A model generated the notes under the pieces. It worked only from the letters and a program-made list of their open reading frames with translations. It was not told where the DNA came from and searched no databases. The position numbers and the translations under genes are program-made. 64,000 nt of DNA from Panopea generosa (lineage: Eukaryota; Mollusca; Bivalvia; Adapedonta; Hiatellidae): positions 50,744,250 to 50,808,249 of the forward strand of contig CM055895.1 in assembly GCA_029582155.1 (NCBI GenBank), in the 5' to 3' direction. Of this stretch, positions 1 to 64,000 are shown one piece after another (positions within the stretch are counted from its first letter, which is position 1; each line of letters begins with the position of its first letter).

Positions 1-559
1 TACATGGTGTCTGTCCGCATGTTTGTCCCTGAAAAAAAAAATAAATCCAAGTGCGATTTTATTTAACAGTTTATGATTGACTGCTAGCTAATGGATCCGC
101 TAGTCTTCTGCATCCAACCCAATATCTCAACAACCACCCTCCACTAATACATTAATCAGTAACAGTACTTTAAATGAATAATTTTGACCGTTTGGACTAG
201 AACATATTTGAAAGTTCATAACAATAAGAATTTCATATTTACAGCGTCACGTAACTATTAGCCCCTCTTCCAAACGTTTGCTTTTGTTAAAATCGAAATT
301 CTCTAGTGCCTTGATCTTAACAAATTTAAAACCAATTGCTATAATTTATGTCAAACATGAGCAACTCTGATTGGCAAATTCTTGGGGAATTGAATTGGCT
401 ATGAAAATACAAAGCCTCTGCATTAAATAAAAACAGTTTAAAATTGATATTTTTCCTCATATGATTTTTATTTAAAAATTCCCTCAGGCCCCTACACAGT
501 TCCGATAAACTGTACGTAGGTCATTAATTTGAACTTAACCCCTAGTTTATATCACGTAT
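1..559. other. Intergenic, no feature recognised
   Basis: AT-rich sequence downstream of ERCC1. No long open frame, RNA gene or repeat family could be recognised here. Confidence 0.4.
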
Positions 560-840
560 CAAGTCTATTAACGACCAATGAAAAAGCAGGGAAATCTATG
601 CCTGTCCTACAACCCGCTTACTAAACTGTGACGTCATTCTAACTTTGAGTTGACACAACAGACCAATCAATGTGATCAAATGGGACTTTCCCAACATTGC
701 TATGTAATGGACCCTGTTGGGAAAGCTAGGGCTATATACCCCTCTACTCATCTGGATAGATATTATTCACACCAGATATTCACACCAGATATGAACACAT
801 TTGGTTTAATTGTCGGTTACTGGAAATAAAATTTGTAGCC
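560..840 (+). repeat. Dispersed repeat carrying a promoter-like motif cluster
   Basis: The part from about 560 to 735 has a diverged relative at about 9985-10170 on the same strand (shared blocks such as GAAAAAGCAGGGAA and CTTACTAAACTGTGAC). This copy holds, in order, a CCAAT box near 578, a perfect CRE TGACGTCA near 630, CCAAT near 662, a kappaB-like GGGACTTTCC near 683, a TATA-like CTATATACC near 732 and AATAAA near 827. That order fits a compact promoter followed by a polyadenylation signal, as in a solo LTR, but no coding part or clear ends were found, so the family is unassigned. Confidence 0.4.
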
Positions 841-1041
841 CTGTTGGTGTCATCATAATGTTGGCTAAGCTAAGTTATTTTTTTTCTATTGTAAGTAACA
901 GTGACCTTATGTGCAAAATTCTTCATAAAAAATATGGTGATGCATAAAGTGGACTAGTTTAGAAGTGAGAACAGTCATAGAGTTATGCAGGGTGATTTTG
1001 CTTGTAGAATTGGACAAAGGGGTTTGAATCGCCACCTTCAT

Positions 1042-1236
1042 CAGTGGCGTAGCTGACCCTTAAATGATGTGCAAGTCCATCAGGTTCTCAACGGGGTCTA
1101 GGGGCATGCCCCAAAGAAAAAATCCTTTCAGGATGCACATCCTGCGTTTTGATGGCATTTTCAGGAGATGTAATGATGCAATCACAAAAAAATGGGCAAG
1201 TCCTGGTGTTGTGACGCAAATGCAGCCACGCCACTG
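1042..1236. mobile_element. Short TIR element (MITE)
   Basis: The 195-bp segment begins CAGTGGCGTAGCTG and ends CAGCCACGCCACTG, inverted repeats of 14 bp with one mismatch. The CAGTGGCGTAGC end recurs on several non-autonomous DNA transposons in animals. No clean target-site duplication was visible, so the superfamily is not assigned. Confidence 0.55.
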
Positions 1237-1459
1237 TCCATATTTAAATTATAATAGATCCAATTTATTAGCAATCATTCCTGAGAAATAGTTCATGACA
1301 ATACTAATTTTTGAAAGTTATCTAAAAAAGAAACAAATAAGAAAGGTGGATAGTCATGTGATCAAATAAAGTTTTATTAAAAGACAGTGAGTTTGATCCA
1401 TGCCAGGGTCTTACCATATGATTGATATAATAGCAGAGTATTATTTTTTTGTAAAATTA

Positions 1460-2816
1460 TCTGTACTGTAATGTTATTCTCTGTATCATTATCAGTACTG
1501 TAGTGTTACTTACTGTATCATTACCAGTATTGTAATGTTATTTACTGTATCATTAGTTGTACTGTTATGTTATTCTCTGTATCATTACTGTAGTGTTACT
1601 TACTGTTTCACTACCAGTATTGTAATGTTATTTACTGTATCATTATTTGTACTGTTATGTTATTCTCTGTATCATTATCAGTACTGTTATGTTATTTACT
1701 GTTTCACTACTAGTATTGTAATGTTATTTACTGTATCATTATTTGTACTGTTATGTTATTCTCTGTATCATTATCAGTACTGTTATGTTATTTACTGTAT
1801 CACTACCAGTATTGTAATGTTATTTACTGTAACACTATTTGAACTGTTATGGTTTTTACTGTATCATTATCAGTACTGTTATATTATCTACTGTATCATT
1901 ATCAGTACTGTAGTGTTACTTACTGTATCATTACTAGTATTGTAATGTTATTTACTGTATCATTATTTGTACTGTTATGTTATTTACAGTATCATTATCA
2001 GTACTGTTATGTTATTTACTGTATCATTATCAGTACTGTTATGTTATTTACTGTAACATTATTAGTACTCCAGAATTATTCTCTGTATCATTATCAGTAC
2101 TGTAGTGTTATTCTCTGTAACATTATCAGTACTGTCAAGTTATTCTCTGTAACATTATCAGTACCATCATGTTATTCACTGTAACATTAACAGTACTGTA
2201 GAGTTATTCTCTATATCATTATCAGTACTGTAGTGTTATTCTCTGTAACATTATCAGTACTGTCAAGTTATTCTCTGTAACATTATCAGTACCGTAGTGT
2301 TATTCTCTGTATCATTATCAGTACTGTAGAGTTATTCTCTATATCATTATCAGTACTGTAGAGTTATTCTCTGTACCATTATCAGTACTGTACTGTTATT
2401 CTCTGTAACATTATCAGTACTTTAGTGTTTTCTCTGTAACATCAATACTGTAGTGTTATTCTCTGTAACATTATCAGTACTGCAGTGTTATTATCTGTAA
2501 CATTATCACTACTGTAGAGTTATTCTGTGTATCATTATCAGTACTGTAGTGTTATTCTCTGTATCATTATCAGTACTGTAGTGTTATTCGATGTAACATT
2601 AACATTATTCTCTGTATCATTATCAGTACTGTAGTGTTATTCTCTGTTTCATTTTCAGTACTGTAGTGTTATTCTCTGTATCATTATCATTATCAGTACT
2701 GTAGTGTTATTCGCTGTAACATTAACAGTACTGTAGTGTTATTTTCTGTAACATTATCAGTACTGTAGAGCTATTCTCTGTAACATTATCAGTACTGTAG
2801 TGTTATTCTCTGTATA
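1460..2816. repeat. Minisatellite, about 32-bp unit, about 42 copies
   Basis: Tandem units around CAGTACTGTAGTGTTATTC followed by TCTGTATCATTAT, with a period of 32 bp at the left end and small length changes further on. The left third favours TTATGTTATTTACTG variants and the right part TTATTCTCTGTA variants, so the array has at least two sub-families. Open frames in it reflect the repeat, not a gene. Confidence 0.9.
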
Positions 2817-2819
2817 CTT

Positions 2820-3180
2820 ATAAGTCAAAAAAAGTAAAAGATAATTAACTCACCGAAACTGATTCCAACAATTTCAAAATTACTATTGAATAAAGGATTA
2901 ATCTTTTTCCAACACATTTCATTATGACTGCTGATGGTGATTGAAACCAACGTGAAATGTTGAGGTTAAGACAGTTTATCAGTTTTGACCAAGTGCTATC
3001 AGGAGTGGTTTATTTAATTAAGATTATGTTGTACGGCATCATTTTTGTCATACATCATGTCAGCACTGGTTGGAGGTACCCATGGATTAAAGTTATACAT
3101 GTACAATATGATTACTGATTGTATATAAAGCTGGTAGGGTGCGTGGCTTCTAGTATGTAATGGGCATATATCTTGTTGGG
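2820..3180. other. Intergenic, no feature recognised
   Basis: AT-rich sequence between the 32-bp array and a SINE-like repeat. Nothing was recognised. Confidence 0.4.
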
Positions 3181-3184
3181 TTGT

Positions 3185-3380
3185 CAGTGGCTAAATGATC
3201 CAAGATGCTGTCTCATCATCACTTGGCTGTCACTGCCAAGGTTGTGGATTAGAGCCCAGCTCAGAACTAAACTTAAATATGAGAACTTGTGGAAGGATGG
3301 TTGTTATACTGGTACTTGGATTCATTCTTACATCAGATAGATACTCCATCAATAAAACTGGATTCCATTTACTAGTATAA
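3185..3380 (+). repeat. tRNA-like SINE remnant
   Basis: A degenerate tRNA-type head (GTCAGTGGCTAAATGATC, then GGTTGTGGATTAGAGCCC as a box-B-like block) is followed by an unrelated body. It resembles other decayed tRNA-SINE heads in the window but cannot be assigned to a family. Confidence 0.35.
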
Positions 3381-3429
3381 CCTGTAATAGATAAATGTGG
3401 TTAAACCCAGTTATATAGTCACAAAGCTA

Positions 3430-4570
3430 AATCCCTCGACTGTATGAAAATCTTGAAAACTCAATGAAAGGACAACTTGCACATTTGTTATCAATTAAAA
3501 CTGTTCAAAACATTATCTGATATCTTATTGTATCAGGTAATTAGTGTAAGTTTGGTGACTACTTAATGAAAAATGCTTGTTTTAAGTTGAACACGAGGTG
3601 AAAAAGCACAAGTTTATATGATTCATGGGGCAAAACTCAAACATTAATTATCATATTTGGCCAGTTCAAGAATTTCTTTTTAATATTATAGTTATATAAT
3701 CACTGTGCACCTTATATGAGGATCCAATAACAACTGCAGGAAGTCAAATAACTGAAGGCCAAACTCTGATTATTAACTATTTGATTTGGTCATTTCAAGA
3801 ACTTGTTTGAGATATCATGTTTAAACTACTTTGAAGTTTATTGTGTATTAAATGAAAATGTTGGTGTTAGTTGCCATACAAGGACAAGGACAATAAGTAT
3901 GATATTGATTATCCAATGTCACCAATTCAAACCTTGTCTAAGGTATTACAGTAATATATTTATTGTAAAAATCTAGTTAGGATCAAATGAAAACTGTGGA
4001 TGCTACAGTACATACAAGGTGAAATAAAAGCATTTTTTTTATAAATCCAAGAGCCATAACTGTAACATTAATTATCTAATTTCCTAGTTCAAAAATGTGA
4101 TATTAAAATTGTATAACTGTTGTGTAAATTTGGTTAAGATCAACACTAATGTGATTGCATACAGTCAAATGATGCCATATCTGATGATTCAAGGGACATC
4201 ACTTTATTATTAATTATTAGATTTTAACAGTTCTAGAACTTGTCCTAGATATTACAGTTATAAAACTTATGTGTAAATTTGTTTTAGATCAATTGAAATA
4301 TACTGGCGCTAGAGTGCACACAAGCTCAACTAGTTCATGTTTTGATAATCCAAAACTCTGACATAAAATGTCCAATTGGCCAGTTCAAAAGCTTGCCCCA
4401 GGTGTTACGATTATATAACTACTGCGTAAATTGGATAAAGATCCAATGTAAAAAAAATGTGATCCAAAAACACACCACCACATACTAGTATTTATGGACA
4501 GACTGATGAACTGACAAACGGACAGTGCGGTTCGAACAGCTCATCTTGAGCTTTGCTCAGGTGAACTAAT
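3430..4570 (+). repeat. Dispersed repeat made of about 120-bp internal units
   Basis: Diverged units repeat the theme GGCCAGTTCAAGAA, then ATTATATAACTACTGTG, then GTGCACACAAG. It ends with GAGCTTTGCTCAGGTGAACTAA. The same family occurs at 22130-22945 with a very similar right end. The GCTCAGGTGAGCTAA type ending is also shared with the element at 28799-30135. No coding capacity was seen; probably a non-autonomous mobile element. Confidence 0.55.
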
Positions 4571-5830
4571 AATTCCTTACCAATTATGTATTAAAAAATG
4601 TTTTATCATGTCACAAAACCAAAAATAAAAATCCTTTCTAAAATAACTGTTACAGGCAAAGTACCACCATTGGAAAAAGAAAGTGCTCCGTGGGGTAGTT
4701 ACATAATGGCAGTTATAAATAATCCATTTCTTCTTCTTGAAAAATGCATTTTCCTTATTTTAATTCTCATTTTTTATTTGAAAGGCATTATTGATATATT
4801 TTGAACATTTTGAAAGCATTGTCATGTTTGAATTGTGAATTTTGAAAAAAAAATTGATGTTTGGAAATTGGGGTTTGAATACATGATTCTGGAAGTCTAC
4901 TTTTGCTTAGTCAACAGTGTACACAATGAACAAAAAATAATCTCCAATACGACATATGACCCCTACTTTTCTCATCATATTTTGGTAGTGCAGAGGTTGA
5001 CAAATAGTAAAATATAAGTTTCACTTCTTTCATTTTGGTCTCTCTATGAATGACAAGCCTTCAAACTTTTATTTTTTACTAAAGAATAAAGAACAAAAAA
5101 TCAATAGTGGGGTTACTCCTACATGTATTCATCAAGCATTTAAGTTTTTTGCATTTTTTGTGCCTAATATGCTAAAATAGTTTTCAATTGCAATATCTTG
5201 GACAGGTAGCGAAATAAAGTTTCAATTGAACAGCTTAGGTGTTTTCCTTCTTAGTGTCCAAGATATTGCATTTGGAACATATACAATTGTATTTTTAGTC
5301 ATAAATTGAATACAAGAAAAGCATCTTTCCCTTCAAGTTTTTTTTAGGTTCAGCATGAAAATGCAACAATTGTTTGGAAGAGTCTAGCAATGTTGCATTT
5401 GTTTAGCCTCACCATTAACCTATCCATATATAATGATATGGGATATACCATTGTTTACAAGGCATACTGATACTAGGAAAACGCATATATCATGGATTTC
5501 AGTACACAAATTCAATACTTTTATGTCGACAAAAAATAAAAAGATTTCAAAATTCATCATAGAAGCATTAATCATTAGAAAAAGTACTCTTGAAACTTTT
5601 ACTGTTTCTTAATTTAAATTCTACTTTCATCATATATTTATTTGCATTGTATTAAACTATATATGATTGTCTTTGCCATATTTCTGTAATCATTGTAAAT
5701 GGCCAAAGGCAAATGTCTTGCCGAGTTGCAAATAAACTTTTGAAACTTTTGTTAATATGGAATACTTTTTATTGTTCTTAATACAAATACACATGGTAGA
5801 TAAGCTAAAAAAAGAAAAAATGTCTCGACA
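4571..5830. other. Intergenic, no feature recognised
   Basis: AT-rich sequence with short open frames only. None shows a domain, repeat or codon pattern that would support a gene. Confidence 0.4.
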
Positions 5831-5839
5831 AAGGATAAA

Positions 5840-6015
5840 TATTCTATAGTGTGGTGGTAGTAAGTATTTGCAGCTCAATTCAGAGGTTGCATGTTCAATG
5901 CCAGGCTCGGACTGGTGACCTCTCAAAGACAATACTCAGTACCGGTTCTACTCAGGAAATAGACTTGAGAGCCACTTGTAAAAGGTCCTGGCATACTTTG
6001 CAACTGAGCAAAAAT
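5840..6015 (+). repeat. tRNA-like SINE remnant
   Basis: The stretch GTGGTGGTAGTAAGTA through GGTTGCATGTTCAATGCC looks like decayed A and B boxes of a tRNA-derived SINE. The body shares TACCGGTTCTACTCAGGAAA with other such remnants near 38990 and 40485 (ACCAAGGAAA theme). Confidence 0.35.
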
Positions 6016-6767
6016 AAATTAGAATTTAGTTTCATATCATGATTACAAATGTTTGTCCAGTACTTTAAACTGGAACTGAGTCTAGAGAAATTCCAAGCTA
6101 AATAATTAAACCAACATTTTATCATTTCATATTTTTTATTACATATTTTATTTCTCCATATAAAACAATTTAGTTAACTTAATCTTCAGACTTAGTGAAA
6201 AGCCGTTTTTTCTTTTTCAAGATACAGTCCAATCTTTCATTTGGGGTGCAAAAAGAAAAAGAGTAAAAATAGCCTTTCAGTATAATATCTTCAACACTAC
6301 TAAACAGGGCAGGAAATCACATGACCTTCAATGATGTGTGCACACCAAAACTGATGTAAATACCCAATTTACGATCTGAGTAATAAATAGGTTTGTCAAT
6401 TCATTCTTTCCTGTCCATTATGAATTTTCTCAACCTAAATCAGTATAACTTAACATTGTTTATATAGTGATGTATATCCTCATAAAGAAGCTCTTTTGTT
6501 ACACTCCACATCTCCTAAATGCTTCTTTATGATCAGCATCTTACATTCAAGCAAGGACTTATATAGAAGGATAGGAAACATGCATCTGCTAAATGTTGAT
6601 AAAATAACATTAATAACTTGGCAAATTAAGCATTCACATTTCACAGACAATCCAGGTTTCTTTTACATAAAATGTAAGGTATATGTAACATTAGATGTTT
6701 TATAATGTTTTAAACACGTACAATGACCATGAATTCAAAAGGTGTAGGAGGAGTTATACCCACATTG
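6016..6767. other. Intergenic, no feature recognised
   Basis: AT-rich, without recognisable gene or repeat. Confidence 0.35.
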
Positions 6768-7494
6768 CTAACCCTTTACTTCATATAGACGCCTTTGGAC
6801 TAACATAGACGCCTTTGGACTAATATAGACGCCTTTGGACACCTCTAATATAGACACCTTTGGACACCTCTAATATAGACGCCTTTGGACACCTCTAATA
6901 TAGACGCCTTTGGACACCTCTAATATAGACGCCTTTTGACACCTCTAATATAGACGCCTTTGGACACCTCTAATATAGACACCTTCTGACACCTCTAACA
7001 TAGACGCCTTTGGACACCTCTAATATAGACGCCTTTGGACACCTCTAATAAAGACGCCTTTGGACACCTCTAATGTAGATGCCTTTGGACACCTCTAATA
7101 TAGACGCCTTTGGACACCTAATATAGAAGGCTTTGGACACCTCTAATATAGACGGCTTTGGACACCTCTAATATAGACGCCTTTGGACACCTAATATAGA
7201 CGCCTTTAGACACCTCTAATATAGACGCCTTTGGACATCTCTAATATAGATGCCTTTGGACACCTCTAATATAGACGCCTTTGGACACCTTTAATATAGA
7301 CGCCTTTGGACACCTTATATAGAAGGCTTTTGAATTATTGGGCGAATTATGGTTGTATTAACTGACAGAGTGGAAAACAGTGCAGGAAGTGTTCAGATTG
7401 CTCGTAACAAGCAATCTGAACTCTTCCTGCACTGTTTTCAAAGGCCTTCTGTGATTGGTGCGGGAAAACGCGTATCTATGGAGTAAAGGGTTAA
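6768..7494. mobile_element. piggyBac-like MITE with expanded internal minisatellite
   Basis: Termini are CTAA/CCCTTTACTTCATATAG on the left and CTATGGAGTAAAGGG/TTAA on the right: inverted ends starting CCC beside TTAA-type sites, as in piggyBac relatives. The body contains a long hairpin centred near 7405 (GCAGGAAGTGTTCAGATTG pairs with its complement). Between about 6785 and 7325 a 25-bp sub-terminal unit (CTCTAATATAGACGCCTTTG plus GACAC) is repeated about 21 times; sister copies have one to three. Other copies are at 9252, 15665, 38030 and 52808. Confidence 0.75.
6785..7325. repeat. Minisatellite, 25-bp unit, about 21 copies
   Basis: Tandem copies of a unit reading ATAGACGCCTTTGGACACCT, with a few 22-bp short units (CACCTAATATAG). 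It lies inside the MITE and repeats that element's own sub-terminal motif, so it arose by local expansion after or during insertion. Confidence 0.9.
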
Positions 7495-7764
7495 GATGAA
7501 TATTATCTAATGAGAACATGCACATATCCACTGCATGATTAATCACAGTTCCATCTGAATAACATCAGAACTACAGGAGTAAGCATAAAGCTCAGACAAA
7601 TGGAGACCATCACTTTGTCTCTCTGATTTTTATTTTTTAGAAAAATCAGATAAAACTAAGTCCCTAGAATCTAACAATATCACAATATGCTTCATTTCTT
7701 CACTGTCTTCCCATCACTATGTTGGAGATCACATTCCTCATTTTGTCATAATGGATGTAAATAG

Positions 7765-7770
7765 TTTATT
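7765..7770 (-). terminator. Possible ERCC1 polyadenylation signal
   Basis: AATAAA on the minus strand, about 22 bp past the ERCC1 stop codon. It would give a very short 3' UTR; later A-rich signals are equally possible. Confidence 0.35.
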
Positions 7771-7791
7771 TTCTATTGTCATCAGGGCTGG

Positions 7792-7829
7792 TCAACTCTT
7801 TTTTGCTGGACTTGCGCTGGTCCCATCAT
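7792..7829 (-). CDS. ERCC1: ERCC1 coding exon 12 (last)
   Basis: Acceptor TTTTACAG. Encodes [12 protein letters not shown] and a TGA stop, entered in phase 1. A short basic tail beyond the helix-hairpin-helix domain, not conserved with human. Confidence 0.85.
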
Positions 7830-10800
7830 CTGTAAAATAATAAGTTTTTACAATATATTTGTTTTTTGGAATATTTAGTATTATTTTTATGCTATCTAGA
7901 GCAGAAGATGATCAGTTAAAATAACAACTTTTTCTTGGAATCCTGGAAAGTTTACCAGTACTCGAGCACACCCCATCTCAGCAAGTAACTGATAACATTC
8001 ACTGGAATCATCGATGAGAGATGAATGACTGGTGAACTCTTTTAAGTCAAGCATTTTTGTATGAAAATTAACAACACCTAGATATTTTCATCAACACCGA
8101 GTCAATCTGATTATTATTTTCCTAGGCTTAGGAATTCTGTTTTTTTTTTGTGAGGAAAATCTTGCACTGAAAAAGTTGCAAACATTAGTAAAATGAAATA
8201 CTCCTCTGAACATGTACAGTCTAATCAGGTAAAAAGGTCACATAAGACTGGGGTTGTAACAGACTGAGGGTGTTCTTCATTCATTCAAACATTAATAAAT
8301 TGTATATATATATATATACATGAACAGTATTGATGGCATGTTTTGTTCACATGGGATACAACTCAATGACTATCAGGGAGTTGATATATAAAGAGGACCG
8401 CTCAACAAATCTAGACAGGATACATAACTAAGGAAACAAATTTATGTAAAATATCGCTGTACGGTTCTCCAAATACCCAATCGATCATAATCAATTTACC
8501 TTTCAAGAATTTCAAAAATATATCAAAAACACATAAAGTTTTCAAATTGACTAACTCAGAAAAGTGTGACGAAATTTTAATTAAACAGTATGTGGGGCGA
8601 CTGTACGGTTTCTATTGAGATGGCAACAAGGTGGGCATTTCCCCCCTTCATTTTTGTTCATATTTCTGTGTGTTTCTTCTTTTCAAGTTTCTAGTATTCA
8701 TTTAAAATTAACCTTTATTATGAAGGTTATCACATTTAATACCGGTATACATAATATATTAATATTGACGATATAGCGAGAACTGTAACTAATGCTGCTA
8801 TAACTTGTAGTTCAATCCATTTACATATGTTATATATAAATATGTATTACCATGTGATGTTAATGATCTGTAACATAAGAAATAAAATATGTTTAAACTC
8901 AGGAAACAAAATATACCTGCTGAATTAACACTTTGTCTCTTCCGTCCTTTCATAAATGGTTGATGGAAGACATCATATAGTCTCTTGGCCTAACAACATC
9001 AAGAATAGTAGATGTATTTTTTAATAACTTTACAATGATACATCTAATTTATGCAATATTAAAATACTCCAGAACAAAAAACACAATTTGAAAGGGACAT
9101 TACTGTGATAATGGTTTTTTTAAACTTTTTTATGAATATCTATGACAAAAAGTGAAAAACATATTTTCATTTCATCAGTTTTATTAGTATGATATAAAAA
9201 AAAAAAATAAAAAAAAAATATGTATTTCTGTTTTTAAAGATTTTTATTGCCTTAACCCTTTACTTTATATAGACGCCTTTGGACACCTCTAATATAGATG
9301 CCTTTGGACACCTCTAATATAGAAGGCTTTTGAATTATTGGGTGAATTATGTTTATATTAACTGACAGAGTGGAAAACAGTGCAGGAAGTGTTCAGATTG
9401 GACTGTTTTCAAAGGCTTTCTGTGATTGGTGCGGGAAAACACATATCTATGAAGTAAAGGGTTAAGATGAATATTATCCCATGAGAACATGCACATGTCC
9501 ACTCCATGATTGGTGCGAGAAAAAGTGTCTATATGAAGTAAAGGTTTAATATTTTCTAAACCAGCACAACACTGGGTATCAAGATATTTAATGTTAATCT
9601 TAATACATTACAGGTTATAGATGGCGTCATGTTCTAACATTCCAGAATATACATGAAGCCGTGAAGGATCACCGTCTTTCATATTTTTTTTAGTTACTAA
9701 CCAATATTTAGGCTCACATATTGTCTGAACCAAGCTAGGCTTGAATCCAAAATCCCAGAGATGATAAGTAAGTGATCATGAGATGGCGCCTTAGACCACA
9801 TAATATTTACATCATGAACTTTAGTTTTCCATTTAATGTTTATTTGCTAAATACATGCACATAACTTTCAGTAGATTTATACATGTGTGTAAAATGGTCC
9901 ACTCAGACTAGCTTTCTTTAATAATTTAAAACATCAGACTGGTTTCCTTTCATCATTTAGTCTCCCAGAACCTGATATCTCCTGAATCAGGTCTATTAAC
10001 CCACGATGAAAAAGCAGGGAATTCTATGCCTGTCCCACAATTCATAGCAATGGAACGCTTACTAAACTGTGACATTATTCAAACTTTTAGTTAAAGCAAC
10101 TGACCAAACAACATGCTCAAATCTGGCTTTCCCAATATTGCTATTTAACGGACCCAATCAAGACAGCTGCGTTTGTACTACAGACTAGTTATCAATTATA
10201 ACATCCGACTGGTTTCCATTAATAATTTCTAACATAAGACTGGTTGTCTTTAATGGAATATCAAGAGTTGTTTCTAATTTTGATTTACTAGATAATATAA
10301 ATACGTTTTATCCTCACTAGTTAGGAGCGTGGTATCAAAGATACAATACATACTGAAAGGAACAGCAAACCAGCCACTTTTGAATATTCAATATATTCGT
10401 CAAAATATTGATAACTGTTATTAAATTTGCACAGAACATCAACAGACAATTATGTATGCAATAATACAGACCCTAAATGTTCTTTTTATTCAAGTCCAAT
10501 TTTCAAGGAATTACTTTGATAATTTTTAAGAAAATACATACACTGTCAGGTGGCAGGTTCGCTGTTCCATTCAGTTATCGTAGTTTTGATATGCTTTAGG
10601 TTATGTGTTCGGTGATATTCCTGTACATGTAGTTGGTTTTGGATCAACAAACAATACTATTTCATTAGACCAATACTAACCTTTTGTGGTCCAAATCCTG
10701 CACAGAATGACAGATCCTCCACACTGGCATGAACAACCCCCTCCATGGACTGAAATTATACATCACCTATAGCATTATCATTGTAGTATGTTCTCCAGTA

Positions 10801-13800
10801 AGCAGAAAAATATTTTAATATAAATTTTTAACAGGAGCTGTCAGAGAACAGCATGCACATGATTATTCTAGTCTCGTCACAGAATTTATAATATGTAACA
10901 TGAGAAAAACAGCCCAATGGCAGATCTACTCTTTTAAAAACAAACAGCATACGATTCCCCCACCCCCATTTAAACCTCATATATTATTAAAATTCACTAT
11001 ATTTAACATGAATGCCCATTCTGATTTTGTGTTGTGCCCCCTTATTAAGTATTCTCCCTCTCAACCGAAATGCTGAATCCGCCCCTGCAGCCATACCGGG
11101 TATCTTTTTCAATAAAACCATCTTTTTAACATCAGCAATGAAATGGGGCAGAGTATTTAATTTAACAGAAAAATAACATTTCAAAACATAAAACAATTGA
11201 GGGGAAGAATTGGACATAAAAAAGGGGGAGTGAGGGGAGGGCAGGTTAAACAAAGTTTAAACAGAACTTATACATATTTTAATTAGAAAAAATAGAGGGG
11301 GTCTTGTAATGTTGGGCGAAGTTTTTCATTTAAATACATTTTTTTTTTAAGAATGGTAAGAAGAGGGACAGGGTTTGGCTTGGTAACAAAGTTGAAATAA
11401 GCAATATAATTGATACTTGTACACTCAAAGCATGGACACAGAAGGTTGTTAAAAAATGGTGAATTTAAATTATGAGTTGAAAAATTCATAAATGTCAGTT
11501 GATTTTTTTTTTTAAGATAAAAAGGTCAGGTATATAGTAATACTAGTATAAGCATCCTTCAAGTGTGGCAGTGAAAAGAATTTCAGATGATATATTATGC
11601 AAGTGTGGCAGTGAAAATAATTCCAGATGATGTATCATGCAAGTGTGGCAGTGAAAAGAATTTCAGATGATATATCATGCAAGTGTGGCAGTGAAAATAA
11701 TTCCAGATGATGTATCATGCAAGTGTGGCAGTGAAAATAATTCCAGTTGATGTATCATGCAAGTGTGGCAGTGAAAATAATTCCAGATGATGTATCATGC
11801 AAGTGTGGCAGTGAAAATAATTCCAGTTGATGTATCATGCAAGTGTGGCAGTGAAAATTATTCCAGATGATGTATCATGCAAGTGTGGCAGTGGAAATAA
11901 ATATCAGATGATGTATCATGCAAGTGTTGCAGTGAAAATAATTCCAGTTGATGTATCATGCAATTGTGGCAGTGAAAATAATTCCAGATGATGTATCATG
12001 CAAGTGTGGCAGTGAAAATAATTCTGTCTCAATGAAGCACAATTATGAAAGTTGATGGCGATGCCCAAATACAACAGACTTGATGGGATTTAGGTCGCCG
12101 ATGTCAGATAGCTTATCATTTCATTAAGGAGATTATATTATCATTAATCAATTCAATTTTATCTTTATCATTACATGGCTATCTTAAAGGTTAAATTCCG
12201 TGTTCATTAATGTTTATATTGGTCAGACTTTGTACAGACTTTATCGTCTGATAAAGTGTCTATCTACCAGGTGATGAACAAATAAGGGGTCTGCAATACC
12301 AAATATGCCGTACAGCTTTCAACTATAGTTTGTTCACAACTTAAAGGTTAAATACTTTTCAATTTCAAATAGAACTTTTTTCACCAAAATGCACATTGTT
12401 TACTTTACCTTAGGGCTCAAGTAGGGTAACTTTATATTCTCTAGGCTTGGTGTACATCTAACTTTAATATTTTTCATACTATTAGGCTCTCCACTATCTC
12501 CAATTAAAAAGTGTGTTTACAATACTTATCTCGATGGGAGCCTCACAATTTACACCCATAGTAGATTTCTAGTTCCCTTAAATAGATTATTTGGTGACTG
12601 TTCATAACTGTTGTTAAACTATTACCCTTATTTGGATCCAGGGTGATCTCATGGCATGAACTTGACCCCTACAAATCATGTCTGTAAGAGGCAATGAATT
12701 GAGTTTGGGATAGAAATTGCTTAAACTCTCTAGTTCTGGTTCCATTCTGAAAATTCAATCATTGATGTGGTGGGTTTTTTTTCAATCTTTATGTTAGTTT
12801 CTTGCTTTTGTATATATATATAATATACATATATTTGTTTTTCTTGTTTATTTTTTTTAAAGGGGTTTAATGCCATTTTCAACATATTTCAGGTTATATT
12901 ATAGTTATGTGGTATATCCGGTTTTATAAGTGGAGTAAGACCTCAGAATAAATCTGAGTAGAAACACTGCCCTTCTGCAAGTATCTAGTTTAAACTTATT
13001 TATTTTACTTCGATTTCTTAATTAAGATTAAGTTCTTACAACTTAGACAAATCACGTTCGAAGTCTTCCTGGGTAGAACCAGTACAAAGCATATGCGGAA
13101 AAAATGTCTTGCTCAAGGACACCACACATAGCCTTGATGGAGGATTGAACCCACGACCCTCCGATCATGGGTTCGGTGCTCTACCACTAGACCACGAGCT
13201 GCAAGTAACTGGCAAACATTCTCACATAAAGTTTTTGGAACAAGCGGAACTTGAACCTACAACCTTAGCGGTGAGTGGTAAGTGATCTTGAGACGGGGCC
13301 TTGGACCACTCGGCCATGGAGGACCCTTGTTTTTGTATAAAAAAGCTGGGTTGTTTCTTTCTGTTGACGCTATATAACTGTTATGTGTTCATATGCTGTA
13401 GATCAAGTACTGATATTAGTTTTAAGAAGTAACAGAATGAGCCCGGGATTAAACCTGCAACCTCTAACTGCCTTAAGCAGTTGACCCACAGACCCTGTTT
13501 GAATAGTTTCAATAATCAAAACAATTTTATTTTTAAAAATCTACTATACTAAGATTTAAGGCTTTACAATAACTGAGTATGTGCAACTGCATGCTACTAT
13601 ACTCTAACAATTAAGCATTGACAAAATACCATACAGATGAAAAAAATTTCTTTTATATATAAGTCTATGCTTGAGTAGATGCACATTGATTATAAATTAA
13701 TACTACATAAGATAGCATCTGAAGAATCAGATTGAGACGTGTTGTATGGGGTTTAACATCGCCTTCAAAAAATTTCAGTTATGTTGCGATGGTGTTTACT

Positions 13801-16800
13801 TGAGACAGTATTCTGTATGCTACCACACTAGAGTATCATGCCACAGACACATGGTATGATACCCACCCTGTCACATTATACTGACACCAGGCCGACCAGA
13901 CCTACAACTACACTTTAAATGCTGAATGCCAAGCGAGGAAGCTTCTAGTACCATTTTTCAAGTCTTTGATATGACCTGACCGGGTATCGGACCCAAGACC
14001 TTCCGCATACAAGGTGGATAATTTATCCCTAGACCACCAGTGCAGTCTAATGGAGTCATTATCAGGACAATCTAAAATGCTTACTTTCATGGTGATGTCA
14101 GCTAGGGGTACATCAAACATGCAAGAAAAATGCTAACCAAACTGAACATTACTTATGAAGAGCTTTTACTTGAAAGTAAAAAGTCATTGTTTAATATAAA
14201 TAATATTTTTAGAATCAGATGCTTATACCGAATGTAGCCCTCATAATTGTAGAACTGTTTGAAGTTTTGTAATCTTTCCCTCTTTTTACACAGATTTCAA
14301 GAGAAACTTAAGATGACTCCATTTTTCTATTTTAAGAATGAATGACCATGCCATAACTATTGGAATTTATCAGGATTTTTCAAACTTTTAAAATTGGTTA
14401 AAACATTTTTTTCCTATATATCATGCCTATGTTTAAATATTTTTAAAACCTATTTGAACAAAAAAAAATTGAAATTGAAAAACACATCTCTCTTAACAAA
14501 GATATAAATACATAACCAGAAATGGGCACTTTTTAATTTCTAATATGTTATGTTAGAAAATAATATATTCAATATAAATGTTTTAAAAAAACAACAACCG
14601 AGACATCGTCACAATTTTCATCTTCTACTACAACTTTTACTATTTCACTATCGACTCTCTTTGTTTCATTCTAAACATCTCTAAACTATCCTGCAATAAT
14701 TAAAAAAATGTTTGCATCAAATAAATACTTTAGTTTTGTAACTTTAGGCACATCTATATTATATGTTTACTAATAATGAATATTACTAGCAAAATGTAAA
14801 TAGCCTTATATTATAGAAAGCACAATTCTGAAAAACATACCTTAAAAAATGATATATATATATGATTGTTATAGTATATGTGTGTATTATATAAAAAATT
14901 ATGCCAGTGCTGTAAATTATACATGCAAAACTTTGTAAATGTTTGATGTGAATAAAAACATTTTATTGAAAAAAATATATCGTGCCTATAATTTATATAT
15001 TGCTAAAAGGATATTTATTTAAAGTTGCAAAAATAATAATTGAAAAGGGATTTCCTGGGCTTTTAATCTAGGTTAGACTGAAATAGATTTCCTGCTTAAA
15101 ATTGCAACAAATTTTGTGACGTTTTAAATGAGTCCCATGGTTTCATTTTGATTTCAATTTGATATGTTATACAGGTTTAAACGTAGTAATAATTGTTTCA
15201 TCTTAGAAAGAGTCCAATGACCATGCAAAGATCTTCAACATTGTTTAAGTGCTGCCTAATATTTAGAACGGGGATTTCTTTTTCAAGTTCACCACTCCAA
15301 TTCAAATATCAATTCTGTCACATTTTGGTGGATTTGACATACAAAACCATTCAGATTTTATTTAATGAATGATAATGAGATGGTTTTTTTTTTTAATCTA
15401 TTTTAATAATTATTAAGTCACCCGAGACAATGGCTCAAAGGATCTTTTGCAATAAAAACGCTCTACATCTTTCTAGGCGGAACCTGTAGTTCACTTAGTA
15501 CACACAGATAACATGTCTTGCTCAAGGACTCAACACATAGCCGCAGTGGGAGATTAAACCCACGATCTTCTGATCCAGGGGCAGCTGACAGCTGGACCAC
15601 TACGTAACTATGATATCAGCTAATGAAAATTAGTTAATGAACACTTTACATACTGTGTGTAACCTTAACCCTTTACTTCATACAGACGGCTTCGGACACC
15701 TCTAATATTGAATGCATTTATTTACCACATATCAGTAATGGATGAATTATGTTTATATTAACTGACAGAGTGGAAAACAGTGCAGGAAGTGTTCAGATTG
15801 CTCGTTATGAGCAATCTGAACTCTTCCTGCACTGTTTTCAAAGGCCTTCTGTGATTGATGCGGGAAAACGTGTATCTAAGGAGTAAAGGGTTAAATGATA
15901 GTTTTGCATTTTGTTACTGGTACTTTAATCAACAGTTTTAATTTATTTTTATTACACCCTAAAGTTTTTAAAACAATGAACGATAATCAGAATGAAACAT
16001 GAATAACAAATTTATGTATCTAAAGTACTTCAGAATATGATCTCCTTACTCTTAAAGTAGATTATAACAGCATACTTTAAAAACTTCCTGTTTGCACAAG
16101 GATATTAAATATCTCTCCATTCATTGCACAAAAGGCATTAAGCAGCTACAAGTAAACTACAGATATATGAAGAGGAATTGTGAATGGAATACAAAAGTTG
16201 AACAATATCGTAATAATTATCATATGATAAAACATTGTCAACTTATAAATGTTTAAGTACTTCCTTTGTGTATATTTGACAATTAGTATATGTTGTTTAT
16301 AGTTAATATCTAGTTTAATTGGATTTAATATTTCACACAGACTCCAGTCATGGATAGTGGTGTGGGTGAAAACAAAAACCAACGAAATGAACATGATTTG
16401 TGCAAAAGTAAATTCTGTGATATATGCAAGGAGGGCAATAATAATGAAGAAGCGGTGGGATTTTGTACCAACTGCTGCCAGTATCTATGTGACTTGTGTA
16501 AACAATATCATCACCATGTGGCAAAAACTAAAACTCACACCATCTTTGCATTGGACAGTATGCCAAAAGCAGAACCTGAGAGTGAGGAAAGTAAATTCTC
16601 TGATGAAATAAAGCCACAACTATGTAAAGTACATGATTTGGACTTGCAATTTTATTGTGAAAAACATGATGCAGCAATCTGCAAAACTTGTAATAAAGTA
16701 GAACATAGGAAATGTAAAAGTATTGAGTTGGTAAGAAAAGCTGATTGTTTGAAGTCAAATGAATGTACAGATTTGTTAGAATATACTAAATTCATAGAGA

Positions 16801-19800
16801 AAAGGTTTGAAAAGGTTAAAAATGCCAAATACATTGAAAAAAGTGAATTTGTTGCTGAAAAAAGCAAAATAATTAAAGCCATCTTAGAGAAAAGAAAAGA
16901 ATATGACAGACTGGAACAAAAAGCACTGCAAGAAGTTGAAGATATTTTTAAAACAGAAGTAAATATTATAGAAAAGGAAACTGAAGTTATTGAACAGTCA
17001 CAACCACTCATATCAGCAACGATAAAGAAACTTGAAAATAGCATAAATCTTGATGCAGTAGAAAAGTTTCTTGCTGTGAAATCAGTATCAGATGAAGTGA
17101 AAAAATATGAAGAAATCTTTCAAGACACAAAATCCATCTCAAAAAGAAAAATATGCTTTGCAAGTAATGGTGAACTCTCACGTATGGACTGTCTAGGCAA
17201 AACATTGATGACAAAAGAAGACATAGACTTGGATATGGACTTCAATAATGTTTTAGACCCAAAACAATTATCTGACAAAGTAGAAAGTGATATAGAATAC
17301 CTTGACATTTTATCAGATGGTAGACACTTACTTCTGGATATGGCAAATGTAAAGTTAAAACTGTTTAGTGCAAACAAAGTCTTCTCGAGTGAGTTCACTT
17401 TCCAAGACAAAATAACAAGTATGGCAGTTTTAAATGACAATAAAATAATGGTAACTATCCCACAAAGAGGAGACAGAAGCCTACAAACTATTGAAATTGA
17501 AGGTGAAACGATGAGACTAGGTCATTGTATACCAACAAAACTCTGTAATGGACTAGTAACTAAGTATTCAGATACTAAACTTTTAACACTGTCTATCAGA
17601 AAATCTGGACAGTTCTATACACAGATTATTGATCTTAATGGAAATGTTACACAAAAATCCAAAATAGAAAACAAGCTGGTGAAACAACCATTCTACATAG
17701 GTCATAATTCAAATAAGTCAACTGATCTAGTCTATATCGTAGATGGCAACAATGGCTGTATATTTATGACACTGGATGGTAAGATAACGTCTCACTACAA
17801 GGATGACATATATGACAAATATGGAGGACTTGCTATTGATAATGAAGGGTGTGTCTATATTGGGTGTGGGCACAGTAAATCGAACCTTGGCAACCTCATG
17901 AAGATTTCTCCAAATGGGGAAACAATGAAATTCATTTTTTCGAAAAATCATAAGCATTTAGTTATGCCACTCCACTGTCTAGGAAACAAAATGTTTGTCT
18001 TTACGGCAATAGAGTCAGCTAGTTGCGTGGCTTTTATCTACAATCAACTTGTGTAAGTTGAGCGTGTGGTTAATAGTGAATGTGAGCCAGCCATAACTCT
18101 TTCATGGACATATGAGGTTTTTCCATTGAAAAATCGTGCAATTTAAACATATTAAGATAAAATTTGATGGAAAATCTATGTTTAGCATCATCAAACAGAA
18201 TATCTATAGAAAAGTTCCAAGGAATTAAGAGATTTTTCATTGACATGATAGAGACTGTCCATGGAAGTATGAGAAAGCATGGAAAGTTCCAAGGAATTAA
18301 GAGGTTTTCCATTTACATGATAGAGACTGTCCATGGAAGTATGAGAAAGCATGGGAAGTTCCAAGGAATTATGAGGTTTTCCATTTACATGATAGAGACT
18401 GTCCATGGAAGTATGAGAAAGCATGGAAAGTTCCAAGGAATTAAGAGGTTTTCCATTGACATGATAGAGACTGTCCATGGAAGTATGAGAAAGAATGGAC
18501 AGTTCCAAGGAATTAAGAGTTTTTTTTATTGACATGATAGAGACTGTCCATGGAAGTACGAAAAAGCATGGGAAGTTCCAAGGAATAAAGAGGTTGTTTT
18601 TTTTGACATGGTAGAGACTGTCCATGGCAGTATGAGAAAGCATGGGAAGTTCCAAGGAATTATGAGGTTGTTCATTGACACGATAGAGACTGTCCATGGA
18701 AGTATGAGAAAGCATGGAAAGTTCCAAGGAATTAAGAGGTTTTCCGTTTACATGATAGAGACTGTCCATGGAAGTATGAGAAAGCATGGAAAGTTCCAAG
18801 GAATTAAGAGGTATTTCAATGACATGATAGAGACTGTCCATGGAAGTATGAGAAAGCATGGACAGTTCCAAGGAATTAAGAGGTTTTCCATTTACATGAT
18901 AGAGACTGTCCATGGAAGTATGAGAAAGTATGGACAGTTCCAAGGAATTAAGAGGTTTTCCATTTACATGATAGAGACTGTCCATGGAAGTATGAGAAAG
19001 CATGGAAAGTTCCAAGGAATTAAGAGGTTTTCCATTTACATGATAGAGACTGTCCATGAAAGTATGAGAAAGCATGGAAAGTTCCAAGGAATTAAGAGGT
19101 ATTTCATTGACATGATAGAGACTGTCCATGGAAGTATGAGAAAGCATGGACAGTTCCAAGGAATTAAGAGGTTTTCCATTTACATGATAGAGACTGTCCA
19201 TGGAAGTATGAGAAAGCATGGGAAGTTCCAAGGAATTATGAGGTTTTCCATTTACATGGTAGAGACTGTCCATGGAAGTATGAGAAAGCATGGAAAGTTC
19301 CAAGGAATTAAGAGGTTTTCCATTTACATGATAGAGACTGTCCATGGAAGTATGAGAAAGAATGGACAGTTCCAAGGAATTAAGAGGTTTTTTATTGACA
19401 TGATAGAGACTGTCCATGGAAGTACGAAAAAGCATGGGAAGTTCCAAGGAATAAAGAGGTTGTTTTTTTTGACATGGTAGAGACTGTCCATGGCAGTATG
19501 AAAAGCATGGGAAGTTCCAAGGAATTATGAGGTTGTTCATTGACACGATAGAGACTGTCCATTGAAGTATGAGAAAGCATGGAAAGTTCCAAGGAATTAA
19601 GAGGTTTTCCATTTACATGATAGAGACTGTCCATGGAAGTATGAGAAAGCATGGAAAGTTCCAAGGAATTAAGAGGTATTTCATTGACATGATAGAGACT
19701 GTCCATGGAAGTATGAGAAAGCATGGACAGTTCCAAGGAATTAAGAGGTTTTTTATTGACATGGTAGAGACTGTCCATGGCAGTATGAGAAAGCATGGGA

Positions 19801-22800
19801 AGTTCCAAGGAATAATGAGGTTTTTCATTGACACGATAGAGACTGTCCATGGAAGTATGAGAAAGCATGGAAAGTTCCAAGGAATTAAGAGGTTTTTTAT
19901 TGACATGATAGAGACTGTCTTTGGATGTACGAGAAAGCATGGCAAGTTCCAAGGAATTAAGAGACTTTTTTATTGACATGAAAGAGACTGGTAGTGGAAG
20001 TATGAGAAAGCATGGCAAGTTCCAAGGAATTAAAAGGTATTCCAGTGACATGATAGAGAATGTCCATGGAAGTATGAGAAAGCATGGAAAGTTCCAAGGA
20101 ATTAAGAGGTTTTTCATTGACATGGTAGAGACTGTCCGTGGAAGTATGAGAAAGCATGGAAAGTTCCATGGAATTTGGAAGGAATAGTATTGTTCACACT
20201 TGGAATCTATCTATCATTTTCTTACACTATTCAAAGTCTAGATGGATGAAAAAAAGTTAAACTACATGATACCCAAGGGTTCCAATGTTGACCCCGCCAG
20301 TACAGACCAATGTTGACCCCGCCAGTACAGACCAATGTTGACCCCGCCAGTACAGACCAATGTTGACCCCGCCAGTACAGACCAATGTTGACCCCGCCAG
20401 TACAGACCAATGTTGACCCCGCCAGTACAGACCTTTGATCAAATGTTGTCTCATTATTGTGAACATTTATCCCAAATTGCAATATACAGAACAGATATGA
20501 TTTTTGTACTTATTTCTGCATTGAACATTGAAGTTTGATCTGGACCTTTGAGCTAGGGTCACATCGTCTGTTTATAGTGAATATTTGTGTCATGTTATTT
20601 AAAAATCTTGTCAAGTGGTTTAGGAGACATGGAGCAGACACAAAATTATCAATTAATTTCTAAGTGTCATGTAGACCTTCGAACCAGGGACCTGTGTCTT
20701 GACAAATTGTTTGATTATGGTGAATATTTGTAGTGTGTTATTTCAAAATCCCTCAATGACAAGATCAGATGGATGGACGGATGGACACACACACTCGCTC
20801 ACCACAAACAGACTTGACAACAATGATAAAATCATATTATCTTATTTCTGTACAATAGCGTTTTAAAAAAAATCAAGTGGTGAAAAGAATGAATGAAGTT
20901 TAATAACGTAGCAAGGAAGTTATTAATACAGCAATCAAAATTCATGCAAAATACAGAGGCAAGAATTCACTTTATTTTATTTGGGCTTTATACCATCGTT
21001 TAACATATAACAAGTTATATATAGCATACAAGGATCCAGTTTTAATGGTGGAGGAAGACCGTAGAATGAATCTGAGTAGAACCACCATCCATCCACATGT
21101 TACTGGCAAACTTTCTCAAATACAGTCTTTGGACCAAGTTGGGCTCTAAGCCATGTCCTCAGCTGGCAATAAGACAATAGCCCCTTACTGCACTCAGCCA
21201 TGGGAGACCCTTCTTGCACTTATAACATAAATTTACATTCAAAGTTTTTTTTTGATTATTGTAATGCTCATAATAAATATTATTTAATACATAGTCACAC
21301 ATGTGTGAGTGATCACCTCTATTAAGCAGTCACTTGTCTAAGCATCCATTTGTTAATTTCTGAATATCATAATATTGACATAGAAAACCAGGCAAATATT
21401 AAAGAAATTACAAAACTGGGATATGTATACAGACACTCAATTTTGGAAGAGGGTACAACTCTTATAAATGGTTGATTGATTGATTGAATAGTGTCATTTT
21501 TATGACATCGAGGGCTAACAGACAATCAATTTACCTAACCACTGTTTCCTGGGATTAACCAGTACTCGAGCACACCCCATCTCCGCAAGTAACTGATAAC
21601 TTTCCCACTTGAATCAGTGGTGAGAGATGAATGATAATGAGACACAATGTTGTATATCAATCACAGAGACTGTTAAGTTAATTTGCTTAAACCAATGTGT
21701 TAAGATATGATTAAGATTATGTGCTGTCAATTTAAAATCATTCTGTGCTGGTTCACTGTTTACATTCATGCAGATGTTAAATAAAATTTATCAAGCGTTA
21801 TTTGATTTGATTTGTGTAAATGTTGATTTAATGAATAAAAATTAGTAAAACATGACTTGAGTCGCTATAACAACACTACGTTTAGTTCACCTCCTGTGCC
21901 AGCCAACTTGAAAGACGGATTAAGTCAACATTAACCCAATGGCAAGATATTTGTGAGGGAAGTTAAAAAAAATTATTTTAAAATATATAAGAAATTATCT
22001 TCTTAAATGAGCAACCTTTTAAGAAAAACTTATGAGTGTAACTGCATGCTTCTTAAAAACTCAAGAGAACCAGATTGGTCGTATAGCACTCTTGTGTGGC
22101 AGAGGAAACAATACCAAATAAGGCAATTTTTGATAATGTAAGGACATACCTTAGACATTTAAATTTGGTCAGTCGGAATATTATGGTTATATAACTACTG
22201 TGTAAGTTTAGTGAATATCAAATGAAAACTACAGGTGTAACAGTGCACATAACTTCAAATAACACAAATTTTGACAATTCAACAATATTTATATGAATTG
22301 GCCAGCTCTTAAGACTCGTCTGAGACATTATGGCTACAAAACTACTGCGTAAGACTGGTGAAGATCAAACTGCAAGTGCTCGAGTGCACACAAGATAAAA
22401 AAGCATAATTTTTGTTGATTCAAGGGGCATAACTCTGACAAAAAATATCCAATCTAGTCAGTTCATTAACTTGTCTGAGATATTTTTGTTAAATAACTGC
22501 TGTGTAAGTTGGAGAGAATGGAATGATACTGAGAGTGCTACAGTGCACACAAGGTCAAATAGTGCAATTTTTGCTAATTCAAGGCCCATAATTGGGTTGC
22601 CCGTTTTGATCTGTTCAATAACTTGTTCAAGATATTATAATCATATATTTACTACATGTAAGTTTGGTGGGGATCAAACTAAAAATGTAGGTGCTAGAGT
22701 GCACACAAGGTCAAATAGTGCAACTTTTGGAGTTTCAAGCACCATAACTCTGACATTATTATCCAATTTGTCCAATTCAAGAAATTGCCCAAGATATTAT

Positions 22801-25800
22801 GATTATATCTCAACTATGTAACTATGTAAGTTTGGTGAAGAACCATTGAAAAATGCAGGTACTAGAGTGCACACAACAAAAAGTTCACAGACAAACAACC
22901 CACAAAGGGCAATCAGAATAGTTACACCTCAAGCTTTGCTCAGCTGAAATAACAAGAGGCCCATGACCCTTAACGGTCACCTGACATTTACATAAGTCTA
23001 TTCAGTCATAAGAAATAACATTTTTTGTCAATTTCTCTTATATATATTTAAAGTAATGTAGGCCCCACCACCAGGGCCAAACCTTGAGACCCAGGGGCAT
23101 GAAATTCGCAAATTTTATAAAGGAGCCATAGTCGTCAATAATCATGCTCACAAAATTGTCTCTGAGTGCGACCTATAATAATAAGAAGATTCTTAAAGTT
23201 TACCTTGAATATAACTGTTTTGTCCCCGTCCCACCCCTAAGACCTCATGTGAGTGGGGACCATGAAATTCACATAGGTATTAACAGTCATGTCAGCAACA
23301 ACAAATCACACCAAAAAACATTCACATAAGTCTATTCAGTCATAAGAAATAACGTTTTTTGTTGATTTCTCTTATACAGATTTAGTAAAGTAGGCCCCAC
23401 CCCCAGGGCCATATTGTGAGACCCAGGGGCATGAAATTCACAAACTTTATAAAGGACCCATTTGGTGAGACCTAAAACATGGAACAAAATTCAATAGTTT
23501 GGTGAGCCCTAGAACATGGAACAAAATTCAATAGTTTGGTGAACCCTAGAACATGGAACAAAATTCAATAGTTTCGTGAGCCCTAGAACATGGAACAAAG
23601 TTCAATAGTTTGGTGAGTCTTAGAACATGGAACAAAATTCAATAGTTTGGTGAGCCCTGGAACATGAAACAAAATTCAATAGTTTGGTGAGCCCTAGAGC
23701 ATGGAACAGAATTTAACTGTTAGGTGAGACCTAGAACATCTAACAAAGGTCAACTGTTTGGTGAGTCCTAGAACATGGAAGAAAACCCAATAGTTTGGTG
23801 AGCCCTAGAACATGAAACAAAATTCAATAGTTTGATGAGCTCTAGAACATGGAACAAAATTTAATAGTTTGGTGAGACCTAGAACATGGAACAAAATTCA
23901 ACTGTTTGGTGAGCCCTAGAACATGGAACAAAATTTAATAGTTTGGTGAGACCTAGAACATGGAACAAAATTCAACTGTTTGGTGAGCCCTAGAACATGG
24001 AACAAAATTCAACTGTTTGGTCCTAGAACATGGAACAAAACTCAATAGTTTGGTGAGACCTAGAACATGGAACAAAGTTCAATAGTTTGGTGAGTCCTAG
24101 AACATGGAACAAAATTTAATAGTTTGGTGAGACCTAGAACATGGAACAAAATTCAACTGTTTGGTGAGACTTAAAACATGGAAATCATTTTCAACTGTTT
24201 GGTGAAACCTAGAACATGGAACAAAATTCAACTGTTCAGTGAGACCTAGAACATGGAAATCATTTTTAACTGTTTGGTGATACCTAGAACATGGAAATCA
24301 TGTTCAACTGTTTGGTGATACCTAGAACATGGAAATCATTTTCAACTGTTTGGTGAAACCTAGAACATGGAACAAAATTCAACTGTTTTGTGAGACCTAG
24401 AACATGGAAATCTTTTTCAACTGTTTGGTGAAACCTAGAACATGGAACAAAATTCAACTGTTTTGTGAGACCTAGAACATGGAAATCATTTTCAACTGTT
24501 TGGTGAGCCCTAGAATATGGAACAAACTTCAATTGTTTGGAGAGTACTAGAACATAGAACAAAATTTAACTGTTTGATGAGCCCTAGAACATGGAACAAA
24601 CTTCAATTGTTTGGTGAGTCTTAGAACATGGAACAAACTTAACTGTTTGGTGAATCATAGCATGGAACAAAATTCAACTGTTTGGTGAGCCCTAGAACAT
24701 GGAACAAAATTCAACTGTTTGATGAGCCCTAGAATATGGAACAAACTTTGATTGTACGGCGAGTCCTAGAACATGAAACAAAATTCAACTGTTTGGTGAG
24801 ACCTAGAACATGGAACAAAATTCAATTGTTTGCTGAGACCTAGAACATGGAACAAAATTCAACTGTTTAGTGAGACCTAAAACATGAAACAAAATTCAAC
24901 TGTTTGGTGAGACCTAGAAAATTCAACTGTTTGGTGAGACCGAGAACATGAAACAAAATTCACTTGTTTGGTGAGACCTAGAACATGGAACAAAATTCAA
25001 CTGTTTAGTGGGACCTAAAACATGGAAATCATTTTTAACTGTTTGGTGAGCCCTAGAACATGGAACAAAATTCAACTGTTTGGTGAGCCCTAGAACATGG
25101 AACAAAATTCAATAGTTTGGTGAGCTCTAGAACATGGAACAAACTTCAATTGCTTAGAGATTCCTAGAACATGAAACAAAATTCACTTGTTTGGTGAGAC
25201 CTAGAACATGGAACAAAATTCAACTGTTTGGTGAGACCTAGAACATGGAAATCATTTTCAACTGTTTAGAACATGGAAATTATTTTCAACTGTTTGGTGA
25301 GACCTAGAAAATGGAAAGCATTTTCAACTGTTTGGTGTGACCTAAAACATGGAACAAAATTCAAAAGTTTGGTGAGACCTAGAACATGGAACAAACTTCA
25401 GTTGTTTGTAGAGTCCTAGAACATGGAACAAAATTCAACTGTTTGGTGAACCCCAGAACATGGAACAAAATTCAATAGTTTGGTGAGCCCTAGAACATGG
25501 AACAAAATTCAATAGTTTGGTGAGCCCTAGAACATGGAACAAACTTCAATTGTTTGGTGAGACCTAGAACATGGAACAAAATTCAATTGTTTGGTGAGAC
25601 CTAGAACATGGAACAAAATTCAATTGTTTGGTGAGACCTAGAACATGGAACAGAATTCGATTGTTTGGTGAGACCTAGAACATGGAACAAAATTCGATTA
25701 TTTAGTGAGCCCAGATCATGGAACAAAATTCAACTGTTTGGTGAGCCCTAGAACATGGAACAAAATTCAACTGTTTGGTGAGCTTTAGAACATGGAACAA

Positions 25801-28800
25801 ACTTCAATTGCTTGTAGAGTCCTAGAACATGGAACAAAATTCAACTGTTTGGTGAACCCCAGAACATGGAACAAAATTCAATTGTTTGGTGAGACCTAGA
25901 ACATGGAACAAAATTCAATTGTTTGGTGAGACCTAGAACATGGAACAAAATTCAATTGTTTGGTGAGACCTAGAACATGGAACAAAATTCGATTATTTAG
26001 TGAGCCCAGATCATGGAACAAAATTCAACTGTTTGGTGAGCCCTAGAACATGGAACAAAATTCAACTGTTTGGTGAACCCCAGAACATGGAACAAAATTC
26101 AATAGTTTGGTGAGCCCTAGAACATGGAACAAAATTCAATAGTTTGATGAGCCCTAGAACATGGAACAAAATTCAATAGTTTGGTGAGCCCTAGAACATG
26201 GAACAAAATTCAACTGTTTGGTGAACCCCAGAACATGGAACAAAATTCAATAGTTTGGTGAGACCTAGAACATGGAACAAAATTCAATTGTTTGGTGAGA
26301 CCTAGAACATGGAACAAAATTCAATAGTTTGGTGAGCCCTAGAACATGGAACAAAATTCAACTGCTTGGTGAACCCCAGAACATGGAACAAAATTCAATT
26401 GTTTGGTGAGACCTAGAACATGGAACAAAATTCAATTGTTTGGTGAGACCTAGAACATGGAACAAAATTCAATTGTTTGGTGAGACCTAGAACATGGAAC
26501 AAAATTTGATTATTTAGTGAGCCCAGATCATGGAACAAAATTCAACTGTTTGGTGAACCCCAGAACATGGAACAAAATTCAATAGTTTGGTGAGCCCTAG
26601 AACATGGAACAAAATTCAATAGTTTGGTGAACCCCAGAACATGGAACAAAATTCAATAGTTTGGTGAGCCCTAGAACATGGAACAAAATTCAACTGTTTG
26701 GTGAACCCCAGAACATGGAACAAAATTCAATAGTTTGGTGAGCCCTAGAACATGGAACAAAATTCAACTGTTTGGTGAGCCCTAGAACATGGAACAAAAT
26801 TCAATAGTTTGGTGAGCCCTAGAACATGGAACAAAATTCAACTGTTTGGTGAACCCCAGAACATGGAACAAAATTCAATAGTTTGGTGAGACCTAGAACA
26901 TGGAACAAAATTCAATTGTTTGGTGAGACCTAGAACATGGAACAAAATTCAATAGTTTGGTGAGCTCTAGAACATGGAACAAAATTCAACTGTTTGGTGA
27001 ACCCCAGAACATGGAACAAAATTCAATTGTTTGGTGAGACCTAGAACATGGAACAAAATTCAATAGTTTGGTGAGACCTAGAACATGGAACAAAATTCGA
27101 TTATTTAGTGAGCCCAGATCATGGAACAAAATTCAACTGTTTGGTGAACCCCAGAACATGGAACAAAATTCAACTGTTTGGTGAGCCCTAGAACATGGAA
27201 CAAAATTCAACTGTTTGGTGAACCCCAGAACATGGAACAAAATTCAATAGTTTGGTGAGACCTAGAACATGGAACAAAATTCAATTGTTTGGTGAGACCT
27301 AGAACATGGAACAAAATTCAATAGTTTGGTGAGCCCTAGAACATGGAACAAAATTCAACTGTTTGGTGAACCCCAGAACATGGAACAAAATTCAATTGTT
27401 TGGTGAGACCTAGAACATGGAACAGAATTCAATAGTTTGGTGAGACCTAGAACATGGAACAAAATTCGATTATTTAGTGAGCCCAGATCATGGAACAAAA
27501 TTCAACTGTTTGGTGAACCCCAGAACATGGAACAAAATTCAACTGTTTGGTGAGCCCTAGAACATGGAACAAAATTCAACTGTTTGGTGAGACCTAGAAC
27601 ATGGAACAAAATTCAGGTGCATAGCAAAACCTGAAGAACTGTTCTGAGTCACAGTGTGTTGTTTAAGTTTCCAAACTTGGTACAGAATAATAAGCTGCAG
27701 TTTAATATGAAATATTTTGCAGTTTCCATGAAGGTGAATTTATAAATGACCAGATCAATTTTGGGATCAACATACACAAATGCACTAAACTAACACAAAA
27801 AAACTATATTTGTACATCACATACCATGTGATAATTAAATATATATATAGAGTACAGAAAAACTAAATAAACTAATGGGCTTATTTAATAATACCATCTG
27901 GTACTAGTAAGAGAAATTTAACGATACCATCTGGTACTAGTAAGAGATATTTAGTTATAACATCTGATACCAGGAAGAGATATTTAATTACACCATCTGA
28001 TACTAGTATAATATATTTCACAGGCACTCAAGTAGTCTTGATTCATCTGTGATGCTTGCTTTTTTTACGGACAAACATCTTGACAGTTTCCTCTTTGAAA
28101 AATAAAATTAACGAGATTCTGATAAAGTTTCTGATTGGTTGATTTAAACAAGAGTTGTCAGAAGACCAACAAAGCTCGCCTCTGGGTGTTTAAGTCCAAA
28201 AAGGGCCATAACTGTGCCAAAATGCAATCCAGAGTTATGGTTCCTATCTCTGTGTGTTCCATTGATGATGGTAAATACACATGCAAAGTTTCATTCATAT
28301 CCAATGAGTGGTTGCATAGATATCTGAAACTTGTATGCAAAAGTTTAATCTGGGTGTCTACAGACATCGACGCAGGGGTCATGACAATAGCTCTCCTTGG
28401 ACATCGTCTCAGCAAGCTAATAATCAGACTATCTCGGTGTTTTCCATAATATTTCAGCAGATTTTAATTCAGATGTTTTTTTCTGTATTCATTTTTGTTT
28501 ATTTTATGTTTATTATTTGACAAATGTCATAAAAATAAATATCTGTAATGACTTTTGTCCAAACAAAATGTTTCTGGATTTGATTACACATTAAGGAAGA
28601 TGTGCTTGTCTGAGCAAATCCACTCTTATAGTGATTTAAACTTTTTTTCTGCACAAAATGTCAAGACATCTGTATTTTAGAAATGTTGCAGATGAGACAA
28701 TAAAAACAGATTGGACCAACAGACATCCATACAACTTTCTAAAAACATATGTTCTACCAATCCTAACTTAAGGACTAGAAGTATTACTTCCAAAAGGTAA

Positions 28801-31800
28801 ACAAGAGGGCCAAGTTGGCCCTATATCGCTCACCTGACTGACCTTGAGTCACCCAACTTAAGTAGATAATATAATACAAGTACACTCAAAATTCTAGAAT
28901 AACGAGATGGGCAAGTAGTTAGAATTTTTTATTTGTTTTGAAGATGTAACAGAAGCGTAGAAGAATTCAAACTTGGTAGAGGTTCACCCATGGTAAATGT
29001 CAGTGAAATAACATCGAAATCAGGTCAGTAGATTCTGACAAGAAGGCTTTTGAAGTTTTTACTACAGCTGCCTATATAGTAAACTAGCGCCTCACTGTGG
29101 CGGTCATGCTTTTTAACAAATCACAATGGCTTGAACAAACTTGGTAAAGGGTCACCTAAGGAACATTACTGCGGAAATTGTTTTAAAATTGATCCAGTGG
29201 TTCCTGACAAAAAAGATATTTTAAGTTTTTACTATAGCTTATATAGTAAACTAACCCCAACCCCTGTCTGCCATGTTTTTCGACGAATCAAGATGGCTTG
29301 AACAAACTTGGTAGATGGTCACCCAAGAAACATTTCAGTGAAATTATTTTAGAATCAAGCCAGTAATTTCTGACAAGAAGTTTTTTAAGATTTTACTTTA
29401 ACTTATATAGTAAACTAACCCCACCATTGGCCGCCATGTTTTTTGACGAATCAAGATGGCTTGAACAAACTTGGTAGACGGTCACCCAAGAAACATTTCT
29501 GTGAAACTATTTTAAAATCGAGCCAGTAGTTTCTGACAAGAAGATTTTTTAAGTTTTTACTGTAGCTTATATAGTAAACTAACCCCACCCCTGGACGCCA
29601 TGTTTTTTGATGAATCAAGATGGCTTGAACAAACATGGTAGAGGGTCACCCAAGAAAATTTCTGTGAAATTATTTTAAAATCGAGCCAGTAGTTTCTGAC
29701 AAGAAGCTTTTTTAAGTTTTTACTATAGCTTATATAGTAAACTAACCCCACCCCTTGGCTGTCATGTTTTTTGACGAATCAAGATGGCTTGAACAAACTT
29801 GGTAGAGGGTCACCCAAGGAACATTTCTGTGAAATTATTTTAAAATCGAGCCAGTAGTTTCTGACAAGAAGATTTTTTAAGTTTTTACTTATTAAACTTG
29901 CCCCGCCCCCTGGCGGCCATGTTTTTTGATGAATCAAGATGGCTTGAACAAACTTGGTACAGAGTCACCCAAGGAACATTTCTGTGAAGTTATATCAAAA
30001 TTGGCCCAGTGGTTTCAGAGGAGCAGTTGTTAGAAGTTAAAGTTAACGACAGACGACGGATGATGAACGACAGACAACGGACACCAGGCGATCACAAAAG
30101 CTCACCTGTGAGCCTTTGGCTCAGGTGAGCTAAAAACATGGAAATTTAAGAATGATTTCTGAAAAAGATTTTAAGCAAATCGTATCTATATGATAAAATG
30201 CAGCAGATCAAGTGACACTTATCGTATCTGGTCTGCTACCTATAGAAGTGCACAAATACAAGCTAAAATCTAAAATTAAACAGAGCCCCAGTTGCTGTTT
30301 TGGATGGAAACTTTTTCTGAAAGGACAATGTCCAAGGTGCATTTTGTCCAATTTTATTAAGAGTCAGTGGTTTTGGACAGGAAGATTAAATATTGTTTGA
30401 TATATTCCACGAAAAAAAAAAAGAGAAATTGGTACTGAAGCCCTAGTGTCACAATTCAATGAAAACGTACCAGTGGCTTCATATTAAGTTTCAAAATAAG
30501 AAACTGGGAGGGGCTCTCACAGCAATTTTTTATGACAATTTTCAGTCATGTCATAATAGCATCTGCCTGAGACACTGCCAACTGGAGCATCGTACTGATG
30601 ACATGTTATGATACACCACCCAGTCACATGACATCAAAACCAGTCTCACCAGGTCTGGAACTTCCATCTAGATGTTGAAAACATAAAGTGGAAGTTTCTA
30701 GTACCCACAACCTTCCATTTTCGAGTAGACACTTAACTAGGAAGCACTAATGCTTATGTTTTGTCCGACGTCAAAGAATTTTCTTTATATTGATATGAGC
30801 ACGAGTCACAATTGTTTGTATTAAAACAAAACATGTAGTTTGTTCTTTTATACACTTTAAACTTGTCACTTGTCGGGAAAGTGTCAAATATAATGTTGAA
30901 AACTTGTGGCCCAACCCCATTGTAAAGTATTTGAAATAAAATATGTTTAAACTAAAGAGTCGCAATAGTCTTATTCTTGCCATCACTTACAACTAGCATC
31001 CTTGAACCACAAAGGAGTTGATAAGTTAATTACAATAATGAACATGGCAAAAGAAGATAAAATGAACATGACACCTATCTGGAGGATTGCTACCCCTCTC
31101 CAGAGATCAACACGTTTAAAACTTATTTATTTTACTTCGATTGTGAAACAAGTTCTTACAACCTAGGCAAATCACGCTCGAAGTCTTCCTGGGTAGAACC
31201 AGTACTAAGCATATGCAGTAAAGTGTCTTGCTCAAGGACACCAAACATAGCCGTGGCGGAGGACGGAACCCACGACCCGCTGCTCCGCATCAGTGATACT
31301 ATTTTTATCTGGAACCACATTGGTTTTGAGCTTAAAAGATTTATTCATGTTCAATTACATGGCTATTGCTCACAAAACATAAGAATGTAATCTGTCAGTA
31401 AAATATTACACAAATTAGAAACAATATGATCATACCTTGTATTCTGACAGAAGTGTCATGCTGTCTGTTTTATTCACTGACTTCACCGTGGTCAAACAGT
31501 CTGTTAACTGAAAAATTCCAATTTAAAAGTTGTTTAAAGTTGAAAAAATGATTTTACCAGAGCACTGCAAGCTGTTGCAGACACTTTTCTTTGCAGTTGC
31601 AGATGCTTGTCTTTTAATAATTATAACGAAACAGATAAACGTAAAAGTCACATACAGAAGAACTTCATTGGCTCGACTTGAACGGACAAAATAGTTTAGG
31701 TAGTTTGAGCCAAATATTGTTCAATATCATTAAATCATGTATCTCCATTGTACATTTGTCAATGTGCTATTAAATGCCACGTGTACATTTTATCAGATCC

Positions 31801-34800
31801 AGTAAATGATATTAATGACATGTGTTTCTAGTTTATATGGACAATGCTGTCACTTATAATTTACCTTAATTTGTTGTGTCATTATAAATACATTACAATG
31901 CATAATGACAATGAAATAAATCATTGGAAATCAATGAAAATATACACCACACACATACAGTGAGCACATTGATAAATAATATTTTCATTTCTTATTAAGG
32001 CAAAACATATTTTTATCCACTGTGAACAATATCACATGCATACACGCAGTACATTATTCTAAAACAGACAATTTGTTTATCAATATTACACTCTGGACTT
32101 TCAGTACAGAATGGAACAAAACATCCCATAATGATTCATAAACAAGTATTTGCCTCCTGATTTTGTGGGAGCGAGGATGATAGTATTTTCTAAACAGCTG
32201 GTTAAAATCAAAAACACACCTTAGACATGTAGCACAATCAAACACACCTTAGACTTGTAGCACAATCAAACATACCTTAGACATGAAGCACAATCAAACA
32301 CACCTTCGACATGTAGCACAATCAAACACACCTTAGACGTGTAGCACAATCAAACACCTTACACGTGTAGCACAATCAAACACACCTTACACATGTAGCA
32401 CAATCAAACACACCTTAGACATACATGTATAGCACAATCAAACACACTTAAGACATGTAGCACAATCAAACACACCTTAGACATGTAGCACAATCAAACA
32501 CACCTTAGACATACATGTATAGCACAATCAAACACACCTTAGACATGTAGCACAATCAAACACACCTTAGACATGTAGCACAATCAAACACACCTTAGAC
32601 ATACATGTATAGCACAATCAAACACACCTTAGACATGTAGCACAATCAAACACACCTTAGACATGTAGCACAATCAAGCACACCATAGACATGTAGCACA
32701 ATAAAACACACCTGAGACATGTAGCACAATCAAACACACCTTAGACGTGTAGCACAATCAAACACACCTTAGACATGTAGCACAATCAAACACGCCTCCT
32801 TAGACATGTAGCACAATCAAACACACCTTAGACATGTAGCACAATCAAATACACATGAGACATGTAGCACAATCAAACACACCTCCTTATGTAGCACTAA
32901 TCAAACACACTTAAGACATGTAGCACAATCAAACAAACCTCCTTAAACTTGTAGCACAATTAAACACACCTGAGACATGTAGCACAATCAAACACACCTC
33001 CTTAGACATGTAGCACAATCAAACACACCTTAGACATATAGCACAATAAAACACACCTGAGACATGTAGCACAATCAAACACACCTCCTTATGTAGCACA
33101 ATCAAACACACCTTAGACATGCAGCACAACCAAACACACTTAAGACATGTAGTACAATCAAACACACCTTAGATATGTAGTCGGTATCTGTTTTCTCCAT
33201 GAGGGCCTCAGCTGGTTTGTTTTCATACACTTTATATGCTTCCAAATAACGACCTGCTTCTTCAGGTCTGCAAAAAAAAAAATAAAAAAAGACACTGGAG
33301 TATTGCAAGCAATATATAAGTCCCCTATCAGTTTACTGGTAAGACTTTATTACTTTTTTACCAATTTTGTTGCCATAGCATCCATAATTTTTGTCAAACT
33401 TAAAAAATAAATGACCTGCATTATCTACTTATTGCCCTCTATCCATATGCTTAGTTTCACAAATTTGGCTTTGATCACTTTGTGTGACCACAGGATCCAG
33501 GTTGTATCTGTAATTTTACCAAATTTGTTGCTATTGCACCTACAATTTTGTCCAACTTAAAACATAAATTGACCTGCGTTATCTCCTTATAGCCCTCTAT
33601 CCTCATGCTAAGTTTCACAAATGTAGCTTGGATACTTTTCATTACCGCAGAGTTCAGGTTATATCTGTAATTTTACCAATCTTGTTGCCATAGCAACCAC
33701 ATTTTTGTATGTCTAAAAAAATAAAATTACCTGCATTATCTCCTTTTTTACATGCAAAGGTTTACAAACCTTGTTTGAATATTTTTAGTAATCTTTCCAG
33801 ATGGACACCAAGTAACATATACTGCTCTCTGGTGAAACCAGTAGGGGACTAATAAAGGATACATTTTGATAAAATCAATGATGATAATGATGCCGTTTAT
33901 TATGAAAAAAGATAAAATAATGCAGCAATGATAGTGATGATAATGATGTAGTTGACTGTAAGCTAGTGATGATGTTGATGATGAAAACAACTATAACACT
34001 GATATATGGTGTAGATGATGATTTTGCTATGAACTGCTCTTGAGTCGGCTTCCAGCGTAGTACCAGTGCTGAGAGTTGTTATTTGAGAGGTATCGGGTCT
34101 AGGGGTCAAACCCACAACCTGTGTGTGGTGGCCAACACTCTATCCGCTATATTACTATCCCACCAATATAGAAAATATCAAGACAGTTGTGTGAAAACTG
34201 TGGAAGTTATTCAACCTACATGAGAAACAATATAGTAAAAGTGAAAGGGCAATATAACTGCATGGAATTAAGTCAGCATAAGAAATTTATTGTTAATCGT
34301 CAACAATCCAAGTACCTACGTGAAAGCTAACATCAGTGTGCAGTCAGCCAGAATGCAAATCTTAGCAAGGTCCTTCAGAAGGTGGTGGGGGTCTTTCTGT
34401 AACAAACATATAACATAATATAATTTACATAATAATATAAATCTTTATTAGAAATATTCTATCAATACCTGTTTTTAATGAAACTTTCATTATACATTAT
34501 ATTGAGAGTTTGATTTTATTTAAAGGCAGTATTTCATGAAAAAATTGTATAAAAGTCCTAATAATTAAATTTATTATTTTATTAAATACAAAGCATCTCA
34601 TTATCATAAAAAAAAATAAAATCTGAATAGTTTGGCATATCAAATCCACAAAAAACATGACAAAATCAATATTTTAATCGGAGTGGTAAACTTGAAATGC
34701 AGTCCTCATTTTAAAACTAGACAGCACTTAAATACTGCTTGACGATCTTCACATCATCATTTGCACTCTTTCCAAGATTATATAAATTTTACAACATGTA

Positions 34801-37800
34801 AACCAGGAGGAGAGACCAAATGGAAATCACAATAAAATCACTCATTTGATATGTCACAAAACATGTTGCAATTTCAGGCATGTAATCAATTTTGCTATTC
34901 AGTTTTATTTGTTGTGGAAGACATTAGATACATTTTGCTATCCAGTTTTATTTGTTGTAGAACACATTAGATACATTTTGTTATCCAGTTTTATTTGTTG
35001 TGGAAGACATTAGATACATTTTGCTATCCTGTTTTATTTGTTGTGGAAGACATTAGATACATTTTGCTATCCAGTTTTATTTGTTGTGGAAGACATTAGA
35101 TATATTCTGCTATCCAGTTTTATTTGTTGTAGAAGACATTAGATACATTTTGCTATCCTGTTTTATTTGTTGTCGAAGACATTAGATACATTTTGCTATC
35201 CAGTTTTATTTGTTGTGGAAGACATTAGATACATTTTGCTATCCAGTTTTATTTGTTGTAGAAGACATTAGATACGTTTTGCTATCCAGTTTTATTTGTT
35301 GTGGAAGACATTAGATACATTTTGCTATCCTGTTTTATTTGTTGTAGAAGACATAAGATACATTTTGCTATCCAGTTTTATTTTGTTATGGAAGACATTA
35401 GATACATTTTGCTATCCAGTTTTATTTGTTGTAGAAGACATTAGATACGTTTACATGAATCTGAGTAGAAGCATCATCTTTCTACAAAAAACTTTCTCAC
35501 ATAAAGTGTTTTTTTAAAACAAGTTGGGCTTGAACCAATGACCTTGGCAGTGAGGGGCAAGTGACCCTCAGATGTGACCTTACACTTCTCAGTGATTGAG
35601 GACCACTTCAAGAATACATGAACATAGATCAAGGTTGCTGACCCTCGTCCTACTGACCAGTAGAGTGTAAAGTGTAAGTGCTAAAAGCAGAATTGTTTTA
35701 TATTTACCACATCTACCTGTACGAGGAGTACCCTGAGGTCATAACCTTTGCCAAGTTCCTTCAACCTATTGTGGAGGTAGGTGGGGTTAAGCTGGTGATA
35801 CCGCAAACTGTCACATGTAAAGCAAATAAAAATTATGCAGATGTATGACTTGTGAGTTATATCACAAACGTTCACTACGAGCCATCATTGACTCATTTAC
35901 AAGAAATATTAATGTAATTCTGGATATATGATTTATCAATACATGTATATTCAAATGATAAGCTCAATTGCTCTTGTTCCAACTTCCTTTATGTTTCCTT
36001 ATATCATAATTAGAGCATTTTGCCTATATTCTTTTAAGTAGTTATTCTGCAGCTTGTAACAAAGTGAACATGACACAGATATTGTAAGAGTCTAAGTTTA
36101 ATTACAAGTCCAGTATATTAACTTACCACAAGTTACATAGCCTAACCTAATTTCATCTAGCTTAACAAAAATCACATCTAAGCAATTTTTAATCTAGCCT
36201 CCCTTTTCCATTCCTTATAGAGCAGTTCCTGACAGTGCTGACCATTTGTTTACTAGCGAGTCATGACCAGCGTGATCTAGAAAACCTTGTCAATCCCCCA
36301 TCCTTATTATTACTAATATGAGCATGTTACTTTATTAAGCTCACGAGATGGTCATACATAACAGGTAATCTTTGATCAACATTTATTGTATGGGTGATCT
36401 ACTTCTAATGTGACACTGACATACTAGTATATCGTTTAGACCAAAATGTGGCATGTTATAAAAACATATTTGTCATTTCCTGCAGCATACACTCTTAATT
36501 AGCTTCTGTACCAACCCACATGTCCCATGTCATGTAAAGAACTGTTGTAAACATTTTAAGAACTGCTACAAAACTCCTCATTTCATATCGAACTCATTCT
36601 AATCCATCAAATCTCAGCTTTAATTAAATTGCATTACACCTAAATCTCAGCTCTAATTAAATTGCATTACATGCTATCGTAAAATCCATATCACTAATTC
36701 CTAAAAACTAACCCTAACTTCCAGAAATAAAAGACATAGTAGAGTCTATGGTATTGCCAGCTTTCATACATTTTTTATGAAATTGAAGAAATATTGGAAA
36801 TTTGCTATAATTCCTTAATGTCAGTTAAACTTGTAAAAGCAGAAATGAAATATTACATTTTATATACCAACGTGATTTTAAGGAATAAGGAAAACACCGA
36901 CCAAATTAGTTAAATTATAAAACATGAATCTGGTCAATATTGATTAAAATTCAAGTACGACAGAATTTTACATAGGATATTTTCATGTCAGCTTGAGCCT
37001 TGACAAAAAGAATACCAAAAGAAGTATCTATCATTTTGTTCTTTATTATTTGATTTATCAATGACCGTCATTAATAAAAAAAATTACAACACAGCACAGC
37101 CTCTCAAACAAATGGTTTATTCTGGTTATACGACACTCTATCTTTTACATGTACATGATTGTATATCTGAACACAGTAGGGCTGTATTCAGTTTGGTTAA
37201 AACTTTAATGTGTTAACTATTGCTTCTTAACACAAATGAATGTGTTTACTGTAAAAGTCCGCTAATATAAGCAAGCACTTTTTAGAGCAGTTTGCTTTGT
37301 GTTTAATCACGTGACTTAAAGAGAAAAGGAGGGACAGCACTGATTTAGTCCAATTTTTATTTATTGTCTATTCAGTTTAGAAACATTAATGTTTATTAAC
37401 ACATTAAACATGTTTAACCGAGCTGACTGCAGCCCAGTGGTAGTACATGAGTATCAGAGGGCTTTTTTTACTTTATTAAATAGAGGCCGACATTTGATGG
37501 CTACCCAATTAAAAAATCATGTTTTTCCTAGTTAGGGTATGTAAAAACAAACAAAAAAAACAACTGAATGTGAAGTATTATTATATTATCTGATAACTAT
37601 AGGTTAACACATGACCTTAACAGTGTTAAGCTTTATTTTCCAGTTTGCTTAAGCCTTAAAATTTTGTTCGAATCTCCCCTCAATCACACTGTTTTTTTTC
37701 TCCCGATCTCAAAAAAAGACTCTGAGGACTGTCCACCATTAGACACCAACATATATCCTTTGAGTTTTTTTGCAATTCTATTTAAAATCCAGATGGCTAA

Positions 37801-40800
37801 TAAAACTATTAATCACACCAATTGTCTGTTGAATATTTAGTGTCATTTTATGCTATTGAGGGTTAACAGATAATCAGTTAACCTAACCGTTCTTTCCTTA
37901 GACTGATTGTAGCCAGACAGGGTTGATATTCAGACGTGCTTCTGACATGCTTGCCAGACCAGGCAATAATAACCCAGCAAGTGGCTTGTTAAGCACAAAT
38001 ACAATAAACTACTATACCTAATTTACTGTTTAACTATTTACTTCATATAGATGCCTTCGGACACCTCTAATATAGACGCCTTTGGACAACTAAATATGGA
38101 GGCTTTTGAATGATTGGGTGAATTATGTTTATATTAACTGACAGAGTGGAAAACAGTGCAGGAAGTGTTCAGATTTCTCGTTACGAGCAATCTGAACTCT
38201 TCCTGCACAGTTTTCAAAGGCCTTCTGTGATTGGTATCTATAGAGTAAAGGGTTAACATACTATATTTAAATGGGGTTTCATGCCATTTTAAACACATCA
38301 CAGATAATAATTATGTTGTATCCTGTTTTATCATTGGAGAAAGACCTAAGATTGAAACAGAGTAGAATGTCTGGCAAATTAACCTCGCATAAATTGTTGG
38401 GTTGGCCTCAATGTCTTTGACCACTCAGCCACAGAGGAGTCAATACCCTCATGGTAAGGTTTATCTTCGTGGTCAATACCCTCATGGTAAGGTTTATCTT
38501 CGTGGTCAATACCCTCATGGTAAGGTTTATCTTCGTGGTCAATACCCTCATGGTAAGGTTTATCTTCGTGGTCAATACCCTCATGGTAAGGTTTATCTTC
38601 AACTCCAAGGTCAGGAATTAAAACTAGGGTTATGGACCAAATTATTATTGCAAGAAGCATGACACAGATGTTATTCACACAACTTCTGCAATAAATCCAC
38701 CTTGTATTCATTATTTGTGCAATTATACAGTAAATACCTGAGAAATAGAGCACAGTTTGCCTTGCCCAAAACATAGTCTGGCACAATATTCCCATATTCC
38801 CAGGGTATATTTCTGATGTGCTTCAAAATTGGATTTCCTCTCTGAAAAAAATCAAGGTCAAAACTATCAGTCGGCTACATATATCAAATATTCATTAAAA
38901 GGGGAACAGGCATAGAGGATACTGTTGTCTCTCACACCTGAGGTTTGAAGTTTGATCCAAGGCTCATCATGATGGCATATCTTAAACAGCACCCTGTACT
39001 AGCTCTACCAAGGAAATGATTTATTTGTTTGAATGTATAGCATCATTTTTATACCATCAAGGGCTAACAGATGATCAGTTATCTAACCACTCTTTCCTTA
39101 GATACTGGAAGGTTAACCAGTACTTGAGCACTCTCATGTGTGGAAGTTACTGATATTTTTTCTTGAGCACTGGAAAGAGTTTTTAGGTTATCTGATTGTC
39201 TGTAAGCCTGATGGCATAAAAATGACGCTATATATTCAATCAATTAAACCACCTCCCATGAACAAATAAATGATAAATTATAATACTCAAACCTGATAAA
39301 ATTGGTGCTTTTAAGTTTGAACTCACAAATAAAATCCCCAGTTATTACTATGATGACTTTTTCAGCCACTGACTTTTCCCTTACCTGTCTATAGTTGACT
39401 ACTATACTATTGGTTGAGGCAGCTTTTGTTGCTGGGGCTGGACCTGTCCTGCAATGATCATGATAATCATACAACTTTTTTTTATTGCTAGTATTAACAT
39501 TATGCTTTAATTTATATGAGGATAGATTATTGACTTTTAATTTATGGTATGATCAATCAGTAATAGTGTTGGGAATCAAAGCTAAAATTATAAACTGACT
39601 AACCAGAAATTTATGAATTTCAGTAAACGTTTAAAATCGTCATTAATTTATAATATGTTTTCTATATATATTGAGCCTAAATAGTCCCAAGAGTCTCATT
39701 TATTATTTGTCCTTAAAAAGGGAAAGTCATTCGTCTTCGTATTTATCAGTCATGTTGGTAAATTGGCCTAATTAAGTCTGATTAGCTACCTGACTTGGTT
39801 TTCATCAAAATAGTGTTCAATTTATTCATAAAGAAGAACGACAACTCTTACACATTTAGTATAATTCATCAACAAATAAAAACCATCATCGAGGATCATA
39901 ACGGCGACTTGGTAACAATTTGGCGATTAATTAATTAATTGTAACAACACTAATTAACAACATTGCAGTACAGTTGGTAACAGTTTTTAAACTGTCACAT
40001 GTTTATAAAAAGATCTGATTTTCCAATGCAGAAAAAATGACATGTGGAGCAAAAGAAACAATTACATTTTCCAACCAGGGGACTCGTTACACATTATTTA
40101 CAAATCCAAGAATCTTAATAAAAATTAAAATCAATAGACTCATTAGATATGTCATATGTATCACTGTATGTGGCACAGTTACATTAATAACTTTTATTTA
40201 GCATTCCGAAAGTTTTATTGTAAGATATATATGTGTGCATTATTTTCCTTTAATTACAAACTCAAATTGTTATTTAACAACAGAACAAATTCCACAAATT
40301 CTTTCCTTTTTTACTTCATAGCCAGATTAACAAAACAATACTTCTTCCTTGTAATTCACATTTATATAATATTTGTATAATCATTATCATACTCAATTTA
40401 AGTGAGGTGGTAGCTTAGTGGATAGAGTTACATGTTCCCTGTCCTGGCTCAATCTGATGCTTCTTAAAGTAACAGCACTCAGAACTGGTCTTACCAAGGA
40501 AACGGAATCCAGAGCAGTTCATATAAGCTCTGAGCTTTTAACATGATTAAGCTAAAATAAATAGTATAAACCAACATACTCATTGTTCACTGCTGACCCT
40601 GTTGCTCTAGCATCTGAACTTGTTGCAGTTGATGATGATGATTTCTCTACTACTGCTGCTGCTGAACATGATGCTGATACTGTACTAGTTGACCCTTTTA
40701 CGGCATGTCCTGTTATAGGTGCTTTTGTTGCACCAGAGGCTGATGATGATGGTGCAACCAATGAAGATAATGATGAATTTGTTGATGATGGCTTGACTGC

Positions 40801-42506
40801 AATGTCTTGATTTATTTGAGGTGTTGCGATTCCTTTACCTAACATAAAAATACAAACACATTGTTAAGTTTACTACATATTTTTTTCAATTATTCCAAAG
40901 CCAAAAATTTCTCCTGCAAAACAGTTATAGTCAAGTTCAGTGGAAATGCAAAAGGTATTAATGTAGTTACTATAAACTGCTGGAGCTATAGTAAGTTTAC
41001 ATTTGGAATAACCAAGAAAATAGAGGCACTACAATTGTGTTGAAATCAATTAGCATGTTTCGTTAAAAATATTAGTGTATATTATATAAGTGTTGTATAG
41101 AGTATCTAAACTGCAGTGCCCAGTGATCTAGCGAGTGTCCATCTTGCAAGTTGAAGCTTGTTCGTTTGATGCCCAGCAAAGTCATACCAAGGCTTGAAAT
41201 AAAAACACTAGAGGCTCCCTCCCTCAGGGCTCAGTCTGTAGAGGATAGTTTTAGGACTGGTTTGTAAGTATTATGTGACTTACTGAAGTGTCACACCATG
41301 TGTTTGTGGAATAATAAAAAAAAAATTCCAGTGTGACAGTTTTTTGAATTCTGTTTCAAGCAGACACAGGCTCTTCATATAATCAGGTAGATATGAACAC
41401 TTTTGAATTGCAAATGATATACTCTGAAATAACCAGTCAGGAGGTTAAAAATAGTCTGATGTCCGGGACCATTGATTTTCATTGTTGGACCCATGTCGGA
41501 TTTTTCAAATATTAAAAAAAAATTCATCTGGGTGAAAATTATATTAATGCTTATGGTTGTCATAGCTGCCATGTCATTTCAAAACCCTTAGACAAATGAA
41601 ATCTATCAAAAATGAAATATGCAAGTTGCAAATTTATCACCTTTCTAAAATTCTTTCAAAGATTTTACATGTGAAGGGCCCTTGACCTGCCAGATTAAAG
41701 TCACTATATTAAGCCACTGCAGTCTGAACAGTACACATTATGTATATTGAATTTTTACCTATTATGGTAACTCACCTCCTGATCTAGTGAATGTAGGTTG
41801 TTTCACAGGATTTCCCTGGTCTGTGCTTGTTGCACTCTGTTTCTTTTTAAAATTTGAAAACAGTGACATAGATTTTACCTGAAAAATAAATCAACATAAT
41901 CATGATATTGAGCCACTTTCAACTCACTCCATTTATACTGTTTGCACCGAGACACCTTTTCATATGATTTTTTATTACTCTTCATCCACTTCATTTTCAA
42001 TTGGTAACATAAATATAAAAGTGTCTCTGTTGCAGGGCTTTTTTTAGTTTTATGTAGACACCTAATACTTTAACCAAGCAATAAATAATTAATGTTTTTT
42101 TGTCAAATCAGCATTAAATATTCCCCATATCTGTTAAATGTTTTACCAGAGTGACTTATGTAAAATGTCTTGATGCGAAATAGAACAGAATAATCCACGG
42201 CAGAACGATCACTCAGTTTTCATCACTGAAGTTATGAGAGGAATATAGCTGAAAACAAATGGAATGAGCCCTCATGACAGTGAGGAAGTTTGCCGGTGAC
42301 TTGCATGTACATGCCTATGTAACCTTTTTTTCTATATGTCTTCTTTAAAAATGTCATTGATTTGCCCAAGTGTAATAATATAATCGGTAACATTTTTTAG
42401 AAACAGATCCACCTGAAGTAAACAGTTATTCTCAAAATCTTACATCAGATTCTTTGTCATCCATTTGACTCGATGTTGGAACCTTAAACCTTCCCTTTCC
42501 AGCCAT
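7792..42506 (-). CDS. ERCC1: ERCC1, DNA excision repair protein (12 coding exons, complete)
   Basis: Partner of XPF/ERCC4 in the 5' structure-specific nuclease of nucleotide-excision and interstrand-crosslink repair, in the nucleus. Exons in coding order: 42444-42506, 41776-41878, 40580-40838, 39385-39448, 38738-38841, 35708-35807, 34320-34396, 33168-33267, 31436-31507, 10681-10749, 8917-8989, 7792-7829. All junctions are GT/AG and phases agree, giving 1122 nt, 373 residues. Residues about 1-150 are a Ser/Thr/Ala-rich, low-complexity region longer than in human (297 aa total). The central domain (about 155-275) reads [34 protein letters not shown] and [20 protein letters not shown], close to human. 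Residues about 280-350 form the tandem helix-hairpin-helix domain ([37 protein letters not shown]). As expected for ERCC1, no XPF-type catalytic ERK motif is present. It is head-to-head with PRKDC. Identity rests on recalled human sequence. Confidence 0.95.
7951..8060 (-). repeat. SINE family 1 fragment
   Basis: Shares ACCAGTACTCGAGCACACCCC and GAGAGATGAATGA with the complete copy at 51494-51782, in the same orientation. Only the central body remains. It lies in ERCC1 intron 11. Confidence 0.7.
8917..8989 (-). CDS. ERCC1: ERCC1 coding exon 11
   Basis: Encodes [20 protein letters not shown] plus VNSA, matching human ARRLFDVLHEPFLK, the end of the second hairpin. Acceptor GTTGTTAG, donor GTATAT. 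Confidence 0.9.
9252..9465. mobile_element. piggyBac-like MITE, short copy
   Basis: TTAA/CCCTTTAC at the left and GTAAAGGG/TTAA at the right, with about two 25-bp sub-terminal units. The central hairpin has lost one arm (ACAGTGCAGGAAGTGTTCAG without the full partner). About 45 bp to its right matches the right flank of the copy at 6768, suggesting a larger duplicated unit. Confidence 0.7.
9690..9810 (-). repeat. SINE family 2 fragment
   Basis: Shares GGCTTGAATCC and AGTAAGTGATCATGAGATGG with family 2 copies near 13250 and 35530. Only the part near the tRNA-like end is present. Confidence 0.45.
9985..10170 (+). repeat. Second copy of the 560-735 dispersed repeat
   Basis: Collinear with 560-735 (GGTCTATTAACCCACGATG, GCTTACTAAACTGTGAC, CTTTCCCAATATTGCTAT). 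The CRE and kappaB-like motifs of the first copy are not intact here. It lies in ERCC1 intron 10. Confidence 0.6.
10681..10749 (-). CDS. ERCC1: ERCC1 coding exon 10
   Basis: Encodes [20 protein letters not shown] then PQK, matching human [23 protein letters not shown]. This exon follows a 20.7-kb intron, so it is easily missed. Confidence 0.93.
10750..11553. other. ERCC1 intron 9, left part: nothing recognised
   Basis: AT-rich intron sequence with short open frames (minus strand near 10990-11490) that show no domain and no conserved codon pattern. Confidence 0.4.
11554..12025. repeat. Minisatellite, 40-bp unit, about 12 copies
   Basis: Units alternate small variants of CAAGTGTGGCAGTGAAAATA followed by ATTCCAGATGATGTATCATG. 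Period is 40 bp; copies are nearly identical, so the array is young. Confidence 0.9.
12030..12857. other. ERCC1 intron 9: nothing recognised
   Basis: Unique-looking AT-rich intron sequence. No gene or repeat was identified. Confidence 0.35.
12858..13330 (-). mobile_element. SINE family 2, interrupted by a second SINE
   Basis: The outer element covers 12858-12983 and 13208-13330 (AATCTGAGTAGAAACACTGC, then AGTAACTGGCAAACATTCTC, then a tRNA-like end with ACTTGAACCTACAACCTTAG). The family recurs at 20980, 35455, 38268, 53810 and 61885. The interruption gives a relative age: family 2 was here before the inserted family 3 copy. Confidence 0.7.
12984..13198 (-). mobile_element. SINE family 3, tRNA-derived, nested
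   Basis: On the minus strand it starts with a tRNA-like head: A box TAGTGGTAGAGC and B box GGGTTCAATCC. It is flanked by a perfect 9-bp duplication CTGCAAGTA (12975-12983 and 13199-13207), the hallmark of target-primed insertion. Relatives are at about 15400, 31110 and 62685. Confidence 0.8.
13835..14085 (-). repeat. SINE family 4 (tRNA-like head)
   Basis: Right end on the plus strand reads GGGTATCGGACCCAAGACC then CCCTAGACCACCAGTGC, the complement of B and A boxes. The body block ATGGTATGATACCCACCCTG has a relative at 30590-30630, defining a separate family. Confidence 0.5.
14120..15126. other. ERCC1 intron 9: nothing recognised
   Basis: AT-rich sequence with no supported gene or repeat family. 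Confidence 0.35.
15127..15385 (+). repeat. Dispersed repeat pair, copy 1
   Basis: Diverged relative of 48445-48685 on the same strand: shared order GTTATACAG, TTAAGTGCTG, GGGATTTC, TTTTGGTGGATTT and CATTCAGATTTTATTTA-like blocks. Family not recognised. Confidence 0.5.
15400..15620 (-). repeat. SINE family 3 copy
   Basis: Shares ATGTCTTGCTCAAGGAC and AACCCACGATC with the nested copy at 12984-13198. The head end near 15590 (AGCTGGACCACTACG) is decayed. Confidence 0.6.
15665..15894. mobile_element. piggyBac-like MITE, near-minimal copy
   Basis: TTAA sites flank CCCTTTACTTCATACAGACG and GTATCTAAGGAGTAAAGGG. It has one degenerate sub-terminal unit and an intact central hairpin (AGTGTTCAGATTGCTCGTTA through TGAGCAATCTGAACTCTTCC). 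It serves as the unexpanded reference for the copy at 6768. Confidence 0.75.
16330..16340 (+). promoter_or_regulatory. Possible splice acceptor before the B-box gene start
   Basis: TTTCACACAG ends 9 bp before the ATG at 16350. It looks like a 3' splice site, so the transcript may have a non-coding upstream exon even though the coding part is intronless. Confidence 0.35.
16350..18056 (+). CDS. TRIM-like B-box/coiled-coil/propeller protein, intronless (568 aa)
   Basis: One uninterrupted frame. Residues 23-63 form a first B-box-type zinc site (CDICKEG, CTNCC, CDLC, then His residues), and 92-122 a second (CKVHD, YCEKHD, CKTC, EHRKC). Residues about 140-265 are rich in Lys/Glu with heptad-like spacing, fitting a coiled coil. 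From about 310 to the end, repeated strands such as [20 protein letters not shown] and [16 protein letters not shown] resemble NHL/WD-type propeller blades. No RING finger precedes the B-boxes, so it is not an obvious E3 ligase. Such genes (TRIM2/3/45/56-like in searches) are greatly multiplied in bivalves and some act in innate immunity; the role here is unknown. It is nested antisense in ERCC1 intron 9. The ATG at 16350 is the first in frame before the zinc residues. Confidence 0.87.
   Translation: MDSGVGENKNQRNEHDLCKSKFCDICKEGNNNEEAVGFCTNCCQYLCDLCKQYHHHVAKTKTHTIFALDSMPKAEPESEESKFSDEIKPQLCKVHDLDLQFYCEKHDAAICKTCNKVEHRKCKSIELVRKADCLKSNECTDLLEYTKFIEKRFEKVKNAKYIEKSEFVAEKSKIIKAILEKRKEYDRLEQKALQEVEDIFKTEVNIIEKETEVIEQSQPLISATIKKLENSINLDAVEKFLAVKSVSDEVKKYEEIFQDTKSISKRKICFASNGELSRMDCLGKTLMTKEDIDLDMDFNNVLDPKQLSDKVESDIEYLDILSDGRHLLLDMANVKLKLFSANKVFSSEFTFQDKITSMAVLNDNKIMVTIPQRGDRSLQTIEIEGETMRLGHCIPTKLCNGLVTKYSDTKLLTLSIRKSGQFYTQIIDLNGNVTQKSKIENKLVKQPFYIGHNSNKSTDLVYIVDGNNGCIFMTLDGKITSHYKDDIYDKYGGLAIDNEGCVYIGCGHSKSNLGNLMKISPNGETMKFIFSKNHKHLVMPLHCLGNKMFVFTAIESASCVAFIYNQLV
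18210..20170. repeat. Minisatellite, 72-bp unit, about 27 copies
   Basis: Unit reads AGTTCCAAGGAATTAAGAGG, then TTTTCCATTTACATGATAGA, then GACTGTCCATGGAAGTATGA, then GAAAGCATGGAA. Because 72 is a multiple of three, frames stay open on both strands (a 473-codon frame on the minus strand, 290 on the plus). A rare variant block (AGTACGAAAAAGCATGGG, then a run of T, then GACATGGTAG) occurs at 18555 and again at 19421, 866 bp apart, about twelve units, so a higher-order repeat is present. It begins about 150 bp after the B-box gene's stop. Confidence 0.92.
20280..20432. repeat. Minisatellite, 25-bp unit, six copies
   Basis: Six essentially perfect units of TGTTGACCCCGCCAGTACAG followed by ACCAA. 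Much more GC-rich than its surroundings and with no visible divergence, so it is recent. Confidence 0.93.
20433..20975. other. ERCC1 intron 9: low-copy sequence
   Basis: Contains two diverged copies of a theme (GTGAATATTTGTGTCATGTTA near 20577 and GTGAATATTTGTAGTGTGTTA near 20719), so it is probably an old internal duplication or mobile element. Nothing coding. Confidence 0.35.
20980..21215 (-). repeat. SINE family 2 copy
   Basis: Shares GGAGGAAGACC, GAATGAATCTGAGTAGAACC and ACTGGCAAACTTTCTCA with other copies of the family. The tRNA-like end (CAGCCATGGGAGACCCTT) is preserved in outline. Confidence 0.65.
21466..21675 (-). repeat. SINE family 1 copy, lacking the head
   Basis: Begins with the (GATT)n tail and GTGTCATTTTTATGACATCG, and runs through AACCAGTACTCGAGCACACC to GAGACACAATGTTGTATATC. 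The tRNA-like head seen at 51720-51782 is missing. Confidence 0.8.
22130..22945 (+). repeat. Dispersed repeat, second copy of the 3430-4570 family
   Basis: About six diverged units of roughly 130 bp (AGTTTGGTGAAGATCAAAC, GTGCACACAAGGTCAAATAG, CAAGGCCCATAA). Right end CTCAAGCTTTGCTCAGCTGA matches the end at 4550-4570. Confidence 0.65.
22950..23455 (+). repeat. Dispersed repeat with internal duplication, left of the 37-bp array
   Basis: Starts AACAAGAGGCCCATGACCC. Two halves are related: ACATAAGTCTATTCAGTCAT occurs near 22990 and 23325, and GGGGCATGAAATTC near 23095 and 23430. A relative on the opposite strand lies at about 45725-45905. Its start AACAAGAG is shared with elements at 28147 and 28799. 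Confidence 0.55.
23456..27615. repeat. Minisatellite, 37-bp unit, about 112 copies
   Basis: Units around TTTGGTGAGCCCTAGAACAT then GGAACAAAATTCAATAG. The left third has more variants (GGAAATCATTTTCAACTG forms), the right two thirds are more uniform. A rare variant (TTTAGTGAGCCCAGATCATG) recurs near 25700, 25995, 26515, 27107 and 27475, at distances close to multiples of 37, showing higher-order duplication. At over 4 kb it is the largest array in the window, in ERCC1 intron 9. Confidence 0.95.
27616..28146. other. ERCC1 intron 9: nothing recognised
   Basis: AT-rich; a short imperfect repeat of ACCATCTGGTACTAGTAAGA near 27893-28010 (about four units of 35 bp). No gene. Confidence 0.4.
28147..28425 (+). 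mobile_element. AACAAGAG...AGCTAA element, about 280 bp
   Basis: Begins AAACAAGAGTTGTCAGAAGA and ends CTCAGCAAGCTAA. A full-length relative in the opposite orientation is at 47524-47802, with the same ends. No ORF with a domain; a non-autonomous element whose superfamily I cannot name. Confidence 0.6.
28799..30135 (+). mobile_element. AACAAGAG element with internal 165-bp tandem repeats
   Basis: Left end AACAAGAGGGCCAAGTTGGC can fold (GGGCCAAGTTGGCCC). The right end is a hairpin (GCTCACCTGTGAG through CTTTGGCTCAGGTGAGC) followed by TAAAA. Inside are about six units of roughly 165 bp (GCCATGTTTTTTGACGAATC, AAGATGGCTTGAACAAACTT, GAGCCAGTAGTTTCTGACAA). No transposase was seen. The terminal hairpin before the 3' end could suggest a Helitron-like non-autonomous element, but diagnostic TC and CTRR ends are not clear. 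Confidence 0.6.
30540..30770 (-). repeat. SINE family 4 copy
   Basis: Shares ATGTTATGATACACCACCCA and AGTTTCTAGTACCCA with the copy at 13835-14085. The tRNA-like end is decayed. Confidence 0.5.
31110..31295 (-). repeat. SINE family 3 copy
   Basis: Shares AAACTTATTTATTTTACTTC, GAAGTCTTCCTGGGTAGAAC and GTCTTGCTCAAGGACACC with the nested copy at 12984. Its head is cut short after GGAACCCACGACCC. Confidence 0.75.
31436..31507 (-). CDS. ERCC1: ERCC1 coding exon 9
   Basis: 24 codons: [20 protein letters not shown] then SEYK; human [20 protein letters not shown]. First helix-hairpin-helix segment. Both boundaries in phase 0. Confidence 0.95.
32208..33180 (-). repeat. Minisatellite, 28-bp unit, starting across the ERCC1 exon 8 donor
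   Basis: On the minus strand the unit reads CTAAGGTGTGTTTGATTGTG then CTACATGT. The first unit overlaps the last 12 coding bases of exon 8 and its splice donor (TACATATCTAAG|GTGTGTTT). About 33-35 units follow, most keeping AAGGTGTGTTT, some with small insertions (CTAAGGAGGTGTG, ATGTATGTCTAAG). In the plus-strand text it appears as CACACCTTAGACATGTAGCA. Confidence 0.93.
33168..33267 (-). CDS. ERCC1: ERCC1 coding exon 8
   Basis: Encodes (T)[20 protein letters not shown] and [13 protein letters not shown]; human [21 protein letters not shown]. Enters in phase 2, leaves in phase 0. Its last codons and donor are the first unit of a 28-bp minisatellite. Confidence 0.95.
33340..33745. repeat. Tandem repeat, about 155-bp unit, 2.5 copies
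   Basis: Diverged units share TTGTTGCCATAGCA, GACCTGCATTATCTAC, CCCTCTATCC and GTTTCACAAAT. In ERCC1 intron 7. Family not recognised. Confidence 0.6.
34015..34165 (-). repeat. SINE family 5 copy
   Basis: GAACTGCTCTTGAGTCGGCT, GTACCAGTGCTGAG and TCAAACCCACAACC, ending CAACACTCTATCCGCTA, the complement of tRNA-like B and A boxes. A close relative lies at 54676-54830 and a weaker one at 45950-46050. Confidence 0.6.
34320..34396 (-). CDS. ERCC1: ERCC1 coding exon 7
   Basis: Encodes [20 protein letters not shown] then LMLAF; human [25 protein letters not shown]. Acceptor TGTTACAG, donor GTAGGT, leaving in phase 2. Confidence 0.95.
34905..35455. repeat. Minisatellite, 42-bp unit, about 13 copies
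   Basis: Unit TTTTGCTATCCAGTTTTATT then TGTTGTGGAAGACATTAGATAC. Copies are nearly uniform, with small changes (TCCTG for TCCAG, GTAGAAG for GTGGAAG). In ERCC1 intron 6, not touching an exon. Runs directly into a SINE family 2 fragment. Confidence 0.92.
35455..35605 (-). repeat. SINE family 2 fragment
   Basis: ATGAATCTGAGTAGAAGCAT, CTTTCTCACATAAAGTGTTT and GGGCTTGAACCAATGACCTT match the family. Its inner end is replaced by the 42-bp array. Confidence 0.65.
35708..35807 (-). CDS. ERCC1: ERCC1 coding exon 6
   Basis: Encodes (S)[19 protein letters not shown] and [14 protein letters not shown]; human [29 protein letters not shown]. Central-domain core. Confidence 0.96.
35850..37830. other. ERCC1 intron 5: nothing recognised
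   Basis: AT-rich intron without a supported gene, apart from a duplicated short phrase (ATCTCAGCTCTAATTAAATT) near 36612 and 36643. Confidence 0.35.
37835..37935 (-). repeat. SINE family 1 fragment
   Basis: GAATATTTAGTGTCATTTTA, GAGGGTTAACAGATAATCAG and TTAACCTAACC match the tail half of family 1. Confidence 0.65.
38030..38256. mobile_element. piggyBac-like MITE copy
   Basis: TTAA sites at both ends, right end GAGTAAAGGG/TTAA, two sub-terminal 25-bp units, and the central hairpin TTCAGATTTCTCGTTACGAG with its partner. In ERCC1 intron 5. Confidence 0.75.
38268..38600 (-). repeat. SINE family 2 copy ending in a 33-bp minisatellite
   Basis: GGGTTTCATGCCATTTTAAA and TTGGAGAAAGACC mark the SINE body; its tRNA-like end (ACCACTCAGCCACAGAGG) is followed from 38437 to 38600 by five perfect units of CAATACCCTCATGGTAAGGT then TTATCTTCGTGGT. 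Being a multiple of three, the array holds open frames on both strands, which are not genes. Confidence 0.8.
38738..38841 (-). CDS. ERCC1: ERCC1 coding exon 5
   Basis: Encodes [20 protein letters not shown] and [14 protein letters not shown]; human [20 protein letters not shown]. The strongest single match of the gene. Leaves in phase 2. Confidence 0.97.
39015..39243. repeat. Two SINE family 1 fragments, tail to tail in opposite directions
   Basis: 39015-39150 carries the family in minus orientation (GCATCATTTTTATACCATCA, GGTTAACCAGTACTTGAGCA). 39170-39243 carries it in plus orientation (GGTTATCTGATTGTCTGTAA, GCATAAAAATGACGCTATAT, TTCAATCAATT). The transcript of this intron could fold into a hairpin here. 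Confidence 0.65.
39385..39448 (-). CDS. ERCC1: ERCC1 coding exon 4
   Basis: Encodes (E)[21 protein letters not shown]'s frame; the last residues NSIVVNYRQ match human NSIIVSPRQ at the start of the central domain. Entered in phase 2, leaves in phase 0. Confidence 0.93.
40400..40560 (+). repeat. tRNA-like SINE remnant
   Basis: GTAGCTTAGTGGATAGAG is a good A box; CCTGGCTCAATCTG is a decayed B box. Body contains AGAACTGGTCTTACCAAGGA as at 38990-39010. In ERCC1 intron 3. Confidence 0.5.
40580..40838 (-). CDS. ERCC1: ERCC1 coding exon 3 (low-complexity region)
   Basis: Encodes about 86 residues rich in Ser, Ala and Thr (for example [20 protein letters not shown]). Flanked by a TAG acceptor and GTATGT donor; joining phases 1 and 2 fit neighbours on both sides, which supports it as coding despite lacking conservation with human. 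Confidence 0.85.
41100..41295 (+). repeat. tRNA-like SINE remnant
   Basis: AGTGATCTAGCGAGTGTCC resembles an A box and GTTCGTTTGATGCCC a B box. Body not assigned. In ERCC1 intron 2. Confidence 0.4.
41776..41878 (-). CDS. ERCC1: ERCC1 coding exon 2
   Basis: Encodes [20 protein letters not shown] then [14 protein letters not shown]. Acceptor TTTTTCAG, donor GTGAGT. Phases fit both neighbours; no clear human match, as expected for the variable N-terminus. Confidence 0.8.
42444..42506 (-). CDS. ERCC1: ERCC1 coding exon 1
   Basis: Start codon and 21 residues, [20 protein letters not shown] then D; the FKVP block recalls human KKFVIP. Donor GTAAGA. The start is the only in-frame ATG here and sits beside the divergent promoter. 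Confidence 0.85.
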
Positions 42507-42702
42507 TTCTTTTATCATTTACTAAATATTGTTCAATAAAACATGTACTGTATTTTTACAACATTTCGAACATTATAATTGCTAAAGAAAGGAATGGAAA
42601 TAACAAAGGTTGTCGAACACCAAACTGAGTCACACTAAATGCTTTAAAATCTGAAAATAAAAGTAAACCAAACGTTTGTACGATAAGTTTGGTCACGTGA
42701 CT
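42507..42702. promoter_or_regulatory. Divergent ERCC1/PRKDC promoter region
   Basis: Only 196 bp lie between the two start codons, so both 5' UTRs and the core promoters must fit here unless there are upstream non-coding exons. No TATA box is placed clearly for either gene. Visible motifs are an AP-1-type TGAGTCA at 42626-42632, a palindromic E-box GTCACGTGAC at 42692-42701 just before the PRKDC ATG, and ATGGCGGC overlapping that ATG, which resembles a YY1 initiator element. Confidence 0.75.
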
Positions 42703-42844
42703 ATGGCGGCAAGTTTGCTGGAGGAGAATCTACGAAGTTTACATGCCATTTTAGCAGGAAATGCCTCGCAGAAAGAGCAAGCCGTCGGAATCGTATCTGA
42801 TCTGACACAAATATGTGTTCAGGAAATAACTGACAAAGAAATTG
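42703..42844 (+). CDS. PRKDC: PRKDC coding exon 1
   Basis: Starts MAASLLEENLRSLHAILAGN. The ATG is chosen because it lies in an ATGGCGGC context right after the E-box; the frame is open upstream but without another ATG. Donor GTACGT, phase 1. Confidence 0.85.
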
Positions 42845-45800
42845 GTACGTGCCATCAACAATATATTTGCAAATTTAGTGGTTGAATTTCAGTAAAATTA
42901 TGCCGGAATCATCAGTTTTTTGTGGTTACTGGATTGTTGATGCCATGTAGACAGACTGGGCTGGACTCTAAATAGATATTATGTAACTGAACAAGACTCG
43001 GTGTGGTGGTGGCACAGAATGTCTGAAATGTTAAAATTTTAAAACTGTTTAGAGTGTCGTGTCGGGTGAAGAAGTAACTGCAAGGTTTGCTGCAGACACT
43101 GTGATGACTGGGAGAAGATTCCATTGTCACACTGTCCTTGGGAAGAAATGTGCCAGTACCTAGTCTGTTATACGCTTCTGGAACAGTCTGTGTAGTCCTC
43201 TAGTATGAGTTGTTGGAGGAATCTCAACATTGATGTCTATGTATGCCGTTTTACTATTTAACCACAATAAGGGATATCACTTATTTAAATAGGTGATATC
43301 ACTGGGTGCAGGACGAAGCGTACCACTGTCTTTCCGTACCACTGCCTTTACGTACCATTTCAGGACGAAGCGCACCACATATATATAATATAGTAGTAAA
43401 TACCTGGTGGGACGCTCAATAATACGTTGTCAACTAGGTGTGAATAACAAGTATCATTTGCTCAAATCAGTGGTAAATTAAAGCAATTTGACAAAAAGAA
43501 AGTAGTAATGGGTATTATCAGGTTAATTAATCCCGATTAATTGTAAAAGCAGTACAATATAGTAATTGTAAGTTTGGTTATAAAGAACGAGAAAACATAG
43601 ATCACTTTCTTTTTTATATAAGCATTTTATTTTTTTCGCATAATAACGTATAAAATAAGCACAAACATACATTTTTTTCTTCATTCATTCATAATAAAAA
43701 TCATAACTCATCGATCAGTATAAGCACATTTCATATAAAGCATATAATTATAATTAATAGCCAAACATACATTTTTTTCTTCATTCACTATTAAAATTTC
43801 AAAATTTACAACAATTTCATATATCATAATAAAAATCATAACTCGTCGATCAGTATAAGCACACTTTACATTTATTGAAGCTGTGACACAGTGTCTGTGA
43901 TGTCAGCGGCAATTGTGTCTGTTGATGCTGATCTACATTCTCCGCAAGACCATTCCAGATTGATCTGCCCCCTCTGCAACTGATGATACTGAGCATGTGT
44001 GATCCCTGCAATAAAAATATGAATAAATAATTAACACATAGATACTAGATATATTCAAAATTTAATTTATTATAATTCTCGCTTTATTTTCGCTATATTG
44101 TAGTACTTATCGATGCAAATTAGACAAGATGAACATTAGATAAAAAAAAAATATAACATAATACACATTTGAACAGTTTAACAAACAATACATTAATATT
44201 ATTAAATTTTCCCTATATAATCTATATGTGGTACGCTTCGTCCTAGAAACTGGTACACTTCGTCCTGATACGGTAAGGCAGTGGTACGCTTCGTCCGACA
44301 ATCATATCACTTATTCAATTTATCAAGAAAGAAAAAACAGAATGGTCCTTGCTGATATGATAAAAATGATTCAGCAGATATATGATAAAAATGGTTCAGA
44401 TGCCAAAATGAATTGTTTGATAAAATTATTAAAGAATAAACCAATATATGTATATTCTACATTCAGAATAATGTTTATTTTATAATAAGTTATTTTACAA
44501 TATTTTTTACACAATATATTTAATATTCCCATTTTATTCTCAGTATATATGCATATGATATATTTAATCTTTGGGAGAAATCAATGTTGACGTTCCTATC
44601 AAATAGGTGATATCAATAGGTGAAATCACCTATTGGAATAAGTGATATATCACTAATTCATTGCAAATAAGTGATATCATATATTCATTATAAATTATAA
44701 AAAATCATTATAAATAATAGTTAATATTTTAGAATTATATTTGCTTTCTTTAATTAAACACTCCATGCATTTGTTACAATAGGAGATCCAGTGAAAGTTA
44801 ACAAATCAGATTTTAAAATTGGGAGCAGTACAAAAGATGCATTATGACATGAACATTGTTTTAATGTGGGAACTAAATGGAAAAGTCAAAACCAACTTCC
44901 ATTATAATCATACCTATTGAGTTATGGTCCAGCCAACTTTAATACTTGCAGCATTTCATGTGGCTTATTTTGAATATTATTTTGTGTATGTAAACAACTC
45001 TCAAGATATCCCCATTAAAAGTGAGAAACTTCTTTAATTAATGTTGTCAATTGATAGGGGGTTTTCTACTAGTTAATGTTCTTGTTTATCAAGAAACACA
45101 ACTACAACTGGGGATAAGTGATCGAATGTCAGTTTTGCATGTGGAAAGTTGTGGTTTAATTCCCAACCGTGTACCATGTATCTGCGGCATGATATATCAG
45201 TGTGGCAGCACTTTGAATATTGTATCAAGTTGACACTTGTGATATGACTGAAAAATTGTTAAGCGATGCTGCACACAATGCAACAATTCACCAACAACAA
45301 CATTAAAAAAATAATTAAAAGGCAATTTAAAATAAATATTTCTTTTTCTATTTTAGATTTGACTTGTTCTTCTTTGTTTGACAAAGATTACGGCCTGACA
45401 GTCTTTCTCAGCAAAGCCATCACAAATGATGAGGTAAGAAATTTTCATGACAATTATTTACAGGTAGATGAGATTACAAAGTATCTTTCATCAGTTTGAA
45501 GTGTGGATGGAAAATTCCTACCAGAGGGATAAATGTTTTAGCAGTAACAAGGCTCTATCATAATGCGAGGAATTTGTCATAGCACAATGATTTAATGAAT
45601 CGTGTTATGTATTCTTCATCTTGACTGACAAGAACAGTTATTTAGCATGACTGAAATGACTTATTTGAATAGTTTTTGGTGAGATTTGTTGTTGATGACA
45701 GTGACGGTTAATATCCATGTTTTATTTAATGCCCCCACCCTTCTCTGGCCTTGGGGATGGGGCCAAAAAAGAGTCAGATTCAAGGTAAATTTTGAAATGG

Positions 45801-48800
45801 TAAGCATGATTATTGAGGCCTATGGGTTCTTTATAAATATTGTGAATTGTATGCCCCTGGGTGTTAGCATTTTGCCCTGGGGGCAGAGCCTACTTTACTG
45901 AAATCTGTTTAAAAAAAACTGATAAATAATAGTTTATACTAATATATATGAATTGCTCTCTGACCCGTTTCCAGGCTAGAACCAATATGAGTGAGGCTGA
46001 GCGTGATATCTTACTAAGGACATGTGGTAGTGAGCGGCCAACACTCATGAAAAAAGATAATACATGCATATTTCTGAGAATTTAAATATCGTCTCATATT
46101 AGTAGGTAAATTCAGTATGCAGAAATTACAAATGTTTTGATATTTCAGTTGCAATTGTGTAAGTCGAAAGTGCTGGAGTTCCTGTCCGAGTTTATTGACA
46201 AAGTTGGGCAAAGGATTCTTCCCTATGCAGTGGATGTCAAGGTAAATTTGCAGCATAAATTATTCATTGCTTCAGATTAGCTTTTCTTCAAAAGGATTCT
46301 TCCCTATGCAGTGGATGTCAAGGTAAATTTGCAGCTTAAATTATTCATTGCTTCAGATTAGCTTTTCTTCAAAAGGGTTCTTCCCTATGCAGTGGATGTC
46401 AAGGTAAATTTGGAGCATAAGTTATTCATTGCTTCAGATTAGCTTTTCTTCAAAAGGATTCTTCCCTATGCAGTGAATGTCGAGGTAAATTTGCAGCATA
46501 AATTATTCATTGCTTCAGATTAGCTTTTCTTCAAAAGGATTCTTCCCTATGCAGTGGATGTCAAGGTAAATTTGTAGCATAAATTATTCATTGCTTCATA
46601 TTAGCTTTTCTTCAGAAGGATTCTTCCCTATGCAGTGAATGTCGAGGTAAATTTGCAGCATGAATTATTCATTGCTTCAGATTAGCTTTTCTTCAAAAGG
46701 ATTCTTCCCTATGCAGTGGATGTCGAGGTAAATTTGTAACATAAATTATTCATTGCTTCAGATTGACTTTTCTTCAGAAGGATTCTTCCCTATGCAGTGG
46801 ATGTCAAGGTAAATTTGTAGCATAAATTATTCATTGCTTCAGATTAGCTTTTCTTCAAAAGGATTCTTCCCAATGCAGTGGATGTCAAGGTAAATTTGGA
46901 GCTTAAATTATTCATAGCTTCAGATTAGCTTTTCTTCAAATGAGTACACTCGGGAACCGTGTTGTAAACATCGCGGCTGTAAAAGTTCCACAAGTGGAAT
47001 AACCTTATGGAAACATCTTTCTTTCAGTATACATGTATAGTGAAACTTACCGTGAAATGATCCCTTACTTTGTTTCTTTTCTGTAATTATATTTTTCTAT
47101 TGTATATACCAATAATTTGGAAAAACTACATTTGTTTTGAAACAAAGACATTCTGTATCGGCTATCTTTACGCTGTTTATATCATGTGATGTACATGCGA
47201 TTCTACCTAGTCAGCCACCTAGCGAGAAGTATAAAGGTAGCTCCCGATTTAAATTCATCCGTACTAGATTTCCTGTAAATTGTAAATAATATTGTCTTTG
47301 CCAAAAACATGGCATTCCATGTGTGATAAATAAACAGACATTGTTTGTCAGCCTAAATCAGTTAAAAACCATGTGTATAACCGTAAGTAGTTATTATCAT
47401 GTAGTCTAGATTAATTAGGTGTAGTTGACACACACTTTAGATGAAGTCACAATTGAAAACAACATAACTTCACAACAAAGTTTAGATTTTTCAATCAATT
47501 TATCAATTGTTCTAATGCAATTTTTAGCTCGCCGGGACGAGGTCCAAGGAGAGCTATTATCATGACCCCGGCGTCGTTGTTGTCTGTAGACATCCGGGTT
47601 AAACTTTTGCAAACAAGTTTCAGATATCTATGCAACCAATCATTGGATGTTAATGAAACTTTGCATGTGTGTTCACCATCATCAATGGAACACACAGAGA
47701 CAAGAACCGTAACTCTGGATTGCATTTTGGCACAGTTATGGCCCTTTTTGGACTTAAGACACCCAGAGGCGAGCTTTGTTGTCTTCTGACAGCTCTTGTT
47801 TAATGAAACTGGTTGCAGTTATCAATTTTAAATTTGAAAGCCAAAGAAAAAATGCGTTATAACAAGTTTCATGTTGTATCGGACCGGGTTTATATTGGGA
47901 CCCGAGTGTACTGATAATTTGGTCAAAGATATATTTGAAGCAAAAACATTCCTTGTCCGCCACCTTTAGCATGTTTTGCGTCGTGTGATCAACACTTGAT
48001 TCTACCTTATAAGCCACCTAGGGAGAAGGCTAAATTTAGCTCCTGATTGGCAGCTATGTCTCTGGTAAAGTGTAAACAATTAGGCCAATGGCTATGCGAA
48101 AAACATGACAAGTTTCGTGTAATAAACGAGACCATCGTTTGTTGGTGTAAATCAATTCATATCTATGTTGTGTATAACCATAAGTAGTTGTCATCATGTC
48201 AGTATGGATGGAATTAGGTGTAACTGATGCACAAACTAGTTGAGGTCGCAGTCGGAAAAAACGTTACTTTGCAATTTCAATCAATTCATCCATTGCTATA
48301 ATGCAAGTTTTTCATGAATCTTATTGAAAATATCAGTTTCAAATTTGGGAACCATAGAAATAAAAGAAATATAAGTTTTGCATTGTATTAGACCACGCTA
48401 TATTGAGTGTACGTTATTCCTTCAAAGGGAATATATCAAGATTAAATGAGTCACATATTTTATTTAATTCCAGTTTGATCCGTTATACAGATTTACACAT
48501 AGTAACATTTTTTCCTCTCGGACAGAGTCTGAATGATGATGCAAATGTTGTAAAGCAGTATTAAAGTGCTGATCTATTTTAAGAATTGGGATTTCGTTTC
48601 AAGTTTACCTACTCCGCTTTAAACCTTTTGGTGGATTTCAATAACAAAACAATTCAGATTTTATTTATTAATGATAAAGGAGATGTGTTTCATCCTTTTT
48701 AAAAGTAGTTTTATTTTATAATACAGGAAATAGTGTTTTTTTCATGATATATTCCCTTCAAGTTGTATGCTATTTTTATATTTTCAAAATGTTATGGGTA

Positions 48801-51800
48801 AAAATGAACAGGTACTTGAAATAAATCTATTAACGTTGAATATGTCAGATTTCAATGCTTATTTTACCATTTACTTTAAATTGCAATGCTATATTCAAAT
48901 TTTTAATACTGAAATACTTTAAATATTAAACTGTGAAACAAACTGTAGCATGTTAGTGTAGATGTACGTCATTAAAAGTATACATTATTTGTAATTATAA
49001 GATCTAATTCATATGTATCATGTAATTATAATTATTTATAATTTATATACTGGTTCTTTATATAATGTAATGATAACGTAATTATGGTATTTAAAAAGCC
49101 ATACATAGATTATTATTTCATGTAAAATGATGATGTTTATCACCCTTTGAAATACAAATATATCCTAGAAATTAAATCTTAAGGGAAAACTGTTTTGTAC
49201 GTATAAATAAAATGACAGATTTTTCAGTCAATGGTGTATGTAGGAGGGTGGAGTGGGGGAGGGTGGGTCACATTCCTCTGGTGTATTTAAACTGTGTGAG
49301 GCTGGGGCCTGTCTGTACCACACCAGACATTTTCACAATATGCCAAAGATGTTCCTTTTTAGTTAAAAAGTTGAAAAAAAGTACATCTGATACTCTGTGA
49401 CTGGAAAATAGAATCCGCAGACACCCCTACCAGAAATTCTAAACATTAATAAAAGGTATCCTATTAAGTGAAAATGGTGAAAAACAGGATAGTTTTTCTC
49501 AAAATTTGAGTACCTTGAACTCACACTTACCTCCCCCCCCACCACCACCCTTTCGAAGTGCATGTGTGTTCAAAGTATATAAAGTCTATATTGAGATGTT
49601 TCCATCTTTAGATCCATAGCCATGGTAGCTTTATGGTAGAACATCTGCCTGTAATGCAAGAGGTTTTTGATTTGATACCTGGCCAGATCCTAACCAATAT
49701 ATGTTACTATTGCAAGAAGCAGCTATCTTGCTTGATGTTAGGCATGAAGAAGGTAGTTGTAGTGTCAGCTGAGTCATGGTGCCCATATGATGTGACTGGG
49801 TGGAGTATTATGGAATAGTTAAGCAACATTGTACATCCATGTGTAGTGCTTTGGTTGTATCTCAAGATGGCTCAGTCATAACATGACTGAAAATATGTTA
49901 AATGTTGAAATGTAAAATTTTACTGACTAGAAATGGACCAACTCCTGCTATGATCTGTTGAGCATCAGTATATATGAGCTTGCTGAATGGACAGTGACTT
50001 TAATTAACAGATTGCATAACCAGATGACAATATGGTAAACATGTTTGGTTACCATGAAATAACCTGACTGCATGCTGTCAAACAAATTGATAATCCTATC
50101 AGCAGTTGATATTGGTTGCTGCGCCAACATTTTCCTAAGACAAGCCAATGATAGTTTAAGTAGATACTACATTGTATTTTACTTGGACAAACATTGTCAT
50201 ATGGCCTAGTGGGCGGGCGACAGTCGTTCTTGCGTCAGGTCAATTGTGGGACAGGCATGGAATTATTTTTCATTTGTGTCTAACAGACTTAAGTTGGGAA
50301 ATTTCAGGTTTACTTGGATAGATTAAGAATTGTGTAGCTTCAGATTTAAAACTAGCTGTAGTCATCTTAATGGAAGTTATTTTGACCTACCATTGAACAT
50401 TCATGTTAGTTTTTGGTTTTAGGAAATAACTATATACTGTTTGTATATGATATTTTCAGGACATCTGTGTGTCCTTATTTAGTAGAGACAGATATGCCAA
50501 GGTGAAGAATGCAGCCATGCCAGTACTGTGTAAGGTTAGTAGTTCTTTTAAATAAATGGTCTCATTCAGCAGCATTTTTTCTTACAAAACAAACTTGAAC
50601 ATGGTATGCTGATTGCAATTTTGTCATGAGTTAAAGTAAAGTAACAGGCATTTTGGATTCTGATCATGTGATCTTTTATGATTTCTGGTTTTCTGTTGTC
50701 TTCTGTCCATCTCCATTGTTAACTTATTACAAAATGCCATTTACTCTGATTCTACAAATGATTACTTATATGTGAAGTGGCATGAAATCATGACCCTTTT
50801 GATCCTTGGTCATACTTGATCCTGTCTCGGGAAGTTAAACTTGCATTGAACTTGTGTTAGTTAGAAATGTTGCGGTTCTAGATTTGCAGTAGTCCAAAAT
50901 ACTATGTCAGTTCCAAAATAACTCCATATTATACACTCTATGCATGTTGGACTTGCTAGTACGAAATTCAATAGTTCAAAAAATTTAATTGTAGGAAATG
51001 AGTTTTTGGTTCTTAGTAGGACATTTTCACAGTTTTGCGACTTGATAATATAAAAATTGATTCTGATTGTTGTACCATCAAAAGTAACACAATACACGCA
51101 GATCGGCCCTGTGAAACATGTGTAGTAATCACTGTCAGAACACAAGCTTGCATTAAATGATTTATTACTGCTATGTCACACAGAATGTGTATTTTCAAAA
51201 AGACTGCTTTGATTTTCAGAAAATGGCATTTCACCTTTTCTTCTCTTAGATTCCCACACAAAGTCCAGCACTTAAGATGCTTGATTTGCCTGACCTCTCT
51301 GATCATGTTCGGCCCTATTTGCAGGTTGGATGCTATTTTTATAAAAATTTAGAATAGTAACACTATGATGAAATGTGTTAACTTTATTTTGTGATTTGAA
51401 TTTCTACACCAAAATCAACATCCGGATGCGGAAAATGAATGAAGTGTCCATGTCGGTTAATCAATAGATTCATTGGAATTAAGGGTTAACAATATTGATT
51501 GATTGATTGAATATTTAGTGCATTTTTATGCCATCGAGGGTTAACAGACTGATCAGTTAATCTAACCAATGTTTCCTGGGATTAACCAGTACTCGAGCAC
51601 ACCCCATCTCCACAAGTAACTGATAACTTTCCCACTTGAATCAGCAGTGGGAGATGAATGATAATGAGACACATTGTCGTATATCAATCATCACAGAAGA
51701 CGGTTGCAGAGCGGGGATTCGAGGTCACGACCCCTGGATTGATAGTCAGACGCGTAACCCACTGAGCTAATCTGGCCCGGCTGGGTTAAAAATAAGATAA

Positions 51801-54800
51801 TAACAGGTTGCAGAACACAAATTTTGTACAAGAATATCTCTACAAAACACACATTAAGGATAACAGGTATTTGGTATATCATATATGTATTTGAAGGACA
51901 GATTTCAACAGTGAATATATATATATGTTAGAAAAGCACTATTTCAACAGTAAAATAATGCCAGTTTTGACCCAGAACTCGAATTGAAAATCGCGATGGT
52001 TGGAAATTTTCTTTGTCCCTTAGATTTCGAACCAACGCGATCAATGTAATAGAAAAAAAATCTGAAACTATATGGTCTCCACTTTTACATTTCTAATTAT
52101 AATGAAAGAGGGACTCTAGAAATGTGCTTGAACTGAATTGAATTACAGTTACATGTAAATGGTGTAAACTGAAAACTAAATTTTGTATTATATTTCAGCT
52201 ACTTGAGTTGACAGTTGGATCATCACTTGGTAAAGAACTGCAGGTAGATAAATTGATCACCAAGTTCTTCAACTGAACTGACTAAAACAACCAAACTTAC
52301 ATCAACAGGTACATGTATGATTTGTATTCTTCATTCTGTCAGACTAGCAACTTTGATTTGGTATTCTTCATCCATACTGACAACTTTGGGTTTGTTAGAT
52401 ATTCTATCGTCTGTTAGCCCTCGATGGCATAAAAATGACACTAAATATTCAATCAGTCAATCAATTGAATATTCTTGCATAAAGCAACTTTCAACCATAT
52501 TGACTTTGGGAAAACAGAACCAAGTAGGATTTGTTTTCCATTTCAGGAAAAAAACATTTTCATTTACTGTCTCATTCTTCAGGTTCATGTATACATGTAT
52601 GATACAAAGTAGTTATATCTCTCTTACAGTTAAGGAGAAAATCTACATCTTACTGGGCATCATTGCTGAAGTGTATCCAGAACATATGACTCCGTATGCA
52701 GACAGGCTTACAGGGATTTATCTTGGGGCACTTAAAGCCGAGGTCAGTAGTTAAATTGTAAATTAAAGATTAAGGTGAAAGGGATAAATATACCTAAATC
52801 ACATTCGTTTACCCCTTTACTCAATAGATACGCGTTTTCCCGCACCAATCACTGAAGGCCTTAGAAAACAGTGCAGGAAGAGTTTAGATTGCTCGTAAAC
52901 TTATTCACCCAATAATTCAAAAGCCTTCAATATAAGAAGTGTCCAAAGGCGTCTATATAAGAGGTGTCCAAAGGCGTCAATATGAAGTAAAGGGCTAACA
53001 AAACTTTTGTCACATTGGCTCCAGGGTGGTACCTGTTGGGTTGGTTTTTTTTTGTAACAATAAAAAATCCAATATTCCAAGGCCACAGTTTCTTGGTATA
53101 TGGCATTGTATACAATTGTCATTTGCCTCTCACCACTGATTGAAGTGGGAAAGTTTTCAGTTGCTTGTGCAGATAGGTGTGCTGGAGTACTCATTAACCT
53201 TCCAGGATCCCAGGTAAGAGATAGGTTAACTGATTGTCTGTTAGCCCTCAATGACATAAAAGTAATGCTAAATATTCAAACAAACAAAATGTCACAATGT
53301 GTTTATGATGTTACAATGTTGATTAAATTTTTGTAACAAACAAAAATCCAATATGGGTACTTATACTTTCTTCAAAAGTGTTATTTTTTAGAAAGCATTG
53401 CCATTGTTAATCCATGTTTTCTTCATAACTACATTATTTAAAGTACGAATTTCTTGTTCAGATTGGCAGTAAGACGAGGAAGCCAGAGTTTGCCATTATC
53501 TCTGGTTGTTTAGAGGGACTCAGCTGTAGTCTGGTCAACTTTACTGAGTCTGCAGATGAAGGTACAATTAAAATTTATCACACAAAGTGTATGTTTGGTG
53601 AGAAGAGGTACACTGTACTTGTTTAAACTATAATCAACATTTCTAAATCAAAATACATTATCAAAACTTAAATCATGGAAATTAAACTTCTGAGTACAGA
53701 ATGTAAGAATCTTTCATTAGTTTGAAGTTCTGATAGAAAATTCATTCCAAAAATTCTACGAATGAACCTTAATCTTGCATACCAAACACATTGAATAATT
53801 ACCCTAATTTTAATGGGGTTAACACCATTTTCTGCACATGGCAGGTTACAGATGGCATATCTTTATATGGTGGAGGAAGACTTCAGAATGAATCTTGGTT
53901 GAACCACTGGCCTTTCTCAAGTAATTGGCATACTTTCTCACAAGATGTTTTTGTTTAAGCTGGGCTTGAACCCACAACTTCAAACATCAAAACATAATTT
54001 AATGTATTTTTTATATGTCACGTCATACATATAGTTAAAACATCACAGTATGATAATTTTATCTGGACCCTCAAGCGAAAAAGAAATAACAGACATCCAT
54101 ATCTGGTATACAAGAATATAAGTGAAACCTTGATTTGGACCCTCAGGTGAGATAGAAATATCTCCCATCAATAAAACATCCATATCTGTAAGTAAGACTT
54201 TGGTTAAATCATCTAATACAATTAACATACGGTTTTAGCTCAAGAACTATGATATCCTAGGGTAGAGTTGGTGCAGTGTAAATGTTGTTGGAGCACCTTA
54301 ATAAAAGACACGTACAACAGTGGTATGTATGATGAGGATGTTTACTGCTAGTCATGGTAATGATAAAATAATGACATTTATAAATACATTTATTTCAGGT
54401 TCCAAAAACTCCTATGAGATCTTCAAGTATGCAAGACATGCTATAGACTCTAAGATTGAGTTTACAAGATATGATGTTCCAAGGTCAGGATTGCGTCTGT
54501 TTGCTCGACATGCGTCTCAGTTTGGCCAGTATCTGATTGAGGATTATGAGGTAATTGCACGTAAGAAATCATACAACAATGACACAAGAAAACATGTCAT
54601 ATAAGTAATATTGTCAGAGTTTAGTTATACATGTATCAATTCATTTTGGCCTGATTGTGATAAAAGCTCAGAGCTTATTTGAACTGCTCTTGAGTTTGCT
54701 TCATGGATAGAACCAGTACTGAATGTTGTTTTATGAAAGGCATCGGGTCAAGCAGAGGATCAAACCACAAGATCTGGCATGAGCAGCTAACACTCAATTA

Positions 54801-57800
54801 CACTACCGCCCAGCTTTGTCAGAGTGACATACCTATATGCCACATTAGCAGAGCAGGGCTTTTCATCAGAAAATTGGGAAGAGGCCTTGGCCTTTTCAAA
54901 TTGGGAAATTCACGCGCGATAATTGCCCATTTTGGGAAAAAGGTATCTTATTAAAAGATGGACTGTGTATAGATTTGAACAGTATTTTCAACTAAGTAAT
55001 TTAATATTTTATTTGTCGAACATAAAATGTCACATTTGCAATGTTATTACAGTGCCAAGTCTTTCTGGTTCACATTGAATGGTAGAATCTGTTATAACTT
55101 GAGGAGAGTTCAATTTAACGGGCTATTTCTTCAGTGTTGGATATATTACTGCAGCTTGGGACAGTGTCATTGTCAGTGCCAGTGGCCTTTTCGGATAGCT
55201 GTTGATTGATTTACGATACTTATAGCCTCAAGTTTATGTTTTTTTACACCACACTCAAACAACGTTTTTTGACTTGCCCTTTGAAAGAGACTGACGTTTA
55301 ATGGACTTACTATAATATTTCCCATTGTGTGACATTTTTAATCAGAGAAAATCAAACGGAGGTAAACATCGTAAAAAAAACCAGAATAATTTACCTCCCT
55401 AGTCTAGATAATCAGCGACGCTTGCTTTTCTAAAAGTTTGTCTTTTAGAACTGCAAGTGTCGCCGCAATCTCCTTCGCAGAATTATCGTTTGTTATGAGT
55501 CGAATGTGTTAGAGAGGCGTCGCCGATGATCTAGACTGTTTCCCTTGTGAAAAGCATAGACTAAATCCCAAACCACGGAATATTACGGATTAGACTGGTT
55601 ACATGTAACCCGCATGTATGTTTGCCGTGCTATAGGTGCTTTTAGGCTAATAACGCTATACCAGACCAGCGCTTCCGGCGGAAATGTTGAAATGTAAACA
55701 AAACGTTGAGATTTTAGGAAATCTTAACTGGCTTTTTGGGAATTTTTCTCTGCCACAGTTGGGAAAAAATAATGCATTTTTCAATTGGGTCCAGTTGTGG
55801 AGCATCAAATGCAAATGCTAGTATCAAAGGGTTATTTAGGTTAGGGATTCAAACTCACTACCCCTGAATTGATAGTCGGGTGCGTTAATGCCGGTAAGTA
55901 GAAAGTAACAGTTAAAGTAAATAAATATTCTTTTTCATAATAGTTTGTAATTAACATGTTACAATTAACTTTACAGAATGTGTACAGCAAGATGTCATTC
56001 TGGAGTCATCACAAGAACTCAGAGATGGTACTACTTGGTATGAAGGCCATTGAGGCATTCCTTACTCAGGTATGTTCTGCCATGTGTACATTCCTTACTC
56101 GGGTATCTTCTGCCATGTGTTCATTCCTTACTCGGGTATCTTCTGCCATGTGTTCATTCCTTACTCGGGTATCTTCTGCCATGTGTTCATTCCTTACTCG
56201 GGTATCTTCTGCCATGTGTACATTCCTTACTCAGGTATCTTCTGCCATGTGTACATGTAAATGCAGTAATGCCATCATGATAGATGATATTCTTATATGG
56301 CCTGGACAGGCTTTTTCATGTAATTACAAATAGACATCCTTTCTGGACTACATGTATTAACAAAAGGTGTGAAAATGTGAAACACAGATGTATTCATATT
56401 ACATGCAAGTCTTACAGGGTATTTTATTTGAAAAATACATTGCAGGATCCCTCACTAGACCTTAAGTTGGTAATCTTTAAAAGATTGCAAGTAAAGTGCA
56501 CAAAGTCTGCGATTAAAGAGCACAAATTCTGCATGTAAATGTCCAAAATCTGTAATTAATGTGCACAAGATCTGCAAGTTAAGTGCACAAAATTGTTCCT
56601 GTTAGCCATGTTTTTATTTTTAGGTTTACTGGCCAAAGGCCAGCAGGGCTTATGTCATTGTAAATTGTCTGTCATCCATCTGTTTAACTTTTTCTTGTAG
56701 ACGAGATATCACCTTCATTTTTCATTGAATCTTAACCAAACTTGCACAGCAGTTATATAATCATAATATCTTGGACCAGTTCCTGAAGCCAGCGTCATTC
56801 GACCACAAATGCTTATAAGTACATTTTAAACAAAACTTTAAAAAACATTTTCTCTGAAAGTTCAAGGCCTAGACCTTAGATATTTAACATGTAGCATTGC
56901 ATGGGGGTTCTCTAAAAGATTTATTTAAGTCAGATCCCTTGGGTCAAATTTGGGGTCACCACAGGGGTCACTGTTTTACATAGAGTTATATAGGAAAAAT
57001 GTGGTAGATGCGATAGCACCTTCACTTTTCATTGAATCTTAACCAAATTTCCACAGCAGTTATATAACTACAAGATCCCGTACGAATTCTTTAACCAGCG
57101 TCAGTACTCCAGATAAGCTACGTATTTCACTCAAATAAATTCATGGAAAACGCAATTTTGTTTTTAGGCGTACCCATTACGCAAATAATTTTCCTTTCAC
57201 GCAAAACATTTTTAACACAATGCGTATCCAAACATCTGTGTCACATTTCCTGTATTACTAAATAAAACAGGTAATAGATAAACTGATTCCAGGTTGCTAC
57301 GGTTTGTACCTCACAAGCTATTAGTAGAGTGAAAGTAGAGACGAGTACCAGTTTATTCGATCGTCTCATACATGAGTTGCATATTATTCATAAGTAGTGA
57401 TGAAAGCGGCTAGATGATCAAGATCACACACGGAAATCTCAGCTTGCAGAGGAAAAACATGTTTTAACCAATTCAATGTACAATTTTAAGTTACTTTTTG
57501 CCCCTAACACCAATTTCTTCAATAAGTAGTTTTAAAACTATTATTTGACATTGTCAACAAAGAATTAGACCAGAAATTCTGAGTTCCAAGCAGCTGCATT
57601 TGTGCAAGAAGAAACTAGTTTGTTCAGTTATATTTGATACAATACTGATTATGCAAGTCGAGAGTTGCAGGCAGTCACAATTTAACAATATTGTGCATTT
57701 AATATAGAACAGTTTTATCAAGATAAAGCTTTTGAATTACTTTCATTTAGACAATTCTCCATGTTTCACTCAATTATTGTAAACTTACTAAGTGAAAATC

Positions 57801-58034
57801 ACCTAATTAAATCTTTGATTATAAGATTTCACTCAATTAATTTGATCATAAATGCCCCCGCCACAGGGGTTATAAGCACTTTTTCAGTAAAACTTTAAAA
57901 ACATTTTCTCTGAAAGCTCAAGGCCTAGACCTTAGATATTTTACATGTAGCATCTGTTGCCAGGTAGAGCGATTCAGGTCCTCTTGTTTTTATGCTAGAG
58001 TTATTGAAGTTTCACTGTATTGTAATTTTAGTTG

Positions 58035-58083
<49 letters not shown>

Positions 58084-61000
58084 CATCAATCAATTAACAA
58101 TCAGTTGATCAATCAGTGGATTGCTCTTACATACTTGTATATTACAATGTAAGTGATATGAAATCATTCACTTTAGAACAGAGCTTTTTACCAAATGTAA
58201 TGACTGAGAATTTGATTTTAAGTTAAATTGCAGCATTCTTTATTACAAGATGGCTAAAATTAAAGTAAAAATCACTGTAAAATTTATATCATTTATTATT
58301 GCATTTAACATTTGTTAATACTGTTGTGGTATTGTATAAACTCAAGCATTCATTAAAACTGAATGATAACAATGACTAACATGAACATGAATGTATTATT
58401 AGATAATAGTTGGCAGATATGGTCACAGCTCAGTGACTGGAAAACCCCAGAGAGATCTCAAATACTAGTGGAACCGGCCGCGACTTCATTATATCCATAA
58501 GGTCCATCTCTTATGGTATTAACTAAACAATAACTTCGCTCCAAGACCCCATAGTTCAAACTATGATGGCCATTCGCTCTTCCACTAAGTCCCAAAGTCC
58601 AAACACATGTTGACCTGCAGAAGAGCGCCATAAGGTCCAGCTCTTATGGTATTAAATAACAATAACTACTCTGCAAGACCACATAGTTCAAACTATGATG
58701 GCCATTCGCTCCTCCGCTAAGTCCCAAAGTCCAAACATATGTTGACCTGCGGAAGAGCGCCATAAGGTCCAGCTCTTATGGCATGCATGAAAATTCGCTC
58801 CACGTTAGACCCCAAGGTTCTCACTCATGTTGGTCAGAAAATGCTAGCCAGTTCAAACGTGTTTAGCCGCAACTTAATACGCTCCTCCGCAACAATTGCG
58901 GTCCAGCAGGCGTCGCCTGCATTTTAATGAATAGGTCAGCAGGCAGTTCACCCTAACCTAATTCGAATAGAATAAACTTTTAGTATATTATATGACCTAA
59001 AACGGGAAAACTATGAATGAAAATGAGATCTCCCAGGAATTTTCCGCACTGAGAGGAGCTTTTTTAAGAAAAAGGACAAATATCAATAAAATATATAAGG
59101 TAGATATTGAAGACAGATACATAATAAAACAATGCATTAACTTTAAAATATGTCTATAAGCGTTGCACTCAATGTTTATTTAAAATGAAGAACCGCAGTG
59201 TCCCAGTTACATAGACTTGTCCGGACCTAATGTTACAATGGGTGTATCCAGATTTGACTAAGCCTGCGTAAAACAATGTCTATTTAATATTCAGCTGTGT
59301 TCCCGGCCAGCTGCCGTGAGAGACTTTTGTTGTATTTGGATTCGCAGATTTTACGCATAAGCCTGGTTGCTGAACACGACATGACAAGTGAATTGGGATG
59401 ACTGCGGCCTGCTACAAGATTCCCTGAAATATATATGAATAAGCAGCATCGTGTTCAAGAAAAGATAAAGTTCAAGCTATCAACGTAATAATTAGGCAAA
59501 CTATAGGCCGACATGTAGTTGAATGAATACACAAATTGACTAGTAAATTCACACGTAAATGACAACAATGACTAGAGAGAGTACTGACAAGTAACCAATA
59601 AACTAGACCTTTATTGAAACCATCTCGTAACAATGTAAGGGAGGGTGGGTGGGAAAAATTAACCCTTGAAAATTTTATAAAATTTGTTGCAGATTCGGCG
59701 CGCTGGTAGAAAAGAATGTCAAAACGGTGCGACCATAGAAAGTACCTCGGCTCCTTTATCCTGTCCGCCTCATTATAAGAGAGAAACAGCTAATTTTATT
59801 GCTGTAATAAATTGGTCTATTTTTTAACAATAGCCCTTATTATTACAAGATGGCTAAAATTAAAGTAAAAATCACTGTAAAATTTATATCATTTATTATT
59901 GCATTTAACATTTGTTAATACTGTTGTGGTATTGTATAAACTCAAGCATTCATTAAAACTGAATGATAACAATGACTAACATGAACATGAATGTATTATT
60001 AGATAATAGTTGGCAGATATGGTCACAGCTCAGTGACGGAAAACCCCAGAGAGATCTCAAATACTAGTGGAACCGGCCGCGACTTCATTATATCCATAAG
60101 GTCCATCTCTTATGGTATTAACTAAACAATAACTTCGCTCCAAGACCCCATAGTTCAAACTATGATGGCCATTCGCTCTTCCACTAAGTCCCAAAGTCCA
60201 AACACATGTTGACCTGCAGAAGAGCGCCATAAGGTCCAGCTCTTATGGTATTAAATAACAATAACTACGCTGCAAGACCACATAGTTCAAACTATGATGG
60301 CCATTCGCTCCTCCGCTAAGTCCCAAAGTCCAAACATATGTTGACCTGTGGAAGAGCGCCATAAGGTCCAGCTCTTATGGCATGCATGAAAATTCGCTCC
60401 ACGTTAGACCCCAAGGTTCTCACTCATGTTGGTCAGAAAATGCTAGCCAGTTCAAACGTGTTTAGCCGCAACTTAATACGCTCCTCCGCAACAATTGCGG
60501 TCCAGCAGGCGTCGCCTGCATTTTAATGAATAGGTCAGCAGCCAGTTCACCCTAATCTTATTCGAATAGAATAAACTTTTAGAATATTATATGACCTAAA
60601 ACTGGAAAACTATGAATGAAAATGAGATCTCCCAGGAATTTTCCGCCACACGAACATTTGTTTCGCCCCAAAATTCCGGAATTTGGCTATGGCTTGAATA
60701 ACAGTGCCAACGCATCCCGAATGCCCATCATAATTAAATCGCTACCAATATCTGAAAGGTGTACACCATCCGAAAAATAAAAGCCTGGAGTGTCAGCTGT
60801 AATGTCGGGATGCGCAATGAACATACCCCCCAAAAAATGACTGAGAATTTGAATTGCAGCATTCTTTATTTTATTTTAGATATCAGAAATGCTGAAAGAG
60901 AAAGCAAAAGAAGGCAAGCAGCAGGGTGGTAGTATATTCAAGGTAGTACTTTTTTTAAATTCCTAAAAATTTTCTTACATTGAAACATTACAACATTTTA

Positions 61001-63528
61001 TTATTCTTCTAGTTTCATACATTGAACTTGTCTGCTATTTTCATACATCAAAGTTGTTTGTATTTTCATACATTGAAATTGTTTGCTACTTTCATACATT
61101 GAAATTATCTGCTATTTTCTTGCATTGAAATTTTCTGCTAATATCTCTTAGTTATATTGAAATTGTCTGCTATTTTCATACATTGACATGTCTATGAATG
61201 TCTCATACATTCTGTGTCAACTTTAGTATCTCACTGAATACCAAAAATTGTGTTCTAGTATATAGCAAAGCCTATCACAATATACATGTACGCATAACAG
61301 AAAAAAATGAATTTTTTACCCCTATATAAGCCATCTCTTTTAGTGTTAATTCAAGGAGTGAGTTACTTTGATAATATTTATGTCTGATCACAACTGTTCA
61401 GGACTGTAGTACTTCCTCAAGTTTGAAATTAAATATTTTATTTATAAAATGTAAAAAACTTAACTTAGATGTTTTGCATTTCAGTATTTTGTATGTCAGT
61501 TTCGGGACATTATGCACAATGAAAGTGCCAGTGCCAAGGAGCTGTCGCTGGCTATCCGGGGATATGGATTGTTAGCTGGGGTAGGTGATTTTTAGGAAAA
61601 TTACACTAAAAATGACTCAATTGTAGACAAATTGCATGAATCCAAATGATGCAATTGCTATGTATAATAATCAATTTGTGTTTTGATAGTTAATTAAAGG
61701 GACTTGCTGCAATTTTATATCGCTTATACTTCTACACACACTTCCAAACAATCTTTACACCCATGAACGTATAACCAACCATATGGAAACAATAATCACC
61801 CAGTTATAACAATCATCTGAAATGTGATATATGGAAATTAATAATAGATTTATAAAACTAGTAGCACCACGCTGCAATTTTTTTATTATTGGGTTCAACA
61901 CCATTTTAAACATATTGCATGTTATATATGGCCTATCCAGTTGTGTTTATAACGGTAGATCTGGAAATGAATATGATTGGAACTGCCGTCCTTCTGCAAG
62001 TAAATTTATACTTCGGTATTTTAATTTCCTATTTGCAACATATAGATATATATAATTTTCTGAAATACATGTATTGTTTAATAAGAGAAAATGCATCAAA
62101 ATTTCTATGTGTCCCTTTAAATTTCTGAAATTCTTAGTAATTTTGTTAAAAGCTAGGATTGTAGATTATACAATGAAATACCCATACATTTAATTATAAA
62201 ATGATTTTCTGAAGATAAAATAAGAATATACCTTCTGAAAAATGTTAGGTTGATTCATAAAAGCTCACAAAAATCAGTATAGAACCAATTAAAGTCAAAA
62301 TTTAGGTCTTGCTGCCTGCAGAAAAGTGGTCACTAAGAGTACAGAAATATGCATTTTCTACTCTGAATTCAAAATTGTAAAATATGCTTTTGTGTTATCT
62401 TGATATTGTAGGAACTAATAGACATATCAACATTTTGTCATTTTACAGTTGATTTACCAGTACCAAAATATGGGTCTGCTAGACTATCAAATGAACTCCA
62501 TCAAATTCAGTTGTATTTACTTTTCAGCCTTGTAAGTGCTACATGAAGGAAGCAGATGTACAGTTTATGTTTTCCGAGATGTTGACTAAAACAGAACAAC
62601 AATTTCTTGGGTAAGTTTACAATTTCTTAGATGAATTGATGCTGTATTTCAAAATAAATTTAAGATATACTAACTGAGAGCCCATAGGGCTTGTCATGGT
62701 TCTACACAGGAAGATATTGAGTGTGACTTGTCTAAGTTGTAAGAACTTGTTTCAAAATCAAAGTAAAATAAGGTTAAAAAAATGGTAAGAGTGTTGGAAA
62801 CAAGAACATTGGATAGCAGTGTTTTGTGCTCTTGTACATGCTTGAGCTACTTCAGCATCTCAGTACTGGTTCTTCGCAGTAAGACCATAAATGTGATTTG
62901 TTAATTAAACAAGTTTAACTTAATACTTATAACCACACAGCTTTGCCAAGTTAGCTCACTTGGTAGCACTTCTGACAATCAATCATTAGCATTTGTCTCT
63001 AACTGCTGATTCTATTGATAAAGTGATCAGTTATTTGTGGAGATGCGTGTGCTTGTGTACCTATCTTCCAGGATTCAAGGAAAGAGTGGTCAGGTTAAAC
63101 TGTTAGCCAATCGATGGCATAATATAATGTTAAGATATTCAATCTATCAGCCTTTACTGACAGTCTAACACCTGCCTGATTCAGATTTTGTTAACAGATA
63201 ATAAAGTGAAAGTTTGATGCATTAAATATATTACTTGTTATTCAGTTGTTTATACTAACACATACATTGTACAGCTCCGCAGAAGAACTGGAAAATAAGT
63301 TGTTTAACTTAGCGAGCTACCTTGAGTCACTGGCCAGTATTGTACGGGAGATGGATGAACTGTCAGACACGTATGCACAGTCGTTGGAACAGCTGATGGT
63401 GTTACTTTTGGAGAACATTCCCAATATTCACCCCAGCAAACATTACATGTGCAGGAAAGCCATTCTCTGGTTACTGTTTGCTGTTATGCCGAAGGGGACT
63501 ACTTTCAGACAGATGCTGTCAGGATTTG
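42703..63528 (+). CDS. PRKDC: PRKDC, DNA-PK catalytic subunit, N-terminal 14 exons (partial)
   Basis: DNA-PKcs is the Ku-bound nuclear PI3K-like kinase of non-homologous end joining. Coding exons: 42703-42844, 45357-45433, 46149-46241, 50460-50534, 51250-51324, 52199-52308, 52630-52742, 53462-53561, 54399-54550, 55977-56069, 60880-60942, 61485-61580, 62528-62610, 63275-63528. They give about 508 residues, the first eighth of a roughly 4100-residue protein, all in the N-terminal HEAT-repeat arm. Matches to human include VGQRILPYAVDVK ([13 protein letters not shown]), GLRLFARHASQF ([12 protein letters not shown]), ELSLAIRGYGLLAG ([14 protein letters not shown]) and FAVMPKGTTFR. The kinase end lies beyond the window. 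One apparent 1-nt frame discrepancy is in exon 6. Two exons, 3 and 10, have minisatellites across their donors. Confidence 0.95.
43268..44670. mobile_element. Nested TIR elements in PRKDC intron 1
   Basis: An inner element, about 43313-44299, has inverted ends GGACGAAGCGTACCACTG and CAGTGGTACGCTTCGTCC (18 bp, perfect), with further sub-terminal copies of the motif. Outside it, GATATCACTTATTTAAATAG near 43274 and several GTGATATCAC-type motifs near 44605-44670 suggest an older element around it. The inner element holds a PHD-like terminal exon on the minus strand. Confidence 0.65.
43872..44005 (-). pseudogene. Terminal exon of a transposon-borne PHD-like protein
   Basis: After a good acceptor (TTTTATTGCAG at 44006-44016) the minus strand reads GITHAQYHQLQRGQINLEWS then CGECRSASTDTIAADITDTV and a TAA that overlaps AATAAA. 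The block WSCGEC after I(T/S)...Y..L.RG resembles the last part of PHD-type zinc fingers, often found with FLYWCH domains in mobile-element proteins. Upstream exons were not found in the element, so it is called a remnant. Confidence 0.5.
45048..45262 (+). repeat. tRNA-like SINE remnant
   Basis: CTACTAGTTAATGTTCTTG and GTTGTGGTTTAATTCCCAAC look like decayed A and B boxes. Tail ATATGACTGAAAAATTGTTAA resembles the end of the remnant at 49616-49900 (ACATGACTGAAAATATGTTAA), which suggests one family. Confidence 0.5.
45357..45433 (+). CDS. PRKDC: PRKDC coding exon 2
   Basis: Encodes (D)LTCSSLFDKDYGLTVFLSK then AITNDE; human [21 protein letters not shown]. Acceptor TATTTTAG, donor GTAAGA. Confidence 0.93.
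45725..45905 (-). repeat. Dispersed repeat, relative of 22950-23455
   Basis: On the minus strand GTAGGCTCTGCCCCCAGGGC and CCCAGGGGCAT echo TAGGCCCCACCCCCAGGGCC and CCCAGGGGCATGAAATTC of the copy left of the 37-bp array. Confidence 0.45.
45950..46050 (-). repeat. SINE family 5 fragment
   Basis: GAATTGCTCTCTGACCCG, GGCTAGAACCAATATGAG and GCGGCCAACACTCATG follow the order of the copy at 34015. Ends about 100 bp before PRKDC exon 3. Confidence 0.45.
46149..46241 (+). CDS. PRKDC: PRKDC coding exon 3
   Basis: 31 codons: LQLCKSKVLEFLSEFIDKVG then QRILPYAVDVK; human [25 protein letters not shown]. The last 30 coding bases and donor are the first unit of an 81-bp minisatellite. Confidence 0.95.
46212..46940 (+). 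repeat. Minisatellite, 81-bp unit, nine copies, starting across the PRKDC exon 3 donor
   Basis: Unit: AGGATTCTTCCCTATGCAGT, GGATGTCAAGGTAAATTTGC, AGCATAAATTATTCATTGCT, TCAGATTAGCTTTTCTTCAA, A. The first copy is the last 30 bases of exon 3 plus 51 bases of intron; eight more follow with few changes. Each keeps GTC(A/G)AGGTAAATT as a donor and a pyrimidine-rich stretch ending CTATGCAG as a possible acceptor. Reading on past exon 3 meets a stop (GATTAG) in the first intronic part. Confidence 0.95.
46940..47520 (+). repeat. Diverged direct repeat, copy A
   Basis: Related in order to 47880-48325: AGCCACCTAGCGAGAAG versus AGCCACCTAGGGAGAAG, TATAACCGTAAGTAGTTATT versus TATAACCATAAGTAGTTGTC, ATTAGGTGTAGTTGA versus ATTAGGTGTAACTGA. 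An ancient tandem duplication or two copies of one element in PRKDC intron 3. Confidence 0.6.
47524..47802 (-). mobile_element. AACAAGAG...AGCTAA element, opposite-strand copy
   Basis: Full-length relative of 28147-28425: on the minus strand it begins AAACAAGAGCTGTCAGAAGA and ends GGCGAGCTAAAAA. It sits between the two halves of a diverged direct repeat. Confidence 0.65.
47880..48325 (+). repeat. Diverged direct repeat, copy B
   Basis: Partner of 46940-47520. Near its start CCCGAGTGTACT is the reverse complement of AGTACACTCGGG at the start of copy A. Confidence 0.55.
48445..48685 (+). repeat. Dispersed repeat pair, copy 2
   Basis: Collinear with 15127-15385; shows TTGATCCGTTATACAG, AAGTGCTGATC and CTTTTGGTGGATTTC in the same order. 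Confidence 0.5.
48690..49610. other. PRKDC intron 3: nothing recognised
   Basis: AT-rich intron. A C-run with CCACCACC near 49532 is the only simple sequence. Confidence 0.35.
49616..49900 (+). repeat. tRNA-like SINE remnant
   Basis: GGTAGCTTTATGGTAGAAC and GGTTTTTGATTTGATACC fit decayed A and B boxes. Tail AAGATGGCTCAGTCATAACA then TGACTGAAAATATGTTAA resembles the copy at 45048. Confidence 0.55.
50460..50534 (+). CDS. PRKDC: PRKDC coding exon 4
   Basis: 25 codons: DICVSLFSRDRYAKVKNAAM then PVLCK; human [20 protein letters not shown]. Acceptor TATTTTCAG, donor GTTAGT, phase 0 at both ends. Confidence 0.93.
51250..51324 (+). CDS. PRKDC: PRKDC coding exon 5
   Basis: 25 codons: IPTQSPALKMLDLPDLSDHV then RPYLQ. 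Weakly conserved linker between HEAT repeats; acceptor TTCTCTTAG, donor GTTGGA is weak. Phases fit neighbours. Confidence 0.8.
51494..51782 (-). mobile_element. SINE family 1, full-length copy
   Basis: On the minus strand: tRNA-like head with A box TTAGCTCAGTGGG and B box GGTCGTGACCTCGAATCCC, a conserved body (GGTGTGCTCGAGTACTGGTT, AACTGATCAGTCTGTTAACC) and a (TCAA)n tail. Near-identical 11-bp duplications flank it (GGGTTAACAAT at 51483, GGGTTAAAAAT at 51783). It is the reference for the eight or so other copies here. Confidence 0.85.
52199..52308 (+). CDS. PRKDC: PRKDC coding exon 6, with an apparent 1-nt frame discrepancy
   Basis: Reads LLELTVGSSLGKELQVDKLI then TKFFN and a TGA. One base on, the other frame continues TELTKTTKLTST and joins exon 7 in the right phase as (V)KEKIYILLG, matching human [20 protein letters not shown] in layout. 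The exon is 110 nt where 109 would keep frame; the site is the AACTGAACTG stretch at 52271-52280. This could be a sequencing or assembly error, an allele, or a real lesion. Confidence 0.8.
52390..52472 (+). repeat. SINE family 1 fragment
   Basis: GTCTGTTAGCCCTCGATGGC, ATAAAAATGACACTAAATAT and TTCAATCAGTCAATCAATTG: the tail end of family 1 in plus orientation. Confidence 0.75.
52630..52742 (+). CDS. PRKDC: PRKDC coding exon 7
   Basis: Encodes (V)KEKIYILLGIIAEVYPEHM and TPYADRLTGIYLGALKAE; human [28 protein letters not shown]. Donor GTCAGT. Confidence 0.95.
52808..52998 (-). mobile_element. piggyBac-like MITE copy, minus orientation
   Basis: Plus strand shows CCCCTTTACTCAATAGATAC at the left and ATGAAGTAAAGGG/CTAA at the right, two sub-terminal units (TCCAAAGGCGTCTATATAAG). 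The central hairpin is partly lost. In PRKDC intron 7. Confidence 0.7.
53095..53295 (+). repeat. SINE family 1 copy, lacking most of the head
   Basis: TGCCTCTCACCACTGATTGA, AGTGGGAAAGTTTTCAGTTG, GGTTAACTGATTGTCTGTTA and GACATAAAAGTAATGCTAAA follow family 1 in order. Confidence 0.75.
53462..53561 (+). CDS. PRKDC: PRKDC coding exon 8
   Basis: Encodes IGSKTRKPEFAIISGCLEGL and SCSLVNFTESADE(G); human [29 protein letters not shown]. Leaves in phase 1. Confidence 0.95.
53810..53990 (-). repeat. SINE family 2 copy
   Basis: ATGGGGTTAACACCATTTTC, GGTGGAGGAAGACTTCAGAA, GAATCTTGGTTGAACCACTG and GGGCTTGAACCCACAACTTC follow the family; it stops inside the tRNA-like end. Confidence 0.65.
54399..54550 (+). 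CDS. PRKDC: PRKDC coding exon 9
   Basis: 51 residues including SKNSYEIFKYARHAIDSKIE and VPRSGLRLFARHASQFGQYL; human ...[32 protein letters not shown]. The clearest PRKDC match in the window. Confidence 0.97.
54676..54830 (-). repeat. SINE family 5 copy
   Basis: TTGAACTGCTCTTGAGTTTG, TAGAACCAGTACTGAATGTT, GGCATCGGGTCAAGCAG and AGCTAACACTCAATTACACT parallel the copy at 34015. Confidence 0.65.
54840..55976. other. PRKDC intron 9, right part: nothing recognised
   Basis: Unusually GC-rich patches for this window (near 55480-55680) but no open frame with a domain. A short tRNA-like end near 55845-55885 (GGATTCAAACTCACTACCCC, TTGATAGTCGGGTGCGTTAA) resembles the family 1 SINE head. Confidence 0.4.
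55977..56069 (+). CDS. PRKDC: PRKDC coding exon 10
   Basis: 31 codons: NVYSKMSFWSHHKNSEMVLL then GMKAIEAFLTQ; human [20 protein letters not shown]. Its last 14 bases and donor (CATTCCTTACTCAG|GTATGT) form the first unit of a 33-bp minisatellite. Confidence 0.93.
56056..56253 (+). repeat. Minisatellite, 33-bp unit, six copies, starting across the PRKDC exon 10 donor
   Basis: Unit CATTCCTTACTCGGGTATCT then TCTGCCATGTGTT. The first copy is exon end plus intron start; five follow. Donor-like CTC(A/G)G|GTAT(G/C)T is kept in each. The unit is eleven codons long and the exon's frame stays open through all copies (CSAMCTFLTRVSSAMCS theme), to a stop at 56331-56333, so each downstream donor would add eleven residues without changing phase. 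Confidence 0.95.
56612..57990 (+). mobile_element. Dispersed element interrupted by an insertion
   Basis: Starts TTTACTGGCCAAAGGCCAGC (a palindromic GGCCAAAGGCC) and ends GAGCGATTCAGGTCCTCTTG. Inside, CATTGAATCTTAACCAAA with ACAGCAGTTATATAA occurs near 56728 and 57035, and TTCTCTGAAAG followed by TCAAGGCCTAGACCTTAGAT near 56848 and 57907, showing internal repeats. From about 57105 to 57845 an unrelated AT-rich stretch (TTTCACTCAAATAAATTC near its left end, TTTCACTCAATTAATTTGAT near its right) interrupts it. No coding domain seen. Confidence 0.55.
58025..58085. repeat. Microsatellite (ATCA)n
   Basis: About thirteen near-perfect tetranucleotides. Same motif as the SINE family 1 tail, and probably seeded by one. 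Confidence 0.9.
58240..59047. repeat. Long direct repeat, copy 1 (contains two 125-bp sub-repeats)
   Basis: Begins TTATTACAAGATGGC and ends AGGAATTTTCCGC. Within it a 125-bp unit is doubled (CATAGTTCAAACTATGATGG, CCATTCGCTC, CAAAGTCCAAACA) and short palindromes CCATAAGGTCCAGCTCTTATGG-like recur. Confidence 0.9.
59840..60646. repeat. Long direct repeat, copy 2
   Basis: Nearly identical to copy 1 along its whole length, offset by 1600 bp, including the internal 125-bp doubling. Confidence 0.9.
60880..60942 (+). CDS. PRKDC: PRKDC coding exon 11
   Basis: 21 codons: ISEMLKEKAKEGKQQGGSIF then K; human [20 protein letters not shown]. Its acceptor (TTTTATTTTAG) lies just right of the retroelement fossil. 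Confidence 0.9.
61010..61200. repeat. Degenerate short tandem repeat, about 32-bp unit
   Basis: About six diverged units of CATACATTGAAATTGTCTGC then TATTTT. In PRKDC intron 11. Confidence 0.7.
61485..61580 (+). CDS. PRKDC: PRKDC coding exon 12
   Basis: 32 codons: YFVCQFRDIMHNESASAKEL then SLAIRGYGLLAG; human [32 protein letters not shown]. Confidence 0.97.
61885..62000 (-). repeat. SINE family 2 fragment
   Basis: ATTGGGTTCAACACCATTTT, AAACATATTGCATGTTATAT and CGTCCTTCTGCAAGTA match the left part of the copy at 12858, ending at the same CTGCAAGTA. Confidence 0.6.
62528..62610 (+). CDS. PRKDC: PRKDC coding exon 13
   Basis: Encodes PCKCYMKEADVQFMFSEMLT and KTEQQFL(G); human [20 protein letters not shown]. 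Leaves in phase 2. Confidence 0.95.
62685..62890 (+). repeat. SINE family 3 related copy
   Basis: TAAGTTGTAAGAACTTGTTT and CAAAATCAAAGTAAAATAAG are the reverse complement of the family 3 tail seen at 31130-31170. The head is degraded. Confidence 0.5.
62942..63160 (+). repeat. SINE family 1 copy, old
   Basis: Head GTTAGCTCACTTGGTAGCA, body CTCTAACTGCTGATTCTATT, CAGTTATTTGTGGAGATGCG, tail TTAGCCAATCGATGGCATAA. More diverged than the other copies. In PRKDC intron 13. Confidence 0.65.
63275..63528 (+). CDS. PRKDC: PRKDC coding exon 14
   Basis: About 85 residues: SAEELENKLFNLASYLESLA, PNIHPSKHYMCRKAILWLLF and AVMPKGTTFRQMLSGF. Matches human in layout ([40 protein letters not shown]). Donor GTATGT, phase 1; the next exon lies outside the window. 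Confidence 0.95.
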
Positions 63529-63675
63529 GTATGTGTCATTGTTCAGAAGATTAACCTTATTCATGTGTACTGTATATGCATTGCTGGATTATGTTCTAGA
63601 AAATTTGAAAAATTTGTACAATCATTATAAGCTTGTTATGCTGCATGAATTCAAAGTGGCATTTCATCCAATAAA

Positions 63676-63905
63676 GCCGGGCCCGATTAGCTCAGTCTGT
63701 AATGCCTCATTATGTCTCATTATCATTCGTCTCTCACCGCTAATTCAAGTGGGAAAGTTATCAGAAACTTGCGGAGATGGGGTGTGTTCGAGTACTGGTT
63801 AATCTCAGGAAACAGTGGTTAGGTTAACTGATTGTCTGTTAACCCTCAATGGCATAAAAAATGACACTAAATGTTCAATCAATCAATCAATCAATCAATT
63901 AATCA
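63676..63905 (+). mobile_element. SINE family 1 copy with (ATCA)n tail
   Basis: GCCGGGCCCGATTAGCTCAG head without a B box, then ATTCGTCTCTCACCGCTAAT, GTGTTCGAGTACTGGTTAAT, TTAACTGATTGTCTGTTAAC and a tail of about six ATCA units. Confidence 0.8.
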
Positions 63906-63973
63906 TCCCAAAGAAGTCTGCATGAATGGATGTATTTGTATTTTGACTACAGTCTTAAGTGACTGCTAAAAGA

Positions 63974-64000
63974 AATCAGGTAAAAAGGTCACATAAGACA
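63974..64000 (+). repeat. Start of a dispersed repeat at the window edge
   Basis: AATCAGGTAAAAAGGTCACA then TAAGAC also occurs at about 8225-8249. Only the first bases of this copy are in the window. Confidence 0.45.

Follow-up and report, generated by a model that had tools for sequence, protein, structure and literature searches.

Why do minisatellites lie across exon–intron junctions in two adjacent DNA-repair genes: does this genome have a process directed at splice donors, or are tandem repeats simply so common that some fall on junctions? The window analysed here is a stretch of 64,000 nt (positions 50744250–50808249), and the genome searched comprises 1.474 Gb in 39 contigs. The two genes are arranged head to head. 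ERCC1 is on the minus strand (Pfam Rad10, E = 1.2e-22; best solved ERCC-1 chain, 2.6e-47) and PRKDC, the gene for DNA-PKcs, is on the plus strand (Pfam DNA-PKcs_N, 1.2e-120; best solved DNA-PKcs chain, 2.8e-76). Both attributions bear out the preliminary description of this DNA, which had recognized two neighbouring repair genes and put the coding share of the window at about 4 per cent; the 14 PRKDC and nine ERCC1 exons that could be placed (23 in total) occupy 3.7 per cent of its length. A keyword search for ERCC1 exons past position 31436 found none.

Arrays with the three unit lengths first described are indeed present at donors, as established with TRF and by mapping the native donors (table 1). 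They do not start exactly at the donor, as had been supposed: A1, A2 and A3 reach into the exon by 13, 32 and 14 bases, and the native donors follow positions 33168 (minus strand), 46241 (plus strand) and 56069 (plus strand), respectively. The exon-side end of A1 contains the native donor along with the 13 bases of exon, and the further copies run into the intron. The A2 unit combines 32 exon bases with 49 intron bases, and the A3 unit 14 exon bases with 19 intron bases.

Table 1. Exons and donor-spanning arrays in the window. Coordinates are those of the window; a slash marks the splice site; unit lengths and copy numbers are from TRF.
Feature	Coordinates	Strand	Exon end (protein)	Native donor	Phase	Unit (bp)	Copies
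ERCC1 exon 8 (of nine found)	33168..33267	−	...TDTDYISK	TCTAAG/GTGTGT	0		
PRKDC exon 3	46149..46241	+	...ILPYAVDVK	GTCAAG/GTAAAT	0		
PRKDC exon 10	55977..56069	+	...IEAFLTQ	ACTCAG/GTATGT	0		
Array A1, ERCC1 exon 8	32212..33180	−				28	33.8
Array A2, PRKDC exon 3	46210..46940	+				81	9.0
Array A3, PRKDC exon 10	56056..56256	+				33	6.1

Units that bridge the exon–intron boundary and recur in many copies with AG/GT signals are the features of the so-called mirages of lancelets (see below), and both are found in A1–A3. Counting the native copy each time, AG/GT is present in all nine copies of A2, where AAG or GAG precedes GTAAAT, and in two of the six copies of A3, the other four having GG/GT; an AG/GT-like core is seen in 27 of the 34 A1 units. 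The donor of ERCC1 exon 6 (GATGTG/GTAAAT), fitted by protein and alignment, has no copy of its junction.

The arrays arose in place, since their units are found only at their own loci. With units used as genome queries, all nine matches for A2 (one unit), all 12 of the matches listed for A1 (three units) and all five for A3 (two units) lie at the locus of origin. The search passes over very common words, and dispersed copies of these units are unlikely. A mobile-repeat origin was accordingly rejected. Tandem arrays in general are prone to assembly error, which could speak for an artefact; another reading is a mobile minisatellite inserted beside the exons. Against both, the A2 units differ from one another (93–100% identity to the query unit), the units contain exon bases and match nowhere else, and arrays with different units recur across several genes, so that we give this reading practically no weight.

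How well the copies could compete as donors differs between the arrays. Scores were obtained from a frequency-based weight matrix and are rough. The A2 copies score equal to the native donor. The five A3 copies (CGG/GTATCT in four, CAG/GTATCT in the last) score 0.7–2.0, compared with 6.0 for the native site. In A1, two copies could be followed before indels; one has a donor equal to the native one and the other a weak donor. Reading through the native donor leads in A2 to an in-frame stop within the unit, ahead of the second donor, and in A1 to an in-frame stop beyond the second donor; A3 is in frame and stop-free along the whole array. Protein alignments with the solved ERCC1 and DNA-PKcs chains are gap-free across all three native junctions, and the exon-side donor therefore yields the conserved protein. 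The anatomy of the arrays and this continuity of the protein are direct observations.

We consider that A1–A3 are, in all likelihood, ordinary minisatellites of the mirage type that formed in situ and are tolerated with the native junction surviving at the exon edge. A founding short tandem duplication would by chance have included the last bases of an exon together with the first bases of its intron, and the array would then have expanded by slippage or unequal exchange, presumably as elsewhere in the genome. The native junction would keep both its position at the edge of the exon and its own surroundings, with all other copies intronic; the arrays would be tolerated because this junction persists and the extra copies fall in the intron. 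As use of the native junction gives the conserved protein, little would be visible to selection. Judged from sequence, splicing is predicted to occur normally at the native junction, and the extra donor copies would be near-neutral decoys.

The extra donors might instead be useful, with alternative donor choice tuning the output of ERCC1 and DNA-PKcs: the stops in A1 and A2 would lead to decay of mis-spliced RNA, and A3 would add 11-residue repeats to DNA-PKcs. The equal donors kept by the A2 copies and the open, in-frame A3 would fit such a role, as would a human repeat in CBS that a title cited in PMC2630376 ties to reduced CBS activity. However, the A3 copies have weak donors, like structures occur in unrelated genes, and unit length is divisible by three in only two of the nine donor arrays of the window and the sample described below, so that there is no sign of frame selection. 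We regard a useful role as very unlikely.

The window itself is rich in tandem repeats. Merged by hand, 39 TRF rows give 27 arrays, more than the dozen or so first counted, which cover 14,171 bases (22.1% of the window). A copy of the junction on the intron side is found for three of the 23 donors and for none of the 23 exon starts (21 acceptors and two ATG starts). Our yardstick is the probability for a noncoding position to fall within the edge (founder) copy of some array, which is 2.4–2.7% in the window and 2.5–2.8% in the gene span. Compared with an edge-copy rate of 2.68%, three of 23 donors give a nominal, post hoc p of 0.023; compared with the rate for any copy (12.5% in the gene span), the count is unremarkable (p = 0.56). 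With this nominal value and so large a share of the window in arrays, the original argument that chance is unlikely is a weak one.

Junctions were therefore sampled elsewhere in the genome. The sample comprises 79 loci, 3.4 kb long on average, from the protein kinase (best 30 of 136 rows), ABC transporter (all 19 rows) and myosin head (best 30 of 81 rows) families, ranked on family score with repeats ignored. By-eye calls from the family matches gave 43 donors and 34 acceptors, the remaining loci being dropped as intronless or unclear; these calls were not blind, as five hits from automatic calling were already known. Exons from a codon model (77 sense and 6 antisense predictions) were selected without regard to repeats. 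The merged set without duplicates has 95 donors and 85 acceptors. Eleven of 57 SNF2 rows, chosen for short open frames, were added as 441-base donor stretches; one (L090) had no callable donor and was dropped, and the 10 SNF2 donors bring the total to 105. A junction was scored as spanned when a stretch 12–400 bases away on the intron side matched its 30 bases (15 per side) at 24 or more positions.

By this definition, six of 105 donors (5.7%) and three of 85 acceptors are spanned. The donors belong to an ABC transporter (L051) and to myosins (L060, L065, L083, L068 and L086), and the acceptors to myosins (L070, L082 and L087). By coordinates these hits represent seven gene loci, two of which have both donor and acceptor arrays. 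No spanned junction occurs among the kinase loci or the 10 SNF2 donors of the sample. In the family loci, a TRF array crosses 5/95 donors and 3/85 acceptors, L060 being a weak two-copy case that TRF missed; the earlier automatic splice-site calling had given 3/51 donors and 2/55 acceptors. Both 5′ and 3′ boundaries are thus affected in the sample, and donors only in the window. Birth in place and the recurrence of such arrays in other genes, at donors as well as acceptors, are likewise observed directly. As myosin genes dominate the sample, the overall rate of about 5% (9/190) gives no more than a rough indication for the genome as a whole.

The background rate was estimated from 127,100 noncoding positions in 68 loci, with eleven overlapping or near-copy loci omitted. 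Tandem copies contain 12.1% of these positions (bootstrap 8–16%), so that array birth is common; the edge copy, for a given side, contains 2.1% (1.5–2.8%). Splice junctions, and donors above all, could be mutational hot spots for tandem duplication, through R-loops at intron starts, AG/GT microhomology or transcription-linked repair. Six of 105 donors exceed the 2.1% null (p = 0.024), in the same direction as the count in the window, and in a profile of 95 donors the maximum, about 5%, falls on the junction itself, compared with 1–3% deeper in the intron. However, the p-value rises to 0.055 with a null taken from the ABC transporter and myosin loci (2.6%), and to 0.072 with the upper bound of the general null. 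Over seven detection settings it varies from 0.016 to 0.14 for donors (4–6/95) and from 0.27 to 0.81 for acceptors (1–3/85). Pseudo-donors in noncoding DNA are spanned in 5/233 cases, which does not differ clearly from the true donors (Fisher p = 0.10), and acceptors are affected too (donors versus acceptors, Fisher p = 0.73). A test for microhomology had no clear outcome: 37 of the 50 exact tandem duplications have fewer than three full copies, and the eight without a third approximate copy include several simple repeats. We therefore regard the hot spot as unlikely.

Measured by presence in any copy, donors are not commoner in arrays than random noncoding positions (5.7% and 12.1%, respectively); so low a count has p = 0.024, or p = 0.26 against the lower bound of 8%. 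Junctions are thus not spared, and their array rate may be two to three times the random-birth expectation. The preliminary description had proposed that this genome may repeatedly duplicate AG/GT junctions. Repeated tandem duplication of splice junctions is upheld by the counts at donors and acceptors alike, whereas they give no support to a process specific to donors or to AGGT, because acceptors are hit as well; the two- to threefold excess is not robust. As a candidate, the donor-specific process loses ground because acceptors also carry arrays and because significance depends on the null chosen (p = 0.024–0.072).

Genome-wide, pairs of donor words number 29, compared with 12 in a reversed control; a larger count gave 1349 and 501, the matches listed being dominated by one large array. 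These figures lean toward the idea first proposed but were not used in the analysis, because of that dominance and because they count word pairs only.

All nine donor arrays (three in the window and six in the sample) are in phase 0, compared with 62 of 109 other donors (Fisher p = 0.011), in a post hoc comparison that leaves out the 10 SNF2 donors; the sample alone gives p = 0.078. Two of the three acceptor arrays are in phase 0. Junctions, donors most of all, might be hot spots in this lineage with roughly threefold the background rate and perhaps a link to intron phase, in which case mirages would be a common, recurring source of redundant splice sites and not random hits; we hold this broader proposal to be rather unlikely. 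Among the copies of A2, L051, L065, L083, L068 and L086 are donors that equal the native one in strength, and splicing exclusively at the native site is therefore not guaranteed.

Two of these observations count against tolerated mirages as the explanation: the sampled donor rate of 5.7% is above the 2.1–2.6% predicted from random birth, and the copy donors just listed match native strength. The arrays are nevertheless probably a tolerated side effect of a tandem-repeat-rich genome.

Arrays of this kind could also be early steps of intron gain. In the established tandem genomic duplication model, a short tandem duplication with AG/GT signals becomes an intron (PMC3443670), and in a potato gene a duplication over an intron–exon boundary is reported to have made a new one (PMC4974935). 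That model concerns new introns, whereas in the present arrays existing introns grow; the duplications lengthen introns, without any new intron in evidence, and the protein is continuous across the native junctions. In the myosins, moreover, the intron with the array in L068 has matching introns without an array, next to a homologous exon end, in the related loci L072, L074 and L075. Intron gain is accordingly a highly improbable account of A1–A3.

If about one in 20 junctions really carries a mirage, an annotated genome with RNA reads would offer many natural experiments on donor choice, including the spliceosome's selection of one site from several identical donors lying side by side. Mirages would then be no peculiarity of lancelets, and would form a reservoir from which new introns might arise. 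The claim of a special process that duplicates AG/GT is not supported.

Junction-spanning arrays are an already known phenomenon, given the precedents in lancelets, in human CBS and in human segmental duplications. The titles and abstract beginnings covered by our literature search contained, among the matches listed, no report of mirages in molluscs. Lancelet mirages are reported as minisatellites across junctions of Adh3, the globins BflGb6 and BflGb9, troponin C and PGBD5, with units of 10–160 bp and AG/GT in many, but not all, copies (PMC3087553, PMC3902484). According to the same reports, RT-PCR and Adh3 data suggest undisturbed splicing, haplotypes differ in length, somatic instability occurs, and a model of intron gain was derived from these structures. 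The arrays described here share the boundary-spanning units and lie in another animal genome; splicing and length variation are reported for the lancelets, whereas the present arrays are known from the DNA of a single assembly. The human CBS repeat, a 31-bp VNTR with 16–21 copies, is by its name, c.1444_1467+7(16_21), composed of 24 coding and seven intron bases (PMC2630376), and thus spans a donor like A1–A3; it is a polymorphism, its effect on activity being taken from a cited title. In genes of human segmental duplications, minisatellites with units of 30 bp on average are reported, some at exon–intron boundaries (PMC2812944); these were defined by copy-number differences between paralogues, are supported by RNA, and some form novel introns. 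The present analysis extends these systems to a further animal genome and provides an initial rough rate, about 5% of the junctions sampled.

The introns are of phase 0 at all nine donors with spanning arrays (tandem repeats whose unit covers the exon end and the intron start): 33168 in ERCC1, 46241 and 56069 in PRKDC, and six sample loci elsewhere in the same genome. The corresponding share among the other donors is 62 of 109 (p = 0.011, post hoc comparison). The perfect array in an ERCC1 intron contains GGTAAGG in antisense orientation relative to the gene and is therefore ruled out as a donor array.

Repeats and arrays in the window and on another contig of the assembly (G000:C1).
Feature	Coordinates	Location
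37-bp array, 113 copies, 4.2 kb	23461–27615	beyond the placed ERCC1 exons
Perfect 33-bp array, 4.9 copies, 100%	38439–38600	ERCC1 intron
Element of about 1 kb with inverted ends	43311–44296	PRKDC intron 1
Direct repeat pair	58240–58738 and 59840–60337	PRKDC intron 10
Large array, spacing about 58 bp	56270630 to at least 56293929	G000:C1

The ATG codons of ERCC1 and PRKDC, two DNA-repair genes in head-to-head arrangement, are separated by 196 bases (42507–42702), which suggests a common bidirectional promoter. A keyword search of the minus strand (1–31435) found no C-terminal ERCC1 exons.

The element in PRKDC intron 1, whose inverted ends (31 bases, GGACGAAGCGTACCAC...) are 90 per cent complementary, is probably the remnant of a DNA transposon. 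The direct repeats of intron 10, nearly identical (99–100% identity) and spaced by 1.6 kb, may represent a recent duplication or the ends of an element.

For the array on G000:C1, all three matches listed with their sequence read TTACAGGTAAGT, an acceptor and a donor placed back to back; judged by its sequence, this motif resembles a recursive splice site.
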